Shown: one piece after another, positions 1 to 64,000 of the stretch
How positions within the stretch are numbered: the first letter of the stretch is position 1
Layout of the letters: the number at the start of each line of letters is the position of its first letter
NCBI RefSeq assembly: GCF_947623445.1
Contig: NC_135243.1
Coordinates: 3,722,501 to 3,786,500 of the forward strand
DNA length: 64,000 nucleotides
Source: Clavelina lepadiformis
Taxonomy: Eukaryota; Chordata; Ascidiacea; Aplousobranchia; Clavelinidae
Direction of reading: 5' to 3'
The notes under the pieces: generated by a model
The model's input: only the letters and a program-made list of their open reading frames with translations
What the model was told of the DNA's origin: nothing
Database searches by the model: none
Program-made: the position numbers and the translations under genes

Positions 1-1163
1 GGTCTATTAATTCATTGCGTCATTGTTCTTCCCGCCATATTTTACATCATAACACGAAACAACCCATTTCGGATTTACAAGGGAGTCTTCCAGGCCTGGT
101 TAACCGCCTTAGGAACAGCATCGAGGTAAACTGAATGTTAAAAGTTTGAAATTGGAAAGCTGTTTTCTTAATGAATGCCAGTGGTTCAAGGCCGCCGATG
201 CCAATGCATTTGTTTGTCTACAACAAATGGTCACCAAAGCTGAAATGTAATATAATTATAATAGTACCTGTGCACATTGAGGTGCAAGTGAAGATGTATT
301 GATATAGTATTTGTTGCAGCGCCGCCACCCTCCCAGTGACGATGATGTGCGCAGAAAGGAATCTGAATATTGACAAAAGAGTAACTAGGTTCGTGTTACC
401 ACTAGGTGCGACTATGAACATGGATGGAACTGCATTGTTAGAGGCGGTGGCGGCAGTTACCATCGCCCAGATGTGTCAGATTGACTTGAACACCGGTCAG
501 CTGGTAACAATTAGGTAAGTGGATCCGTGAAATGCATAAAGACATAGAAGACCTTCCATGACGTGAGACCTAGTCATAGCCTTTATATGATTCTTCATGT
601 GATTCTACGATTTTACCTAGGTTACATTCGATTTAACATTTAAACTTCATAGCGCGGTTACCGCTTATAGGTTTATCAAACATATGAGAGAGTAACAAGT
701 TTACAAAATCATTGGATATCTACTTGTCAGCACCTGCAACGATAACTTGCATGCGTTTTAGTGTTACAGCTACTTTAGCCAGCACTGGAGCCGCTGCTAT
801 ACCGGGAGCCGGTCTGATGGCTGTTTTGCTAATTCTCTCAGCCGCTGGCATCCCATCGGAAGGCATCGCAGTGTTATGGTCAGTCGACTGGATCTTGTAA
901 GTTTCCTTTATATGATGTCAGTTGTAAAGTCATTTTCGATGACGTAATTGTGCCGTCGTTGTTGAAACGCTTTTTCAAGGGACCGGCTTCGAACCTCAGT
1001 TAACATACTGGGTGACTGCATTGGGGCCGCGATCGTTGACCATCTTTACAAAAGTAGAACAAAGAAAATCCAGAAACATACCGAAATAGTTTCACTTAAG
1101 GGGAACTCCAGTCATCTTTCCTACTCTGATGATATTGAAGCTGTTGCAGCTGAACAAAATTGA
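1..1163 (+). CDS. Excitatory amino acid transporter (SLC1 family), 3' part
   Basis: This is the C-terminal part of a sodium-coupled glutamate/aspartate transporter of the plasma membrane; the gene begins upstream of the window. I read four exons: 1-125, 320-514, 762-896 and 980-1163, all with GT-AG borders and matching phases. Visible family hallmarks are the HP1 tip (SSAATLPVT), the NMDGT motif of TM7, the HP2 loop (GAAAIPGAG) and TM8 with DRLRTSVN followed by LGDCIGAA. The second Arg of DRLRT is the residue that in mammalian EAATs contacts the side-chain carboxylate of glutamate; neutral amino-acid ASCT members replace it, so an acidic amino-acid carrier is inferred. HP1 reads SSAAT where most EAATs have SSSSAT. 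The cytoplasmic tail after TM8 is about 40 residues and ends in EQN. Family assignment is secure; the exact paralogue is not. Confidence 0.95.
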
Positions 1164-1287
1164 TTGCTCTTGTATTTTGTAGCAAAACTAGTATATTATG
1201 TATTGTTTTTTTGACTGTTAAATGGACTATTGTAAAAATTAGTTTCTATCCTATCCGGAATCTCAGCTTCAGGTCATTTTATTGGCC

Positions 1288-1293
1288 AATAAA
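1288..1293 (+). terminator. Poly(A) signal of the SLC1 gene
   Basis: An AATAAA hexamer lies 125 bases after the transporter stop codon, a normal distance for a short 3' UTR. Confidence 0.55.
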
Positions 1294-2372
1294 GCAACAT
1301 AAGTCGACTCAGTAGTGTAACTTTGGTAAAGATATTACTATATGTTACAAAGCCTTACTTCGTAACCGGGGCTAATCACCATCACCAGGTTCAAGTGTAG
1401 CAAAAGTTTTCTGTCAGTCTGAGAATAAGACATCTTACTACCCAATTCACATCAAGCTCACAGCTGTCTATAATTACCATTATAGTCCCAAGCATATTGT
1501 GGTTGGTACACTATGGCGATTATCACCAACTTTCAAAGTACAACAAAGAAATTTCGAATGCTTCTGTGATGGTAGCACGAGACAGTAGCTTTTTTAAGTC
1601 CAAAACATACAAAACAAATTTTAAACCTCACTGACTGCGTATTCAAGTGTTTGGAAAAATTTATTTCAAACTTGCTATGCACAAGCTGCGTATACACGCA
1701 AGTGGCAGGTAGAGTTAGTTTTAAATAAAGTGCATTTACCAATAAACTCACAAAATGAAATGTACACAATTATCTAACATATATAAATGCACAAAAGAAA
1801 TACTGGAAAATGGAAAAGCTGTTTGGAAAAATGAAAATGACTTCAATATTGTAATAACAATGGCAATGTATTATGTAGGTAAGCAGTTTACGATGCAGAT
1901 ACAAACTAAAATCTAACAAATGTTGACTCAGCTTGTTCAATTGGAAATATATTGGTGCAAAGATCAAGACAGGTAGAAAACAGCAGTATATACATAGACT
2001 AGAGTTAAAAAAGTGAATACTGTACATACATACAAATGTGAATATATAGAAAGTCATCATGTGTTGCATGGAGTCGTAATACCTTAAAATCAAGGGCAAT
2101 ACTTTAGGTAAATTAAAAAAGATTATAGCGGTAAAAAATAAAATATTTGAAGTATGGAAGATCAAAATTTAATACAAAAACTGCATCATTATGAAGATCT
2201 ACTACAGAATATTGAAGAAGCTGACAAATTTATTCTTACAGTCTATCACAAAACTTGCATAATTCAGTTGACACCGACAGCTAATATGAAGAAATGTATT
2301 GGCTTGTTTGTAAATGATAAAAAAACCTAGAAAATAGAGCGGTGTGAGAATAGACTTAATCGCAAGGGCTGA
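1294..2372. other. Intergenic, convergent 3' ends
   Basis: This is AT-rich sequence between the convergent SLC1 and IL-17-receptor-like genes. The open frames here (for example about 130 codons on the minus strand at 1770-2165) are rich in Phe, Ile and Tyr with no recognisable motif. They look like chance frames, and part of the stretch is probably the 3' UTR of the minus-strand gene. I see no gene in it. Confidence 0.6.
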
Positions 2373-3800
2373 TCAAAGCACCGTACTATTATACCTTGCA
2401 CCATCTTCATAACTTGTCAGCAAGGGGGTGGTAACAGTAGAAGTTGTTGAACAACCATCTGAACTGCTAAGTGAAATGGTAGATGCTTTGTTTAAATTTG
2501 ATAAAGCATCGAACAGATACTGTATTTCTGTCTTAGGTATTATATCTGGGTCTTTTCCAGTGGTCTGATGAAAGAACTTTTCGAAATCCTGTCCCATTTC
2601 ATAGCCAATGATCTTGCTTCTATGTTGCTTGATAATATCCGGAATGGAATTCTCATTTCTACTTCCAAAATAGATATAAGAAAAAGCACACTTTCTTGCC
2701 CACTGTAATGATGTTCTCTGACAATCATTTTTAAACTTGGTTAAACCCAACATAAATGGATCTTTTTCAGCATCGGCTGTGTAGTCATCACAGGGCTTGT
2801 TTGCAGGAGGCGTACACACCAGTACAATGTTTTCACAATTTTTGTTGTTGTCGAACCACTGAATCGAGTCTCCCATAGTTGACATGTTCCAGAGATTAAA
2901 CGAAACCTTGAGTCCTCCATGTGCTTTCAGCATGCTTGCTATACATGAGCAAATATCAAAGTGCAAAGGATTTTTCTCTGACTGGAACACAAGTAACATT
3001 ACTGACTTATAACCAAGAACATCATTTGATTTTTCGTATCTTTTCTTCACAAAAGCACAAGCAAGAATAATGACTACAATGACAAAGAATAGGCCAACAA
3101 TGGCCACAATAATGATGACGGTTGGTGATTCTGGTTTATTGTAGGGTTTTTGAGGATTGATATTTTCAATGTCATAATAGTCTTCAATTCCACTATTATC
3201 ATAATCATCGTATCTTTCTTCTGGTTCAGCACAGTATGCTGTTTTGGACATATCTTTGTGATAACATTCGGGAATGTAAATCTTTCTGCGTACATACAAC
3301 GGCTCCCCTTGAACATAAAATAAGGGCATTGTCATTAATCGCATGGTATAAATGGAACCAGGAATTATTTCTTCGTTCTCGGCCATCCCAAAACAAGCGT
3401 AATTGAAAAAAGCTGTGGCTGCACTTGCCCCAGAATCGAAAGTAAATTTCATCTGAAACGAACTTGAACCCAACTTTCTCATTGTCAAATAGTAGCCAGT
3501 GATATTTCTTCCAATTTCGTTTCCATCCTGGCTCCAGGTAATATTTAATGCAACCGAATAAACACCAGTATTTTTTTTGTAAATATACAAGCTCACATTC
3601 AACCATTTTGGCGCAGGAGCAGTGATTTCATTTGACTTCGGTCGTGGGCGTTTGGAAATACGTTCCACGTTGCATTGTTTAGCCGGTGTGATGTCAAAAT
3701 TGCTGCATCCCTCATTACAACTAAACAAGTCACATTTCATTGCTTTAAAACATGCTAGGCCTACCATGACCAGGGAAGTTAACCAACTGCGTCTCGCCAT
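2373..3800 (-). CDS. IL-17 receptor-like SEFIR transmembrane protein
   Basis: This is a predicted type I membrane receptor of 475 residues read from one uninterrupted frame. I chose the ATG at 3800 because it opens directly into a signal peptide (MARRSWLTSLVMVGLACF); the frame is open 28 codons further up, but that part looks like 5' UTR. The ectodomain (about residues 20-220) has scattered Cys and several N-glycosylation motifs, and ends in an acidic, Tyr-rich stalk (YDDYDNSGIEDYYD). A strong membrane segment lies at about residues 225-252. The cytosolic part begins near residue 263 with hydrophobic strands (SVMLLVFQ, then ENIVLVCTPP) that fit a SEFIR domain, the module by which IL-17 receptors recruit adaptors such as Act1. 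The tail is Ser/Thr-rich. The absence of introns is odd for this family and suggests a retrocopy origin or loss of introns. A solitary SEFIR receptor not orthologous to a vertebrate IL17R is equally possible. Confidence 0.82.
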   Translation of the reverse strand: MARRSWLTSLVMVGLACFKAMKCDLFSCNEGCSNFDITPAKQCNVERISKRPRPKSNEITAPAPKWLNVSLYIYKKNTGVYSVALNITWSQDGNEIGRNITGYYLTMRKLGSSSFQMKFTFDSGASAATAFFNYACFGMAENEEIIPGSIYTMRLMTMPLFYVQGEPLYVRRKIYIPECYHKDMSKTAYCAEPEERYDDYDNSGIEDYYDIENINPQKPYNKPESPTVIIIVAIVGLFFVIVVIILACAFVKKRYEKSNDVLGYKSVMLLVFQSEKNPLHFDICSCIASMLKAHGGLKVSFNLWNMSTMGDSIQWFDNNKNCENIVLVCTPPANKPCDDYTADAEKDPFMLGLTKFKNDCQRTSLQWARKCAFSYIYFGSRNENSIPDIIKQHRSKIIGYEMGQDFEKFFHQTTGKDPDIIPKTEIQYLFDALSNLNKASTISLSSSDGCSTTSTVTTPLLTSYEDGARYNSTVL

Positions 3801-4982
3801 GTATACGATTTTTATTGTGTCATGATTACAAGGTGTGAAGCATTTCCACAATTCTTTATCATTTAGCTGTCTCTGTAAGTGCAATTTAAAAAAATATTCA
3901 GTATTGGTATCATTGGCAAGTTCTCATCATAAAAAGATTAGCGCAAAATGCTATAAAATATACTACACTGTATGTTATTGTTAAAAGGTGACCGCCATAC
4001 ACTGATCTTAGCATGCTCTTTTTACGCCAACCTAACTTTAAAAAGTTTCTCAACTCGGACAAAACAGTATTTTCTACAGTTCTGTCACTTGAATATCCGA
4101 TTTGTTTCAAGAGCGTCCAAGCCAGTCTAAACTTTAGTTGTCCAACTAGAATTTATCTACCTCTGCAACGCACGCTGTCCTCATGATTGTTGGTGTACAA
4201 CCATTTTATGCTCATGCTTCATTGATCATCGATTGTTTGATGTCTATGCGATTGAAAGACGCACCGACAAATAAAAGATATATGTGATAAAATTATTCAA
4301 AATTCAAGGCAATCTCTAACACAGGAGACAGGATGATGTTATACAGTATTTATACCTAAGAAAAGTCCCTTCGGTTTAATTTCACTTCAAATAAAACTTA
4401 ATATTTACGTCACGGGTACACGCTAATGAGAATATATTCTGCAGCCACCATAAATAGCATGTGCACCTCGCTTGGTTAGTTGTCCGAATAACAACATAAC
4501 AACATTTTCAAGCCTTTTTATGTTCAGTGTTTCAAAGAATTATTGTGGCATGTCACTCATGTGTCTGAAAAAGTGTGGTTACCACAATCAAAGTAACGTC
4601 CCCTTTGTGACGTCATATGTACCAGCCAGACTCACAATCCAGGTACGTTTATTTGTGAGCTACAGGTTAACTTTTAGTCTGAAAAAGTTTTAAAAATTTG
4701 TTAATAAAACTATTTTTATTTATCACACTGAGTTTTGAAGTGTTGTTTATTATTCTATTTCTTCTGTTGTTTATTTTAGTTTTTTTTTTGTGTCAACGAA
4801 AACATTTTCTGGTTTGCTGACAGCATTCTACATTCAACACTTCGCACGTTTCAAGCCTGAGCCCGTGGTTAATATTGCACATATTGCTGTTTTGTTTGCA
4901 TTTTTTCTTGTGTTCAAGTGTTCACTTAATATGGGTTTAGTTACCAATATGAGGGATTTTTTATCTAAGTGAACGTTATGTT
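3801..4982. other. Intergenic, upstream of the SEFIR gene
   Basis: Divergent promoter space between the SEFIR gene and the hAT MITE downstream. It includes a T-rich tract around 4740-4790. The short open frames are not supported by any motif. I see nothing further. Confidence 0.5.
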
Positions 4983-4990
4983 CTTTAATG

Positions 4991-5423
4991 CAGGGCTTCC
5001 CAAACTTTTTTGCTCGCGACCCCTTTCAAACTTCTGAAGTTTTCCGCGACCCTTCACGTTTAAATTTATTAGCAGTGCGAAATACACATTAGTCATTAAT
5101 GACATTTATTTAGATGCAAAGACTGAATTCAAGCAACCAGTACTCAAAGCCTACTTACTACTTTACACTTTACACAAACAAAAAAGCACACACATTTATT
5201 CAGTGTGATTGGTGCGACTGCTTTCTGCTACAAAGCAAGTCCAGCCGTGGCTCAATATCTGTTAATGCTGGTCTCAAGGCGGTTTCAATGTTGATTAGGC
5301 TGGAACGATATTTTGTTTTGATTTTATTTTGTACTTCATGTAAAATTGGTATACGCTCTGCGACCCCTGAAGTGCGTTACGCGACCCCTTGCGGGGTCGC
5401 GACCACCAGTTTGGGAAGCCCTG
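4991..5423. mobile_element. hAT-type MITE, 433 bp (CAGGGCTTCCC family)
   Basis: A non-autonomous DNA transposon with terminal inverted repeats that start CAGGGCTTCCCAAACT and continue into a shared GTCGCGACCCC block. It is flanked on both sides by the exact 8-bp duplication CTTTAATG (4983-4990 and 5424-5431). An 8-bp target duplication and CAGGG/CCCTG ends are diagnostic of the hAT superfamily. The inside has no transposase coding sequence. The perfect target duplication suggests a fairly recent insertion. Confidence 0.93.
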
Positions 5424-5431
5424 CTTTAATG

Positions 5432-6315
5432 CATGACGCAATAATATAGGCTAATGAAAAAATTCTTAAAGTGTTTTTTCCCATGACATTCACTGATGCC
5501 ATGCATGGTTTGAAAACACAATCACGTCCATGTAGGTTATTTTGAGATCCGTAGATATATAAGTTGTCAATTGTGGCAATCTATTATTTAATAGAAGTTC
5601 ATTAAACATATTTCAAGTAAAATTTCGATTGAAGCCTTCTATAAAGAGATTCTTAAATTATACAGTCGTCCGAAGCAATGGTGCAGAGATGAAATTAAGA
5701 AATTTATAGGAATAAGATTAATCAGGGGGATAGGCTAATAATAATTATTATGCCCCGATCATCAGGATAATTGAACGCAGGTATAATAACTCAAGAAACA
5801 GCATAATATAGATTTAATTATACCTCTATTTACAACTTAAATGGTATTTTTAAATTGCACTATTAAAAATAATTGCATGCAATTAGACGTAAATGCAACA
5901 AATGACCCTGGGCTTCAAATAAAGGCAATAAAATATTTTTGAATAAAGGGGACATATAAATAGTTTGGTTAATGCTGTACAGACGGTTAGAGAAAAAACA
6001 TCAAGTTTGTATCAAGATAAATGTTTTCTCGAGTTTTCTCTCTAACCTTCCCTTTATCTTAAACTTCATTATTTTACCATAGAATGTCTTAAAAGAAACT
6101 GAACTGTGTGAATGACCGCATAGAAGATTCGTTGAACTTTGAACTATGAACTTTAACCTGTAATTTTGCGACGCCAAAACTTCGCAGGTCGTCAGGTATT
6201 TTTGTGTGAGGTAATCATTCAAATCAACATTTAGAGATACAATTTTTACAGGTCAAAGTTCTTATATAGGCAGCAGCTTTTGTTGAAGTTTCTTTGGTTT
6301 TGTTCTATTTTTAAG
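5432..6315. other. Intergenic, upstream of the lectin gene
   Basis: AT-rich spacer of about 880 bases with no supported gene. It must contain the lectin promoter. The last 60 bases include a TATA-like stretch (CTTATATAGG near 6262) followed by the lectin ATG 50 bases on, which fits a core promoter with a short leader. Confidence 0.45.
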
Positions 6316-8334
6316 ATGGATACCATTTTAAAGACTGCGTCTGTCTTATTGTTCATGTTACCAGTCTGGACAGGTAATTTGTATATATTTTATGAAATAT
6401 TTTATGTCTTCAATAATAAGACCGATTATTACAAAACAATGCTTTTTGCCTTTCAGTCCACCTTTCTTTTTGAAACTTAATTAGCATAATGATTTTTATA
6501 AATTACGCAACAACGAATTTAAGTTATTTGATGTTTGTGCGACTTTTACCCACAGGTGCAACCCAGCAGACAAGTTTTGCCTGCGAACATAAAACCCCGG
6601 TACAAGTTAATTGTCCAGAATATCACGTCATCAATGTAATAGATGCTTTTTATGGTCGTCTGGAAAAAGATAGGTATATGAAGCTAGCCTATAAACGGTT
6701 ACAAAATGGAGTCTAATGCCGAAGCGCATAATAAAATGACGTCACAATTTTGGTAGCAGGGTCTAGTTTATAAATGCATCACGGAATTGTGGGCTTCTGC
6801 ACTAAACCCTTAAAATGTGTATAATAATAATAATAATAATAAATATAAATGACAATGAATAAAATTGAGAAACTGAGTTGGTGTTCTTAACAATTTGTTC
6901 AGATGCGGTTGGGACAAAAATGATCATTGCAAAGCCGACAACTCCCTGTCAATCATCAAAGAAAACTGCCAAAATGAAAACTCTTGCGCTTTGGAAGCGA
7001 GTAACCGTGTCTTTGGTGACCCCTGTCGTGGCGTGGTTAAATACATTAAACTCGATTATGAATGCCTACCAGCAGGTTTCATCTTAAACTGATTTTTTCA
7101 GCAGATTTTCCGTTTAGTGTCGGTTTACAGTTTATGTTAAGTCAAAGCCTGATAAATTACGAATAGTAACGCAAGTAACATTCCAGCTGAAGTTTGATTT
7201 CTATTTAAAGAGACAGTGACGGGTGAAGAAACTCGAACCACCTTTGCATGTGAAAGGGAAACACCGGAACGTGTTCAGTGTCCAGATCACTACGTCATTG
7301 AAGTGATTGACGCGTTCTATGGTCGCCAGGAAAGGGACCGGTAAAATAGTCTGACTTATTCATGTATATCCTACTTTATTTTGCTTCCGGATAAGCCTAA
7401 CTACCTAACCCCACATGTCATTTATATTTACAAGCAAAATTATTGGTATAATGGGTTTTATTCAGATGCGGTTGGAATACAAATGACCAATGCAGAGCGG
7501 AGAATTCTCTTTCAATCATCAAACAAAATTGCCAGTATGAAAACTCTTGCTTGTTGAAAGCTCACAACAGTGTATTTGGCGATCCCTGTCGGGGTGTGGT
7601 CAAATATATCAAGCTTGACTACCAATGCGTGCCTATAGGTAAGTGCTCATTGCTCACGTGCTTAGTGGGCCTACTTGTAACAAAATGAAAGAAAGCGTAA
7701 AAGCACGATTGAAAAAAACTTATTGTAATTTTAATTGAGCCGCCACAATTGCATGCAACGGAGGTTCCACAACGACTTTGAGTAATCCCAATGTTTGTGA
7801 TTTAAATTTACATTTATCGACCAATGTGAAAACAAAAAACTTGGGCGAAGTGGAAACAATGGAGTTTCTCTTCTTCAGAGCAAGAGCGAGTGGCCATCGC
7901 CTGTGAACACAAAAATGACGTCACCGTGACGTGTCCTGACGGATACGTCATGTTGGTTTATGATGGTTTCTACGGAAGAGATGACTTAGCTACGTAAGAT
8001 TGAAAGTTGAACTAGAAATTTTGAACTGAAAATGTATTGTGTCGAACTAACCCGAAGCGAAATTAAGCCTATGTTAAGTCTGGAGGTCAATTAGGCCTAA
8101 CATACTATAGGCTACATTATGTAGGCTGACTTGTTTTAACCTTACAGATGCTTCCAATACGAACAAACAAACACCAACTGCATAGCAAGTGGTTCTGGTC
8201 GAAAATTATGGGAATTGTGCGATTTTAAACAAACTTGTGAGCTCCGAGCTCGTAATTCCGAGTTTGGTGATCCGTGTAAAGGAGTGCGCAAGTTCATCAA
8301 GATGTTCTACGGCTGCCTTCCCCACTACTATTGA
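6316..8334 (+). CDS. Rhamnose-binding lectin with three SUEL/galactose-lectin domains
   Basis: A secreted lectin of 317 residues in seven exons: 6316-6373, 6556-6673, 6903-7075, 7211-7340, 7466-7638, 7879-7993 and 8148-8334. Exon 1 encodes the signal peptide (MDTILKTASVLLFMLPVWTG). Each following pair of exons encodes one SUEL domain of about 95 residues, always split after the YGR...(R/T) segment, so the protein grew by duplicating a two-exon unit. All three domains keep the sugar-site motifs of the family: YGR in the first half and DPC in the second (FGDPCRGVVKYIKLDY in domains 1 and 2, FGDPCKGVRKFIK in domain 3). The eight-cysteine pattern is visible in each domain. Domains 1 and 2 are much closer to each other than to domain 3, pointing to a recent 1/2 duplication. 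Such lectins bind L-rhamnose or D-galactose and act in innate immunity or as egg lectins; which applies here cannot be told. Confidence 0.95.
6821..6842. repeat. (AAT)n microsatellite in lectin intron 2
   Basis: A run of about seven AAT/ATA units lies between exons 2 and 3 of the lectin gene. Confidence 0.8.
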
Positions 8335-8339
8335 GTTGG

Positions 8340-8470
8340 TATGATAATGTTTATCCTCGGACTGAGGAAAGTCTTTGCACGACTTAAACCGGGCGATGAT
8401 TCCTCATCGTTCGAGTCCCAGTTACCGAGTTAGCCTTTAGTGCAAATTCCGATCGTCACATATTTTTTAT
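8340..8470 (-). repeat. 3' fragment of the tRNA-derived SINE
   Basis: About 130 bases that match the 3' half of the longer SINE at 39179-39498 (shared blocks include CTCGGACT, AAAGTCTTTGCACGAC and the GTTCGA...CAGTTAC segment). It lies immediately after the lectin stop codon, so it is probably in the lectin 3' UTR. The tRNA-like head is missing. Confidence 0.6.
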
Positions 8471-8571
8471 TTTTTTTATAGCATTAACCGAGTTGCAGGA
8501 AGAATCAATTTCAATCGATTGGTGAAGATTATGTTTTAGATTTTAAGTTGTTAAAATAATGGTGATATTAG

Positions 8572-8577
8572 AATAAA
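8572..8577 (+). terminator. Poly(A) signal, lectin gene
   Basis: AATAAA 238 bases after the lectin stop codon, beyond the SINE fragment. Confidence 0.5.
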
Positions 8578-9860
8578 AGTATCTGTAAGTTATATTTAAA
8601 ACTGTCTTGCTCAAACATATCCTCGCTACACATTATGGGGTAGCCTGGTCAAATTTATAAGCTCAACAGGTGTCTTGAACAAAAGAAAAATTTTGAACCA
8701 AATTGACTAGGCTATTTGTGTTTGAGATAAATTCGTCGGTTAGAGCTGAGGTCGTTATCTAGATGACGTGTTTGCTCAGGTAGAAAAAATAAAACAACCA
8801 ACGAAAATAACTCCGACACTTACCAAGCATTAATTATCCACAGCGCATCGCGGTACGGTTTTCTTCCAATAACTGGAAACGCATTATTGCCACGATAGCA
8901 AACGAATATGCGTTAGCAATTATTGTTTATAGGCGTAACTTACATGTTATACGCTTTGTCGGTATCTAGTTCGGCCTGCATTTGGACCACATTGATCCAA
9001 AGCAACCAATGATAGAGTCTACGCCAGGGGTGGACAAACGAACGTAAAAGGGAAGTTGGAAGAAGTGCTGCTGCTGATGCCGATCCCTCACTGCCGAATG
9101 CGCTAAGACCATAACTTAGTGAGCCGCGACTGAAAATTCCAATCTTTGTCACAGTCACATACAATGCAGAAGGTGCTAGATTTAGGTTTGATGGCTGACT
9201 AGTCACCGTTTACTTAAGTTGATTGACAACGGTATACAATAAGCAAATACTGCCATAACGTCACGCACAAGAACGTAAATTGTTCGATCAACGGTTCAGT
9301 TAATTAATACACAGTCAACGCGACTAAAGGAATTTTGGCATGAAGGCAATAAAATGAAGTAACAATTGCTGCAATAATGAGTGCAGACTAAAAGAGTTTC
9401 AACAAAATAAAATTACATATAAGCGCATTGTGCAGAACTTATCAAAGTTTCATATGAAACTTCAAGAGGGGGAAACACTGCAATGACAGAACATACGCGG
9501 GGAAACGTATCCGAGAAAAATAGCCGCTTTGCGAAGAAGACATTTGTAAGTCGTAACTGAAAACATACGTGAGGGGAAGAATTGGGGAAAATTTTTGGTG
9601 ATCTACTAATACACGAAAATGTGTTGCAAGTAATCATTTTAATACTGGAATATTTTATCTTTGTGATAATAAACCATCGAGTCCGGGAAACCATTCTTTG
9701 CTAATGTCACAACTTTCATCCCGATTTCAAACACTAAATTATAGTTTTGCTCGTAATTAACAATATGGCTCGGACATTAGCGACTTAGTGGAGGCTGATG
9801 GCAAAACTGCCAGCCCTAGAAAGTATGCGACGCTTGCAAACCAAAACACAGCAGTGATGT
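8578..9860. other. Intergenic between convergent lectin and CNDP2
   Basis: No gene is supported. Two minus-strand open frames (8940-9206, 9413-9694) have no recognisable domain and no splice context. At 9026 there is one hAT-like end (CAGGGGTGGACAAAC) without a matching partner. Confidence 0.5.
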
Positions 9861-12800
9861 CTAGTCCATGTTGGAGAGCTCGTTAAGATAGGCGGCCATC
9901 ACTTTAATTCCATTCATGTAGTTGCATCTAATAAATCGAAAAATGTGACACGATAATATGGAAGTTATTTCAACGTAAGCACATACAGTTTGTTGTAACT
10001 ATGCCTATGTTAGCATATCGCCCGTTCAATTCTTGCCAAACAAATCTCAACCAACTACTGAAAGGGAATTCAAATAAGTCAGGTTAAAATACGTTCAGAT
10101 CATGAAAGTTGGTAGCCCAATTGTGATCTCAAAAGCTAAAACATCCTACGCGGAAATACACCGAATAATTGAAACCTAAATAAAAACCAAAACACTGGCA
10201 CAGAAATTTGTTCTTCAGCATTCTAACAGTAATCAGAATTTAGTACACAGTTTGTATAAGTGGTAAGTATACATCATTTATGTATTGTAGTGCTCACCTG
10301 TTAAACTTCTCGTTCTGAGAATGTGCCCCGTCGTCTGAGGCACCCACCGGAAGTAGAAGCATGTTCTTTCCGGTGACTTCCTCAAATGTGAGGGCGACTG
10401 GTATGGTCGCTCCTTCACGGGTTAAATCCGGATCGGCATCGAACACTGCGAACAAATGAAAACTTAACAAGCTCCGATGAGCAGGGTCGGACAACGAGAT
10501 GTGTTACAAGCAAAAAACAACCGGTCCGCAAGCTTTACTTTATATAAAGGCACTTATGTTTGTAGGTATGTATGGCAGCCGCAATGTAGGCATCTATGTT
10601 TTAGCTGATGTTATATTGTACGTTCAAGTTGAGTTTCCAAATGTTCTTGAGTGTAGTATGTACGGCAAACCAACGATTTGAGCAAAATCTTAAAGCGGAT
10701 TATAACTTAGCTTATAAACAACAACATCATATAAACCCCGACCAGTTTTAATTGCTTTCTTTGCGCAGACGTAATGCGGATGATTGTAGTCGGAAAGCCA
10801 CGGTTTCGCCTCTTCGTGGAGATGAATTTGGAGCCTATTGGGGCTTTCCCTCTCAGCAAAAACTTTCTCGATGTGTTCAGTGACCTGTGAGACATCCTGT
10901 TAATCGGGTGTCGGTAAATTTTGACGAAAAATGAACTTCTCCTTACAAGTTTCTGAATGACTTTAGGATCCTGGTTGGGAACGAGACGGACTGAAAACTT
11001 TCCAACCACTTTCCTTGGAATAACAGTTTTCGCACCGGCACCAGAAAAAGCACCTGAAGATATTTTAGAGTATTAACAGGGCTATGATAAGTCATACTGG
11101 GTTATGTTTATAAGTATTTCAAAAGTTGCCACAAAAACATCAAATTATAACATATTGAAGTTAGAAGTTGAAGAAATAATGTTTTCGGCATTGTGAACAG
11201 TCATGTTTCACAGGTAATAATACTTACAATCAAAGTATCACAAAATATTTCCACTCTAAAGTAGTTTTAAATGAAACAATTCATTTATTTTATCCATTAA
11301 ATGCGACCACTAAGGGGCTATATTAACATCACCTTCGATTCCGTGAAGCGAAAGAGTTGGATTTCTCCATCTCTGCATCAGGACTTCCTCTTTCTTATCA
11401 TAGAGCAATTTCTCGACTCCAACATCATCGCGATAATCATCAAGATCAAAATCAATCTGACGGTAAAGATTGAGCTCATCTTCTGTCACCTGCCAAAAAA
11501 AGTTTAAGATTTTTCTCCCAAAGTAAGTGTGTGAGGGAGTAAATAGGTGACTAGTTTTTATTTAGCTAGAGTGGCAGTTTTTCATTTACTGGTAATTCAA
11601 AATTTTCCAATAACCGTATGAAAAAAGATAAAATTGAGACATCTAGAGGTTCACATACTTACCGGTGCAACTGAATCATAGATGCCCGGTATAAGTATTT
11701 TTCCTTTGCTGTCCACAAGCGATGACATAATCGTGATTAGGTCACCCATAGCTTCATGGACGCTCCCTCCGAAGACCTGGAAAATAAATGTTTAACATAA
11801 AAAAACTTTTTTACGAAAGCAGATTTTCATAATCAACTTTAACGCTACAATTTAGTTTACAAAAAAGCAGGCATCAGCGTTACAAGTTTTAACCAACGCA
11901 TTCAATTCCAAACAAGCTTCAGGCAAGAAACAATTGTCAAAGTTTTTAGTACTTTAATAGAAAATGTAACAAATAGCATGAAATTATAGAATGAAAATTA
12001 CCCCCGAGTGAAGATCCTTGGTGGAACACTGGACTTCACAGAAGAAATAGCAAATTCCTCGCAGACCATAGGTGATGCAAGGTTTCTTCTTACCCAGCCA
12101 GTAATTGTCCGATATACAGAGGTAATCGACGTTGCCAAAAAAACTCTCTTTTCTTGACAAAAAGGTTGTAAAATTAAAGAAACATAAAAATGAGAAATAA
12201 AAATGAGTTGTGATACTGGAATGATGAACAATTACTAAAAATTATCAGAGTTTGCATTTGAAGTTTTTGAGCAAATATTTCACAGAAGTTTACTAGTTTA
12301 AACTCCTTCGAAAAGTACAACTGTGAGAAAAAAGATGTTTAAAACAACCTTTCAACTATTAATTCATCAAGTCCTAGGGAGCCAGATTCTTCCATTCCCT
12401 CAAAGCAAAACTTCAAATTAACTGGGACTTCTATGCCCAGCTTCTGATACGCTTCAATGCAATTCAACCAGCACAAAACAGGTCCCTTGTCATCTGTGGA
12501 ACCCCGGCCGTAGAATTTCCCATCAATCTAGAATTAAATTTTTAAGGATAAATTGTATTTCTTTTCTAGCACCCAGAGGAAGAATATAGTAATGTTTAGA
12601 AATCCCTGTTCTTGGAGAGGGGTTTCTTCAGGAACAGGAACAGTTCTTAATATTAAACCTAACCTCAGTGAGTACAAATGGTTCTGTGTCCCACCCATCC
12701 TCCAACTTTGCAGGTTGAACATCCAGATGGCCGTAGACACAGAGTGTCTTCTTCTTCAGATCAGTTCCCAAAGTTGCAAGAAGGATCGGAGGAAGGGGAA

Positions 12801-13364
12801 TTACCTGACCATCTGACAGCGTCTGCCTTCCTATACATTTAAATGTTTTACGTTGCATTTTATGAAGCTAAACCATTGACTAAGATTTATTTGTCAGCAC
12901 ATATAACTATTTAAATTTTTTATGACGGCACTGGTATTAATCAATACTTCTACCCGAAAGTAAGAGTTTACTATATCAAATTCGTAAAATGACGGTGTCA
13001 AAAGATTTTGAGCGACAGAGTTATTTACTCTTAAGTAGATATTGTGATAAGATATTAAAATAACCATTCTAGGAATGGGGTGAGTGGAAATTAAGCAAAT
13101 GTGTCGACTGTCGAGATAAAAATACTTTACGGTACAAAATGATTCCAAAAGTTATATGAAAGCTATGATACCTATGTCAGCCAACTCAGTCGCAAAGCCA
13201 AGTTTTTTCAGCTCATTATCAGTGTGTTCCATCATTCGAACAACCTCTGGGCGTTTTTCTGGCGCAGCCGACACACTCTGTATCTTTACAGCTTCTGCAA
13301 GTCTTTGGACATAGAGATCTTCATGATTATCGACATATTCAAACACCTTCTTCAACTGTGACAT
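9861..13364 (-). CDS. CNDP2: Cytosolic non-specific dipeptidase (M20 family metallopeptidase)
   Basis: A complete ten-exon gene encoding 474 residues (human CNDP2 has 475). Exons from the start: 13172-13364, 12664-12830, 12349-12527, 12002-12152, 11663-11776, 11333-11489, 10947-11053, 10743-10884, 10298-10445 and 9861-9927; all phases agree and the frame stays open. The enzyme is a di-zinc or di-manganese hydrolase of the cytosol that cleaves Cys-Gly and other dipeptides. Metal ligands known from mammalian CN2 are visible: the His of YGHLDVQPA, the Asp of GSTDDKGP, the Glu pair of EGMEESGS, the Asp of ISDNYW and the His of GAHSQNEK. The dimer-lid region ([25 protein letters not shown]) is also intact. 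The donor after exon 8 (GTCGGG) is weak. The last exon gives the final helix, ending in NELSNMD. The assignment is secure at family and orthologue level. Confidence 0.97.
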
Positions 13365-16149
13365 TCTAGCATGCAGTTTAATGGTCTCTGGCTGGAATAA
13401 ACAGCTTAAACTTGACTGCCTGGTTCAGGATTAGAAAAGTTACGTAATTTAAGTTTGTTAGTTTTGATGAATCAAGCTAAGGCAATTTTTAAATAAAATC
13501 ATAAGAGCTTTCAGCTATAATAAAAAACCTAGCAGGATGTCCAAGACTCATCAATATGCTCAAGCTTTTCAGTGCACGCTGTCATGCCAAAAGTTTTGTG
13601 TTTGCAAACACAATTACTCACTGAAAATTGCTTTTTCTATTGAAGGATATTAACAGAATGGACGCACCTTCAATAACCCCTAGGCTATTTTTCTTTGGCG
13701 AAGGAAGAGCAACTTATAGTTCTAACCATTTCTTTACTCGCTCTTAGCTTAAAGAAACAAGATATTATATTCCAATTTTCCATTTAATAGACAAGACATG
13801 AAAGATAAAAAATCAATAACACATTTTTTATACCTTTCGCCAGGTTGCAAAGGACATTACAGCTACAGCACCTGACAGCCTGAGGGACTCTGACCTCAGT
13901 GGGTCAGGTGTCAAACCAGGTTGGCATTTTTTCTAGCCAGGCGATTTAGCAACTGCTGCGTTGAGCTGGTAGGTAAGCTACAGTGCTTCATACAACAACT
14001 GTAATTGGAAGTTGCCAGCAAACTAACACGATCAAGGAAATGTTCTTGATTAGGATTAGGATTAGAACGAGATTATATAATGAGCTAACTTGGTACCTTT
14101 AATGAAACGGTTACTATCCTTCTTGATTCAATGAACATGGATGAAGCAAACGGTATATCGTACTTTCGCTATTTGCCATTGCATTTACCTTCAGACCTTC
14201 TCTGCAAACTTGGTCTAACTTCCTCAAACCAATTTTTCTGCCAGGTTCAGCAGTTTCATAATTTATCAAATTTCGTAATGTTCACATAGGGAAAGCACCT
14301 AAAAAACACCACCTTTTGTGGTTCATTAACTTATAAAATAAATAAAGATTTAAAAACATATCAAACTAATTAATAGGAAAAACAATAGAACAAAAGCACG
14401 CCTTTTAAAACAAAAAATTTCCTATTAAAAACTATACAGTGAAAACTAAATCAGAATTTTGATTTAAAGTTTTTGAAGCTTCCATCCATTTATTGCTAAC
14501 GAGAAAGTATTTTCAGTTCTATATATAGTTCCAACATCAGCAACAGTACAACATTAACTTTTATTCCTCAAAGAAATAACGATAAAAGTTCTTGAAAATA
14601 AACCAATCAAACAATTTTTGTAGAAAAACCATTACCATGTCTTCATTTTCTGAACAGATTTTTATTGTATAAGTTGGACTAATTTTTTCTGCAAAACGTT
14701 CCTTCCAAAAAGTTTAAAAGATTGTGGTTATTTTTCAGTTGATTTCTATATCTTTTAAACTCTTTAGCTTAACTTTAGATAACCTAAGTTTGTGTATTTT
14801 TGGTTTATTATAAAGGTAGGCCCAATTCAATTTTTTTGTCTGCCGTCCTTTGTTCGCTAGAAGCTGTTTGCTAACTTGTGACGTTTAGGTCAGTTTGAGT
14901 TACCTGCTGGGAACAGTTCCTGTTTCTATACTTATACTTTATCTGTGTCTGACCAGATACTATGTTTGACAAGTTCGACAACTAACCGCCCATGTCGTAA
15001 TATTTTTAGCTCACGAACCTTGTTTGAATGACTCAGTTTTTGTTCAATGCTCGGCAGCGTTTGTTTAGTCTTTTGTGCTTGGTGAACAGTTTCAAAATGG
15101 TGAAATGGGCATAGGCTACATTAACAAAAATCAAAAATTCCGACACAACACAAATTATGTTAATGAAGGGATTGTTGGTTTACAAGCAAGAACAATTAGT
15201 ATTAAACCATATTGGAAAGTGGTCTAATACTAATTGGTACCTGCACATAGGGGAGAGCGCGACAAACTTTTGTTCTTCACTCCAATTAATCTATAATAAA
15301 TAAAAGCTGCCACTATTTCACCGGAAAAATCGTTGTTTTGAAGATATTTTTCTCAGTTTGCTGTTTGTCTAACTTAAATGTTACAACACGGTAACTGGAA
15401 CCTAACCTACACCTATACCGTACTCCACTAAAACCATGAATAGCTGAAATCTACGTTTTGCATTGTTTTGCAACCCATTCTCTGGGCATAATGCAGAAGT
15501 GTACAACCAGATGACATTACAATTTGAGTAGCTGGCGTCTCGTATAAAAAGGCATCCTGCGATTTTGCACTTCCGTACTAAACCCCACTCCCTTAGCCTA
15601 TAACCGCTTATCCTTAACAACAGGCTGCATGACCAACATACGGTGAAACAGTCACTTCGATAAAAAAAAGCTGGTTACCTGTAGTTGTTTGAATGCCAAT
15701 TTACCAGATTAGTGCATTCCGTCCGGATTGGAATGTTTACTGTTTTGGGTGAGAATTCCCTCGCGCAACAAAATGAAACATTTACGGTAGTCATTACACT
15801 GGTCTACACTAAATTTCTGGTTTTGACTTTGAAAATTGATTTAGAGTAATTTGGGGTTGCTAATTTCAAATCTGTAATTATATATTTCTTGTCTAACACG
15901 TCAGGATTTTGAGATAGGTAACATCCTTTAGAAAGAAAAATTAAACTTTTTGGTTCAAAAATGTAAACACATTCTAAATTCTACTAGACAAATACCTATA
16001 GTTGATAACAGATCTGTAAGTTGATGAGCAGATAGGTCTATTCACAAATATAGTTTATGTATGTAAGTTAAAATAAAATACGGAAACACAAAATCAGTTA
16101 CAAAAATTCAATGACCAAAGAATTTTCTTTTCAAAATTTTTCTTTTGAA
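13365..16149. other. Long intergenic stretch
   Basis: About 2.8 kb with no supported gene. It contains a GC-richer patch at 13870-13990 that may be an old dispersed repeat, a short (TTAGGA)n-like run near 14050, and otherwise AT-rich sequence. It must include the CNDP2 promoter near 13370-13500. Confidence 0.5.
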
Positions 16150-16552
16150 ACATCTCTTTTTGAACTCCAGCAATATTCTGTCATCATGTGATAGTCCCAT
16201 CGCCCTTGGTAGCGCTCTTCCATTGTTTTAATGTCCTAGTGAAAACTGCTCCTCAGTGACGCTGCCAAGGTTTTCGAGAAATTTATCGGCTTGGCTTTTC
16301 AATTTAAAATTAAACCTTAATGCTCATACTGCGACTCGAGCCTCAAAGCTGGAGAGCAATTCTTGCAACAGATCTTTGTAATTGTCCGCTTTCTTAATTT
16401 TAAGAAAGTTGTTTATAACTTCCACCAAAGCTTTCCAAGCTCTAGCTCTAGCTTTGAAGAAATAGATGACACAAAATTTGAGTCTTTTAGTAATTGTTGA
16501 ATTTGAGGCCCATTGAATATTCTAGCTTTTAGTTTTTCTTCAGTTAACCCAG
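16150..16552 (-). pseudogene. Degraded fragment of a dispersed, probably mobile-element-borne protein
   Basis: The minus strand keeps pieces of a protein that I recognise as a multi-copy dispersed sequence in invertebrate genomes. They include an LTEEKLKARIFNGPQI block, an NNFL...NYKDLLQELL block and a terminal ERYQGRWDYHMM...YCW block, in the expected order over about 400 bases. It is broken in several places and cannot be functional. The element that carries it is not identified here, so I treat it as a fossil and do not assign a superfamily. Confidence 0.6.
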
Positions 16553-17193
16553 GAAACACCAAGCAGATATATTTGAAGCACTCTCAATGAAATTTGAGTT
16601 AGAGAGAAATTTGAGTTTTGCTTTAACATATAAGTTGAGAGCAGCAAGCAAAACAAGCAAAGTACAATGGACCCACATTAGCTATGAGCATGGGCTCAGA
16701 AATTTATAATAAACAAGCCCGGTAACCATAAACGGTGTATAATAAATAAACAAAGAATTTTCTAGTCAAAACAGCCATCACGTATTACGCCAAAAGTTGT
16801 TTAGCAGTAAGCTACACTAAATTGGATTATTTATTCACCTCAAAGCATTACAAAGTGATCAAACGTCCGAAAGAGTTTTGGAATTCAACTCATCTCTGAT
16901 TTCAGCATAACTTGTTTGTTTTATAATGTTAAATGCATCTGTGTATAGATTTAGATTGTATATAATTGATCATTTAGCGTTCCATCTGTTAACATTATTT
17001 AGTCTATTTAGCTTTCTATGCAGTGTATTGCTGTCTTGTAAAGCTTAAAGTTGGGAATTTCATTTAACTTCATTTCGTTAAACGTTTCATTTTGCATTTT
17101 GAAGATATTGACATTAGTAGAGGAAAGTGGGTGTTGGCTACTTTGCTCCATAACATGTGTTGATGACCAAATATATTTCATCTCAGTTACAAG
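16553..17193. other. Intergenic, upstream of the FLYWCH gene
   Basis: AT-rich sequence without a supported gene. An acceptor-like pyrimidine tract and AG lie directly before the FLYWCH ATG (TTACAAG at 17187-17193), which would fit either a 5' UTR intron or a spliced-leader site. Confidence 0.4.
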
Positions 17194-20100
17194 ATGGAAA
17201 TGGTATCATCAAAGCGTGGTAAAGAGAAAGTTATTGTGGACGGATACTGCTACGTCTTCGACAAGGAAAGTGCCAGCAAATCAAAAAAGTTCTGGCGTTG
17301 CGAGGAGCGTGGTAAGTGCAAAGCAAGGTTGCACACCCGAAATGGCGACTATGAAAGGGTAGGCGTGCATAACCACGGCCCAACCCACCATAAAAAGGAA
17401 CCCACTCGATCATCATCGAGCTCTGAAGATTCTCCAGACAGCACTCTACCCGATTCTGCTCAAAGCGAAAAACCACATTGCTCAGGCAGCCCCTGTCAAC
17501 CTAGCTCACCGGGCAAGACAACTGTTAAAACAAATTCTAATGAGATTTCTAGCTCATCGCAGAAGGAAGTGCCTACTTTTTCCAGCAAACATTCGCAATC
17601 TTCAACACTGCAACCTCAAAAAAGAACAAGTGAAATATTACTCAACCAACATGAGGCTGCAAATAACGCCGAACCTCAAGCAAGCCAATCATTGGAAAAT
17701 CAACCCATTGAAGTGCGCCGAATGTCGCCAAGTTACCATTTGCACGGCCTGCAAGGGAGACAGCAAACTCCTGTTTATCGGCCCTGCATCAGCAATACAA
17801 CCAGTACAAGCTACGCCACTCTGGCGACTGTTCCAACTGAGCAGTGCCAGCCACCACAAGCCAAGAAACCCTGTACTAGCATCAGTAATGTTGAAAGTTT
17901 AGTCAAAAGCCAGGTTAGATACATTCAACGACAGGACTTAGTTCCAAGTCAATCTCCTATTTCGAGTCCAAAAATAGAAGTTCAGGCCGCTAATTCTTCA
18001 CAAGTTGCTATCATTGCCAGCAGTAGAACCAATCCCAGTCCGGAGTCAACCACTTGTTCTTCTTCCGATAATAACCAAATAACTCCACAGAAAGCAAATG
18101 CGTTGAAAATTTGTGGACAACAGATGCTAATAAGAAAGGAGGTCATTCAATTTTTGCGAAAAATAGGATTTTCCATACAAAAACTTCTTGGTGTAGCTGT
18201 AATACAACAAATGGAATGCGATATTGCCTGCAAAACCCGACAAGCAGTGCTTGAGCTGTTCCAGTTACTCAAGCAGCAGCAAAATCAAAATCTTTACAGC
18301 AACGTTGAACTGTACGAGAAAGAAGAGATTGAAATTAAACTGGACATGGTTCCGCTCACGCTGATGAACCAAGTCATTCTCGCCTACCTTGAATCAAAGC
18401 ACGGCAGAGTACTGACCATGAAATTTGTTAAAGACGAAGATGGACTGTTAACAGGCACTCGTATCGTCGTAATGATGAGGCGTGATTTAGACGTAAGACC
18501 AATATCAGCAAGGATTGATTTGAACGGGCAATTGTTAGAAGTAAGTTACGAAGGTCAACCTGCCGTATTGCCGGTGCCCAACATCGCTGCCATCGGATCG
18601 ACAAATGTTAGTTCTAATGGAGTGCAGAGAACACCGGAAAGACAACTCATTCACATAAATAATAGGGATGTTTTAAATCACGGTTTTATTCAAGGTAGAC
18701 CAATGTCCACTACACAGCAGCTGTCCCCACAGCTACTTCAAGGTCGTCTGCTTTCCGATCCAACCAATACACAACTGAGAGTAGCGTCAAACCATCCCCA
18801 GTCCCCCACTATAAATCAACAGCTGTCTCTGCAACAACACCAACAGCTGACAGCAACCTTACAGAAAAGCATTCAAAACTACCAGGGTATGGTATATTTG
18901 CGGCAATTATTTTTTAATGTATATATTTACTAAAAGCTATTACTTGTGTTAAGTGCTGTTCGACTGATTAGTTTCGGTGATAGAGCCGGTAATTTGTGGT
19001 TGTTACTTGTTGCTGTTGGTTCGAACATAATTTTAAGAAACGGTTTCACCCAACATTCTCAGTCTGGGAGTACACAATACAATAATTGTTAAACAAAATA
19101 CGTAATGTAGGACCATCTTCAAGTCAAGCACTCTCGATTAGCCCTGGACGTGATCAATTAAACGAAAGGAATTCTTTTGTCAGGTAAACAATGTTTTTTC
19201 AAACTAATCGCAAAATTACAGTACTTGGCTAAGCAGTGCAAATATGGTGTCTATGTATTTGTACTTTGATGTAAACACCCAAATTAATCTTCGACCATCA
19301 GTTCACAAGATTCTCGTACATTTAGACAAACTCAACCAACCTCGCAGAAGGAAGTGACAAGTTACATGCAGGCAAATAGGGTAAGTTCTGTTGGGTTTTA
19401 GTTTAACAGCACAGTTTGAATTGTGATAACGATGAACATGAAGGTGCTGTGTGGTGTTGTAAGTGATTTGACGTAGGGTTCTTCCCAGAAGGATGCTGAC
19501 TTTGACGATTCTAAACCATTAATGGCTTTATGAACTTTTTGTTCATTACGTTTATTTCTGTAGGATTACTTTGTTTTATTTATTACTGTCAATACCATTG
19601 AGTGTCTTTTTACAATTGTTGAAACTGCATCACATGCGTTTTTCTATGCTAGAATTTCCCCACCATGCAGGGGTGTGTACACTACTGCAGATAGCAGAAG
19701 AAAATTATTCTTTTTTATATGGGATATTTTTGAGTGTTTGGGACTGGGTTAGTTTTGGGTAGACTGGTTGGTCAATTCATTGGTGTCTGGAATCAAAAGA
19801 GTTTTCATGGATTTTGATTCGTTGAAACTATTGTTTTGTTAATAAGTGCGTAGGTGTGCAGTCCAGCTGGTATTATTATATCACTATATAACATGATATA
19901 AATCAGTTCAGTGGAATTGTCATATTGTTCCCAAAGTATTATTGCATGGTTTGTATTATATTAATAATGGGCTTGATGTAGAATTGGATTGATACCATGG
20001 CTCGTTTAAGAATATATTGAAATACTCTTAAAGTGCTCATACATTGTTTACATATTTGTAGGTTCATCATCAAGAAGGCAACGACAAAGACTCCAATCAC

Positions 20101-21824
20101 CTGCTAAGTAGATTGGCATGTAAGCGCAGTGTTTGCTGCTTAAATACTTACGATTAACTTTGTGAAGTCTTTTTATGTTAAGGCGTGATGGGCTTCAATT
20201 ATCATGCATTTAATATCTCACCATGTGTTTTAACACCAAGCAGACCTATAGATGTTTTTAACAAGCCAGCAAGTGGGATTAAATGTAATTGTAAGTTTAA
20301 CATTGATAGTGTTTAATGATGTTTGTTTTGTTTTAAAGATTTTAAGAAAAACTATTCATCAATTAAGCACTTTACCAAGCAGTTGGAACTACTGTCAAGG
20401 AAAGAATGCAAAGGTTTGCTGTTTGTCATTCTAAAACTATTTGTAATTTAGAGATTGTTTTTTGACCCATTTTAGAATGTATTTCTTATTTTCATGTATG
20501 GTTGTCTGTAGACAATTAATCGACAACAGTAGTTCTGGCAATCACGTCTTTCAGCTTATTCTAGCTGTCCACAGTAAGGAAGCATATTGTTGAATAAATT
20601 TAATTGTACTAGGCAGATTGTGAATATTTTGTCGACAGATCTTATAATTGATTGTGGAATATTTTGATTCCTTTTCATGCATGAGTTTTAATCTTTCTCG
20701 TAGAGAGATTTTAACGGAATATTTTGAAGGTGATGACGCTCGAGACCTGGTGATGTTATATGAACAACTTCAAAAAACGAACGACGAGCATTTGACAAGA
20801 AATGCAGCGTTGCTATTCCCCACTGTCATCGACATGTCTGGTATAGCGCTGGACGTGGAGAAAGTGAATTCTTTCTGTTACGTGTTGTCGAAAGTTGACA
20901 AATATGTTCAACGACTTAACCTTGCTCATGGCAACGTAACTCGCGATGGATCCAGCCAACTTTTTTCGGCCGTGAAGAAAATGCCGGGAAAGGTATGCCC
21001 ACTTCTGACATCAGCCTGTTTTGGTATAATTTAGGCTCGGTTCTACTGTTGAATCTTGACTCACCCCGATCATCATTTTGGTTTGTGCAACAGCTTTATC
21101 AGACCCAGACTTTTTGCTATCATTCTACAGTAAATGCAATCAGGTTCATGTAAAATGACTAGTATGATTTTTGGACTATGACTTATTGCGGTCCCAAAAT
21201 GTCAGCCTGCTCCGTCTCGTAAGCTCAATCATATGAGTTTGAAAAACATGTTAAGTATAACAGTTTTTGTAGTTAGTACCAGAAGTAGTTTGCTTAACTC
21301 ACTTTCGGAGTGGTCGAGCCTATGTTTAAGTTGTCTAACTCGGCTCTGAGTGATTTCTCGATATTGCGACCATCACTGTTTGTTGGTTCAGTTTTGGATA
21401 TGGCTTACCAGGGTCCCACTGTTGAACGTACTCTCTTATTTCTTGTTGGTTTCAGTTTGATTTAAGCAAAATTCTGGCGCAAACTATTCGAACTTTCATT
21501 TTTAAATCAATAGCATTGGTTTGCTGCTAACTTTTTACATCAATGTTTTAACCAGTGTTGTGACTTTTCAAACATAACTCTAATTATTCACAATTCGATT
21601 CATTGCAACACTGATAATAAAACCTACATGTCTTGCTTTAGATAGGAGAGTTGGTCGTCCCAAGCAATGCAAGGTTTGACCTAAGCAGAGAGGTTTTCCA
21701 AAAAGTGGACAAGAAGCTGGTCTTGTTTCGGTCCCTTGCTGATGGTGTTATTCAGCATCACGCAACAGAAAGCATCCAACAAACGCTTGACCAGCTGGAT
21801 AGCTCGGTATCAGCTGACAGCTAG
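17194..21824 (+). CDS. FLYWCH zinc-finger protein with novel C-terminal region
   Basis: A predicted nuclear, probably DNA-binding protein of about 815 residues. Exons: 17194-18886 (564 codons), 19111-19183, 19302-19380, 20062-20119, 20339-20413, 20706-20992 and 21642-21824; phases match throughout. Residues about 10-62 form a FLYWCH finger: aromatic strand (GYCYVFDK), FWRCEERGKCKARLH with the two Cys, and HNH as the His pair. Residues 65-290 are Ser/Pro/Gln-rich and look disordered. A folded block follows at about 299-450 (KICGQQMLIRKEVIQFLRKI...), then a Gln-rich stretch. The last exons encode a helical region of about 180 residues (EYFEGDDARDLVMLYEQL...) that I do not recognise. The junction between exons 5 and 6 is the least certain: a 19-base microexon at 20556-20574 would also keep the frame, and the last two exons could belong to a separate gene. 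FLYWCH proteins in other animals bind DNA or act as repressors; no specific function is claimed. Confidence 0.8.
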
Positions 21825-21839
21825 TTGTGTTTGTCTGAA

Positions 21840-21845
21840 AATAAA
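21840..21845 (+). terminator. Poly(A) signal, FLYWCH gene
   Basis: AATAAA only 15 bases after the stop codon, giving a very short 3' UTR. It supports 21824 as a real gene end. Confidence 0.55.
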
Positions 21846-22836
21846 CGTATGAATTTACTTTTTCATGGAATTTTTATTTTTTAGAATTTAGAAGTCCATG
21901 TTGGTGACGTCATACTCCGCTCTCGAAAGTGACATCTTCAAACACTTAAATTTGTACTGTTTTATTTTTTTTAATGTTCCAGTTGAAATGAATGATATGC
22001 TCTTGTTTTATATTGACGTTAATTGGTAGCGTGCAAAGGTTTAAGAACTATCGTTGTTTATGATGGTGAGGAAGTCTTTCCACGTGAAGAAATGAGCGCA
22101 GGATAAATGGACTGTGCATGAAATTTTATTGTGTTTTGTTGAAGTCTCTGTCATTTTACGATTTTCTTAATCACGCATAATACAGCACCAGTAATTGTAA
22201 ATTATATTGGAAAGAGGAAATAGGTTTTAACTAATCGCAGGAGATAAAAAAGTTTGTGGTCGAATCAGAAGCCAGTGCGCTTGCAGTGTAAGTCGAGGCT
22301 TGGAGTTTTTAGTCTTCAATTCCCCAAGTTTATTGAAATTATGTCAAGCCTAATTTATAACACAGCAGAATTATCAGTTTGCCATTGTCAATATAGTCGT
22401 ATAGTGGTAACTGCAAGCGCTCAAAACTGTCATCTATCACTTGGTATGTGATGACTGATGATGCAAAAAATTCATTTATCAAAAACTTTGCTGAAAAAAT
22501 GAACAAGTGAAGTAATTTGACCCCGAACGTAAAAGAATCACCGTTAAGTTCGATACCATACCTAAATGTGTTGAAAAGGATAGTCCTTAAAAAAAGAATG
22601 TTTATTCAAAATTGGCTTTAAGTACCCCACTATTTCCTTAAAATCCAGACTGTATTGGGCTAGAGCAAGTCAAGCGAATCGTTCCGGGTTGCAATCAAGA
22701 AATTGACGCATGCCGTGAACATGAAGTTACTGAAGAAATTACTTTGCAACGTGAATAAAGTTTGGTGAGTTGTTTATATTTCTGTGTGATTTTATTGTAG
22801 AGTTTCTGATACTAAGTACTCGGGTTTAATTGCGGT
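21846..22836. other. Intergenic before HYPK
   Basis: About 1 kb of AT-rich spacer. The short open frame at 22254-22451 has no motif. I see nothing else. Confidence 0.5.
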
Positions 22837-23774
22837 ATGGATAACGAGACTCAAGAAAAGAAGAAAAAGCATGAAACCGAAAGCGCTGCTGATTTGGAAA
22901 GAGTCACTGGTAAGTTCTGTTTATTCCTGTATTCGTATGCCTAGCGACATAGCCTATAAAAAAAACTGAAGAAATTCACACCATGAGAAATTAAGAACCG
23001 AAGTCTATCGCACGCATGCACGAAAATTCAATTTTTTCCTGTCGCCAGCTAATATCCTGCTACCCCTGTCCGCATTTTTTCGCCTTTTTGGAACAATATA
23101 GGCCTATTTGTGGCTTACGAAATAACTGTTTTTGAATGTGGCCACCAGGCACCAGCCCAACGTTTGCAGGAATGCATTGTTAGTCTATTTCACGTATAGG
23201 ATTGGCTGGTTAGACAATATGTGGGTCAGAAAATATGCTTTGCACAACAAGAATTATAGGCCTAAGTGTTTTAAAAAAGAAGTAGGCGGATTCGGTCGAC
23301 ATCTTTACTTTTGCACTTCGAGATCGAGTATTTAGGAATTCCCAATTATTATGTCATAATTTCTACCGTATTGTCTCATAACTCCTTCCCGTTCAGGCCT
23401 TCATGTTTGAGTGCAAAAGTGTAAGTTTCCTAATTGTTACCACCACAAGCAGAATTTATTGTGAACTGACTGTACTTTTGTGTATTTCAGTGTGGCTTGT
23501 CAATCATTTGCCTAATTTGTCACTTTTGTCGTTAGATTATGCCGAGGAAAAGGAAATCAATGTGACAGATTTTGGAACAGTCCTCGCCAACTTGGGGCAA
23601 AAATCAAACAAGGCAAAAGAAAAAGAGCGAGAACTGTCACAAGTGAAAATTCTTAAAGAAGATGTTGAATTAATTATGACCGAAATGGAAGTCACAAAGG
23701 ACAAAGCTGAGCGTGTGCTTCGTGAAAACAAAGGAAATGTGGTGGAGGCTTTAACGGTTCTTGTGAACTCTTGA
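22837..23774 (+). CDS. HYPK: Huntingtin-interacting protein K homologue
   Basis: A 103-residue protein in two exons, 22837-22909 and 23536-23774. HYPK is the small regulatory partner of the NatA N-terminal acetyltransferase (NAA10/NAA15) and acts near the ribosome in the cytosol. Exon 1 gives a basic N-terminus and the conserved AADLERVTDYAEEKE stretch across the splice site. Exon 2 carries a long charged helix and ends in the UBA-like domain (EDVELIMTEMEVTKDKAE...GNVVEALTVLVN), which is the part that docks on NAA15. Length is close to the human 121-129 residues; the acidic N-terminal extension of mammals is absent. The orthologue assignment is secure. Confidence 0.96.
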
Positions 23775-24096
23775 GACACGCAAGAGTCTTTGGTGCTTAG
23801 GATGACTGTTTTCAAATTTTCTTGTCTTACTCCACACACGAGTCTTTCGTAGATGCTCTCATACCCAACAAATTTGCGAAACAATCTACTCAATTTTGTT
23901 TACTGCTATTTCCAATTGTTTTGGTCCATCATGTCTTTGTATCTTAGTACATCTAAGTTTGTTCTAATTTAGATTTAATTAAATGATGACTCATTTCTTT
24001 AACGTTGCTTCTCTGACAACAGATTTTTAGAGTTATCTTTGATTTTTTCAGAACTTCATGTGTTGACAATGTGACTCGTAAATTGTTTAGAACTTA

Positions 24097-24102
24097 AATA
24101 AA
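24097..24102 (+). terminator. Poly(A) signal, HYPK
   Basis: AATAAA 323 bases after the HYPK stop and about 150 bases before the GPAA1 coding start, so the two genes are closely spaced on the same strand. Confidence 0.5.
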
Positions 24103-24255
24103 AATGCTTAATATTTTGATGGTATTGGAAATATTCTACAATGGAAAAATAAGGGTTTGCAGAAAGTTAAAGGCAACAATTTTCGAGGCGTTTCACCCTT
24201 GTTTTAATAGTTTTCTAAATCTTGCAGCTTGCGTGAACTGTTCGAGTTATATTTG

Positions 24256-27200
24256 ATGTTGATGTTTGTTCATTTTTTTAGTGTCTTCACCTATCTCGCT
24301 GGTGTGATCTGGTTTATTTTGTTGAGTCACCCGCAATTTCATGCTCGCTGTTACTTCTCGGAGAATGCTCTTTCACCAGGCTTGGTCCACTCGCAGTTTG
24401 CATCTAGCAACAATGAAATTGCCAGGTTCAATCGATACTTCACTGGAGATACAGAGTACTGTGCTTTGAACTTATACCATAAAGTGTATTTACAAACTGA
24501 TAATAATTCTTGTAACTTTATTGTACCATTAAAAATATTATGTCTCAATATGTAAAAGAGTAAACACTGGTTGAAGAATCCTGCTTGCAAAGTCCATTCA
24601 AGTATTTGTAGCCAGATCATTAATTTATGTCTAATGCTGAAACGTAACAGTTTCTTGTGAGAAATTTTATGTATATGTTCACAAAATTTGTTTGCTCACA
24701 ATTGTTATCGTTGATTAGAAAAACCCAGCAAACAATGATATCACTGCTGCAAAGCATTGGCCTCGAAGTGCATCAACAGAAGTTTGCTTTTCGTGAAGAT
24801 TTTATCAACCAACCAGAGGTAAGGTACAACTGAATTTATTCTGAGCGAAACGAGAAATTGAACTCTTAAGTTATTCCAATATGACAATTAAATTGGTTTG
24901 AAACGTTAGTTTTTTTTTCCAGGAATTCCAGTTGAAGAATGGGACAAATATTTATGGATTTATGCGAGCTCCACGAAGTGCCGGTACTGAGTCTGTCGTC
25001 ATCAACATTCCTTTGTTTCACAGCCAACCAAATTATGCAGTTGGTATAGCGCTGGCTCTTGCTAAACAAATGAGAGGTAACGTCTAGTTAAAGTCTGGCA
25101 TTTGTCGTAATTTAACTGTAGATAATGCTTGCTTTTCAATCAAAATCAACACTAAAGTATTAATTTGTGACATCTCTGTGTTCCAGGTGAGATGCATTGG
25201 GCCAAAGATATTGTATTTTTGTTCACGGAACACGGCTCGTACGGTGCTCAGGCCTGGTTAGATGCTTACCATGGCACACCCTCTTTCCATATTGCTGCCG
25301 ATCCATTGACATCTCATGCTGGCTCCATCCAAGCTGCGATTGTCATGGAAATGAAAGTAAACATTTAACGTCTTTGATGAAAACTATGCTAGCAAAAAGA
25401 GTATTGTCAAATGAAGAGTTTCATTTCTAAACCAGATTTTTCCAATTTTTTTCCAGGATAAGTCTTTCACTTACATTAATTTGAAGTTAGAGGGGTATAA
25501 TGGCCAGTTGCCAAATATGGATCTTTCTAATCTCGCCGTGAGACTTTTTAAACTCCATGAGATTCTTGCATCTGTCAATTACCAGGTTTGCTCGCTTATA
25601 TATCCTTAACTATTACTTCTGCAAAATAGTCACAAAGTTTGTTGGATTATTGAAATAAATCTTAGAGCAGTTAGAAAGAATTTTAGTTCTTTTCCAGTCG
25701 TTACCAAGGACAGTTTTGCTGCAGATAGTCTGGAGGATAAGAGTAAAGAAAAACGCTGCTAAGCCTTAAAACAATATATAGCTATGCAATTGCTATGGCA
25801 TCACCACTAGACAGGAGCGAGTGTTGGTAATGCCTTGCCCAAGGACATTCCAACAGTAGCACCACTGGGCATTATTCCCACCCAACGTCCATATCACTTT
25901 GCTACTGAACTGACAAGATTGATTAATGAAAATTTTTACACTGATGAAACCATTACAGTAAAGTTTACGCCTAGTTTATTTTCAGTTTCACCCGTATGAT
26001 CCAAGCACAATGGATGGCTTTAAAAGTTTTCTCAAAACTACGCTTAAAATGATGAAGCAACTGTCCACAGGCATGTCCAGTGGAAACCACGGTGACTTTC
26101 TTCGCTACAACATAGAAGCCATCACCCTTGAAGGAATCCGCTCCAAACAACATCCCAATAGGGATCTACTCGCACTGCACAGGTATTGGCCTTTAGTTGG
26201 TTCCCGATTTGCTGTAACAATACAGTCTCGTAAACTAACATTATTTTGCAATTTTGTAAAGTTACCTTCATTGCCTCTGGTTATTTTTTGTTTATTTCCT
26301 TGTGATTTATTGTGTACTCACTGTACTGGTTATGTCATTTTTCTGTCGGACAAGCATGATTTTTGTTGAGGTATTTTTGAATTTATACAGTACCTAAATT
26401 TTCTCATTTTTAGAAATATTTGTTAATAATGCAATTCCTTTAAAAGTTTTTGATTAAACCTAATAAGCTTTCGATTTCAAAAATTTTTCTGTGCAGAATT
26501 TTAGAAGGAATTTGTCGAAGTTTGAACAATCTGTTGGAACGTTTTCACCAATCTTTCTTCTTCTACTTACTCCCTTCCACTGAACGTTACATCTCAATAG
26601 GAATGTATATGCCATGTCTAGGCCTCGTTCTACTTGCACCCTTGCTCAAAATATCCTTTTATCCAGTGTATAACATTTAACCAATGAAGCTCTGTGCTAT
26701 GTGTTGGGTCTTATTCTGTTGCATGTTTTTCCTTAACACTGTGTTACGCTCTTTCCATGCTGGTAAGATCTGAAATAACCGATAGTGATGTAACAGAGGA
26801 ACAATCTGATGACCAGAAAGAAAATATTGACGATATTCTGCAAGATGTGGGCTCGAAATATTTTGAAGAAACTGTGGTAAAGATCATTTTTTGACATCGA
26901 CTTTATTTAAACTTAGATGTTAGCGGCAGTTGCTTTGTGATGTATTACTTTGCCGCTAAGAAATTCCTGCCTGGTAGTTCATTTTCAATTTCTGCTGGAA
27001 GATTGATGTTAGTTAATGACGAGCATTCATTTATTTCAACCTTTTTCAGCAAACACCAACAACTCAATGGAACTCAGTCGTACAAATGATGATTCTTTGT
27101 CACGTGGCTGGCTATTTGCTGTTCCGATCGCCTTCCTTCACTCCTGTGTGGTCGAGTATGTTTTCTTTGACTTTCACCACAAGTTTCATTTTTCTCCTGG

Positions 27201-28474
27201 TCACTGTGCATCTGGCTGCTCTTGTTTTCATGGAGCTTCACTCCCAGCACTTTTTCAGGTGAGCGCGATTAGCTTCAATACGATTGTAAATTTTTCCTTT
27301 TTGGAAAAAGAGGTCCTTTTCTATGAGTTAGTTTTATCATTTTTTGTATGTAGCTTGTTGTAACGTGTCCAAAAATGGATATGTAATCTGTTGCCCATGT
27401 TTTTGTTGATGGTGGAGGGCGCCAAACAGTGAGACAGCCTAAAGTTTTTCATGTGTTATTGTATTGATTTTATGTAGTAAAATTATCAATATTTGTCCAA
27501 TCATTTGAAAAAAAAGCATGCATGGAGATCTCTAAAACCTTGCACAAGGAGTAGGCATCTCTTAAGCTATAACTTTATAAGTTACTGACAAAATCTCAAA
27601 CTCCTACAATGACATCTTAAAATCAAGACAAAGTTTTTCGTCTAAAATTACTCATTTTGCTAATTTTCGTGCCAAGTTTTTGCCTTAGTTTGCATGCTAT
27701 TTTGCTCTTTTAAACACACCATCTGCTAAGGATTCTCCTAGCTGTTATGCAATAGTCTTATTTTCCTATAATTCCATAGATATCATAGCTTAGGGTGTTT
27801 GAATCCGTGTTTGTGCAAAGTTTCGAAATGTCGACTTCATTCTGAAGTCCTTTGCAGAAGCAACCAAGAATTTCTTCCATGAAATCCACTTTTTCATCAC
27901 ATTTTTCAGTTTTACGCAAGAAGGTGCCAAAAACTTCAGAGTCGCAAGCTTGCTGCATGCCGCTATTGCCGTCGGTGTCATATCAATCATGAATTTCTCA
28001 CTTGGTTTTATTGTTTCACTTTTCTTGGTACCGGTCGTAACATTCATTCAGACTCGTGAAGGATGGTAAGTTAGTATCTTTAGTTTAAACCTTATCTCTT
28101 GATTTTTTCCTGTGTTAATAAAATTAATATCAGTTAATATATAACAAATAGCTTAGTTAATTATTATTTACCATGTTAACTACTTACAATTTGGTAGAAC
28201 TATTTCAATCAGTTTCAATTTAATTGTTTTCCAATGATCAAACTATTGTTGTGTTTCTAGGCTCAAATATTTGCAAAAACTCTCGCTGATTATAATTTCC
28301 CTCCCGCTCATCCATTTTTACACCCACCATGCTTACGAAGTAGTGCAAATATACAACTTTCACCTGACCAACCGATCTTGGCTTTTCCCCGCCGCATCTC
28401 TTGTATATTTTCCGATGTGGTTGCAGTTGTGGGGAATCACCTGCTGTTCAAAACATGTTGAAATTGCGAATTAA
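24256..28474 (+). CDS. GPAA1: GPI transamidase component GPAA1
   Basis: A subunit of the ER-membrane GPI transamidase, which attaches preassembled GPI to proteins. Eleven exons: 24256-24455, 24719-24818, 24923-25076, 25187-25356, 25457-25585, 25986-26182, 26497-26650, 26748-26876, 27050-27258, 27910-28065 and 28261-28474; the frame is continuous for 603 residues (human 621). Landmarks: an N-terminal membrane segment (YLAGVIWFILL), the lumenal M28-peptidase-like fold (WAKDIVFLFTEH, GYNGQLPNMDL, NHGDFLRYNIEA), then LLERFHQSFFFYLLP and a set of C-terminal membrane segments. The first roughly 20 cytosolic residues seen in other GPAA1 proteins are not found. The ATG at 24256 is the first in the open frame, and a short upstream exon or trans-spliced start may exist. 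Intron 7 is a U12-type AT-AC intron. Intron 5 holds a SINE fragment. Confidence 0.95.
25821..25880 (-). repeat. Core fragment of the tRNA-derived SINE in GPAA1 intron 5
   Basis: Shares the block GTTGGTAATGCCTTGCCCAA and the following CAACAGTAGCACCAC stretch with the core of the SINE at 39179-39498. The head and tail are not clear. Confidence 0.5.
26651..26747 (+). other. U12-type AT-AC intron in GPAA1
   Basis: This 97-base intron begins ATATCCTTTT, which is the U12 5' splice consensus, and ends TTAC. A perfect branch-site consensus TTCCTTAAC lies at 26729-26737, placing the branch adenosine 11-12 bases from the 3' end. The exon ends at Lys (LLAPLLK) and resumes with ALSML in phase 0, matching the LGLKALEL junction of vertebrate GPAA1. 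No GT-AG alternative keeps the frame. Confidence 0.92.
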
Positions 28475-29307
28475 AGCTACTGATTACTGACATGTCTTGT
28501 AGCAGAAAGAATGTTAGTTTTTCCAATGACGCCGAGAAGAGAACGTCACAATTGTCATTATTTTATTTCCCTTTTTGATGAAATCAAAGAGAATCGTAAT
28601 TCATGTTCTTTCATGCATGAAAGTGTTGGCTAAGTGTGGGTATAAAAGCTCTCCGGATCAGGATCAGAACAACATATAAAATCTATATATATAGGCCAGG
28701 GATGCAGGACAGCGGTAAGCAAATTAAGAGGTCCAGGTCATGTTTGGAAGTATACTCACTCCGGCTTCTCAAAACTCTTTCTGCTGCTTACCAAAGAAAT
28801 TGAATTATAGTTGAATAGTTTCTACGAAGCAAGTTTCACCTGTTGCTTTCCACACAGGTTGACACGTGACTGAGTTTGCGTTTTCATGTTCGAAATAGAG
28901 AGAGACGGTTCTTGCCGACACAGGGTATTAAAACGTAAAAAAGTCTTAGATAAACGAAAATGAATGCGGCGATTTTGTGGCCGCCAATAACATGCGCACG
29001 AGTTGCTGTTTATGCTTCCAAATGATTGTTCATCTAATGTTTTTTTGTGTTTTTTAAAAGTTATTAAAACCAGATTTATGAAACGATATGTTTTACGCAG
29101 AGTTTTAATACCAGTTTAGACCTGTTAGATTTAATGAAATAAATAGGCGTCTTCATCTTCCTTACGCAACTTCACGTTTGCTGATCAGGGTAAACGAAAA
29201 GTTACGTAATGTTTTATTTTGCTAAAATATGGTATAAAATATCTACACGTATAAACGTGGGCTGTTTGCTTCTCAGTGTGTACATGGTTGCGTCAAAGTG
29301 GCCGAGT
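28475..29307. other. Intergenic between GPAA1 and the profilin-like cluster
   Basis: Convergent space between GPAA1 and cluster copy A. No gene is seen. An AT-rich TATATATA run lies near 28685. Confidence 0.5.
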
Positions 29308-30662
29308 TCACACTTTTCGAAGTGCCTGGAGATACAGCAATCCGTATTCCACCCCACATCGACATTGGTTGCTAGAACCTGCAGAACCACACACAACCAA
29401 GGCAGCTGTAAAACAACGCTGCGTTATTAGAGTAAACTAAAAATACAAAATTGTAGAAGGGCAAACCTCACTCATAATATCACAATAGCTACCATGGCTT
29501 CATCATACCGCATTTACTTGATTATGAAGCGTCTTTGATTAAAATCGTGAAAGTGATGCCTGTATTTTGATCTCACACCAACCATACATGTACTATTTCA
29601 AGCTACACTTAGTTGTGGAATATTGATTCAAATATAGACTTCTTTACAGACTTGCGAATAAATTGTCGTTAGGAAACTGTGAAAATACGTCATCAAATCA
29701 GCGGTCTTTTCCACAACTTTAAAACACCCGCAGTCTACGATTTGGAAGTGTGAAAACATGGTCTAATCAGCAAAACAAACCCGAAGAATTTAAAAAAACT
29801 TACAACAAATACCCGCTAATTGTTAGCAGAATTAGCAGGAAATTAAGTGTTGTGTCTACGGTATTGGCCAAACAACGAGAAAATAGGAATCGCCATAGAT
29901 TAGAAAGCGCACAAAACGTTAAAGAACAGTATAACTTTCTGTTCGAATAAACGCGGTATGATGTCACTGACATGATTGTGGTTAAACAATTAAAGCGCAT
30001 AGATATCTTACATTTGGGGTTCTTTGCAAAAGCGAGAGAACCTGTCGCCCCCTCGAAAGTGATTACGTTGTTCATAATCGCTGCAGGTCGGAATTCCTCC
30101 CCACGAAGCCGAAAGCTCGAACCATTGGAATTGAGGACGGTGAAAAGTTCGAAAATCTGGTTGAAAAATTTCAAAGTTAAATCATATTATTGAACAATAA
30201 ACTACATAATCTTAAATCATAAAATTGTCATAGATTTCCATAAGCGTAAATTTACAGTAGTTCAGAATAAACGGAAACCCGGCTTAATAGGATGTTTGTG
30301 TTAGATTTGTTCCAAAAGATTTTGACCAAATTTAACGGTGAGATTTCTGGATTTCTTTGATACATTAGAATGAGGTTAGTCAAAGGCTTGTTTTTCAATA
30401 TCACATAAGCCGACAAACTGGTTCTTTTTTCATCCAATCGTCTCCATATATCGCAAAATATAGATCTCCAAAATGCCCAAACAAGACAATTTCTCAAAAG
30501 TGAACAAACATCTACATTTTCCTATTTTCTTACTGAAAGTTTTTTATATCTTTCCGACGCCAAATCCTCCCCCCAGATGTTTCCCGCTGTCCTTATATAA
30601 ACATAAACAATTGAATGGCCTCCAAGGTTTCTAATTTCCGAGCACAAACCGTTCCAAGACAT
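29308..30662 (-). CDS. Profilin-like protein, cluster copy A
   Basis: A 123-residue protein from three exons: 30534-30662, 30012-30156 and 29308-29405 (phases 0 and 1). It starts MSWNGLC, the classic profilin MSW start, and continues with a Tyr-x-Tyr-Ile block and NIWGED, aligning with the profilin SVWA turn. Exon 2 gives SNGSSFRLRGEEF, aligning with the central strands. Exon 3 gives ALVVCGS and ends with QCRCGVEYGLLYLQAL, aligning with the C-terminal helix GQCxxVVExLGDYL of Dictyostelium- and plant-type profilins. Trp3 and the second Trp, which form the polyproline-binding surface in known profilins, are both kept. It is nearest to GPAA1 and among the most canonical copies. Actin or polyproline binding is inferred, not shown. 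Confidence 0.82.
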
Positions 30663-31036
30663 TTTAGTGGTTTAAAAAAATTAATTTTTCTCATGTACAA
30701 ATATATATAAAAACTTTTATCAAGGAAACTGAACTTTTGTGCATAAAATCTCGTCTTAACGGCCTAAAAGAATTAACATTTAACTGGCTATATATAACAA
30801 GAAACAAATTTTTAAACAAAAAACAGGTAAAACAATTGTTCGCCCAAAACATCAACTTTTTCCATTTGTTCTATTTTCTATTATGTATATGTCTTTATAC
30901 TTTAACAAAGTTTTTCTTATAACGAAAGCGACAATAAAACTAAGTTAAACTAAGATAAACTTTATTTACCCAACTAACAAAAAAAATCTCAATATGCTGC
31001 TAGAACGGAGACTCAACAAATTTGCTCATAGTCTCA
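30663..31036. other. Upstream region of copy A
   Basis: About 370 bases of AT-rich sequence between the copy A ATG and its conserved upstream block. No gene. Confidence 0.4.
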
Positions 31037-31160
31037 CATTTAACTACTGTAAAAGCTGTCCACACTGCAACTGACAATAAAAAAGCCGAGTATCACACAA
31101 GCTTTACTTGTTTAATTAACATAGGGACAGTTACCCGCTTTACACGTTGATTAATTACTC
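31037..31160 (-). promoter_or_regulatory. Conserved upstream block of copy A
   Basis: Contains CAACTGACAA, then AATTAAC and the strongest part ACCCGCTTTACACGTTGATT. The same order of motifs occurs upstream of copies B, C, E, F, H and J and inverted before copy I. It may be a promoter or enhancer, or the promoter-proximal part of a 5' UTR intron. Confidence 0.55.
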
Positions 31161-31417
31161 TGAAAACACACACTGCAAACACGTAAAAGCAAATGGACAA
31201 CAGTCAATACATTTAAATCAACTTTTTGATGTTAAGAATTGTAACTTTTATTTCTGTCTTCTTAATTTTAATTCAAGATGCTCTTTGGAAGGTATGACTG
31301 CTCTCAGCAATAATAAGTTACGACACCTCGCTTTCACAAAAACAAAATTTGTCTTTTTTAACGAACATTATCAAATTCATTTTGTTTTATTCCGGTGATT
31401 CCAAAATTTTTCTTTTA

Positions 31418-31602
31418 CATTCATCATATTTGAAAGCTTAACGATAGAAAACTCCAGCAATCTCGGAGCAGCAAGTTTACCGCTATTGCAATCGTTATCA
31501 TATAGATCATGAATTCACTTTTAGTTTTACCGTTTCTCTTTTCTTGGTATACCAGTCGAAATATTAATCCAAACCAGGTAAGGGTGGTGAGTTAGTTTAT
31601 TT
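31418..31602 (+). pseudogene. Degenerate copy of GPAA1 exon 10 and its donor
   Basis: About 185 bases align with GPAA1 exon 10 (27910-28065) and the start of its following intron: shared runs include CCGCTATTGC, ATCATGAATT, CTTTTCTTGGTA and GAGTTAGT after the donor. It has an internal gap and many substitutions and cannot code. No other GPAA1 exons lie in order around it, so it is an isolated duplicated fragment on the same strand as GPAA1. Confidence 0.72.
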
Positions 31603-32965
31603 ACTTTTGACAATTCGTTGGTGTTACATGTATTATATCTGTGTTAGAAAGCAAACAAAAAGACTTGAACAGTTCTATATACTTACACTGAAAACGAACA
31701 ACAGGTGCTACAGCACTTGCATGATCGGAAAATTGAATAATCGCGTCTGGTCTGTTGCTTTTTGTTATTCGCTCATTTCAACATCATTTTGTTTGGCATG
31801 CTGTTATTTGTTTGGCATGCTGTTATTTGTACAAATTAAAATTTATTATGTTTTGACAAACCGCAGGTTGAATTCACATCAAAAGTAACAAATGTCCATT
31901 GTTAACTTCCATTAAATTATTGCTGTATTTTCTAAGTTATTCTTTGAATAATTAATCTATAGTTAACAGTTATTACAGAGACCGGTAATATAATATTACC
32001 TGAAGCTGAAATTTGGCGAAATGTCCACGCAAACTTGCTGTCAAATATGTTACTACTCTGCTGTTCCTATAGGCACAAGTATTTTACCTGCTGCTAGTTG
32101 AATGTTTCCACGATAAAAATTGTTAAAATTTTTTTAACGTAAAATATTTTTCTAGAAATATGTCGGAGCGAATGGCTTTGTTTGAGACAGGATAACGTCA
32201 CAATTGTCTTTACCTTTTTTCTGCGCGGTGTTTCTCTACAAACTTTTGGCGGTAAAACGAAATTGTAAAATTTCAGAGAAACAGGTTGTTGAAAAACTAG
32301 TCGTTCGTTCATAATGCTGCTTATTTCACCGCTTTGCCACATGTGCCATACGTCACAAACGTTACATGTTCGTTACATTGGCAAAAAGTATTTCTTGCTC
32401 AAGCGGTGGTAATTCCTTGCCTTCCGGGTCATGTCGAAGAAAATAGTTTTCATGTTTATATTTTAATTTCATTCTTCACGCTCTTCCGCGTTCTAGTTAA
32501 TATTATTTTGAAGTTTAAACCTGATTTTGAAAAGTATAAATTTGTCCCAAGAGTTTTGACACATGAGATAACTTTCAATCTAAAGGGTAACACATATAAA
32601 AAACTGCTAGGTTGTATTTTAACGGGCTCCTAGCGGTGTTCTCCGGCTCTTTCATTTCCCAAGGAGATCAATTACCTGACTTCAAAACTTAAAAACAGCT
32701 CAATAATTTACATTTACCGATAATCATCATCATCATCTTATTATTAGTGACAAAAGTAATCTATAGTTTTATTTTGCAAGAATATAGTACACAATTTCTA
32801 CAAATATTTGCGACACCGGACGTATATAATAGAATATAGTAAGATATAGCACAGAATGTATAGTACATAGGCTATGCGGTTAATTGCCAGAATAGGTAGT
32901 AAAATTCAAAGGAATATCAGCTGATATGCGAATCCAAATACACTGCTGTGGCGAGGTTGAGAGGT
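31603..32965. other. Spacer between copies A and B
   Basis: AT-rich sequence with no supported gene. A short tandem repeat of TTGTTTGGCATGCTGTTATT lies at about 31789-31830 (two units). Confidence 0.5.
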
Positions 32966-33818
32966 TCAGATTCGTCCAGCAGTTATTAAATAGATGAGTC
33001 CGCAATCCATGGCATTTTTGCATTGGATGTAAGCACTCCCGTTAGCGCATACAATTAAAAACACTGTCGAATAAAAGTCAATAATGCTTCATTGTGACCG
33101 TTTTTAAACGAACAAACTTTTCTCAATTTCAATTACAAATTTTTCTATTAAACTACTCAAAAACGCAATTTAACAACGTATAGACATCTTACCGTTTAGG
33201 CACTGTGCGTAGGCAAGGGACCTTGTGCGACTTTCATAGTAGAAGACGCCTTTATTATGCTCCACAAGTTGATATAATTCGTTACGAAGCCGAAAGTTTG
33301 AACCATTGGAGTTTGCAATAGTGGCAATTTCGGGACCCTGGGAAAAGAAAACGATACTAAACAACTGGATATAATAGTTGAATATGATGATGTTTGCACG
33401 ATCTTTGCAATAATAAGTAAAAACAGACAGTAGCTTAAACAGAAACAAAGTTAAAACTCGTCTTGTTTTAACATACAATATCAGATTAATCTTGTTATAT
33501 GCTAGTGGTTCCAAAAATGTTACTTTCACATTCATCACATTTTGAAGTTTTACGATAAAAAAGTTCCATCAATCTCGGAGAAGCCAGCTTACCGTTATTT
33601 CGTGTTACACTCATCTATGTCGTGTTAACATGATTTAATTCACAGAATAGCTTATCTTGTAGCCTACGTTTTGATAAATTAATTACTGTAAGTCTTTCGA
33701 AGTTTGGAGACAATCGATGTTGGCCCAACACAGACACCGGTGTGCCTATAAATGCATAATCGACCAAGGGTCTTCCAGCAACATGCGCAACATGAAAGCA
33801 AACAGCATCCCAATTCAT
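32966..33818 (-). CDS. Profilin-like protein, cluster copy B
   Basis: A 124-residue protein from exons 33687-33818, 33193-33337 and 32966-33063. It begins MNWDAVCF (Trp3 kept), then VDYAFIGTPVSVLG, where the second Trp is replaced by Leu, and PNFERLT. Exon 2 reads EIATIANSNGSNFRLRNELY and GVFYYESRTRSLAYAQC. Exon 3 reads VFLIVCANGSAYIQCK and ends in a helix with GLIYL. The donor after exon 2 (GTAAGATGTCT) is the same 11 bases as in most cluster members. The start was chosen by alignment of MxW with the other copies; the frame is open 26 codons further up. Intron 1 contains a GPAA1-derived fragment. Looks intact. Confidence 0.82.
33530..33598 (+). pseudogene. Short GPAA1 exon 10 fragment in intron 1 of copy B
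   Basis: About 70 bases resemble the intron 9/exon 10 border of GPAA1 (ATCACATTTT, AGTTTTACG, then CCGTTATT). They also match the fragment at 31418-31500, including about 25 bases to its left that are not from the exon. The two fragments therefore come from one duplication event followed by a second. Confidence 0.55.
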
Positions 33819-34120
33819 TTCAACGCTCGACAAATACCGTCTTATCTTATTTAATATCTGTTTAACAATTTTTGTTCTATTGAAATTTTCTAACATGCAA
33901 AGTCGATTTTACAATATCTTTTAATTCTTTGCAAACAAATAATGAAATAATGTTTTCTAAGCAAAAAATATATTGTAAGTTGACTTCTAAAAGTTCTACG
34001 ACTTTTTCACCTATCTATAGAATATATACCTTATAATATATTCTTGTATGATTGTTTTTCGTTAACTAAGCACAAATGAGCTTAGTTAATTAAGGCTTGC
34101 ATGAGCATATCTCCAACTTA
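33819..34120. other. Upstream region of copy B
   Basis: AT-rich promoter space of 300 bases, no gene. Confidence 0.4.
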
Positions 34121-34245
34121 GCTACAAGTTGTAAATTAGCAACTGACAATCTAAAACGCAAAACAAAGCACAACAGAATACTTTACTCTAGGGGCAGTCG
34201 GGCAAGTTGCTTGTTGATCACAAGGCAAAGCGTATTCAAGGAACG
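34121..34245 (-). promoter_or_regulatory. Conserved upstream block of copy B
   Basis: Contains CTACAAGTTGTAAATTAGCA, ACTGACAA, GGCAAGTTG and the right-hand part GGCAAAGCGTATTCAAGGAA that is also present behind copies C and J. The central CACGTTGATT is reduced to TTGTTGATC. Confidence 0.5.
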
Positions 34246-34715
34246 AGTTTGCGGCAATTTTCGCACTTACCCAACCTGCTTAAGATATGCAATGAGTACG
34301 GAGATATCTACAACAACCTTGTTCGTTAAGTTATTTATCGGTATTCCGTTCTTCAGTTACCCTGGCAATTGTTTTCCTTCTTTGGAATATTGTTGTTATT
34401 TTGGCAGCAGCAAAGGCCTTTAGTATATCACAAAACAAGGGTTAGTAATGAAAAACAAGTTTAAGTTATTTACCTTAAGATGTCCATGTTTGTAATTTTT
34501 GATTTGTCAAAGGCTTGGCCAGCATTGTTTGGTTGCCTTCTTCCTTTCCTTCCAAAACCTCTTTCCATACTACTGCTGCTTTATTTACATCCAGGTTTAA
34601 CTAAGCCTCGGTTGTTATGGAGATGATTGTGATGTTACAAACTTTTCCACTGATAACTGTGGTTCGAAAAAATTTCTGCATAAACAGTTGAGCGAGATTC
34701 AGTCAGCTTTGCTTC
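34246..34715. other. Spacer before the GPAA1 exon 5 fragment
   Basis: AT-rich sequence with no supported gene; the plus-strand open frame at 34097-34423 overlaps the upstream block of copy B and has no motif. Confidence 0.4.
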
Positions 34716-34812
34716 ATTTTTTCAGGATAAGCCCTTCCCAATAATTTATACATAAAAAAATACAATGGACTGTTAAAAAAATTCGGATCTTCCTGATCTC
34801 GACGTTAGGTCT
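34716..34812 (+). pseudogene. Degenerate copy of GPAA1 exon 5
   Basis: A T-rich acceptor and TTCAGGATAAG are followed by sequence that tracks GPAA1 exon 5 (25457-25585): ATTTATA, TACAATGG, CGGATCTTCCTGATCTCG against the parental AATATGGATCTTTCTAATCTCG. It is non-coding. It lies downstream of the exon 10 fragment, so the pieces are not in gene order and do not form one decayed copy. Confidence 0.6.
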
Positions 34813-35158
34813 GTCAAGAAAGTTTCAAACAACAAATTTTCAGATTTCTATGAAATATTAAACCGGCTAAACCAATCAGAGAGCTTGCTTTTTATGGTTC
34901 ATTTTTCCCTACATATCGTTTTGTATTGTTCTTCGATCACAATTTAATATTCTATGAATAAAAAGGCATCAATTGTATTCCGAAATAGCAAACTTTTTAT
35001 TATTTTAAGTGTTTTCACACAACGATTTCCATCTATAGTTAACGGTTATGACAAAGAAATGTTCAGTTAATGTCATCTTCTCTGCATTGATGTTGTCTGA
35101 ACCGTGTTAACCAAATTTTAAAGTAAAGTAAGAAACAGCATGTAGTTTGGCACTCTTA
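34813..35158. other. Spacer
   Basis: AT-rich, nothing recognised. Confidence 0.4.
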
Positions 35159-35326
35159 AAGTTAACTTTATATTTTTTTGACACGAGCTTTCGCAAGCAT
35201 AAGCTTGCTTCCTCAAGTGTACTGTGAAATGGCCAATTTCACAGCCATTTGGCTATTTCACAGTACACCTGAAGAAGCAAGCTTATTCTTCCGAAAGCTC
35301 GTGTCGACAAATATAAAGTTAACCTA
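35159..35326. mobile_element. Fold-back element (long hairpin)
   Basis: Two arms of about 75 bases in inverted orientation, 35159-35234 and 35251-35326, separated by about 16 bases. Both arms contain TTTCACAGTACAC, GAAGCAAGCTTAT, GAAAGCTCGTGTC and end in ATATAAAGTTAAC. The arms differ at only a few positions. It codes for nothing. This is a fold-back MITE or the remnant of a palindromic duplication; no clear target duplication is visible. Confidence 0.75.
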
Positions 35327-36400
35327 TACTGCATTGTAATTACAACTTGAAACAACATCTGCAGGTGTTACTTTGCCAACAATGATGTTGCTACTGTAGG
35401 CTAATTGCTGCAAAGCTCAAATAGCGTCAAAGAGCCTTGGTTAATTTTACTAAAGCGTGTGTGTTGCCATGCCCCGGCATTGTCACATTGTCACAATTGT
35501 CGTTGTAAAATGTCACAATCATTGTTACAATTGTCATTATAATCCGTTTGTATGTCTTTCTAAGACAACTTTACTTTGTCTTATAGCTTTTTTCTTTACT
35601 TTATCAGTTATCACCTAAGGACGGCTTAAATGTGCCATGAAACAAAAGCTTATAAATGCAGAATTAAAACCAGAAACATTTACAACACTAAATCTGTTTT
35701 TCCCGACCCTCAAACTTTTAACACTTTCACAACATTTTGTGATTTTGTTGATTTTTGATGACCAATTCTAGATGAGCAGCAACTGTCCAAGAAAGTTTCT
35801 TTGTCCTTCTGTACAGTGCAACATATTACGTTTGTTTGCACAAGCACTCAGAATCAAAATCACTCCATATCAGCAGAAGGTATATTTAAACACAATAATA
35901 CGGAGAGTCGTATTGAAGTATGCCCGGTTAATTTTGAAGACATTCCAACAGGAGCCTATAATATCAATTGCTTTATCATGTGTTAACTTTATTGGAATGA
36001 AATGGCGGCGTTATTTTTGCATGACATGTTTTCCGAGCTTTAGATGTCGCAACAATATCAGTGGCCTGAATTTGAGATTGCAGAATCACTTACTAGGCCT
36101 ACTTTATACATTCTCTGATCGGTAGCAACAAAGAGAATCATAAACATTTTATTTGGCGAGAACATTGTATAAAATTCTACTTATGCGTAAATATGCATCT
36201 ACGTGTGCAGCTCCGGACGGCCTGGAGACAACTGATACACACTCACATATAGCGCATACACAAAAATAACATATGGCATAACTTGGAAACAAGCGACATA
36301 ATGTAAGTATCCGCTAGATTTCATACGCTATATATTGTCAGAATATATAGCAGTTAAGGTGTGTAGATGTGTGTCTGTGACCATGAACATATCGCTGTGA
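35327..36400. other. Spacer between hairpin and copy C
   Basis: AT-rich, with a short CACAATTGTC repeat near 35487-35540. The 117-codon open frame at 35772-36125 has no recognisable motif and I do not support it as a gene. Confidence 0.45.
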
Positions 36401-37418
36401 TCACAACCTGCTGACCATTTCAAGATAAGTCATACCGCGATCCACTGATCTCTTGCATTGGAAATGGGCTTGTCCGTGAGCGCAAACAATCAAGAACACT
36501 GCCAAAGGAAAATACAACAGTGAATAATGAAATGCATTTAAATGAACACACTTAACTCAGTGCCAGTGTCAATGTCACAATGGCTCACATGCCTTTGTTT
36601 TAAGCTAGTTAAACAATGCGACTAAGCCATGCATAGACATCTTACAATTGGCGCACTGTCCACAAGCAAGGAACCTTGTCGGACTCTGGTAGTAGAAAAC
36701 TCCATTATTGGCTTCCACGATTCTGTAAACTTCATTTCGAAACTCGAAGTCTGAACCATAGGAGTTTACGATGATGGCAATTTCCGCACTCTTGATTTAA
36801 AAAATTGAAAAGGAAATTAAATGATTGAAATCAGTTGCGTATGTTTCATACATGTCACGTAAATAAAAATGAGGAAACGCACTTACAAACTTATAAACTT
36901 TGCATGAGAAACAAATGATATTAAAAGCATCAGGTGATGAGCTCTTAAAATGACACGGGGCTTAGCAGTCTGCGTTGAATAAGTGACGTTTCGCACAAAA
37001 TAAAACCACACTACAAAATAAAAATGCAGCAAACTCGCTTTAATCAAAATGAGGATATTGCAAAAGTGCAATTGATTAATTTTGCTCGATCTCTCTCCCA
37101 CATTATTCAGTAACATTCAAAAATGGCGAGTTAAGAAAGGTCTCAGGTTACTTTGCAATAACAAGAAAAGTCAACTGAGTTAGTCAACAACGGAAAAGAT
37201 TGACTGATCGGTAACTACTATTCTACTGAATCAACAGCAAATAACTACAACAAGAAAAACTGTTTAAAAAAAATTAAAAAAACAATTACACTAAGTCTTC
37301 TGAAATTTTCCCCCAACCAATATTCTCCCAACACTGCCAACGGTGTGCCCATGAAAGCGTAGTCGACCAAAGGACTCCCTTTTTCCACAACTTGAAAGCA
37401 AACAGTATTCCAATCCAT
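36401..37418 (-). CDS. Profilin-like protein, cluster copy C
   Basis: A 123-residue protein from exons 37290-37418, 36646-36790 and 36401-36498. It starts MDWNTVCFQVV (Trp3 kept), followed by VDYAFMGTPLAVLGEYW; the second Trp position is Leu. Exon 2 reads SAEIAIIVNSYGSDFEFRNE and GVFYYQSPTRFLACGQC. Exon 3 reads LFLIVCAHGQAHFQCKRSVD and then RGMTYLEM, a good match to the profilin C-terminal helix. It is closest to copies B and D by eye (shared CF-x-V-V and Phe/Leu-Leu-Ile-Val-Cys-Ala). Intact. Confidence 0.82.
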
Positions 37419-37795
37419 TTCAGTGTTCTACAAAGACCGTCGCACCTTTTTCAAGATATACTTGTTTTTTCTTTTCAATTTTACGTTAAAGTGAGCGAAA
37501 TCTGCAAAAAGTGTAAAGGAAATGTTTTCAAAGCTGAAATTACAAACTACAAGTTCACTACAGCGGTTGCTTACATACTACACACTACATACTACAAGGT
37601 TTTCGTCGATAATATAACGTCTACTACTCTTTTATTTGCTTACACACTTCTTTTTCCTTGCAAATGCTTTTCTGTTAATTAATCAACAATATGCTAACTG
37701 AGCTTTGTTTAAATAAAAACGAAAAAAATATTTAACAAAACATCTATATATTACCAGGACAGCAGATAAACATAACCTATAGAGTTATTTATAAT
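37419..37795. other. Upstream region of copy C
   Basis: AT-rich promoter space with a short direct repeat of ACTACACACTACATACTAC near 37578. No gene. Confidence 0.4.
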
Positions 37796-37955
37796 TTAAC
37801 TACAAGCTGAAAAGTAGCCAACGAATCAACCAAAGTTATAAAGCAGTAATTGACATAAAACGCTAATCGTGGTAACGAAAAGTAATCAACGCTCCGAGCG
37901 GTCTCGAACGTTCCTTGTCGATTACCAAAACAAAGCGCAGCCAAGGAATAAAAGG
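37796..37955 (-). promoter_or_regulatory. Conserved upstream block of copy C
   Basis: Contains TTTAACTACAAGCTGAAAAG, CGCTAATC, AATCAACGCTCCGAGC and CGATTACCAAAACAAAGCGC. The order and spacing match the blocks of copies E and J. Confidence 0.5.
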
Positions 37956-39178
37956 ACCACACAGCACGCATCAATTAATAGCTTACTTTAGTGGCTCAAA
38001 TATTGGTTAAAGAAGTAAAGGATTAGGTTTTTGCAAAAACCTTGTTCATTAATTTTTTGGCACTTAATCGTGCTTTGTTTAGATTGCTCAGCACAATTGA
38101 AAACAACATTTTGTTCTTTTGTCAAACAAAATCCTTCGTCTTTTTGGTTCATACCAATTTTTAATTACATGTTTTTCGTATTGGCGTTGTGTGACTTAGT
38201 TTTTTTTGACTATTTTATTAACAGTAACACAAAATTGTCTTGAACCAAATCGCTTATAGCTATATATTTGTTTTATTAATGTATAAATAACCATATTCAA
38301 TTGAAATTTGAATAAATGAAAGCGTTAGTTATGATGATTTTCCCGAATAGTTTGCATAATTTTAAGTCCAGTTTTGTCTAACAATTTCTCTTACCATAAA
38401 CTTCTATTTGTTCAACCTACGAATCATTTTCAGTTCAAAATATCGAATTAGAACACTGGTCATAATTAGATCAGATGGTCTCTCAAAATGAATATTTCAC
38501 CATAACTACACGCCATGCCAGCCATAGTTTGTAATGTTTATAATAATTAGAGTTTAGATCACGTAGCACATGCCGCTAAATAGGGCTACATACTGCAGTA
38601 GGCTACTGTATAAGGCCACTTTAGCATTGAAATGTGCATCTGATGGCTTTGTGTGAAATTTCACTTCTCTGAAACAAATCCGCCAAAACCTGAAGTGCCA
38701 TAGGAAGTTAAAAGCATAAGTGTTATTCAAAACTATTCTGCACATGGAAAAATTTACATTAAACAAGTCGAGGTGCTAAGATAAGTGTGTTGAATCACGC
38801 AAACTTGCCGTTTCGTTCCGTCAATGCGTTTTCTGTTTAGTGATCCTCGTACGACGTGTAAATGATCGTCATGAGAGTTACTTACTTTACTTTTGCCATA
38901 CTCGGCGTGTTTTTTCATCAATTGTCAGCTTACAACTTGCAGTTAACTTGGTGTTCAGCATTTTTGCTCTGTATTCCTTTTATTTCTGATTATAAGATAA
39001 GTTAGATACATCTTGATTTTGGATAAATAAGCCCACGTTTGCTAAAATAACAAAAACTGTCAACAATAGTTAAAAAAATAATTAAAAAATTTTGCTTCAT
39101 GATGTACCTTTTATGATGTAATTACGACACCTTATACAGCATACCTTCGGCAATATTTGCAAAAATGGCATGGTTTGG
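37956..39178. other. Spacer between copy C and the SINE
   Basis: AT-rich, no supported gene. The open frames on both strands lack motifs. Confidence 0.45.
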
Positions 39179-39498
39179 TGTTATAATCTTTTCCCTCGGA
39201 CTCAGAAAAGTCTTTGCACGACCTAAATCCAGCCAAGCTTTCTCACCGTTCGAACCCTGGTTACTAAACTAGCCTTTGCGAAAGTTCTGATCGCCACACA
39301 TGTTTCATTTTGTTTTATTTTTTTGTATAGAATTTCCCAAATAAAGAACTGTCCACCGGGTCCACTGAACAGTAACAAGTGTTGTTAATGTCTTACCCAA
39401 GGGCGTTACAACGGTATGGCACCACCGGGTATCGAACACGGAACACAAGCAACATTTTTTTTGCGAGGCCAGCGCTCGAACCACTCAGCTACCGTGCC
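39179..39498 (-). mobile_element. tRNA-derived SINE, near full length
   Basis: On the minus strand it begins GGCACGGTAGCTGAGTGGTT (box A like) and about 50 bases later has GTGTTCGATACCC (box B), giving a Ser/Leu-type tRNA head. A core follows with AACGCCCTTGGGTAAGAC, which resembles the conserved core of widespread deuterostome SINEs, and then a tail with GGTTCGAAC and GGTCGTGCAAAGAC. Fragments of the same family lie at 8340-8470 and 25821-25880. Confidence 0.72.
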
Positions 39499-40028
39499 TA
39501 AAATATGAAGGTGAAAACAGGATTGAAAATGAAGCATAAGCTTAATCCCTAATTTTGATTATTTAAATCGAATTCATAAAGTGTACCCTTTGAGAAAATC
39601 ATTTTTAAAATCAGGCTAAAATGAAAGTCTGAGATATTTTCTTGCACGACCTAACCCTTGTGTTAGCTGCTTGCCGCTCTGACTACAGCCAAAATCAATT
39701 TTCACGTGTATTTTAACGAAAACTATACATGCTTTTACATTTAGGTAATAAATTTCTCCGAATATACTCTAAAATATGAACACTTCTATTAGAATTTATA
39801 TGTAAGCGTTTTATTGCTGGCAAATGCAGTAAAAACTTAACGCATACGAGCGACTTATGCCGACTGAATGTTATTTAAATATTTTAGTAATTTAAAGTGA
39901 TTTAAGTAAATATACGTAGCGTATGGATAAAAATAGAATACGAAACAGCTGACGTGCTTTGCCAGAATATACAGCATAAAATGTGTTGACTTGTATATGC
40001 AACCTTGGTCTAGCAAGGTTAAGTTAGT
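39499..40028. other. Spacer before copy D
   Basis: About 530 bases of AT-rich sequence; TTGCACGACCTAA at 39643 may be another scrap of the SINE tail. No gene. Confidence 0.4.
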
Positions 40029-41663
40029 TCACATTTCTTTATTCTTCTCAAGAAACGCTATTCCTCGATTCATCGCTCTTCTGCACTCGATGTAAGCACG
40101 TTTGTGAGCCCACACAATCAGGAATGCTGCCTCCAAAAAAAGAACAACGCATTATGCTACGGGATATAAACGAACAAATTTTTATTATTTAGCAACCTCG
40201 TTTAAGAATTAAATGAAGCAAATTTCTTCGCAATCCTATAACATCTTAAACTTTATTTTCGCAAACTACTTAAAAAGGCGATTGAGCAATGCATAGACAT
40301 CTTACAATTGCAGGTTGCCGCATAAGAAAGGGAACTTGTAGAACTCTCGTAGTAGAAAATGCCTTTATTATTTTCCACAAGTTGGTATACTTGGTCACGA
40401 AACGGAAAGCTCGCTCCATTGGAGTTAATGATGGTAACGATTTCTGCAGTCTAATATCAAAGCGAAATTTCAGTGCACAATATTCATTTGTTTTACTCTT
40501 ACGTAATATAAATACAATAAAAAATCACATATTTTTAAAATCTAAAGTAAGATATGTGATGTCTTTTAAATACTTTTTGACAATGTCTCAAATCCACTTA
40601 AAGCGAAATATTTTGAGCCCAGTTTATTGTATCGGATAAATGAATAGATGACGATTGATGTTAAATCTTAAAGAAAACCAGTTGGATTTATTAAACTATT
40701 GTGGCTGCACCAAGATAACATGTTAGCGTAAGTTTAATGCTTTTAATGCTATAGTAACATTTATCTTTCGTTTTATCTAAATTTAACTTACAATGAACTT
40801 AAATACAATCGACTTTGGCAAACCCATTCTCTTAACCTCACCGCCTAGCTATAACCACGGGTTGCGTGACCTACTCACGGTAAAATAGTCACTTTTTATG
40901 CTAATATTTCAAATATTTTACAACCATAATAAATAAAACAAGCATAGATGGTTAGTCTAGATTATTTTACGTGGTGAAACGTTTGGTTTTGACAGTGTAA
41001 TTCTAATACTTATTCGTTATTCATGCGGTCGACACACTCTAAACCAGTGATTCCCAAACTGTGTGCCGCGAACCTTTTTAGAATTTTGGAAAAGAACTAT
41101 ATAAATATTTAAAATATGGCATGCAGACAAGCATATGCGACTTAAAAGCGTTCTAACTGCTTCAATAGCTGATAAATAAGCACATGATAAATAACACGTG
41201 AAAGTAAATTTTTTAAAGCAACTTTTCTTCTCTTGTAAGTGTGCCGCTAGCGTTTTATAACTTTTCTAGTGTGCCACAAGCTGAAAAAGTTTGGGAACCA
41301 CTGCTCTAAACCACAGCAAAATTTTATTTATATGTAAAATTCATTCTATGAAATCTTACATATAAATTTTCGCAATCTACATTCAATACTTTTATCATTC
41401 ATTCACATGTAATCTACATCTACTATACTGTACAACTGTGTACTATATGCAAAGTTAGACATAGAAAAGAAAAAATAACGATAACTCAATTTTTTAACGA
41501 TATCATAGTAATCCATATCTTTATCTTTTTTTACTTTCAACCCTGTGAAACTGGGCGTCATACAAAATTCTCCCCACACAGCTGCCGGTGTCCCAATAAA
41601 TGCGTAATGGATCAAATGACATTCCCCTTGTACAACGTCAAAGCAAAACGTATTCCAATCCAT
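40029..41663 (-). CDS. Profilin-like protein, cluster copy D
   Basis: A 123-residue protein from exons 41535-41663, 40306-40450 and 40029-40126. It starts MDWNTFCFDVV, then IHYAFIGTPAAVWGEF with both profilin Trp positions kept. Exon 2 reads EIVTIINSNGASFPFRDQVY and GIFYYESSTSSLSYAATC. Exon 3 reads SFLIVWAHKRAYIECRRAMN and GIAFLEK. Intron 1 is unusually long (1084 bases) and contains the 259-bp hAT MITE at 41045-41303. Splice signals on both sides are intact, so the gene still looks functional. Confidence 0.82.
41045..41303. mobile_element. hAT-type MITE, 259 bp, in intron 1 of copy D
   Basis: Ends CAGTGATTCCCAAACTGTG and AAGTTTGGGAACCACTG are inverted repeats. The exact 8-bp duplication CTCTAAAC flanks it (41037-41044 and 41304-41311). 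Non-coding inside. Related at its ends to the 4991 and 42560 elements. Confidence 0.92.
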
Positions 41664-41979
41664 GCCGGTATTTATTAATGCTTTTTGAATATAAATCTAT
41701 GCTTGTATAACCTGTAAAAGTTAACATTAACCTACAAAATTTAAATAATGAAACATATTTCAGCAAATGAGTACACAACGTGAAATGACCAACCACGAAA
41801 TTTATCTGTGATAACGTCTACAAAACTTTCTCTCAATGATAAACTTCTGAGATGTAGTGTAGCTTTTCTCGTCATCTACGTCATCAATGGGCAAACCTGA
41901 GTTTTATTTAATTGGTAAATGAAGGCCTGTTTAACAAACACAGGAAGATTTTACAACAAAAAATAAACTTGTCTTCACC
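41664..41979. other. Upstream region of copy D
   Basis: AT-rich promoter space, no gene. Confidence 0.4.
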
Positions 41980-42060
41980 TTAACTACGAACTTGTAAACC
42001 GGCAATTGGCAACAACAGACACGCGTTCCTCGTTAATTGCCGAAAACGAAAAGTGTCCCT
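41980..42060 (-). promoter_or_regulatory. Conserved upstream block of copy D
   Basis: Contains TTAACTACGAACTTGTAAAC, GGCAATTGGCAACAAC, CACGCGTTCCTCGTTAATTG and CCGAAAACGAAAAG. This is a shortened form of the block seen before copies E and J. Confidence 0.45.
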
Positions 42061-42266
42061 GAAAAGAACACGTTTGAAACAATTAAGAAACTCACGTTAC
42101 GTTTCTGGTGTGAAAATCCTATTGCTACTGACAGCTGGTGAACAAGTGGAGTTAAAATGAAATAATTTGCGATAAGAAACGACTTCAAAATAACTCACAA
42201 CGGAACTAAATAAATCTAATGCAAGAGACAACACTACCACGATTGGAGGTTTTTATACATCATAAC

Positions 42267-43019
42267 TAGGGCGATTATTTTTTGACTTGTCAAAAAAAGT
42301 TCAAAATTTGTCGAATTTACAGTGTTAGGTCAAAATTGTTTACAAAGTCAAAATTGTTCACCAAGTCAAAATTGTTTAAAAACTGCATTTTCGTGGTGTC
42401 ATAGAGGTTGCACTGTAGGTGAACTTGTCATTTACATTGTACACCTTGTAGCCTACTTTATACTGTTGTAAATGGCCCATTGTCTACTTATTGTGAATCA
42501 GCTCTTGCTTCGGTTTTGCTTTAGATAGTTCAATAACTTCTTGTATCTTTAGTTTAGACCAGCGGTTCCCAAACTTTTCTAAAATTTTTGCCTGGTGGAC
42601 CCTTTGCAATTATTTTGATAATTCGCGGCCCTATAAAGATCAAAGAATGCTATAGGAAAAATGCAAAAACCACATCAATGAAAGAAAAAGCATTCTCATT
42701 GCGGACCCTCTGAAACTGCTTTACGGACCCCAGTTTGGGAACCGCTGGTTTAGACAAATGTATTGAACAGTTTTTGTTGTGTCTTATTTGCAGTTTTTTT
42801 GGCAATGATTTGTAATTAGCTTATTTCCCTTTTCAGAATAGGCTAGGTCTGTGTTCACATTTTTGCCCTTCTTTACTACAACAAATTTTAACTTTTTGTA
42901 CAATAATGCGTAGTTTAACTACTTGAGTTCTTCATATGTCAAAATTTGTCAAAAAAAAGTTTTTTAATGTCAAAATTTGTCAAAATTTTTAATTTTTAGG
43001 TCAAAAAATAATCGCCCTA
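42267..43019. mobile_element. hAT-type MITE, 753 bp, carrying a nested MITE
   Basis: Terminal inverted repeats of about 20 bases start TAGGGCGATTATTTTTTGAC. The 8-bp duplication ATCATAAC flanks it (42259-42266 and 43020-43027). Inside there are several repeats of GTCAAAATTTGTC or GTCAAAATTGTT. A second element (42560-42747) is inserted within it, so the element without insert is about 557 bp. No transposase is visible. Confidence 0.9.
42560..42747. mobile_element. hAT-type MITE, 188 bp, nested
   Basis: Ends CAGCGGTTCCCAAACTTTTC and CCCAGTTTGGGAACCGCTG, with the exact 8-bp duplication GTTTAGAC (42552-42559 and 42748-42755). It is a short member of the family also present at 52540-52890. It lies inside the 42267-43019 element and is therefore younger than it. 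Confidence 0.93.
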
Positions 43020-43027
43020 ATCATAAC

Positions 43028-43680
43028 ATATCTTCCTACACAGCCAATTGTTGTATGTAGTCATTTCCAGAACATACTTGGTTGTATCCTTTCTTGGTCT
43101 TTATTGCAACACATTAGTCATTAAATTACTTATCTAAACATTTTGTTGATTCGGAAATAAGGGTGTCTGCAGTATGACGCAAACTGATTTACACTAATTT
43201 AATTTGCACTAATAAGGTAAAGAGCAACTACGGCGTATAGTTACATCCATTGGAAATGGAGACAAGGAACCAATACCTTGTGCATAAATGGATACACATC
43301 ATCACCCAGATGAAGTCGTGAAGGCCTTTACTTACAGTAATTCTAGAATAAATATCCTTTATCCTATCACCACCATACAATAATTATCCATAAATATTTT
43401 GAGTTGTAAATTTTGGACATTACTGGAATTTGTAAAATATGTACGCTACAATATAAATTACCAGACATCACTGCATAAACTAACAGAGCATAAAGAAAAT
43501 GCTTACCACCTAATTCTCATTGTTGCATCACGCTCGTATTTCCTTGCAAAATGTTGCTTTTTTCTTTCTTATATGACGTCATACCGTCCTGCCCTATCCA
43601 TTCCATTGTTTGTACAAATCTGGAAGACTTTATATGACGCATTGTAGCTACATTAGGCGAGAAAACAAGACGTGTATACA
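43028..43680. other. Upstream region of the CUB/ZP gene
   Basis: About 650 bases without a supported gene; must contain the promoter of the next gene. Confidence 0.45.
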
Positions 43681-46600
43681 ATGTTCGTCGGTTTTATTAT
43701 TCTTATTCTAGTCAGCTTGTTGAGAAGTGAAGTAAGTGGTCAATGCGCAAGAAATACAGATATTAATGGCCCCGGTCAAGCTTGGTCAATGGGTTCAACG
43801 TGTTCTGTGTTTAACATAAGTGCAACAAGAAGCGTAGTTGGAAGCATCGTCTCTTATTTAACCCCGAATACAAATCTTGCTGCAGGATTTCAATGCGCGG
43901 TGATTTGTTATTCGAAAGCTTGTGTATTTTGCATGGAAACTACATGTGCCTGATAATTAACACGTTATTTTTCGCAAGTAAATGTCTAGATTTGTTTAGA
44001 TTTTGTCATAATTTTAAATTTTTTAGTTCTACGAAGGAAATTCCACCTCTGACCCGGTTCTGGGAACAATAGGAGAAACGTTGGCGGGTTGGGTTGAACT
44101 CTTCCAACATTCCGCATATGTGTTTGTCCAATGTGTTGGCTTGGGATCAGATCCAACAATCAACTTCGTTGCAAGTCTGTTATCGTTTTTTTTAAGCATA
44201 GCGTATGTTGGGTGAGCTAATTTACAATTTAACGTAGCCTTACAATTACGTAGCTATTCATAATTTACTTGTAAACATACAAACCTTCATGGTCGTGCAA
44301 ATACAAAATGTTATCGTCTGCAGTCAGTTGAGCAGGTCATGACGTTGAGGTACCTGGGCTACTGCTTGCCAGGTTAGGGGATGCATAATATGACCCAGTA
44401 ATACGTAGTTAATTGGAAATGGCGAACTCGGTTTGGAAGCAGTTGAGAGTACTCAAGCTCTAGCTATTGGGAAGTGCCCATGAAGCTGTGGCCAGGATAG
44501 TTTAATTTCTGGTCTAGGCTGAGTACGTGTTGCTGTATCCCAACCCGAACAGATTGCAGCAATAACAGCCAGGCAGTTGGCAGGTGTTGCTTTATGGCTT
44601 CGTAGATGATCCTTCGTAATACGTTCATGGCCAAGTGAAATCTACTTAGTATAAGCCATGCTTGAGTAAACAGTATTCAGTTGTTTACTAAAGCCAGGGC
44701 AGTAACTTAAAGCGTCCTTATGCGTTGTGTACTCTGCGGTATATGTACTGTACCTATACAAGCCGGTTTAGCCAGGAGCATCTCGCAATCATCATCTAAC
44801 TGAGAGAGGAGTAATGTAGTATCGCAATACTGTGTTCGGTTGGCACAATGTCGATGGAGATTTCGATGTAGAATTCTTCTTGTGTTTCAGTTGCTCAGTT
44901 GAAGAAAAACAATATGAGTGATACTTCTTGACTTTTCCCAACAAAAGTTCAACTGTTTTTGTCTATATTGGTTCCAGAATATTTAACTTCGGAGGTTTCG
45001 AGATATTCGGATGTCTCGTTCAAGTTTTGACTTGTTGTAAAGATTAATCATTCACGTATAACCAAATCGGAAAACTACTGTTACTATTTGCGTTTTTAAC
45101 ATTCAACTTAATAATGTATAACTTACATTTTATCAATGTATCTGGGTTGGTCGTTCGTTCTACGTTTTTCAGCAGTCTCACTGCAAATTCAAGAAGCATA
45201 CAGTACATACTACAAAAATTCTGCTATTAAATTTATTTTGTTCTTTTTTACTAACGACAGCACCATCCATAGCATTTGAGCGTTTTGTGAACCAAGCAGT
45301 CATACACGTGGAACCTCCTGATTTTCCAAACACCAATTACCCGACCACATACCTCCAGGAGACGGCGATAGAGAGCAAGCAATCAACCACTTACATGGTT
45401 TCCTTTCATCCAACATTTCACATAATTGATCCACTCTGGGTATGAATATTCGAGCTAGCAAATCCCTGTAACATACTTATTGGTTAAACAAGTACTCTTT
45501 ACTTTTGGCTTAAAGTTTAAACTATCATACGTTTAGATTACATCGGATGACGGAACGGGATTGGTTTATAGAGGAAATTTAATGACAGCTCCTGAACCAT
45601 TTAACATCAGTGGAAATCTGATAAAGATACAATTTTACTCGGATCCTGCTGGCACGAGGTCGGGGTTTCGAATGACGCTGAATGCAGGTGGATAATTGTC
45701 GCATAAACCTAACAAAACGTAACTTTATTCTTCATTTCAGTTGAAGCTGATAACGTTACTTTATATAAGATCTTCCGAAGCCGCCACCAGCTCCAGAACT
45801 AATTTGCGGCGACCAGGGACAAATTAGCATCAGGTAATTTATATTTAGAATTAAATTTATCCCATTAGGATTAAATTTACTTTGAATGAAATTTATTGTA
45901 TAGTGCTAATAAAACACAAAAAGCAGTTGTTGCATTGGTATTACACATGATTTTTGAATATGAAGTCAAAGCGACAATTTCGTGTTTCTTTTATAGCTTA
46001 TCAAACCAAACGATAATTGACCTATGTGAAAATGAAGATGATTACGTCATAATTAGTGCTACATCTGTCGACGACGTGAACTTAGTTGACCCTGTTTGTA
46101 AGGCAAATGCGAGTGATCCAAATTTTAATCTCGGTGTCACCGATTGCTCAACATTAGAGGTAGTTATTGTCTCAGTAAATTGAAGCAAAATACTTTTTTT
46201 TAACTTTTTTAATCAGATAGCTTTACAAGTAAACATATACGTTACCAAAATTATTGCGATGCCATACTTAGGTAACAGACGGCATTCTGAAGGCGCAGTT
46301 TCTTCTGCGATGTCTTCCTAAAGTTAATGAGTCTGCAGCGATCCAGCGCTACGTTGATGGATGCCTCAACCTGACGTGCGAGTACAACACGACAGAGTTG
46401 CTTAAAGCTGGAGCGATCCTTCCCAAGATCAAGTGAGTGTTCGACGTTTGCTGCAACATTCAAACGCTCGTTGTATTCAACATCTTTCAACAGAAAAGTG
46501 GAGCTGGATTCTGTAGAAGAAGAAGGAAGATTTGGAGTTGAAATTTTCTTCACCACAGATCGATCTTATTCAGTTAAACTCAGTGCGGGTGCTGAGGTCG

Positions 46601-47748
46601 AAGTTCCGGATCAAATTTATGCAAAAATGGAATTGAATTCATTGGACGACGCTTTGCACGTTCAGGTTTAAAATGGTTTGCGCTGAAAATACTTAACTTT
46701 GTTACAACATCTTTCAGTAATATTGTTGCTATACGTAGATAATGACGTTGTCTTATTATAATTTTGTGTTTCAGCTCTCAGAATGCTGGGCGACACCAAG
46801 TGACAACCACAATGACGTAACAAGCTACCAAATACTCGATAACAGGTTAGTTATGACGTAAGAATGACGTCTTCTATAGTTACCGTTTTTTGTTTTTTAA
46901 TTTGAAAGTTGTCCAGCTGACAACGCATTCGATACCGATGACGCAATCAACATAGACAGGAACTACAACGCCACGTATGCTGCGTTTCGATTTCGTTCTT
47001 TTGTTTGGACAAATTACGACACACAGACAATCTATGTTTATTGCCACGTCACAATATGTCACAATGACGTTGATCCTGGATGTTTGGCTTGGGTAAGACT
47101 TATGACCCTGCTGCGTCCGCAATGCTAATTAAAACAACCTTTAATTCGCCATTAACCCTCAATTCTTGGCATAAAAGTTTAAAACCGTTTAAAAAAGTTT
47201 TGCTCTGATAAAAGGTTTAATTCGTTAACAAATGTCTTGATATGTCTCTGGCAATCAGCCAAGCTGTAGCAGAAAACGAAAACGTCACGTGTCAACATCT
47301 GATTCGCTTTTGATTGCATCCAGACCTATCTTCATCAGCAAGAGAGAAGCGATCAGTTGCGAAGAAGTATAACATACTCCTTTTTATGACGTAACCGCTT
47401 TGAAGAAGAGCTTCATAATTCTTTATCACATTTACAGGCAAACGGTGGCTGTAGTGACACGTGTGAAATGCGTAACGATGACGTCAGATGTAATTGCCAT
47501 CCCGGACGAGTTCTCCTAGGAGACGGAAGAACATGTCAAGGTATTCTTAAATCGAGTTTTGTCCATTTTACTTCATACTGACGTCATTTCTTACAACAGG
47601 TGTTGAAAATTCCGATATAGTAGCCGGGAGAGGTAGCCTGGTGATACTTGCCTGCGTCATCACAGCTGTTGTCTTCCTGGTTTGTTTCTTGCTAGTGTGG
47701 AGTAAGGAAGATATGAAGCAGAAGAATGGCTTCCGACGTGTTATTTGA
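43681..47748 (+). CDS. CUB/ZP/EGF-like single-pass membrane protein
   Basis: A predicted cell-surface or vitelline-coat-type protein of about 623 residues in 13 exons: 43681-43899, 44027-44174, 45261-45439, 45537-45687, 45770-45833, 45997-46159, 46272-46432, 46494-46665, 46775-46845, 46909-47092, 47259-47366, 47438-47540 and 47600-47748. Signal peptide MFVGFIILILVSLLRSEVSG. Residues 20-240 look like one or two divergent CUB domains (CSVFNISATR..., then PDFPNTNYPTTY... and SGNLIKIQFYSD). A ZP module begins at ICGDQGQIS and runs to YVYCHVTIC with its Cys pattern (ECWATPS, DNSCPADN). It is followed by a basic SCSRKRKRH stretch that fits the cleavage site of ZP proteins. An EGF-like domain (NGGCSDTCEMRND...CNCHPG), a membrane segment (ILACVITAVVFLVCFLLVW) and a short tail end it. 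The exon 1/2/3 joins are the least sure; exon 2 uses a weak donor. ZP modules polymerise into extracellular coats. Confidence 0.82.
44330..44660. repeat. Possible old dispersed repeat in intron 2 of the CUB/ZP gene
   Basis: This stretch is distinctly less AT-rich than the rest of the intron and has short self-similar pieces (GTTGAG, CAGGT, TTGCCAGG). No ends, tRNA boxes or coding frame can be seen. It is marked only as a compositional island. Confidence 0.3.
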
Positions 47749-47963
47749 CATGTAGAAGTCGATAAAATCCTGTAATAACGTGTATATTCTTATCATATCT
47801 TTCGTGTTATGGAAACAGTTACTTCAAGTCACGGTTGATGATAACACCCACATAAAATCGTAAATGAAGGCGCCCAAACTTTTCCCAGTTTTTCGAAGCA
47901 GAGTGATATTTTGAAAGAAGACCTCAAACCCTATTGAGTGTATTCAAGCTACATAGCTTTGTA

Positions 47964-47990
47964 AATAAATTGTGCCCTTTGTTGAATAAA
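47964..47990 (+). terminator. Poly(A) signals, CUB/ZP gene
   Basis: Two AATAAA hexamers, at 47964-47969 and 47985-47990, about 220-240 bases after the stop codon. Confidence 0.55.
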
Positions 47991-48412
47991 TTGTAAGTGT
48001 TAACATTACATGACATATGCCTTTTTTATCAACTCAGATGACGTCACAACTCATAGTTTCATCTCCACGGTTACGCGTCCGGTATTGCAATATCAAGCAA
48101 AAACATAGAATGTATATAAAAGGTTAGAAACGCGGCATAACATGCTGCTGAGCAACAAACGGGTTATTTTGTTAAAAATGATAACATTTTCAAACAACAC
48201 ATAATTTAAGCCTTTATCTGGTTCTGCTTCAGAAATCGCCAAAACATTTGTTATTCGTCAGAGAGAGACGAAAAGGTTGATTGAACTGAAAAGTTCTTTA
48301 GTGTACTGAACTTTTGAATGTCACATTATGTTTAAAACAAGGTCTCCGAGTTAAAAATAAATTTAAAACTTCTAAACTCCACTTAGTGTAGAATAAGTCT
48401 CGTCAAAAAATC

Positions 48413-48467
48413 AGCAGAGTGGCGCAATGGAAGCGTGCTGGGCCTGAGGTCGATGGATAGAAACCTG
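48413..48467 (+). pseudogene. Initiator tRNA-Met relic (or head of an unknown SINE)
   Basis: Reads AGCAGAGTGGCGCAATGGAA then GCGTGCTGGGC, which is the 5' half of eukaryotic initiator tRNA with the box A intact. It jumps to GAGGTCGATGGATAGAAACC, the T-arm with one change in box B. The anticodon CAT and part of its stem are missing, and the 3' acceptor strand does not follow. It cannot be a functional tRNA. A second box-B-like GGTGCGAGTCC 60 bases downstream hints at a composite SINE. Confidence 0.65.
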
Positions 48468-50266
48468 TTACATGTCAAACTGTGATGGCTAGTACTCCGT
48501 ATTGTGGATGTTGGACGCCTGGTGCGAGTCCTGCCCACAGCACCTTGCGCTTTTGCTGTATTACTTGTAGTAAAGCATGGAAAGTTGCACGCAATGACGA
48601 AAAATTTGCCGTTCAAATGAAATGACTACACATCACCAAGTAGTTGTCAGCTGTCATGAGTCGAAATTAATTTGAATTTCAACGAGATCATTTTTTTTTA
48701 AATTATGCTCGTTGTTTATTATTACTATTTCTATTTTGTAATTTATGTTGACACCCTCGCTTTTATCTATAGGGGTTGGTTCGTAGACAACTAGAGAATA
48801 AGTCGGTACAACTTTGAAACTCAATTAAACCGAAACTCAACCTTTCAACCTGAGAAAATAATTGTATTTGTTACCACGGCAAAATGTTGGATTTCTTAAA
48901 ACAATTAAATCCGAGACTGGAACTAGAACTGGGCCTGCATTTTTCCTACCACCTATGCATAAGTCGACTTGGGTTGATTTTACATGGCAGGTCTCGCAAC
49001 CAGGAACTGTTCTTTTGCTCAGTGTGGACGCTGTATCACGTCACGGGTCCTATTTTCACAACGTGTAAAATTGAACGGGATTCGTTTAAGATTTCACGCT
49101 TAATTCTCATGGATGAACATTCCACATCGTCAAACCCACAGTAGTACGGCAACCAAAAATGATAACCACGGTAGCCTACAGCCCAGGCTAGATTTACTAT
49201 TAGTTGAGTCATCACTTTGTTTGGTGGTAATATTGGTACGATACGTCTATAAATATGCTTTGTATTATATAGGTCTATCACTAGGATATCACTAGCCATA
49301 CAGGCTAGTATAGCAGTTGGAATGCCCGGCTTGCATTTGGCCTATAAATATTATTGCGGTCTGGCTTACCTAGACCTACAAACAAACGTCTCGCGTTATA
49401 GCTTGCACCGAAGCCTTAATTCTTTGTTTACATATAATAAATTCGCTTTCAAGCAATCAGCTATTTCATTTAAAAAATTGGCGTGAAGTTCGGCGTAAAT
49501 GTTGATGAATCTCACGCGTACAACCTCACGCCATTACTCTCTGCTTTTTCACAAGCTGACAGTCAACAACCGTGAAACTGTACTGCCGTAAATAGGCTGA
49601 AGCCTAGCTTAGTCTATTTTTAGCATCGTACCCTACACAGTGCCGTACACAGTGCAGTACACAGTACCGCCTGGCTCCTGCCGGTACCTTTCTAATGCTG
49701 ACTAGTGAAGTAAACTTATAACAAACAATACTAGTCTTTGTATAGAAACCAGCCAGAAACTCATTAGCCTATACAGTTTTACACCCATAGAAATATTTCG
49801 TTTTAGAATAATGCAGCTTTACGCGATTACACTCATTTATAAACACGTTACAAACTAAACTGCTAGAGACCACTTTCTAATCCCAGTTCCAGGTTCCAGG
49901 TACCATTGGTGTGATTTTACTAGTTGTCAAACCTGGAACGAAGCCTCACGTTTAATTGTTCACACATACAAAAACGCGATTCCTGATCCCGAAACTAGTT
50001 CAGTGTGAGCGCACATTTTTAGCGAGTGCAAACGCTAGGGGAGCGACCAACAAGAACAGAACCTGGTTGTCATATCTTTATGTGAACGCAGCTTAAAGAA
50101 ACGTGAAACGTGAAAAAAACGAAACATTTGAAAAAAACATTCACTCGACATCAAAAAGCAGAATTATAAGTCTAAATGATAACACAGTAGCTGGTTATAT
50201 TGTAAGAACAAACTTTGTTAAATTTTATTGTTTACAGCGTTATACATTTACAGTGTTACCACAGGA
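48468..50266. other. Spacer between the CUB/ZP gene and copy E
   Basis: About 1.8 kb without a supported gene. Overlapping short frames at 48862-49300 lie on both strands and have no motif. A small direct repeat of TACACAGTGC-like units lies at 49630-49665. Confidence 0.45.
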
Positions 50267-51236
50267 TTAGATTCGTCGATATACGAAACGTTCAACATCA
50301 GTGTTGGTGATATATGGCAGCCCGTATTCAATTGCTCTTCGGCATTCGTCATAAGAACCTACACAGCCGCTGACCACCAAGACAACTGTTCAATAAAGAA
50401 GCAAGACACTGCGTTAGTGCCGGAATTGAATCGGACTTTTCCGGACACTGCCGGACACTGCCGGACACTGCCGGACACTGCCGGAATTTAATCGTATAAA
50501 ATTCACTCACAACGCCACCGCCATGACTTCGATGCCTTCATTATTACTTCCAATATCAAATGTTCGCAAACATCTTACGATTGGGAGTTATTCCATAAGC
50601 AATAGATCTTGTTGTACCCTCGTAGTTATGTACGCAATTTATTAACTCCACAAACACGTATTCTTCACCACGAAACACAAAATCTGCACCATTTGCATTT
50701 CGGATAGTCATCACTTCGCGAGTCTTAAAATAAAATTAAAAAAATGATTTGATGAATACTGTTTTTATTGAGTATATTTGTAGCTACTGTATTGCATGAA
50801 TTAAACAAGTTTATGGGATTCAAAATTAAATTGTTTTTACAAAACTTATCAGATCACGTAACTTTAACTTTTATCTCAACTTAAGTTCACTGAATACTCA
50901 TTGTTTAAATTTCTTGCCATTAACATAAAAGCATGGTCCAATATTGCTTATGAAATCAGTAAACGATATATCACAACATACCGAAACCTGGCAATAATCT
51001 AAACAGATGAATAACTTGAAAAGAGAATCATTGTGTTTAACTATTTTAGTGCATTAAATTATGAAAAAGGGAATCAATAAAGTTTGACATTTACATAAAA
51101 CACTTACTGAAAGCCTTGTGAAGTTTCCTAACTTCCTACTGTCTCCCCACATTCTATCCCTTGACCCCACGTAGGCATAATCAACCTTTGAACCCCCGTT
51201 CAACAAGACTCCGGCGCAAAATCTACTCCAATTCAT
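50267..51236 (-). CDS. Profilin-like protein, cluster copy E
   Basis: A 130-residue protein from exons 51108-51236, 50579-50723 and 50267-50385. It starts MNWSRFCAGVLLNGG, then VDYAYVGSRDRMWGDSRK (both Trp positions kept) and GNFTRLS. Exon 2 reads TREVMTIRNANGADFVFRGE and EYVFVEL. Exon 3 reads LVLVVSGCVGSYDECRRAIE and GLPYI, then continues seven residues beyond most siblings (ERFVYRRI end). The 10-bp minisatellite at 50441-50485 lies in intron 2. The start was placed by alignment with the other copies. Intact. Confidence 0.82.
50441..50485. repeat. 10-bp minisatellite in intron 2 of copy E
   Basis: Four exact head-to-tail units of CCGGACACTG followed by half a unit. The flanks on both sides read CCGGAATT(G/T)AATCG, so the expansion split a short duplicated flank. 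Confidence 0.9.
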
Positions 51237-51540
51237 TTTCGAATACGACTCAAAATTTCTTACTTCTCCTAACTTTTTGCAAACTATATTTTGAAACAAA
51301 AATTCATAAAACAAAAACTTTCAAACAAAAGTACTTAAATGTAAGATGCTTACAACAATTGCTTTCATGTTAGATTTTTCTTATTAATTATCGTTCTTTC
51401 TCGACTTTATTTACGGATTTGTTCATTTGGTTCGTTACTCCCAGTGAATAAACTGAGGTCCATTTGACTGAAAAGTTAAAATATAGCATAACAAAAGGCA
51501 AGTCTTTTACCATGGCTGAGAAATAAAAGTCTACCCGTCC
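51237..51540. other. Upstream region of copy E
   Basis: AT-rich promoter space, no gene. Confidence 0.4.
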
Positions 51541-51655
51541 ATTAACTACAAGCTGTAAACTAGGAAAAGACAACGAAAAACGCTGAGTAACAAGCATACA
51601 AGCAATTAACGCTTCGAGCAATCTCCGATGTTGCGCGTTAATTTCCTTGAAGAAA
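51541..51655 (-). promoter_or_regulatory. Conserved upstream block of copy E
   Basis: Contains ATTAACTACAAGCTGTAAAC, GACAACGAAAAACGCT, AAGCAATTAACGCTTCGAGC and a degenerate GCGCGTTAATTTCC in place of CACGTTGATTACC. Confidence 0.5.
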
Positions 51656-52531
51656 CTGAGTCAGCATTCAAGGGAAATAAGCGTAGGAAACAGTGTTGAA
51701 AATTTTCTCAACCCTTTTTAAGATAAACCGGTTTTCAAAACACTTTAGTTATTTGATGTTTTACGCCCTACTCTTTTTTGTTTATTTTGTGTTTTATGTT
51801 ATAATTACGGATAGATAGCGACGGTATTCGGTATTTAGTCTGTTTTTCTATTCGGTATTAGCTCATTCTGAAAATATACTTTCGTTATAATAATGTGATA
51901 TGCAAGCACTTTCATTTTAGCCTTTTTTCTGGTTATGTTGGTAAACTGTTTTGCTTGTAATAACCTTCAAACAAATCGCAGAATCTTGTTTAAATTATGA
52001 GTTTTTAATGATGAACAATAACTTGTGTTTATACTATTTAATACAATAAAAATTGGGATTTTATGACATAATTTGGAAATGGATAAAATGTCTTTTTTAT
52101 TTCCAATTTGTTTGTTTTAAGTTTTAGTTTAAGACTCACCTTTGTTTAAAAGAATGAAGCATCCTAAGCAAAGTATATTTAGATTGAATTTCGAAATAAC
52201 TAAATTTTTTAACATAAGACATAAGTTTTTTATTAAATTCCTAAAGAATGTGATTTAAACATAAAGCTAAAAATTTAGCAAATTATTAAACATCAGTTTT
52301 GGATTCAGTATTTTACAATAAACAGCAGCTGTGTAAACAATGTAGTGCTGTTGTGAACGCAATTCCACCGAAACTAAATTTATAAACATACAACGTTCCA
52401 GTAAAAAATATTCAGGACTGACTTTGACATTTTTGAGCTTGTGAACCTGGTTGTGGTCGCCTTTTTAACACATAACCAGCATTATTTCTTTGTTTAGTGG
52501 GGTTTTGTCACTATAGTATAACTACGCTATA
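51656..52531. other. Spacer
   Basis: Strongly AT-rich, no supported gene. Confidence 0.45.
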
Positions 52532-52539
52532 CTATAGAA

Positions 52540-52890
52540 CAGCGGTTCCCAAACATTTCTAAAAATTTTTCCTGGCGGACCCTTTGCAATTATTTTGATA
52601 TTTCGCGGCCCTATAAAAATCAAAGAATGCTATAGGAAAAATGCAAAAACCACACCAATCAAAGTAAAAGCAAAAATTAACAAATACGGTAAGCTTTTAA
52701 TGGGGTAGGTGCACTTGTTTTGCTGCAACTAACTCATCAATGTTTGGTTTGGTTTTGGATAGCGCAACTCTCCTGTCGTGTACTACATCCATCCTCTGAA
52801 ACTGCTTTAAAGACTAATTCTCATTGCGGACCCTCTGAAACTGCTTTACGGACCCCAGTTGGTCCGCGGACCCCAGTTTGGGAACCGCTG
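52540..52890. mobile_element. hAT-type MITE, 351 bp
   Basis: Ends CAGCGGTTCCCAAACATTTC and CCCAGTTTGGGAACCGCTG with the exact 8-bp duplication CTATAGAA (52532-52539 and 52891-52898). It matches the 188-bp element at 42560 over both ends but has about 160 extra internal bases, including a partial tandem repeat of the terminal CGGACCC(T/C) segment. The shorter element is probably an internal deletion derivative. Confidence 0.93.
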
Positions 52891-52898
52891 CTATAGAA

Positions 52899-54252
52899 GC
52901 ATATGAAGACGTTTAAGGCCAAGTCAGTAAACAGCATACCCCATTTACACTAGGTGTGGCCTCTCCTGCACATAGTCAAAGCAAAACGTGGCGTACAGTT
53001 GCATTGTTTGCTGAAGAAATATGAAATTTTGTGACTTTTCCTAAAAAATGTTCAGCTATCTGTCCATGTTTGTTTGAGAAAGTTGGATTTTGTAATTTTT
53101 GAGATATTGTGATATTTTCATAATTTTGCTCTTCTCCACATTGAAGCGTATTACTCATTTACGCACCAATAACTCGACTAACTATTCTCTTGCGTTCTCT
53201 TCTCGCGGTCAGCTGCTTTTCCGCACAGCGGGGCGCGGCGTAACAAGACAAACTTCTAGAAATGTATCACTTGTAGAAATATTTAATTTACACTAAATGC
53301 ACTTTTTTAGTTTTACAATTATGATGTATACAGGAAGCCAGATGTTTTTGCTACTAACCTGTAAAAATCTGATCAGTTTACGACGTATAGTTTTCGAGTA
53401 ATTAACGGTTGAAAATGTGTCTGCAGTGGCGGTCACACCTAGTTAAAATCGTAAAGTCGCGCACCTGGTTTGGATAGGGTTAAGTCATTACGAACCCAAA
53501 TGAGTCAAATTTGTTTGCTTTCTTTGTTTATGAATCTTCAAATTGTATTTTTCAAAAAGCTATACAGTTATTATTTATGCTATATAGCCTATACTATATA
53601 TATATATACTGTTTTGATGTATTCTATCGTTGAATTCGGCGAATTGAATTGAATCATACCAAAGCTTTCAGAAACCAGAGAATATGAATTTCCAGAAACT
53701 TAAAATATAATTCGTCTGTTTTATAACATAATTACAGTGAAAAGAATTTCTTTTGTATATATGTTTGCATTTTTTACATTGAATAAATGTATTATTCCAA
53801 CAGCATTATCATTATTCTCCTATTTTGCAAATTTCGCTTTTCCCCAAAGTTTACTTTAAAGTCAAACTCTCAGTTACGTGAAGAAAATTTTGAGATGAAA
53901 TTTTCTACGTGTGATCTAAATTATCAATCTGTATGGTTACAAACTTCATTAGATTAACGTTAAATTTAAAACTGTTCAAATAAAGAATAGAAAGTTCGTC
54001 TTTATGAACTAAACGTGCATACAGGAGACAAAACAGTTTTTTTCAATTTTATTTTTGCCGGTATTTCGAACACAAAATGTCACTGAAATAAGAAAAACGC
54101 TCGCCTGCCACAAAGGCAGAAAAATATAACAAAGGAAAATAAATATTGCTACAGAAGGTTTATTGAAGATGAGCAAAATCGGTTATTTTTGTTAGTCACA
54201 GCGAAATGTTTATTTACAAAATTATATGAAAGCTTTGCCGAAATCGGATAGG
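52899..54252. other. Spacer between MITE and copy F
   Basis: AT-rich; short TATATATA run near 53599. No supported gene. Confidence 0.45.
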
Positions 54253-55089
54253 TTACACGTCATAGGCCCTGAGGTACAACAATCCGTAATCAACCGACCT
54301 TTTGCATTGCTCCATGGAATCTACAGAGCCCCAAACCACCAATACATCTATATAATAAAACAAAAACAAAACACTCAATTTTAAATTCCTGCATTTAAAA
54401 GCATAAAACTCACAATGCCACGATTGAAATTGAACGACTTATTAATGGCTTTACGCCACCTACTTCTAATATGCAATATTGCAATACGTAGACATCTTAC
54501 AATTCAAGGTATTTCCACAGGCGAGCGACCGAGTCCGACTTCGATAAATGCAGGAGCCGTTGTGATACTCCTGGCACCTGTATTCCTCCCCTCGAAGTTG
54601 GAAGCTTAAACCACCCGAATAATATATCGTGGCCACTTCGGCAACCTGGACCAGAATTACATATCGATTATAATAATCAATGAAATCGAGACGTTTCAAT
54701 GTCCGTGAACATCTCGTTTAGATAAATGAGATATGGGTGTAGACTTAGAATCAGCAAATGCGTTTTAAAGCTACCTTCAAATATTATAACACAAAGTGTT
54801 TGATCGTTTGCATTTAGGTAAAATCGTTTGCAAGATTTAAAACCAGAAAACTTTTCCTCACCATCTAAGCTTCGTTCATAACACTACATAAGGGCATTTA
54901 AAGGATAAAAATGAAACAACAGAATTTAATAGAAATTTTACCTTTACATGGAATACTCACCGCCAGACTTGGGATGTTACGAAACTTTTTACTCTCGCCA
55001 CACACGCTTTCCCTGGTTCCGGAATAGACATAGTCGACCTTGGGGTGTCCCCTTAATACGACTACGGCACAAAAGCTATCCCAAAACAT
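54253..55089 (-). CDS. Profilin-like protein, cluster copy F
   Basis: A 122-residue protein from exons 54961-55089, 54501-54645 and 54253-54347. It starts MFWDSFCAVVV (Trp3 kept), then VDYVYSGTRESVCGESKKF with Cys at the second Trp position. Exon 2 reads VAEVATIYYSGGLSFQLRGE and the Cys-rich YRCQEYHNGSCIYRSRTR. Exon 3 reads YVLVVWGSVDSMEQCKRSVD and YGLLYLRAYDV, one of the clearest matches to the profilin C-terminal helix. It faces copy G head to head with 886 bases between the two ATGs. Confidence 0.82.
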
Positions 55090-55396
55090 GTGAATACTAT
55101 GAACTATGATACCTTTTTTAAGCTTTACTTTTACTTTATATAAATTAATCACAAAAATAAATAAAAAAAAAATTTCTAAACAAAATGTAGGTGTTTAAAA
55201 GTTGACCGTTAAATGATTTTCCCTTCTTTGTTGTTTGCTAATTATTTTAAAACGTTTCCACCTTTCCATTCGTTACATCAGCTTGATAACCTGAACTTAA
55301 TTTACCTTAAAATTCAAAATATATCTGACAAAAACAACTTTTCTTAACATGAATGTTACACAGCAAGCCTACCTATCTCTTATAGTCGCAACAACA

Positions 55397-55508
55397 ACTT
55401 AATTAATTTGTTAGTAACTGGGAAAGAAATACGCCAAGCATGGTCCTAGGTAAAGCAATTAAGGCTGCCAGCGATCACACGCTTTGCACGTTGATTGGAA
55501 CGACTGAA
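55397..55508 (-). promoter_or_regulatory. Conserved upstream block of copy F
   Basis: Contains AAAGCAATTAAGGCTGCCAG, then CACACGCTTTGCACGTTGAT. It lies between the divergent copies F and G and is in the F orientation; no separate block in the G orientation is visible, so it might serve both. Confidence 0.55.
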
Positions 55509-55975
55509 ACGCGCTTATTCAAAAACAAAAATGTCAGTGAGAAATGTCGAAGATTTCATAAATTTATTTGACTTAAACTACTGACGTGCATCGCGCCGGG
55601 CTGCCCGCAGCATCATGTTCTTCCCTGTACCAGGATCAGCGTCTGTCGTTGTCAATTGTTGTAGTTCACAATTCGTGTCGTAGTTAAGTAAGGTATCAGC
55701 GTATTTGTTGTAATGTTTGTCAAGAGAATTATTCTGGCTTGAAATTGTTGCACCATAAATTTTGCTTGAAAGTTTTCAAGTTTGTTTGATATTTTTTTCT
55801 AAGTCGTTGAATTATAACAAAAGATGTAGAGAGCATAAACATATGCATAAATGCATGTAAATAAGAGGAAGAGTTATAAACAATTTTGACAACTTGCAAT
55901 TAGTATCTTTCGCTTAGAAATTTTGTTTTACTTTTTCCTACTATTTGAAGAAAGTGGTATTGTTAGAACACTGAA
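55509..55975. other. Upstream region of copy G
   Basis: Divergent promoter space between copies F and G. No gene. Confidence 0.4.
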
Positions 55976-56665
55976 ATGAATTGGAGTAATTTTTGCGATG
56001 AAGTTATAAAACACGGAGGTTTACATGTCGAATATGCTTATCTACAAAACAGAGATAAGATTTTGGGAGAAAAAAGAAAGTACGGGAAATTTCCATATCT
56101 TACAGTAAGTATTTTTAGCAAATATAACAAGAGCATTGTTAATTTATTATTATAGTTTCGTGTTTTGTTTAGGCTTCTTGAGACGTTTCTCAAATTAATT
56201 TCAGAAATGGACCCCAAATATGTTTAATCTAACTTATATGTAAACGCATTTTGTCATTTTAGCTTTTTTCTTTAATTTCACTTTGATATTTTTCAATCAG
56301 TTTTCCGAAGCGTCCATTATTGTCAGAAATTTGATTGGTTCAAACTTTCAGTTGCGTGATGAAAGATACAAATTATGGGAGATCAATGGCGAGGTATTCA
56401 CTTACGTGAGCCCAACAAGGTGCATTGTGTACGGAGCACACTCCACATGTAAGGGATTTATGAATTGCTACAGAGTGATCCTTTCTAAGTGTTTATTTAA
56501 TCTAAGATAACTGTATAGAGTCAAGTCATCGGTGCGTTATGAGTGACCGCTTAAATGCAATCATTGATTCAAGGTGTTTTGACTTTTCATTGGACAGTTT
56601 TCCTAATCGTATGTGGCATTTCCACTCCAACTCCTTTAAGTCAGTGTCAAAAAGCGGTCGCTTAA
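55976..56665 (+). CDS. Profilin-like protein, cluster copy G, C-terminally short
   Basis: A plus-strand copy with exons 55976-56104, 56301-56448 and 56598-56665, giving 114 residues. It starts MNWSNFCDEVIKHGG (Trp3 kept), then VEYAYLQNRDKILGEK; the second Trp is Leu. Exon 2 is one codon longer than usual and reads IGSNFQLRDERYKLWEI. Exon 3 reads FFLIVCGISTPTPLSQCQKA and then meets TAA at 56663-56665 just after QCQKAVA; sibling copies continue with GLxYL. In-frame sequence after the stop still resembles the lost helix, so the stop looks recent. Profilin C-terminal helix residues contribute to polyproline binding, so function is doubtful. It could be an early pseudogene. Confidence 0.7.
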
Positions 56666-57550
56666 GGGCTGAAGCGCCTCAAGGAATTGTGATCCTGCTA
56701 CTTTGGTGCAAGAATGTATTCAGTACAATGAAAACCTAATCATTGTTCAAGAAAAATAAAGAGACATTGCTACACATTCATATTTCGATGCAGTGTTGAC
56801 ACAGTCTATAGGCAAAAGACATTAAGTCAGGCACACTTAACCGGTCATCCCCCGAAGACATTTCTCTGGTCTATTTAGTTCAGCATCAAGTTAAAAAACC
56901 GAATAATTTGATAATTTATATAGCTTCTTTTCGAAATGCAAACTAATCGGCAAAAATTTTGTAGTAAAGGAAACAACAGAATAATGTTCGAGTAAAATAC
57001 GATACGACAATTCAACCAAATAAAAGATTACAAAACCTGTTTTATTTTATTTTCTTTTTCTCATTTGTATGTCCTTATCCAACCACCCGACCTACATAGG
57101 TGTCGGGGCATGAACGAACAGCCACTGTGGGTAGTGCTGTTTATTTAAATTGCGAAATTGCGTACGATGTATTTCGTGAGCAACATGGAGCAAGCAGGGA
57201 GAAGCATGAACATGAACAAATTGGATATTTTGAACAAATTATCTCAAAAAAAGGTTAACAAGAACTGTCATTATAGCAAGAATATTTTACATAAAAAAAC
57301 GTAAAAATTGTTTAATTCTATCATTCAACCAGAAGCGTTAAAGCACTTTTATTTTGATAACGTTTGCATTTTATCAGTGGTTTAGTTTAAGGTTGACTTT
57401 CTCATTGTGCTTTATATAGACGAACAAGCGTATCCCGTAATGGAAAAATGAATGATTGTACAGAAAAGACGTTACAACATGTTTACAATACGTTAAAACA
57501 GAAGCCACAGATTGCAAGAAGATGACCAAATATTTTTACTTTTTTTTGAT
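56666..57550. other. Spacer between tail-to-tail copies G and H
   Basis: AT-rich sequence with no supported gene. Confidence 0.45.
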
Positions 57551-58339
57551 TTAAGACATTCCAAGACTACTTTTCCAGGTCTGGACGCGTGGTAGTGCAT
57601 AGCGTACTGCTTCTTGACATTGTTCTAAAGAACACAATGGGCCACTTGCAATCACGATACCTGTCGAATAAACCAGAGAAAAACGTGACAGTACTGTGTA
57701 TGTGGCATTGTAAGCTTTTACTGTATGTCTTCATTTCAAACTATCCTTAAAAATGCTGAGTTAAACAATTATTAGACATCTTACTTCTGGGTTGAGTGAG
57801 ATTTACCCCGAAAACGAGAAATCTTGACAGACTTTCAAAAATGAATTGGTCGTCTTCTTTCTTGATAAATTCGAATTGATGGTCGGAAATCTTGAAATTT
57901 AAACCATTCGCCCGAATAAGGATTTCAGCTTCGGAAAACTAGTTTAAAAACGGCGAAATAAAATTAAAAAGACTTAAAAAATTTTAAACTACAAATTGTA
58001 GATACAAAATTGTTAGAAGTATAAAGCATACTTGTAAGACACATTACTTTGCAATTAAAGGAAACAACAACAAACAACTAGCAACAACAAACAACTAGCA
58101 ACAACAAACAACTAGCAACAACAAACAACTAGCAACAACCTAAATTAACCGACTGAATCCACCAAAGGGACTACAAAAATTTAATTCTTAGATAATTTAC
58201 TTACAGAAAAGTCTTTATAAAAACCGGGAAACCACCCGCATTCTCCTCTGATGCCATCCTCTTTATGCGCATAGACATAATTGACATAATGACCAGCTTT
58301 CTTTACAACTTCAACGCAAAATTCATCCAACCCCATCAT
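57551..58339 (-). CDS. Profilin-like protein, cluster copy H
   Basis: Exons 58205-58339, 57785-57938 and 57551-57660. Two adjacent ATGs (58339 and 58336) are possible; alignment with siblings favours the second, giving 131 residues. It starts MGLDEFCVEVV, so Trp3 is replaced by Leu. Then come VNYVYAHKEDGIRGECGWFP, with a shifted Trp, and a longer exon 2 (IRANGLNFKIS, FESLSRFLVFG). Exon 3 reads SIVIASGPLCSLEQCQEAVR and continues 15 residues past the usual end. It is the most diverged intact copy. Intron 1 contains a 17-bp minisatellite. It may have lost the polyproline/actin surface or be under relaxed constraint. Confidence 0.75.
58064..58140. repeat. 17-bp minisatellite in intron 1 of copy H
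   Basis: About four and a half head-to-tail units of GCAACAACAAACAACTA, nearly without mismatch. Confidence 0.9.
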
Positions 58340-58878
58340 GATTGAGTGTTTTCAAAGCCACTAAACCTTTCTTAATATCTATAAAAAGTTATATTTTTAG
58401 GGACGGTTAACTTCAGAACTATTTAGCCAAGAGCATTTTTTTCAAATTTACTAGTAAATATTATGGTTTAAATCATTTCCTTTTTGTATGATATTTTACT
58501 GCCTGTCATTTACTGAAGATGCCTTGTAGAGCGAAATATATATTTATAAAACATGGTTGATCAGATAACTTAACTTGGCTGAAAATTGTTTTTATTACAA
58601 CTTATTAAAGATAATAGTACAAAATAGTATATGTTTATAACACAATTCCATCATTTGTACATTTTCTACGAAAATCTATCTACAAAATTCCTGTTTTAAT
58701 TTTGAACTTTGTACATTTATAGTTGTGGCGGTAAGCTAACAACTAAACGGTTGACCTTAACTTCATTCAATTCATTAAAAAGTCAAGATAGTACCAACAA
58801 ATGCCAAATTCTTTCTGAAGCACTAACATCATCAACCTGCTAATCATTGACTTAAATCAGTAAGATGAGAACCAAACC
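58340..58878. other. Upstream region of copy H
   Basis: AT-rich promoter space of about 540 bases, longer than for other copies. No gene. Confidence 0.4.
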
Positions 58879-58990
58879 TGGTTACAACTAATGCATTCGA
58901 CAACCAAAGACGCTAAGCATCGCAGACTAAAGTAATCTTCGCTGAGTAGAGCCAGCGTCGCACGTTGATTAATTAAAACAAGATACACTG
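58879..58990 (-). promoter_or_regulatory. Conserved upstream block of copy H
   Basis: Contains GACAACCAAAGACGCTAAGC, then GCCAGCGTCGCACGTTGATT and AATTAAAACAAG. It matches the right half of the blocks of copies A and F. Confidence 0.5.
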
Positions 58991-59586
58991 AAAGGAAAGA
59001 TGCGTTACGGCAAGGTAAGTTACAGATCCACAGACGCACAGATTCTGATATTTACTAATGACAAATAAGTTATTGACGAATGATAACATGTCATCAGCCG
59101 GCTACCTCAATGATCGAACGCATGCAACTATAGAAGCACTTAACGTTACACTAAACAAGAGATTCTTGATAACTGATAGCAGCACCGATCGACCATATTT
59201 TAGCTATGCAGCACAACACATATGAAGCTAGCCCTGGTCAGTGAACAACAAAACATGCAATAACATAAGAGGGAAATAGTCCAGTGCTTTCTAATGAATT
59301 TACAAAATTTTCAAACAACGAAAGTTAGTATCTTTCAACTTTTTGCCCATTCAATGCGACTAAAGGTGATATCAAATAACAGTACATACTATGACGTGGC
59401 GTTCCTTGATAGGTTCATGCGACGCGAATAATACGGTTCAAACAATGGTTGAAGCAATTGGTTGAGATGAGCATGCAAGGAATTTTTGCCTGGATTGTCG
59501 CGAACTGACTACGTGGTGATAATGTTTGATCCCATGTTGGCCATCCATTTCGTTGCACGTGTCAATTTTATTCTAAGTGTATAATA
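58991..59586. other. Spacer between head-to-head copies H and I
   Basis: No gene is supported in this stretch. Confidence 0.4.
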
Positions 59587-59636
59587 CTAATCAACGTGTA
59601 AAGCGTGTAACTGCTTGCAACCTTAATTGCTTAACG
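59587..59636 (+). promoter_or_regulatory. Conserved upstream block of copy I, inverted
   Basis: Reads AATCAACGTGTAAAGCGTGT, then AACTGCTTGCAA and CCTTAATTGCTT. This is the reverse complement of the block seen before minus-strand copies, so it flips together with the gene. It lies 225 bases before the copy I ATG. Confidence 0.55.
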
Positions 59637-59860
59637 GAATTCCATACTCAGAGATTTTTTGGTCAGTTGCAAGCTCACTACGTGCTCAAGTCAATGCCAT
59701 TACCCACGACTGTTGTTGTAATTGGTTCGTGTTTGTTAGAGTTTTAGTCATAATGTGTCTTTTTATATTTTTATATTTCATTTTAATGTAATTTGAATAT
59801 ACATTTTTGATCCTATTTTAAAAAGATACTAGGTAAAGAAAAGTTTTCTGCACGACACAA

Positions 59861-60834
59861 ATGGGTTGGTTTCAATTTTGTCGCGCAGTTAAAAAAAACG
59901 GGAGGTCCATCAGTTAAATTTATCTTTATTATGCAGAAGAGAGAAGGGTTGGAAATGAATTCGCGCATAACAATTTTCCAAAATTTACAGTAAGTATAAT
60001 CAGTAGAAATGTAAATTTAACTACAAAGGTTCATTGTTATATTTTTGATTCATGTGATCCCAAATATGCGAGATAATAGTTACTGGTTTCTTATTCAGTT
60101 ACCGGTTACCAGTTAGTTAATGCTTAATTAGGTACTAGTTACTGTAGTTAAAAAGTTTGAGAGTGCTTTTTCGTAAATATGGCTCCAACTTAATCCATGA
60201 CTTTTTTCTTTTAAATTGTCGTCGAGTGCGTGTAAGATCCACACGATATTAGCCTGTACTTTTATAACTTGTTGCATACACATTATTTTTAGTCAAAATA
60301 GTTTAATTGTTTTACACTTTAACATTAAAATAAATATGATAAAATTTTTATATGATAATGTAAGAACTATATGTTGGTTTGCTTGCACAAACGGCCAATG
60401 CAGATGTGTTTTCGTTTTCTTTGGTTTCATCAACTTTACTCTGATATTTATCAAATATTGAGATTTCAACCAACGTCAAATCTGAAGGTTCTAATTTCCA
60501 GCTCCGTGGTGTGGTATTCAATTGTGTAGAGAACTTCTGTGGTGTTTTTACTTACAAAAGTCCAACAATTTCGATTGTTCATATGAACAGCCAGGAATGT
60601 AAGATGTCTATCATGCATGAAATTTTGGATTGTGTTGGAATTACATTTATAGAGTAAAAGACATCGTAGCTTTCGAGTTAAGTTAAATCCTTTTAAATTT
60701 AGTAACTAATAAGACTTTTTTGATGTATTGAATTATTTTTACAGTTTATCTAAACTTAGTGATAGGTGGCTGCATGGGCGGACGCTCATGACATTTGTTT
60801 AAACGCGGTTAAAGCGGCATTCCCGAATCTATGA
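59861..60834 (+). pseudogene. Profilin-like cluster copy I, broken
   Basis: Three exon-like pieces at 59861-59989, about 60463-60598 and about 60745-60834 match sibling exons. Exon 1 starts MGWFQFCRAVKKNGRSIS and then has TAA at 59915-59917; the same frame continues after it as YYAEERRVGNEF and NNFPKFT to a good donor, and the exon length (129) is exactly that of the siblings. Exon 2 reads EISTNVKSEGSNFQLRGVVF but seems to lack its usual first codons at the acceptor. Exon 3 ends ADAHDICLNAVKAAFPNL, preceded by VIGGCMG in another frame, consistent with a one-base shift (90 bases instead of 89 or 92). It is a host gene copy that has decayed recently. Confidence 0.72.
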
Positions 60835-61992
60835 AGACTTTTCCACTGAAGCTTTTGTTCGTCGTTGCATTGTTTTCAAAGTTAATGTTTCGTGACACAT
60901 TTTAACGAAATAAACGATTTCTGACTTTTAGCAATAGACAAAATCGTTTACACAGTGTCTCATTGTTTCTTAAGTGAGAGAAAAATAAGTTCGCGCCCAT
61001 AAGCGAAGAAAATTCGTCAGTACTTAGTAAAGAATTCTTCAATGTCGTTTAGTGATTTGTAAGTATTCGATTGTGTGCGTTACAAACTTTTTATTTAATA
61101 ATCATTGTTGTGACGTTGAAGGAAAATCTTTCAATGATACAACGTTTACTTATTGCAATGAAACAAACAGTGTATTAAGGTAAATCTGAAATCATATGTT
61201 TTACCCGCTTTGGATATGAATGATAATGAAACCAGATTAGGTATTTGTAAAGCAGTGGTTAGCAGGCTGGTTAGATCATCCTGGCATCCACTTTATAAAG
61301 TGCGTGGAGAGAGCAGGTGATAAGAAAACCATCAAAGCAAAGGGCTGAGTTTAATTCGTTGCAATCGGCAAAAGACAGCCCCTGATGTCGATTTTAATTA
61401 GATTTTGCTTGTTTGCAACTATGGGGACGAAAGCGTAAGAAATTTTGCCGGAAAGTTTAGATGGTGTAGCGGTGGCATAGAGCCTGGTATTAAAAGATAA
61501 CTTGTTGCATAACATTCATGATAACCATGATGGTACTTATTTCAGCTTTACCGACATGCAAACGTAGCTGGTTTGATGATGTTACAGTACGTGAAATTCA
61601 TATAGAAACGTTTTGTGATTACTTGCAAACTGAAGATTATCAGTTATTGCTTTACACCAATCATGTCAAAACGCCTTTTTTTCCACCATGATTTTTATCA
61701 TCTTTATTCATCTTTAACTGTTTTGGGAGCCTTGAAGATTTTGAGTGACGTATGGGTACCAGTTAAATGTCCATTTACTTTCTTCAAGTCACACAGTTAT
61801 AATTGGTTTACTGTAAGGGCGCATATTAAGTGTCAAATTGTTTATTAAAATCAATTAAAATTGATGAATTTATGTCGAGTCAAAGGTCCATTGTAAAATA
61901 AATTGTCAGAATATGGAAAAATATTTTTATTTTTATTGATCACAATTCAACATGTAGTTTTATAACATTGAAAACGATGCAGAGATTGGTTG
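60835..61992. other. Spacer between tail-to-tail copies I and J
   Basis: No supported gene. The segments at 61255-61400 and 61460-61490 (TGGTGTAGCGGTGGCATAGA) are less AT-rich and slightly tRNA-like, but without a clear box B. Confidence 0.4.
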
Positions 61993-63056
61993 TCAAACTC
62001 CATTTGGATAAAACCACCTGAGCCAGGTTATCCCAAAATGCACCGCTCTTTGACATTGATGAAAAGAACCGTTTGAGCCACATGCCGCCAAGATAACTGC
62101 CCAAATAAAAGCATCAAAAATATTGCCTAACTGATTGAATTTAAACGAACAAATTTTGTGCGCAATTATGGATTAACAATTATCCATTATGGTTTGGATG
62201 GCTTCATCTCTAACAAAAAATATATATAGAAACAGTTAGGTTCAAATATTCAGACATCTTACATTCAGGAGTAGATGCAAAAGAAAGGCACCTTGTAGGA
62301 CTCTCATAAGCGAATACACCGTCGACATGCTCAATAAATCTGTATTCCTCGCCACGAAGCACGAAGTTAGAACCTTTGGAATTTGTGATAATCGATGTTT
62401 CTGGAAGCTAGTTTATAAATATCAAAACTAAATTCAAATGATACATCGCATTTACAAAATAACTACAATCAAAATACGAATACAAAATAAATTTAAACCT
62501 TAAACACGGTTAGAAAGATTAAAAAAACTAAACTAAACTAAAATTAAAAACGGAAATACAACGTTTATCTCGCAATGTGTTCGTAAATAGCGACTCAACG
62601 TTTAAGAATATACATGTAAATAAATCTCAAACACAATGTCATATGTAACTATTAGTGGAGGGTAAAAGTTTTACTTATAACCAGGACCTATTGCGCAATA
62701 CTGCAAAGTAAGCCTTGTAATAACCAACATATAACTATATAATTGATATTATTTACAAAATTTATACAAATACTTTTATACATTTTACTTAATTACATCT
62801 GAATTTTACCTACTTTATTTTCTTACTTATTTTATTTGCTCGTACTTATTTTGTTCTTATTTTACCTACTTTATTTTACTTACTTGACACTTCGCTTACT
62901 TTTAAACAAATTAACTGAATTACTTACTGAAAAACTTGGGAAAACATTATTTGTCCGTAGCTCTCCCCATCTGATTTGCCTAGACCCTATATAGATATAA
63001 TCGACCAAAGGACCTCCGTTCATGAAAACTGTCCGGCAATATTCATCAAAAGCCAT
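61993..63056 (-). CDS. Profilin-like protein, cluster copy J
   Basis: A 125-residue protein from exons 62928-63056, 62263-62407 and 61993-62096. It starts MAFDEYCRTVFMNGG, where Trp3 is replaced by Phe and the Tyr6 position keeps Tyr, then VDYIYIGSRQIRWGEL with the second Trp kept. Exon 2 reads IITNSKGSNFVLRGEEYRFI and GVFAYESPTRCLSFA. Exon 3 reads FILAACGSNGSFHQCQRAVH and GITWLRWFYPNGV. Start by alignment; the frame is open seven codons upstream. Intact. The cluster may continue past the window end. Confidence 0.82.
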
Positions 63057-63349
63057 TTGTGAATTACGAAGTGACAATATTATTTCTTCCTTATACCTTT
63101 CTTAAACAAATCTTTTAGCTTCTAAATGTAAAATGAAAATTTCCAAACTAAATATAATTACGAATAAATTCTCTTCGATTGTATTACTGTACTTACTTAA
63201 GGTTTTCTATTTAGTTACTTTCGATACTCTTACCGAGTAATCTGTATTTCTTGTAAACTTAATGAACTACATTTGACTGCAAGGTTAATATCTATTTATA
63301 GCGAATGCAACTTTTTACCTCAAAGGACATAAAAATTTACTTAATTACA
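63057..63349. other. Upstream region of copy J
   Basis: AT-rich promoter space, no gene. Confidence 0.4.
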
Positions 63350-63482
63350 TGTTGTACAGTTAACTAGCAACTGAAAACGACAAACGTTAAGTACAACACA
63401 AGGCAAGCAATTAACACTGCTAGCAGTAACCCGCTTTCCACGTTGATTACCGACACGGTAAAGCAAAACGCATACAAGAAAC
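63350..63482 (-). promoter_or_regulatory. Conserved upstream block of copy J
   Basis: The most complete version: GTTAACTAGCAACTGAAAAC, GACAAACGTTAAGTACAACA, CAAGCAATTAACACTGCTAG, CAGTAACCCGCTTTCCACGT followed by TGATTACCGACACGG, then GCAAAACGCATACAAG. Confidence 0.58.
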
Positions 63483-64000
63483 TACAGGCAAATTGTAATC
63501 AAAAAACTTGATTTGGTGGATTAAAGTATTTATGAAGATGTTTGCATTTTAATAACACTTTTGGTGATAGTCTTCTTTATGTATTATAGAAGAAAATTTC
63601 GCAACAATAATAACTGTTAAAGACAGTTATGAGATATAGCGAAATGAGATATAGTTTTAAAGTGAATTTGTCCTTTTATTTTAGCAAGTACGCTCGTCTT
63701 AAATTTGTGAAAGCATGTAAGCTCTACACAAGCAAAACCCTCAAAAATTTAGAATAAAACCAACACCAGTTAAAATAAGACCAACAGTGTTGTAATAGGT
63801 ATAAATATTTAAGAAACGCGAGAACTTAAATCTTTGATAGAAATATTTTCCCCATTTTGAACTTGTTCTAGTGATGACATTATTTTGCTATTCATATATA
63901 GAATTACATCTTCCTCAGCGCTTGGCTAACCGCCATAGACGTAATAAATATAGCAAATAATTTTTTGTTTCTTAAGGTGCAAATATTTACCCATGGAAAA
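63483..64000. other. Window end, no gene seen
   Basis: AT-rich sequence; no profilin-like exon or other coding segment is recognisable before the end of the window. Confidence 0.4.

Follow-up and report, generated by a model that had tools for sequence, protein, structure and literature searches.

Clavelina lepadiformis carries a tandem array of about 42 loci that descend from a conventional three-exon animal profilin gene of the PFN1/2 line, and not from PFN4. We put the probability that this identity and origin go together with an altered rather than a conventional activity at roughly two in three. Profilin is a central actin regulator that is usually conserved, and animals typically have few versions of it. 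At a threshold of E <1e-3, 42 exon-2 loci were found on a single chromosome within a stretch of about 280 kb (C4:3,537,174-3,817,583), arranged in two blocks of 17 and 25 loci with a gap of ~140 kb between them. Complete GT-AG reading frames were obtained for 34 of the 42 loci, and no complete model for the other eight. The window, i.e. the whole 64,000-nucleotide stretch of C. lepadiformis DNA that was analysed, holds ten copies because its edge cuts this larger array; the original prediction of a local ten-member cluster was right about a cluster but fell short of its size by a factor of ~4. The proteins of intact genes comprise about 120-130 residues, most begin with Met-x-Trp, and since no signal peptide was seen in them by eye, they are probably cytosolic. 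A database search found no relatives of the array outside Clavelina, and it is so far known from Clavelina only.

Searching the whole window with exon profiles recovered exon 2 ten times (E 5e-15 to 3e-27), with the next best match at E 0.07. All copies except G9 could be spliced into a reading frame; their GT-AG introns are in phases 0 and 1, the phases originally proposed. On the reverse strand these are G1 (exon 1, 30534..30662; exon 2, 30012..30156; exon 3, 29308..29405, 98 nt), G2 (33687..33818; 33193..33337; 32966..33063, 98 nt), G3 (37290..37418; 36646..36790; 36401..36498, 98 nt), G4 (41535..41663; 40306..40450; 40029..40126, 98 nt), G5 (51108..51236; 50579..50723; 50267..50385, 119 nt), G6 (54961..55089; 54501..54645; 54253..54347, 95 nt), G8 (58205..58339; 57785..57938, 154 nt; 57551..57660) and G10 (62928..63056; 62263..62407; 61993..62096, 104 nt). 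G7 lies on the forward strand (55976..56104; 56301..56448, 148 nt; 56598..56665), and an early stop in its exon 3 yields a protein of 114 aa from which much of the C-terminal helix is gone; this copy is probably non-working. G9, also on the forward strand, is a pseudogene identified by exon-profile matches: its exon 1 remnant (59861..59989) contains a frameshift, exon 2 (60460..60598) is still open and lacks the acceptor AG, and the degraded exon 3 remnant (60772..60810) is a weak match (E 8.9) judged by eye from its position after exon 2 and its motif. The ten three-exon loci first proposed are present and both end coordinates of the cluster (29308-63056) are exact, although only eight of the ten loci are intact.

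The exon sizes of 129, 145 and 98 nt that had been described as shared hold for seven, seven and four of the nine spliced copies, respectively, whereas the others deviate (132 and 135 nt for exon 1, 148 and 154 nt for exon 2, 68-119 nt for exon 3). Similarly, the 11-base donor GTAAGATGTCT, thought to be common to the family, directly follows exon 2 in seven of ten copies but not in the other three, and occurs once more in the window. NCBI gene models are identical to ours for G1 (P0004), G4 (P0001), G8 (P0005) and G10 (P0002), and the G2 model is contained in P0003, which carries 26 more N-terminal residues; in this comparison no database models were seen for G3, G5, G6 and G7.

The assignment to profilin is based on predicted structure, intron position and bridging genes in the same genome. 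Structure models of window copy G4 (AlphaFold2) and of one paralogue both found profilins as their best matches, ranked top by Foldseek as well as by VIA, and the predicted profilin fold spans the whole chain, the outcome anticipated for the structural check originally suggested. By sequence, none of the nine window proteins of the window-only alignment A1 matches PF00235. Among the 25 proteins of alignment A2, five match weakly at E up to 10 (best E 0.002, below the cut-off), so that no array member scanned reaches the PF00235 cut-off. Array profiles likewise retrieved no profilin from the PDB by sequence alone at E up to 10, and A1 gave a poorer match to classical profilins (E 2.5e-4, probability 43). 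The models also resemble the alpha-beta architecture of Roadblock/LC7-like proteins such as Ragulator and MglB. Two observations weaken the profilin reading: identity to structural neighbours is 5-18%, and the VIA lists contain profilins whose scores do not exceed those of the Ragulator subunits. However, profilins at the top of these lists lead the Roadblock/LC7-like proteins by more than 2 Z units. Moreover, intron 2 of the array agrees with human PFN1 both in the codon it interrupts and in its phase, and conventional profilins with the same exon plan bridge the gap to the array; we therefore regard a Roadblock/LC7 identity as barely conceivable and the profilin plan originally recognised in these proteins as borne out.

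The bridge is formed by two conventional profilin genes on C3 (C3:23239315-23240487 and C3:23246512-23247300), which reach the PF00235 cut-off (E 5e-11 and 1.5e-13) and are divided into three exons by introns of phases 0 and 1, as in the array. The first was found with PF00235 at E up to 10 and its neighbour by using the first as a query; in a phmmer search of PDB sequences the first protein retrieved plant profilins only at E 0.025-0.13, under an unrelated top match, and its family assignment rests on PF00235. PF00235 at default settings and single-protein queries had returned no conventional profilin, these queries being so weak that they missed even PFN4, and the idea that the array replaces an absent conventional profilin was dropped once the two C3 genes were found. 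Conventional profilins (PFN1/PFN2, Drosophila chickadee and the C3 genes) have the profilin fold, the Met-x-Trp start and the C-terminal helix pattern in common with the array, and both C3 genes additionally share with it the intron 2 codon, the cysteine C7 and a WGE motif. Unlike the array, which is amplified and below the PF00235 cut-off, they retain a [KR]KG motif.

Phylogenetic inference grouped the array with C3a (support 95/92), whereas in a tree with both C3 genes the path lengths put these two nearer to one another and to classical profilins than to array members; C3a forms a long branch. The single PFN4 gene found, located by PF00235 (C9:1482375-1484136; NCBI 'profilin-4-like'), belongs to the same family but forms a separate branch (support 100/100) with which the array does not group. 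It also differs from the array in its second intron, which precedes DNDGLIV and so lies some twelve residues further upstream than the array intron, and in its slow evolution (78% to Ciona intestinalis, 67% to Styela clava). Within the array, the two blocks separate in part on the tree (5 changes of block label; 6 changes for all three group labels vs 13.9 when shuffled), and no duplication order was drawn since most inner branches are weak.

Elsewhere in the genome, an intronless retrocopy of one array member on C6 is the trace of an old spliced transcript and therefore attests to past germline transcription of that member only; the roles first suggested, in hemocytes, sperm or muscle, are conjectural. 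Weak matches occur on C4 at 1.0, 2.9, 3.0 and 3.3 Mb (E 0.03-0.07) and at C7:8897038 (E 0.22, two stops). A match resembling exon 1 at C4:20016301-20017500 may belong to a further profilin gene. A short profilin-like fragment at C7:16537643 was rejected as a gene as it contains a stop, and C1:5794354 was judged a chance match which by eye resembles a piece of a protein phosphatase. Upstream of the copies, T-rich 7- to 9-mers are more frequent than in stretches drawn at random from the region, but were discarded as a shared promoter motif since they may reflect base composition only.

Paralogues have diverged widely (median pN 0.436, median pS 0.668), yet pN is below pS in all 561 array pairs, and recent inverted twin copies are separated by 4 silent changes and no replacement change. 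The array is thus under purifying but loose selection, whose absence had been named at the outset as counting against the proposal. These data bear on the view that the array consists largely of functionless relics, as the eight loci without a complete model, the pseudogene G9 and the truncated G7 might suggest. The persistence of full frames and splice sites in 34 of 42 loci despite such silent divergence, together with the selection seen in every pair and in the twins, renders this view very improbable.

To characterise the binding surfaces, residues were counted over 34 array members, taking the correspondence to PFN1 positions by eye from the alignment. The [KR]KG motif of both C3 genes is lost in the array, its first basic position being acidic in 21/34 members and basic in 1/34, and at the PFN1 R74 place 18/34 members have an acidic and 7/34 a basic residue. 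The place aligned with PFN1 K90 is basic in 29/34, although the longer hairpin of vertebrate profilins makes the alignment uncertain at this point; actin binding by the copies may persist. For the poly-proline groove, positions W3, Y6, W31, 133 and 139 are given in PMC2694148. In the array, W3 is present in 25/34 members, an aromatic residue at position 6 in 26/34, W at the W31 place in 12/34, and an aromatic residue or His at the 133 place in 18/34. All four scored positions are filled in just 6/34, and by these residues the groove appears to be partly kept. The near-invariant cysteines C7 and C110 were dismissed as marks of a special role, since both C3 profilins already possess C7, and maize profilin and PFN4 each have a cysteine that lines up with C110.

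Loss of [KR]KG and partial retention of the groove point most to diverged adaptors with altered actin binding. On this explanation, a conventional profilin gene would have been duplicated into the tandem array, after which the basic motif on the actin side would have been lost, often with an acid taking the place of its first basic residue, and the poly-proline groove would have survived in part. The ligands of the copies could then be proline-rich actin-assembly factors or different partners, actin binding being weakened or altered, and separate copies may serve separate partners or cell types. This functional step is tentative and, in our judgement, falls somewhat short of even odds. Its fullest form, in which one profilin gene became a repertoire of about forty tandem copies with a remodelled actin side on a kept scaffold, each with its own partner (e.g. 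in gametes, blood cells or colony tissue), is a doubtful possibility.

Alternatively, the copies may have left actin entirely and reuse the fold, for example in lipid, gamete or defence recognition. Mammalian PFN4 sets a precedent, reportedly binding phosphoinositides but neither actin nor poly-proline (PMC2694148). The lost basic motif, the partly lost groove and the failure to find relatives outside Clavelina favour such a neofunctionalised family, but what remains of the groove argues for some proline-ligand binding, the K90-aligned place is mostly basic, and neither cysteine marks a new function; we consider it unlikely. That the copies are instead working, fast-evolving conventional profilins which bind actin and poly-proline and were amplified for dosage or tissue-specific expression agrees with the predicted fold, the frequent W3, aromatic position 6 and basic K90-aligned place, and purifying selection. 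This explanation seems distinctly unlikely given the wide paralogue divergence, the predominance of acidic residues at the R74 place and at the first basic position of the [KR]KG retained in both C3 genes, and the persistence of two conventional genes on C3.

Among the matches listed in the open-access literature, where one search term also matched 'profiling', none reports such a profilin expansion in tunicates, nor is a diversified profilin-type adaptor set described there for any animal. Plant profilins are generally conventional in sequence, in contrast to the tandem, strongly diverged Clavelina array. Their families are multigene and mostly of three exons, as in the array, but with fewer members (eight genes in maize, 23 in Brassica juncea; PMC11546416), and mammalian testis expresses at least four profilin isoforms (PMC2694148). 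A chordate with two conventional profilins, a PFN4 and ~42 diverged loci presents natural variation in actin and proline-binding surfaces, and the array provides a tractable case of a housekeeping cytoskeletal protein turning into a fast-evolving family.

A search of the whole assembly (209.1 Mb, against 210.1 Mb given for the published assembly in the genome paper, PMC10884593) placed the ten profilin-like loci of the window, G1-G10, within a larger tandem array on contig C4. Exon-2 loci at E < 1e-3 numbered 42 over C4:3,537,174-3,817,583, with 17 in a first block, about 140 kb devoid of such matches, and 25 in a second block, so that the ten-member cluster originally predicted is correct inside the window but belongs to an array that is cut by the window edge. 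Complete models were recovered from 34 of the 42 loci (24 on the minus strand, 10 on the plus strand), including the truncated G7 and g3814485, whose end exons are doubtful. Exon 2 measures 145 nt in 28 of these models, and its donor starts GTAAGATG in 24. Two loci in opposite orientation, C4:3806873 and C4:3811992, differ by four silent and no replacement changes over the codons compared, reflecting either a recent inverted duplication or gene conversion.

Within the window, models rebuilt from exon profiles confirmed ten copies of one three-exon gene, but only eight are intact: G7 has an early stop within exon 3, and in the pseudogene G9 exon 1 is frameshifted, the exon-2 acceptor is lacking and exon 3 has degraded. 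The anticipated phases of 0 and then 1 were borne out in 9/10 copies, which have a spliced frame with GT-AG introns. A protein search found NCBI gene models identical to ours for G1, G4, G8 and G10, with G2 contained. Three array members bear the UniRef name 'Profilin', and the family is therefore partly recognised by automatic annotation. Elsewhere in the window are a 516-residue open frame at 2376-3923 (-) in which an IL-17 receptor D1 domain (E 1e-7) and a SEFIR domain (E 1.6e-7) were recognised, a predicted IL-17 receptor-like gene; a FLYWCH zinc-finger protein at 17167-18930 (+; E 6.6e-14); and a HYPK-type UBA protein at 23382-23771 (+; E 1.6e-18).

The array is linked to classical profilins through two conventional profilin genes on contig C3. 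The first (C3:23239315-23240487; exons 129/145/104; PF00235 E 5e-11) was found with a looser PF00235 search, and the second (C3:23246512-23247300; exons 132/148/98; PF00235 E 1.5e-13) lies about 7 kb downstream. Both have phases 0 and 1 and carry the array hallmarks Cys7 and WGE alongside classical marks, namely the basic motif [KR]KG in both and, in the first, an Arg at the position of PFN1 R74. Alignment E values for the first and second gene were 1.1e-8 and 8.1e-9 against the array, and 1.5e-6 and 4e-7 against classical profilins. Intron 2 occupies the same alignment column as in the array in both genes, and intron 1 does so in one and is one column off in the other. A tree with the first C3 gene joined it to the array (95/92; array itself 82/95). 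With both genes included, the array formed one side of a branch (99/97) and the C3 genes paired (95/80), but the path from these to the array was longer than that to classical profilins; branch depth and order are rough, since the first C3 gene and some of the array rows sit on long branches.

Human PFN1 is a protein of 140 residues. In its gene, exon 3 opens at c.326, which is the second position of codon 109 (PMC4647582), and intron 2 is therefore phase 1. Intron 2 of the array is likewise phase 1, in a codon aligned with T109 of bovine PFN1 in 6/6 alignments (overlapping sets). An intron in codon 109 of a 140-residue protein leaves 98 coding bases for PFN1 exon 3, and exon 3 is 98 bases long in G1-G4. 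By contrast, the one PFN4-like gene found (C9:1482375-1484136; NCBI 'profilin-4-like'; 78% identity to the Ciona intestinalis protein) stands apart from the array in both trees (100/100), and its second intron lies about a dozen residues upstream of the array's.

In two profile searches against 5.8 billion proteins, every match was a Clavelina entry (8/8 at E up to 1, 7/7 at E up to 10), and no array relatives outside Clavelina were found among these proteins by a search that requires shared five-residue words and may miss very diverged ones. PFN4 of Ciona intestinalis, Ciona savignyi and Styela clava is present in the same database. None of the open-access papers listed by searches covering profilin genes, the size of the family and tunicates dealt with the array.

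The sole clear array copy found outside the C4 array, at C6:19437273-19437566, is intronless, contains stops and aligns to positions 1-358 of the spliced coding sequence of block-1 member 3585492 (68%), spanning both junctions. The stretch is a broken retrocopy whose parent was an array member close to C4:3585492, and it implies that one member has in the past been transcribed and spliced in the germ line. According to the genome paper (PMC10884593), RNA-seq exists for this species. An exon-1-like profilin stretch at C4:20016427-20016558 (43% over 46 residues, one stop, E 0.0126) is possibly a further profilin gene or relic, and a short profilin-like stretch at C7:16537643-16537738, carrying GFYEEQIYPGQC with a stop soon after, may be the decayed remnant of a conventional profilin copy.

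Purifying selection on the array is real but loose. By Nei-Gojobori counts, pN was below pS in 561/561 array pairs, many of them near saturation and all non-independent. Fisher tests on seven chosen pairs gave p < 0.002 in five (8e-9 for G2/G3; 2.5e-6 for G3/G4), with two young pairs short of significance (p 0.056 and 0.22). The seven array pairs with dS < 0.6 had ratios of 0.29-0.56, except 0 for the inverted twins, and more diverged pairs reached 0.93 among those listed.

Beyond predicted fold, descent, constraint and copy number, which are shown here, the role of the array was approached through the functional residues reported for PFN1 and PFN2a (PMC2694148). At the actin side, the Y[KR]KG of both C3 genes gives way in the array to variants such as YESP, with the position of the first basic residue acidic in 21/34 members and basic in 1/34; the PFN1 R74 place is acidic in 18/34 and basic in 7/34. 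Where PFN1 K90 aligns, 29/34 retain a basic residue, although the alignment is uncertain at this point because the hairpin of vertebrate profilins is longer. The proline groove appears partly kept, with W3 in 25/34 members, an aromatic at position 6 in 26/34, W at the W31 place in 12/34, and an aromatic or His at the 133 place in 18/34 (7/9 in the window); all four scored positions are filled together in 6/34. The changes at the actin side sit poorly with plain profilins and the partly kept groove with a complete change of role, and both readings are less favoured. Judged from these residues, and with modest confidence, we favour the array copies as diverged adaptors that would have an altered actin contact.
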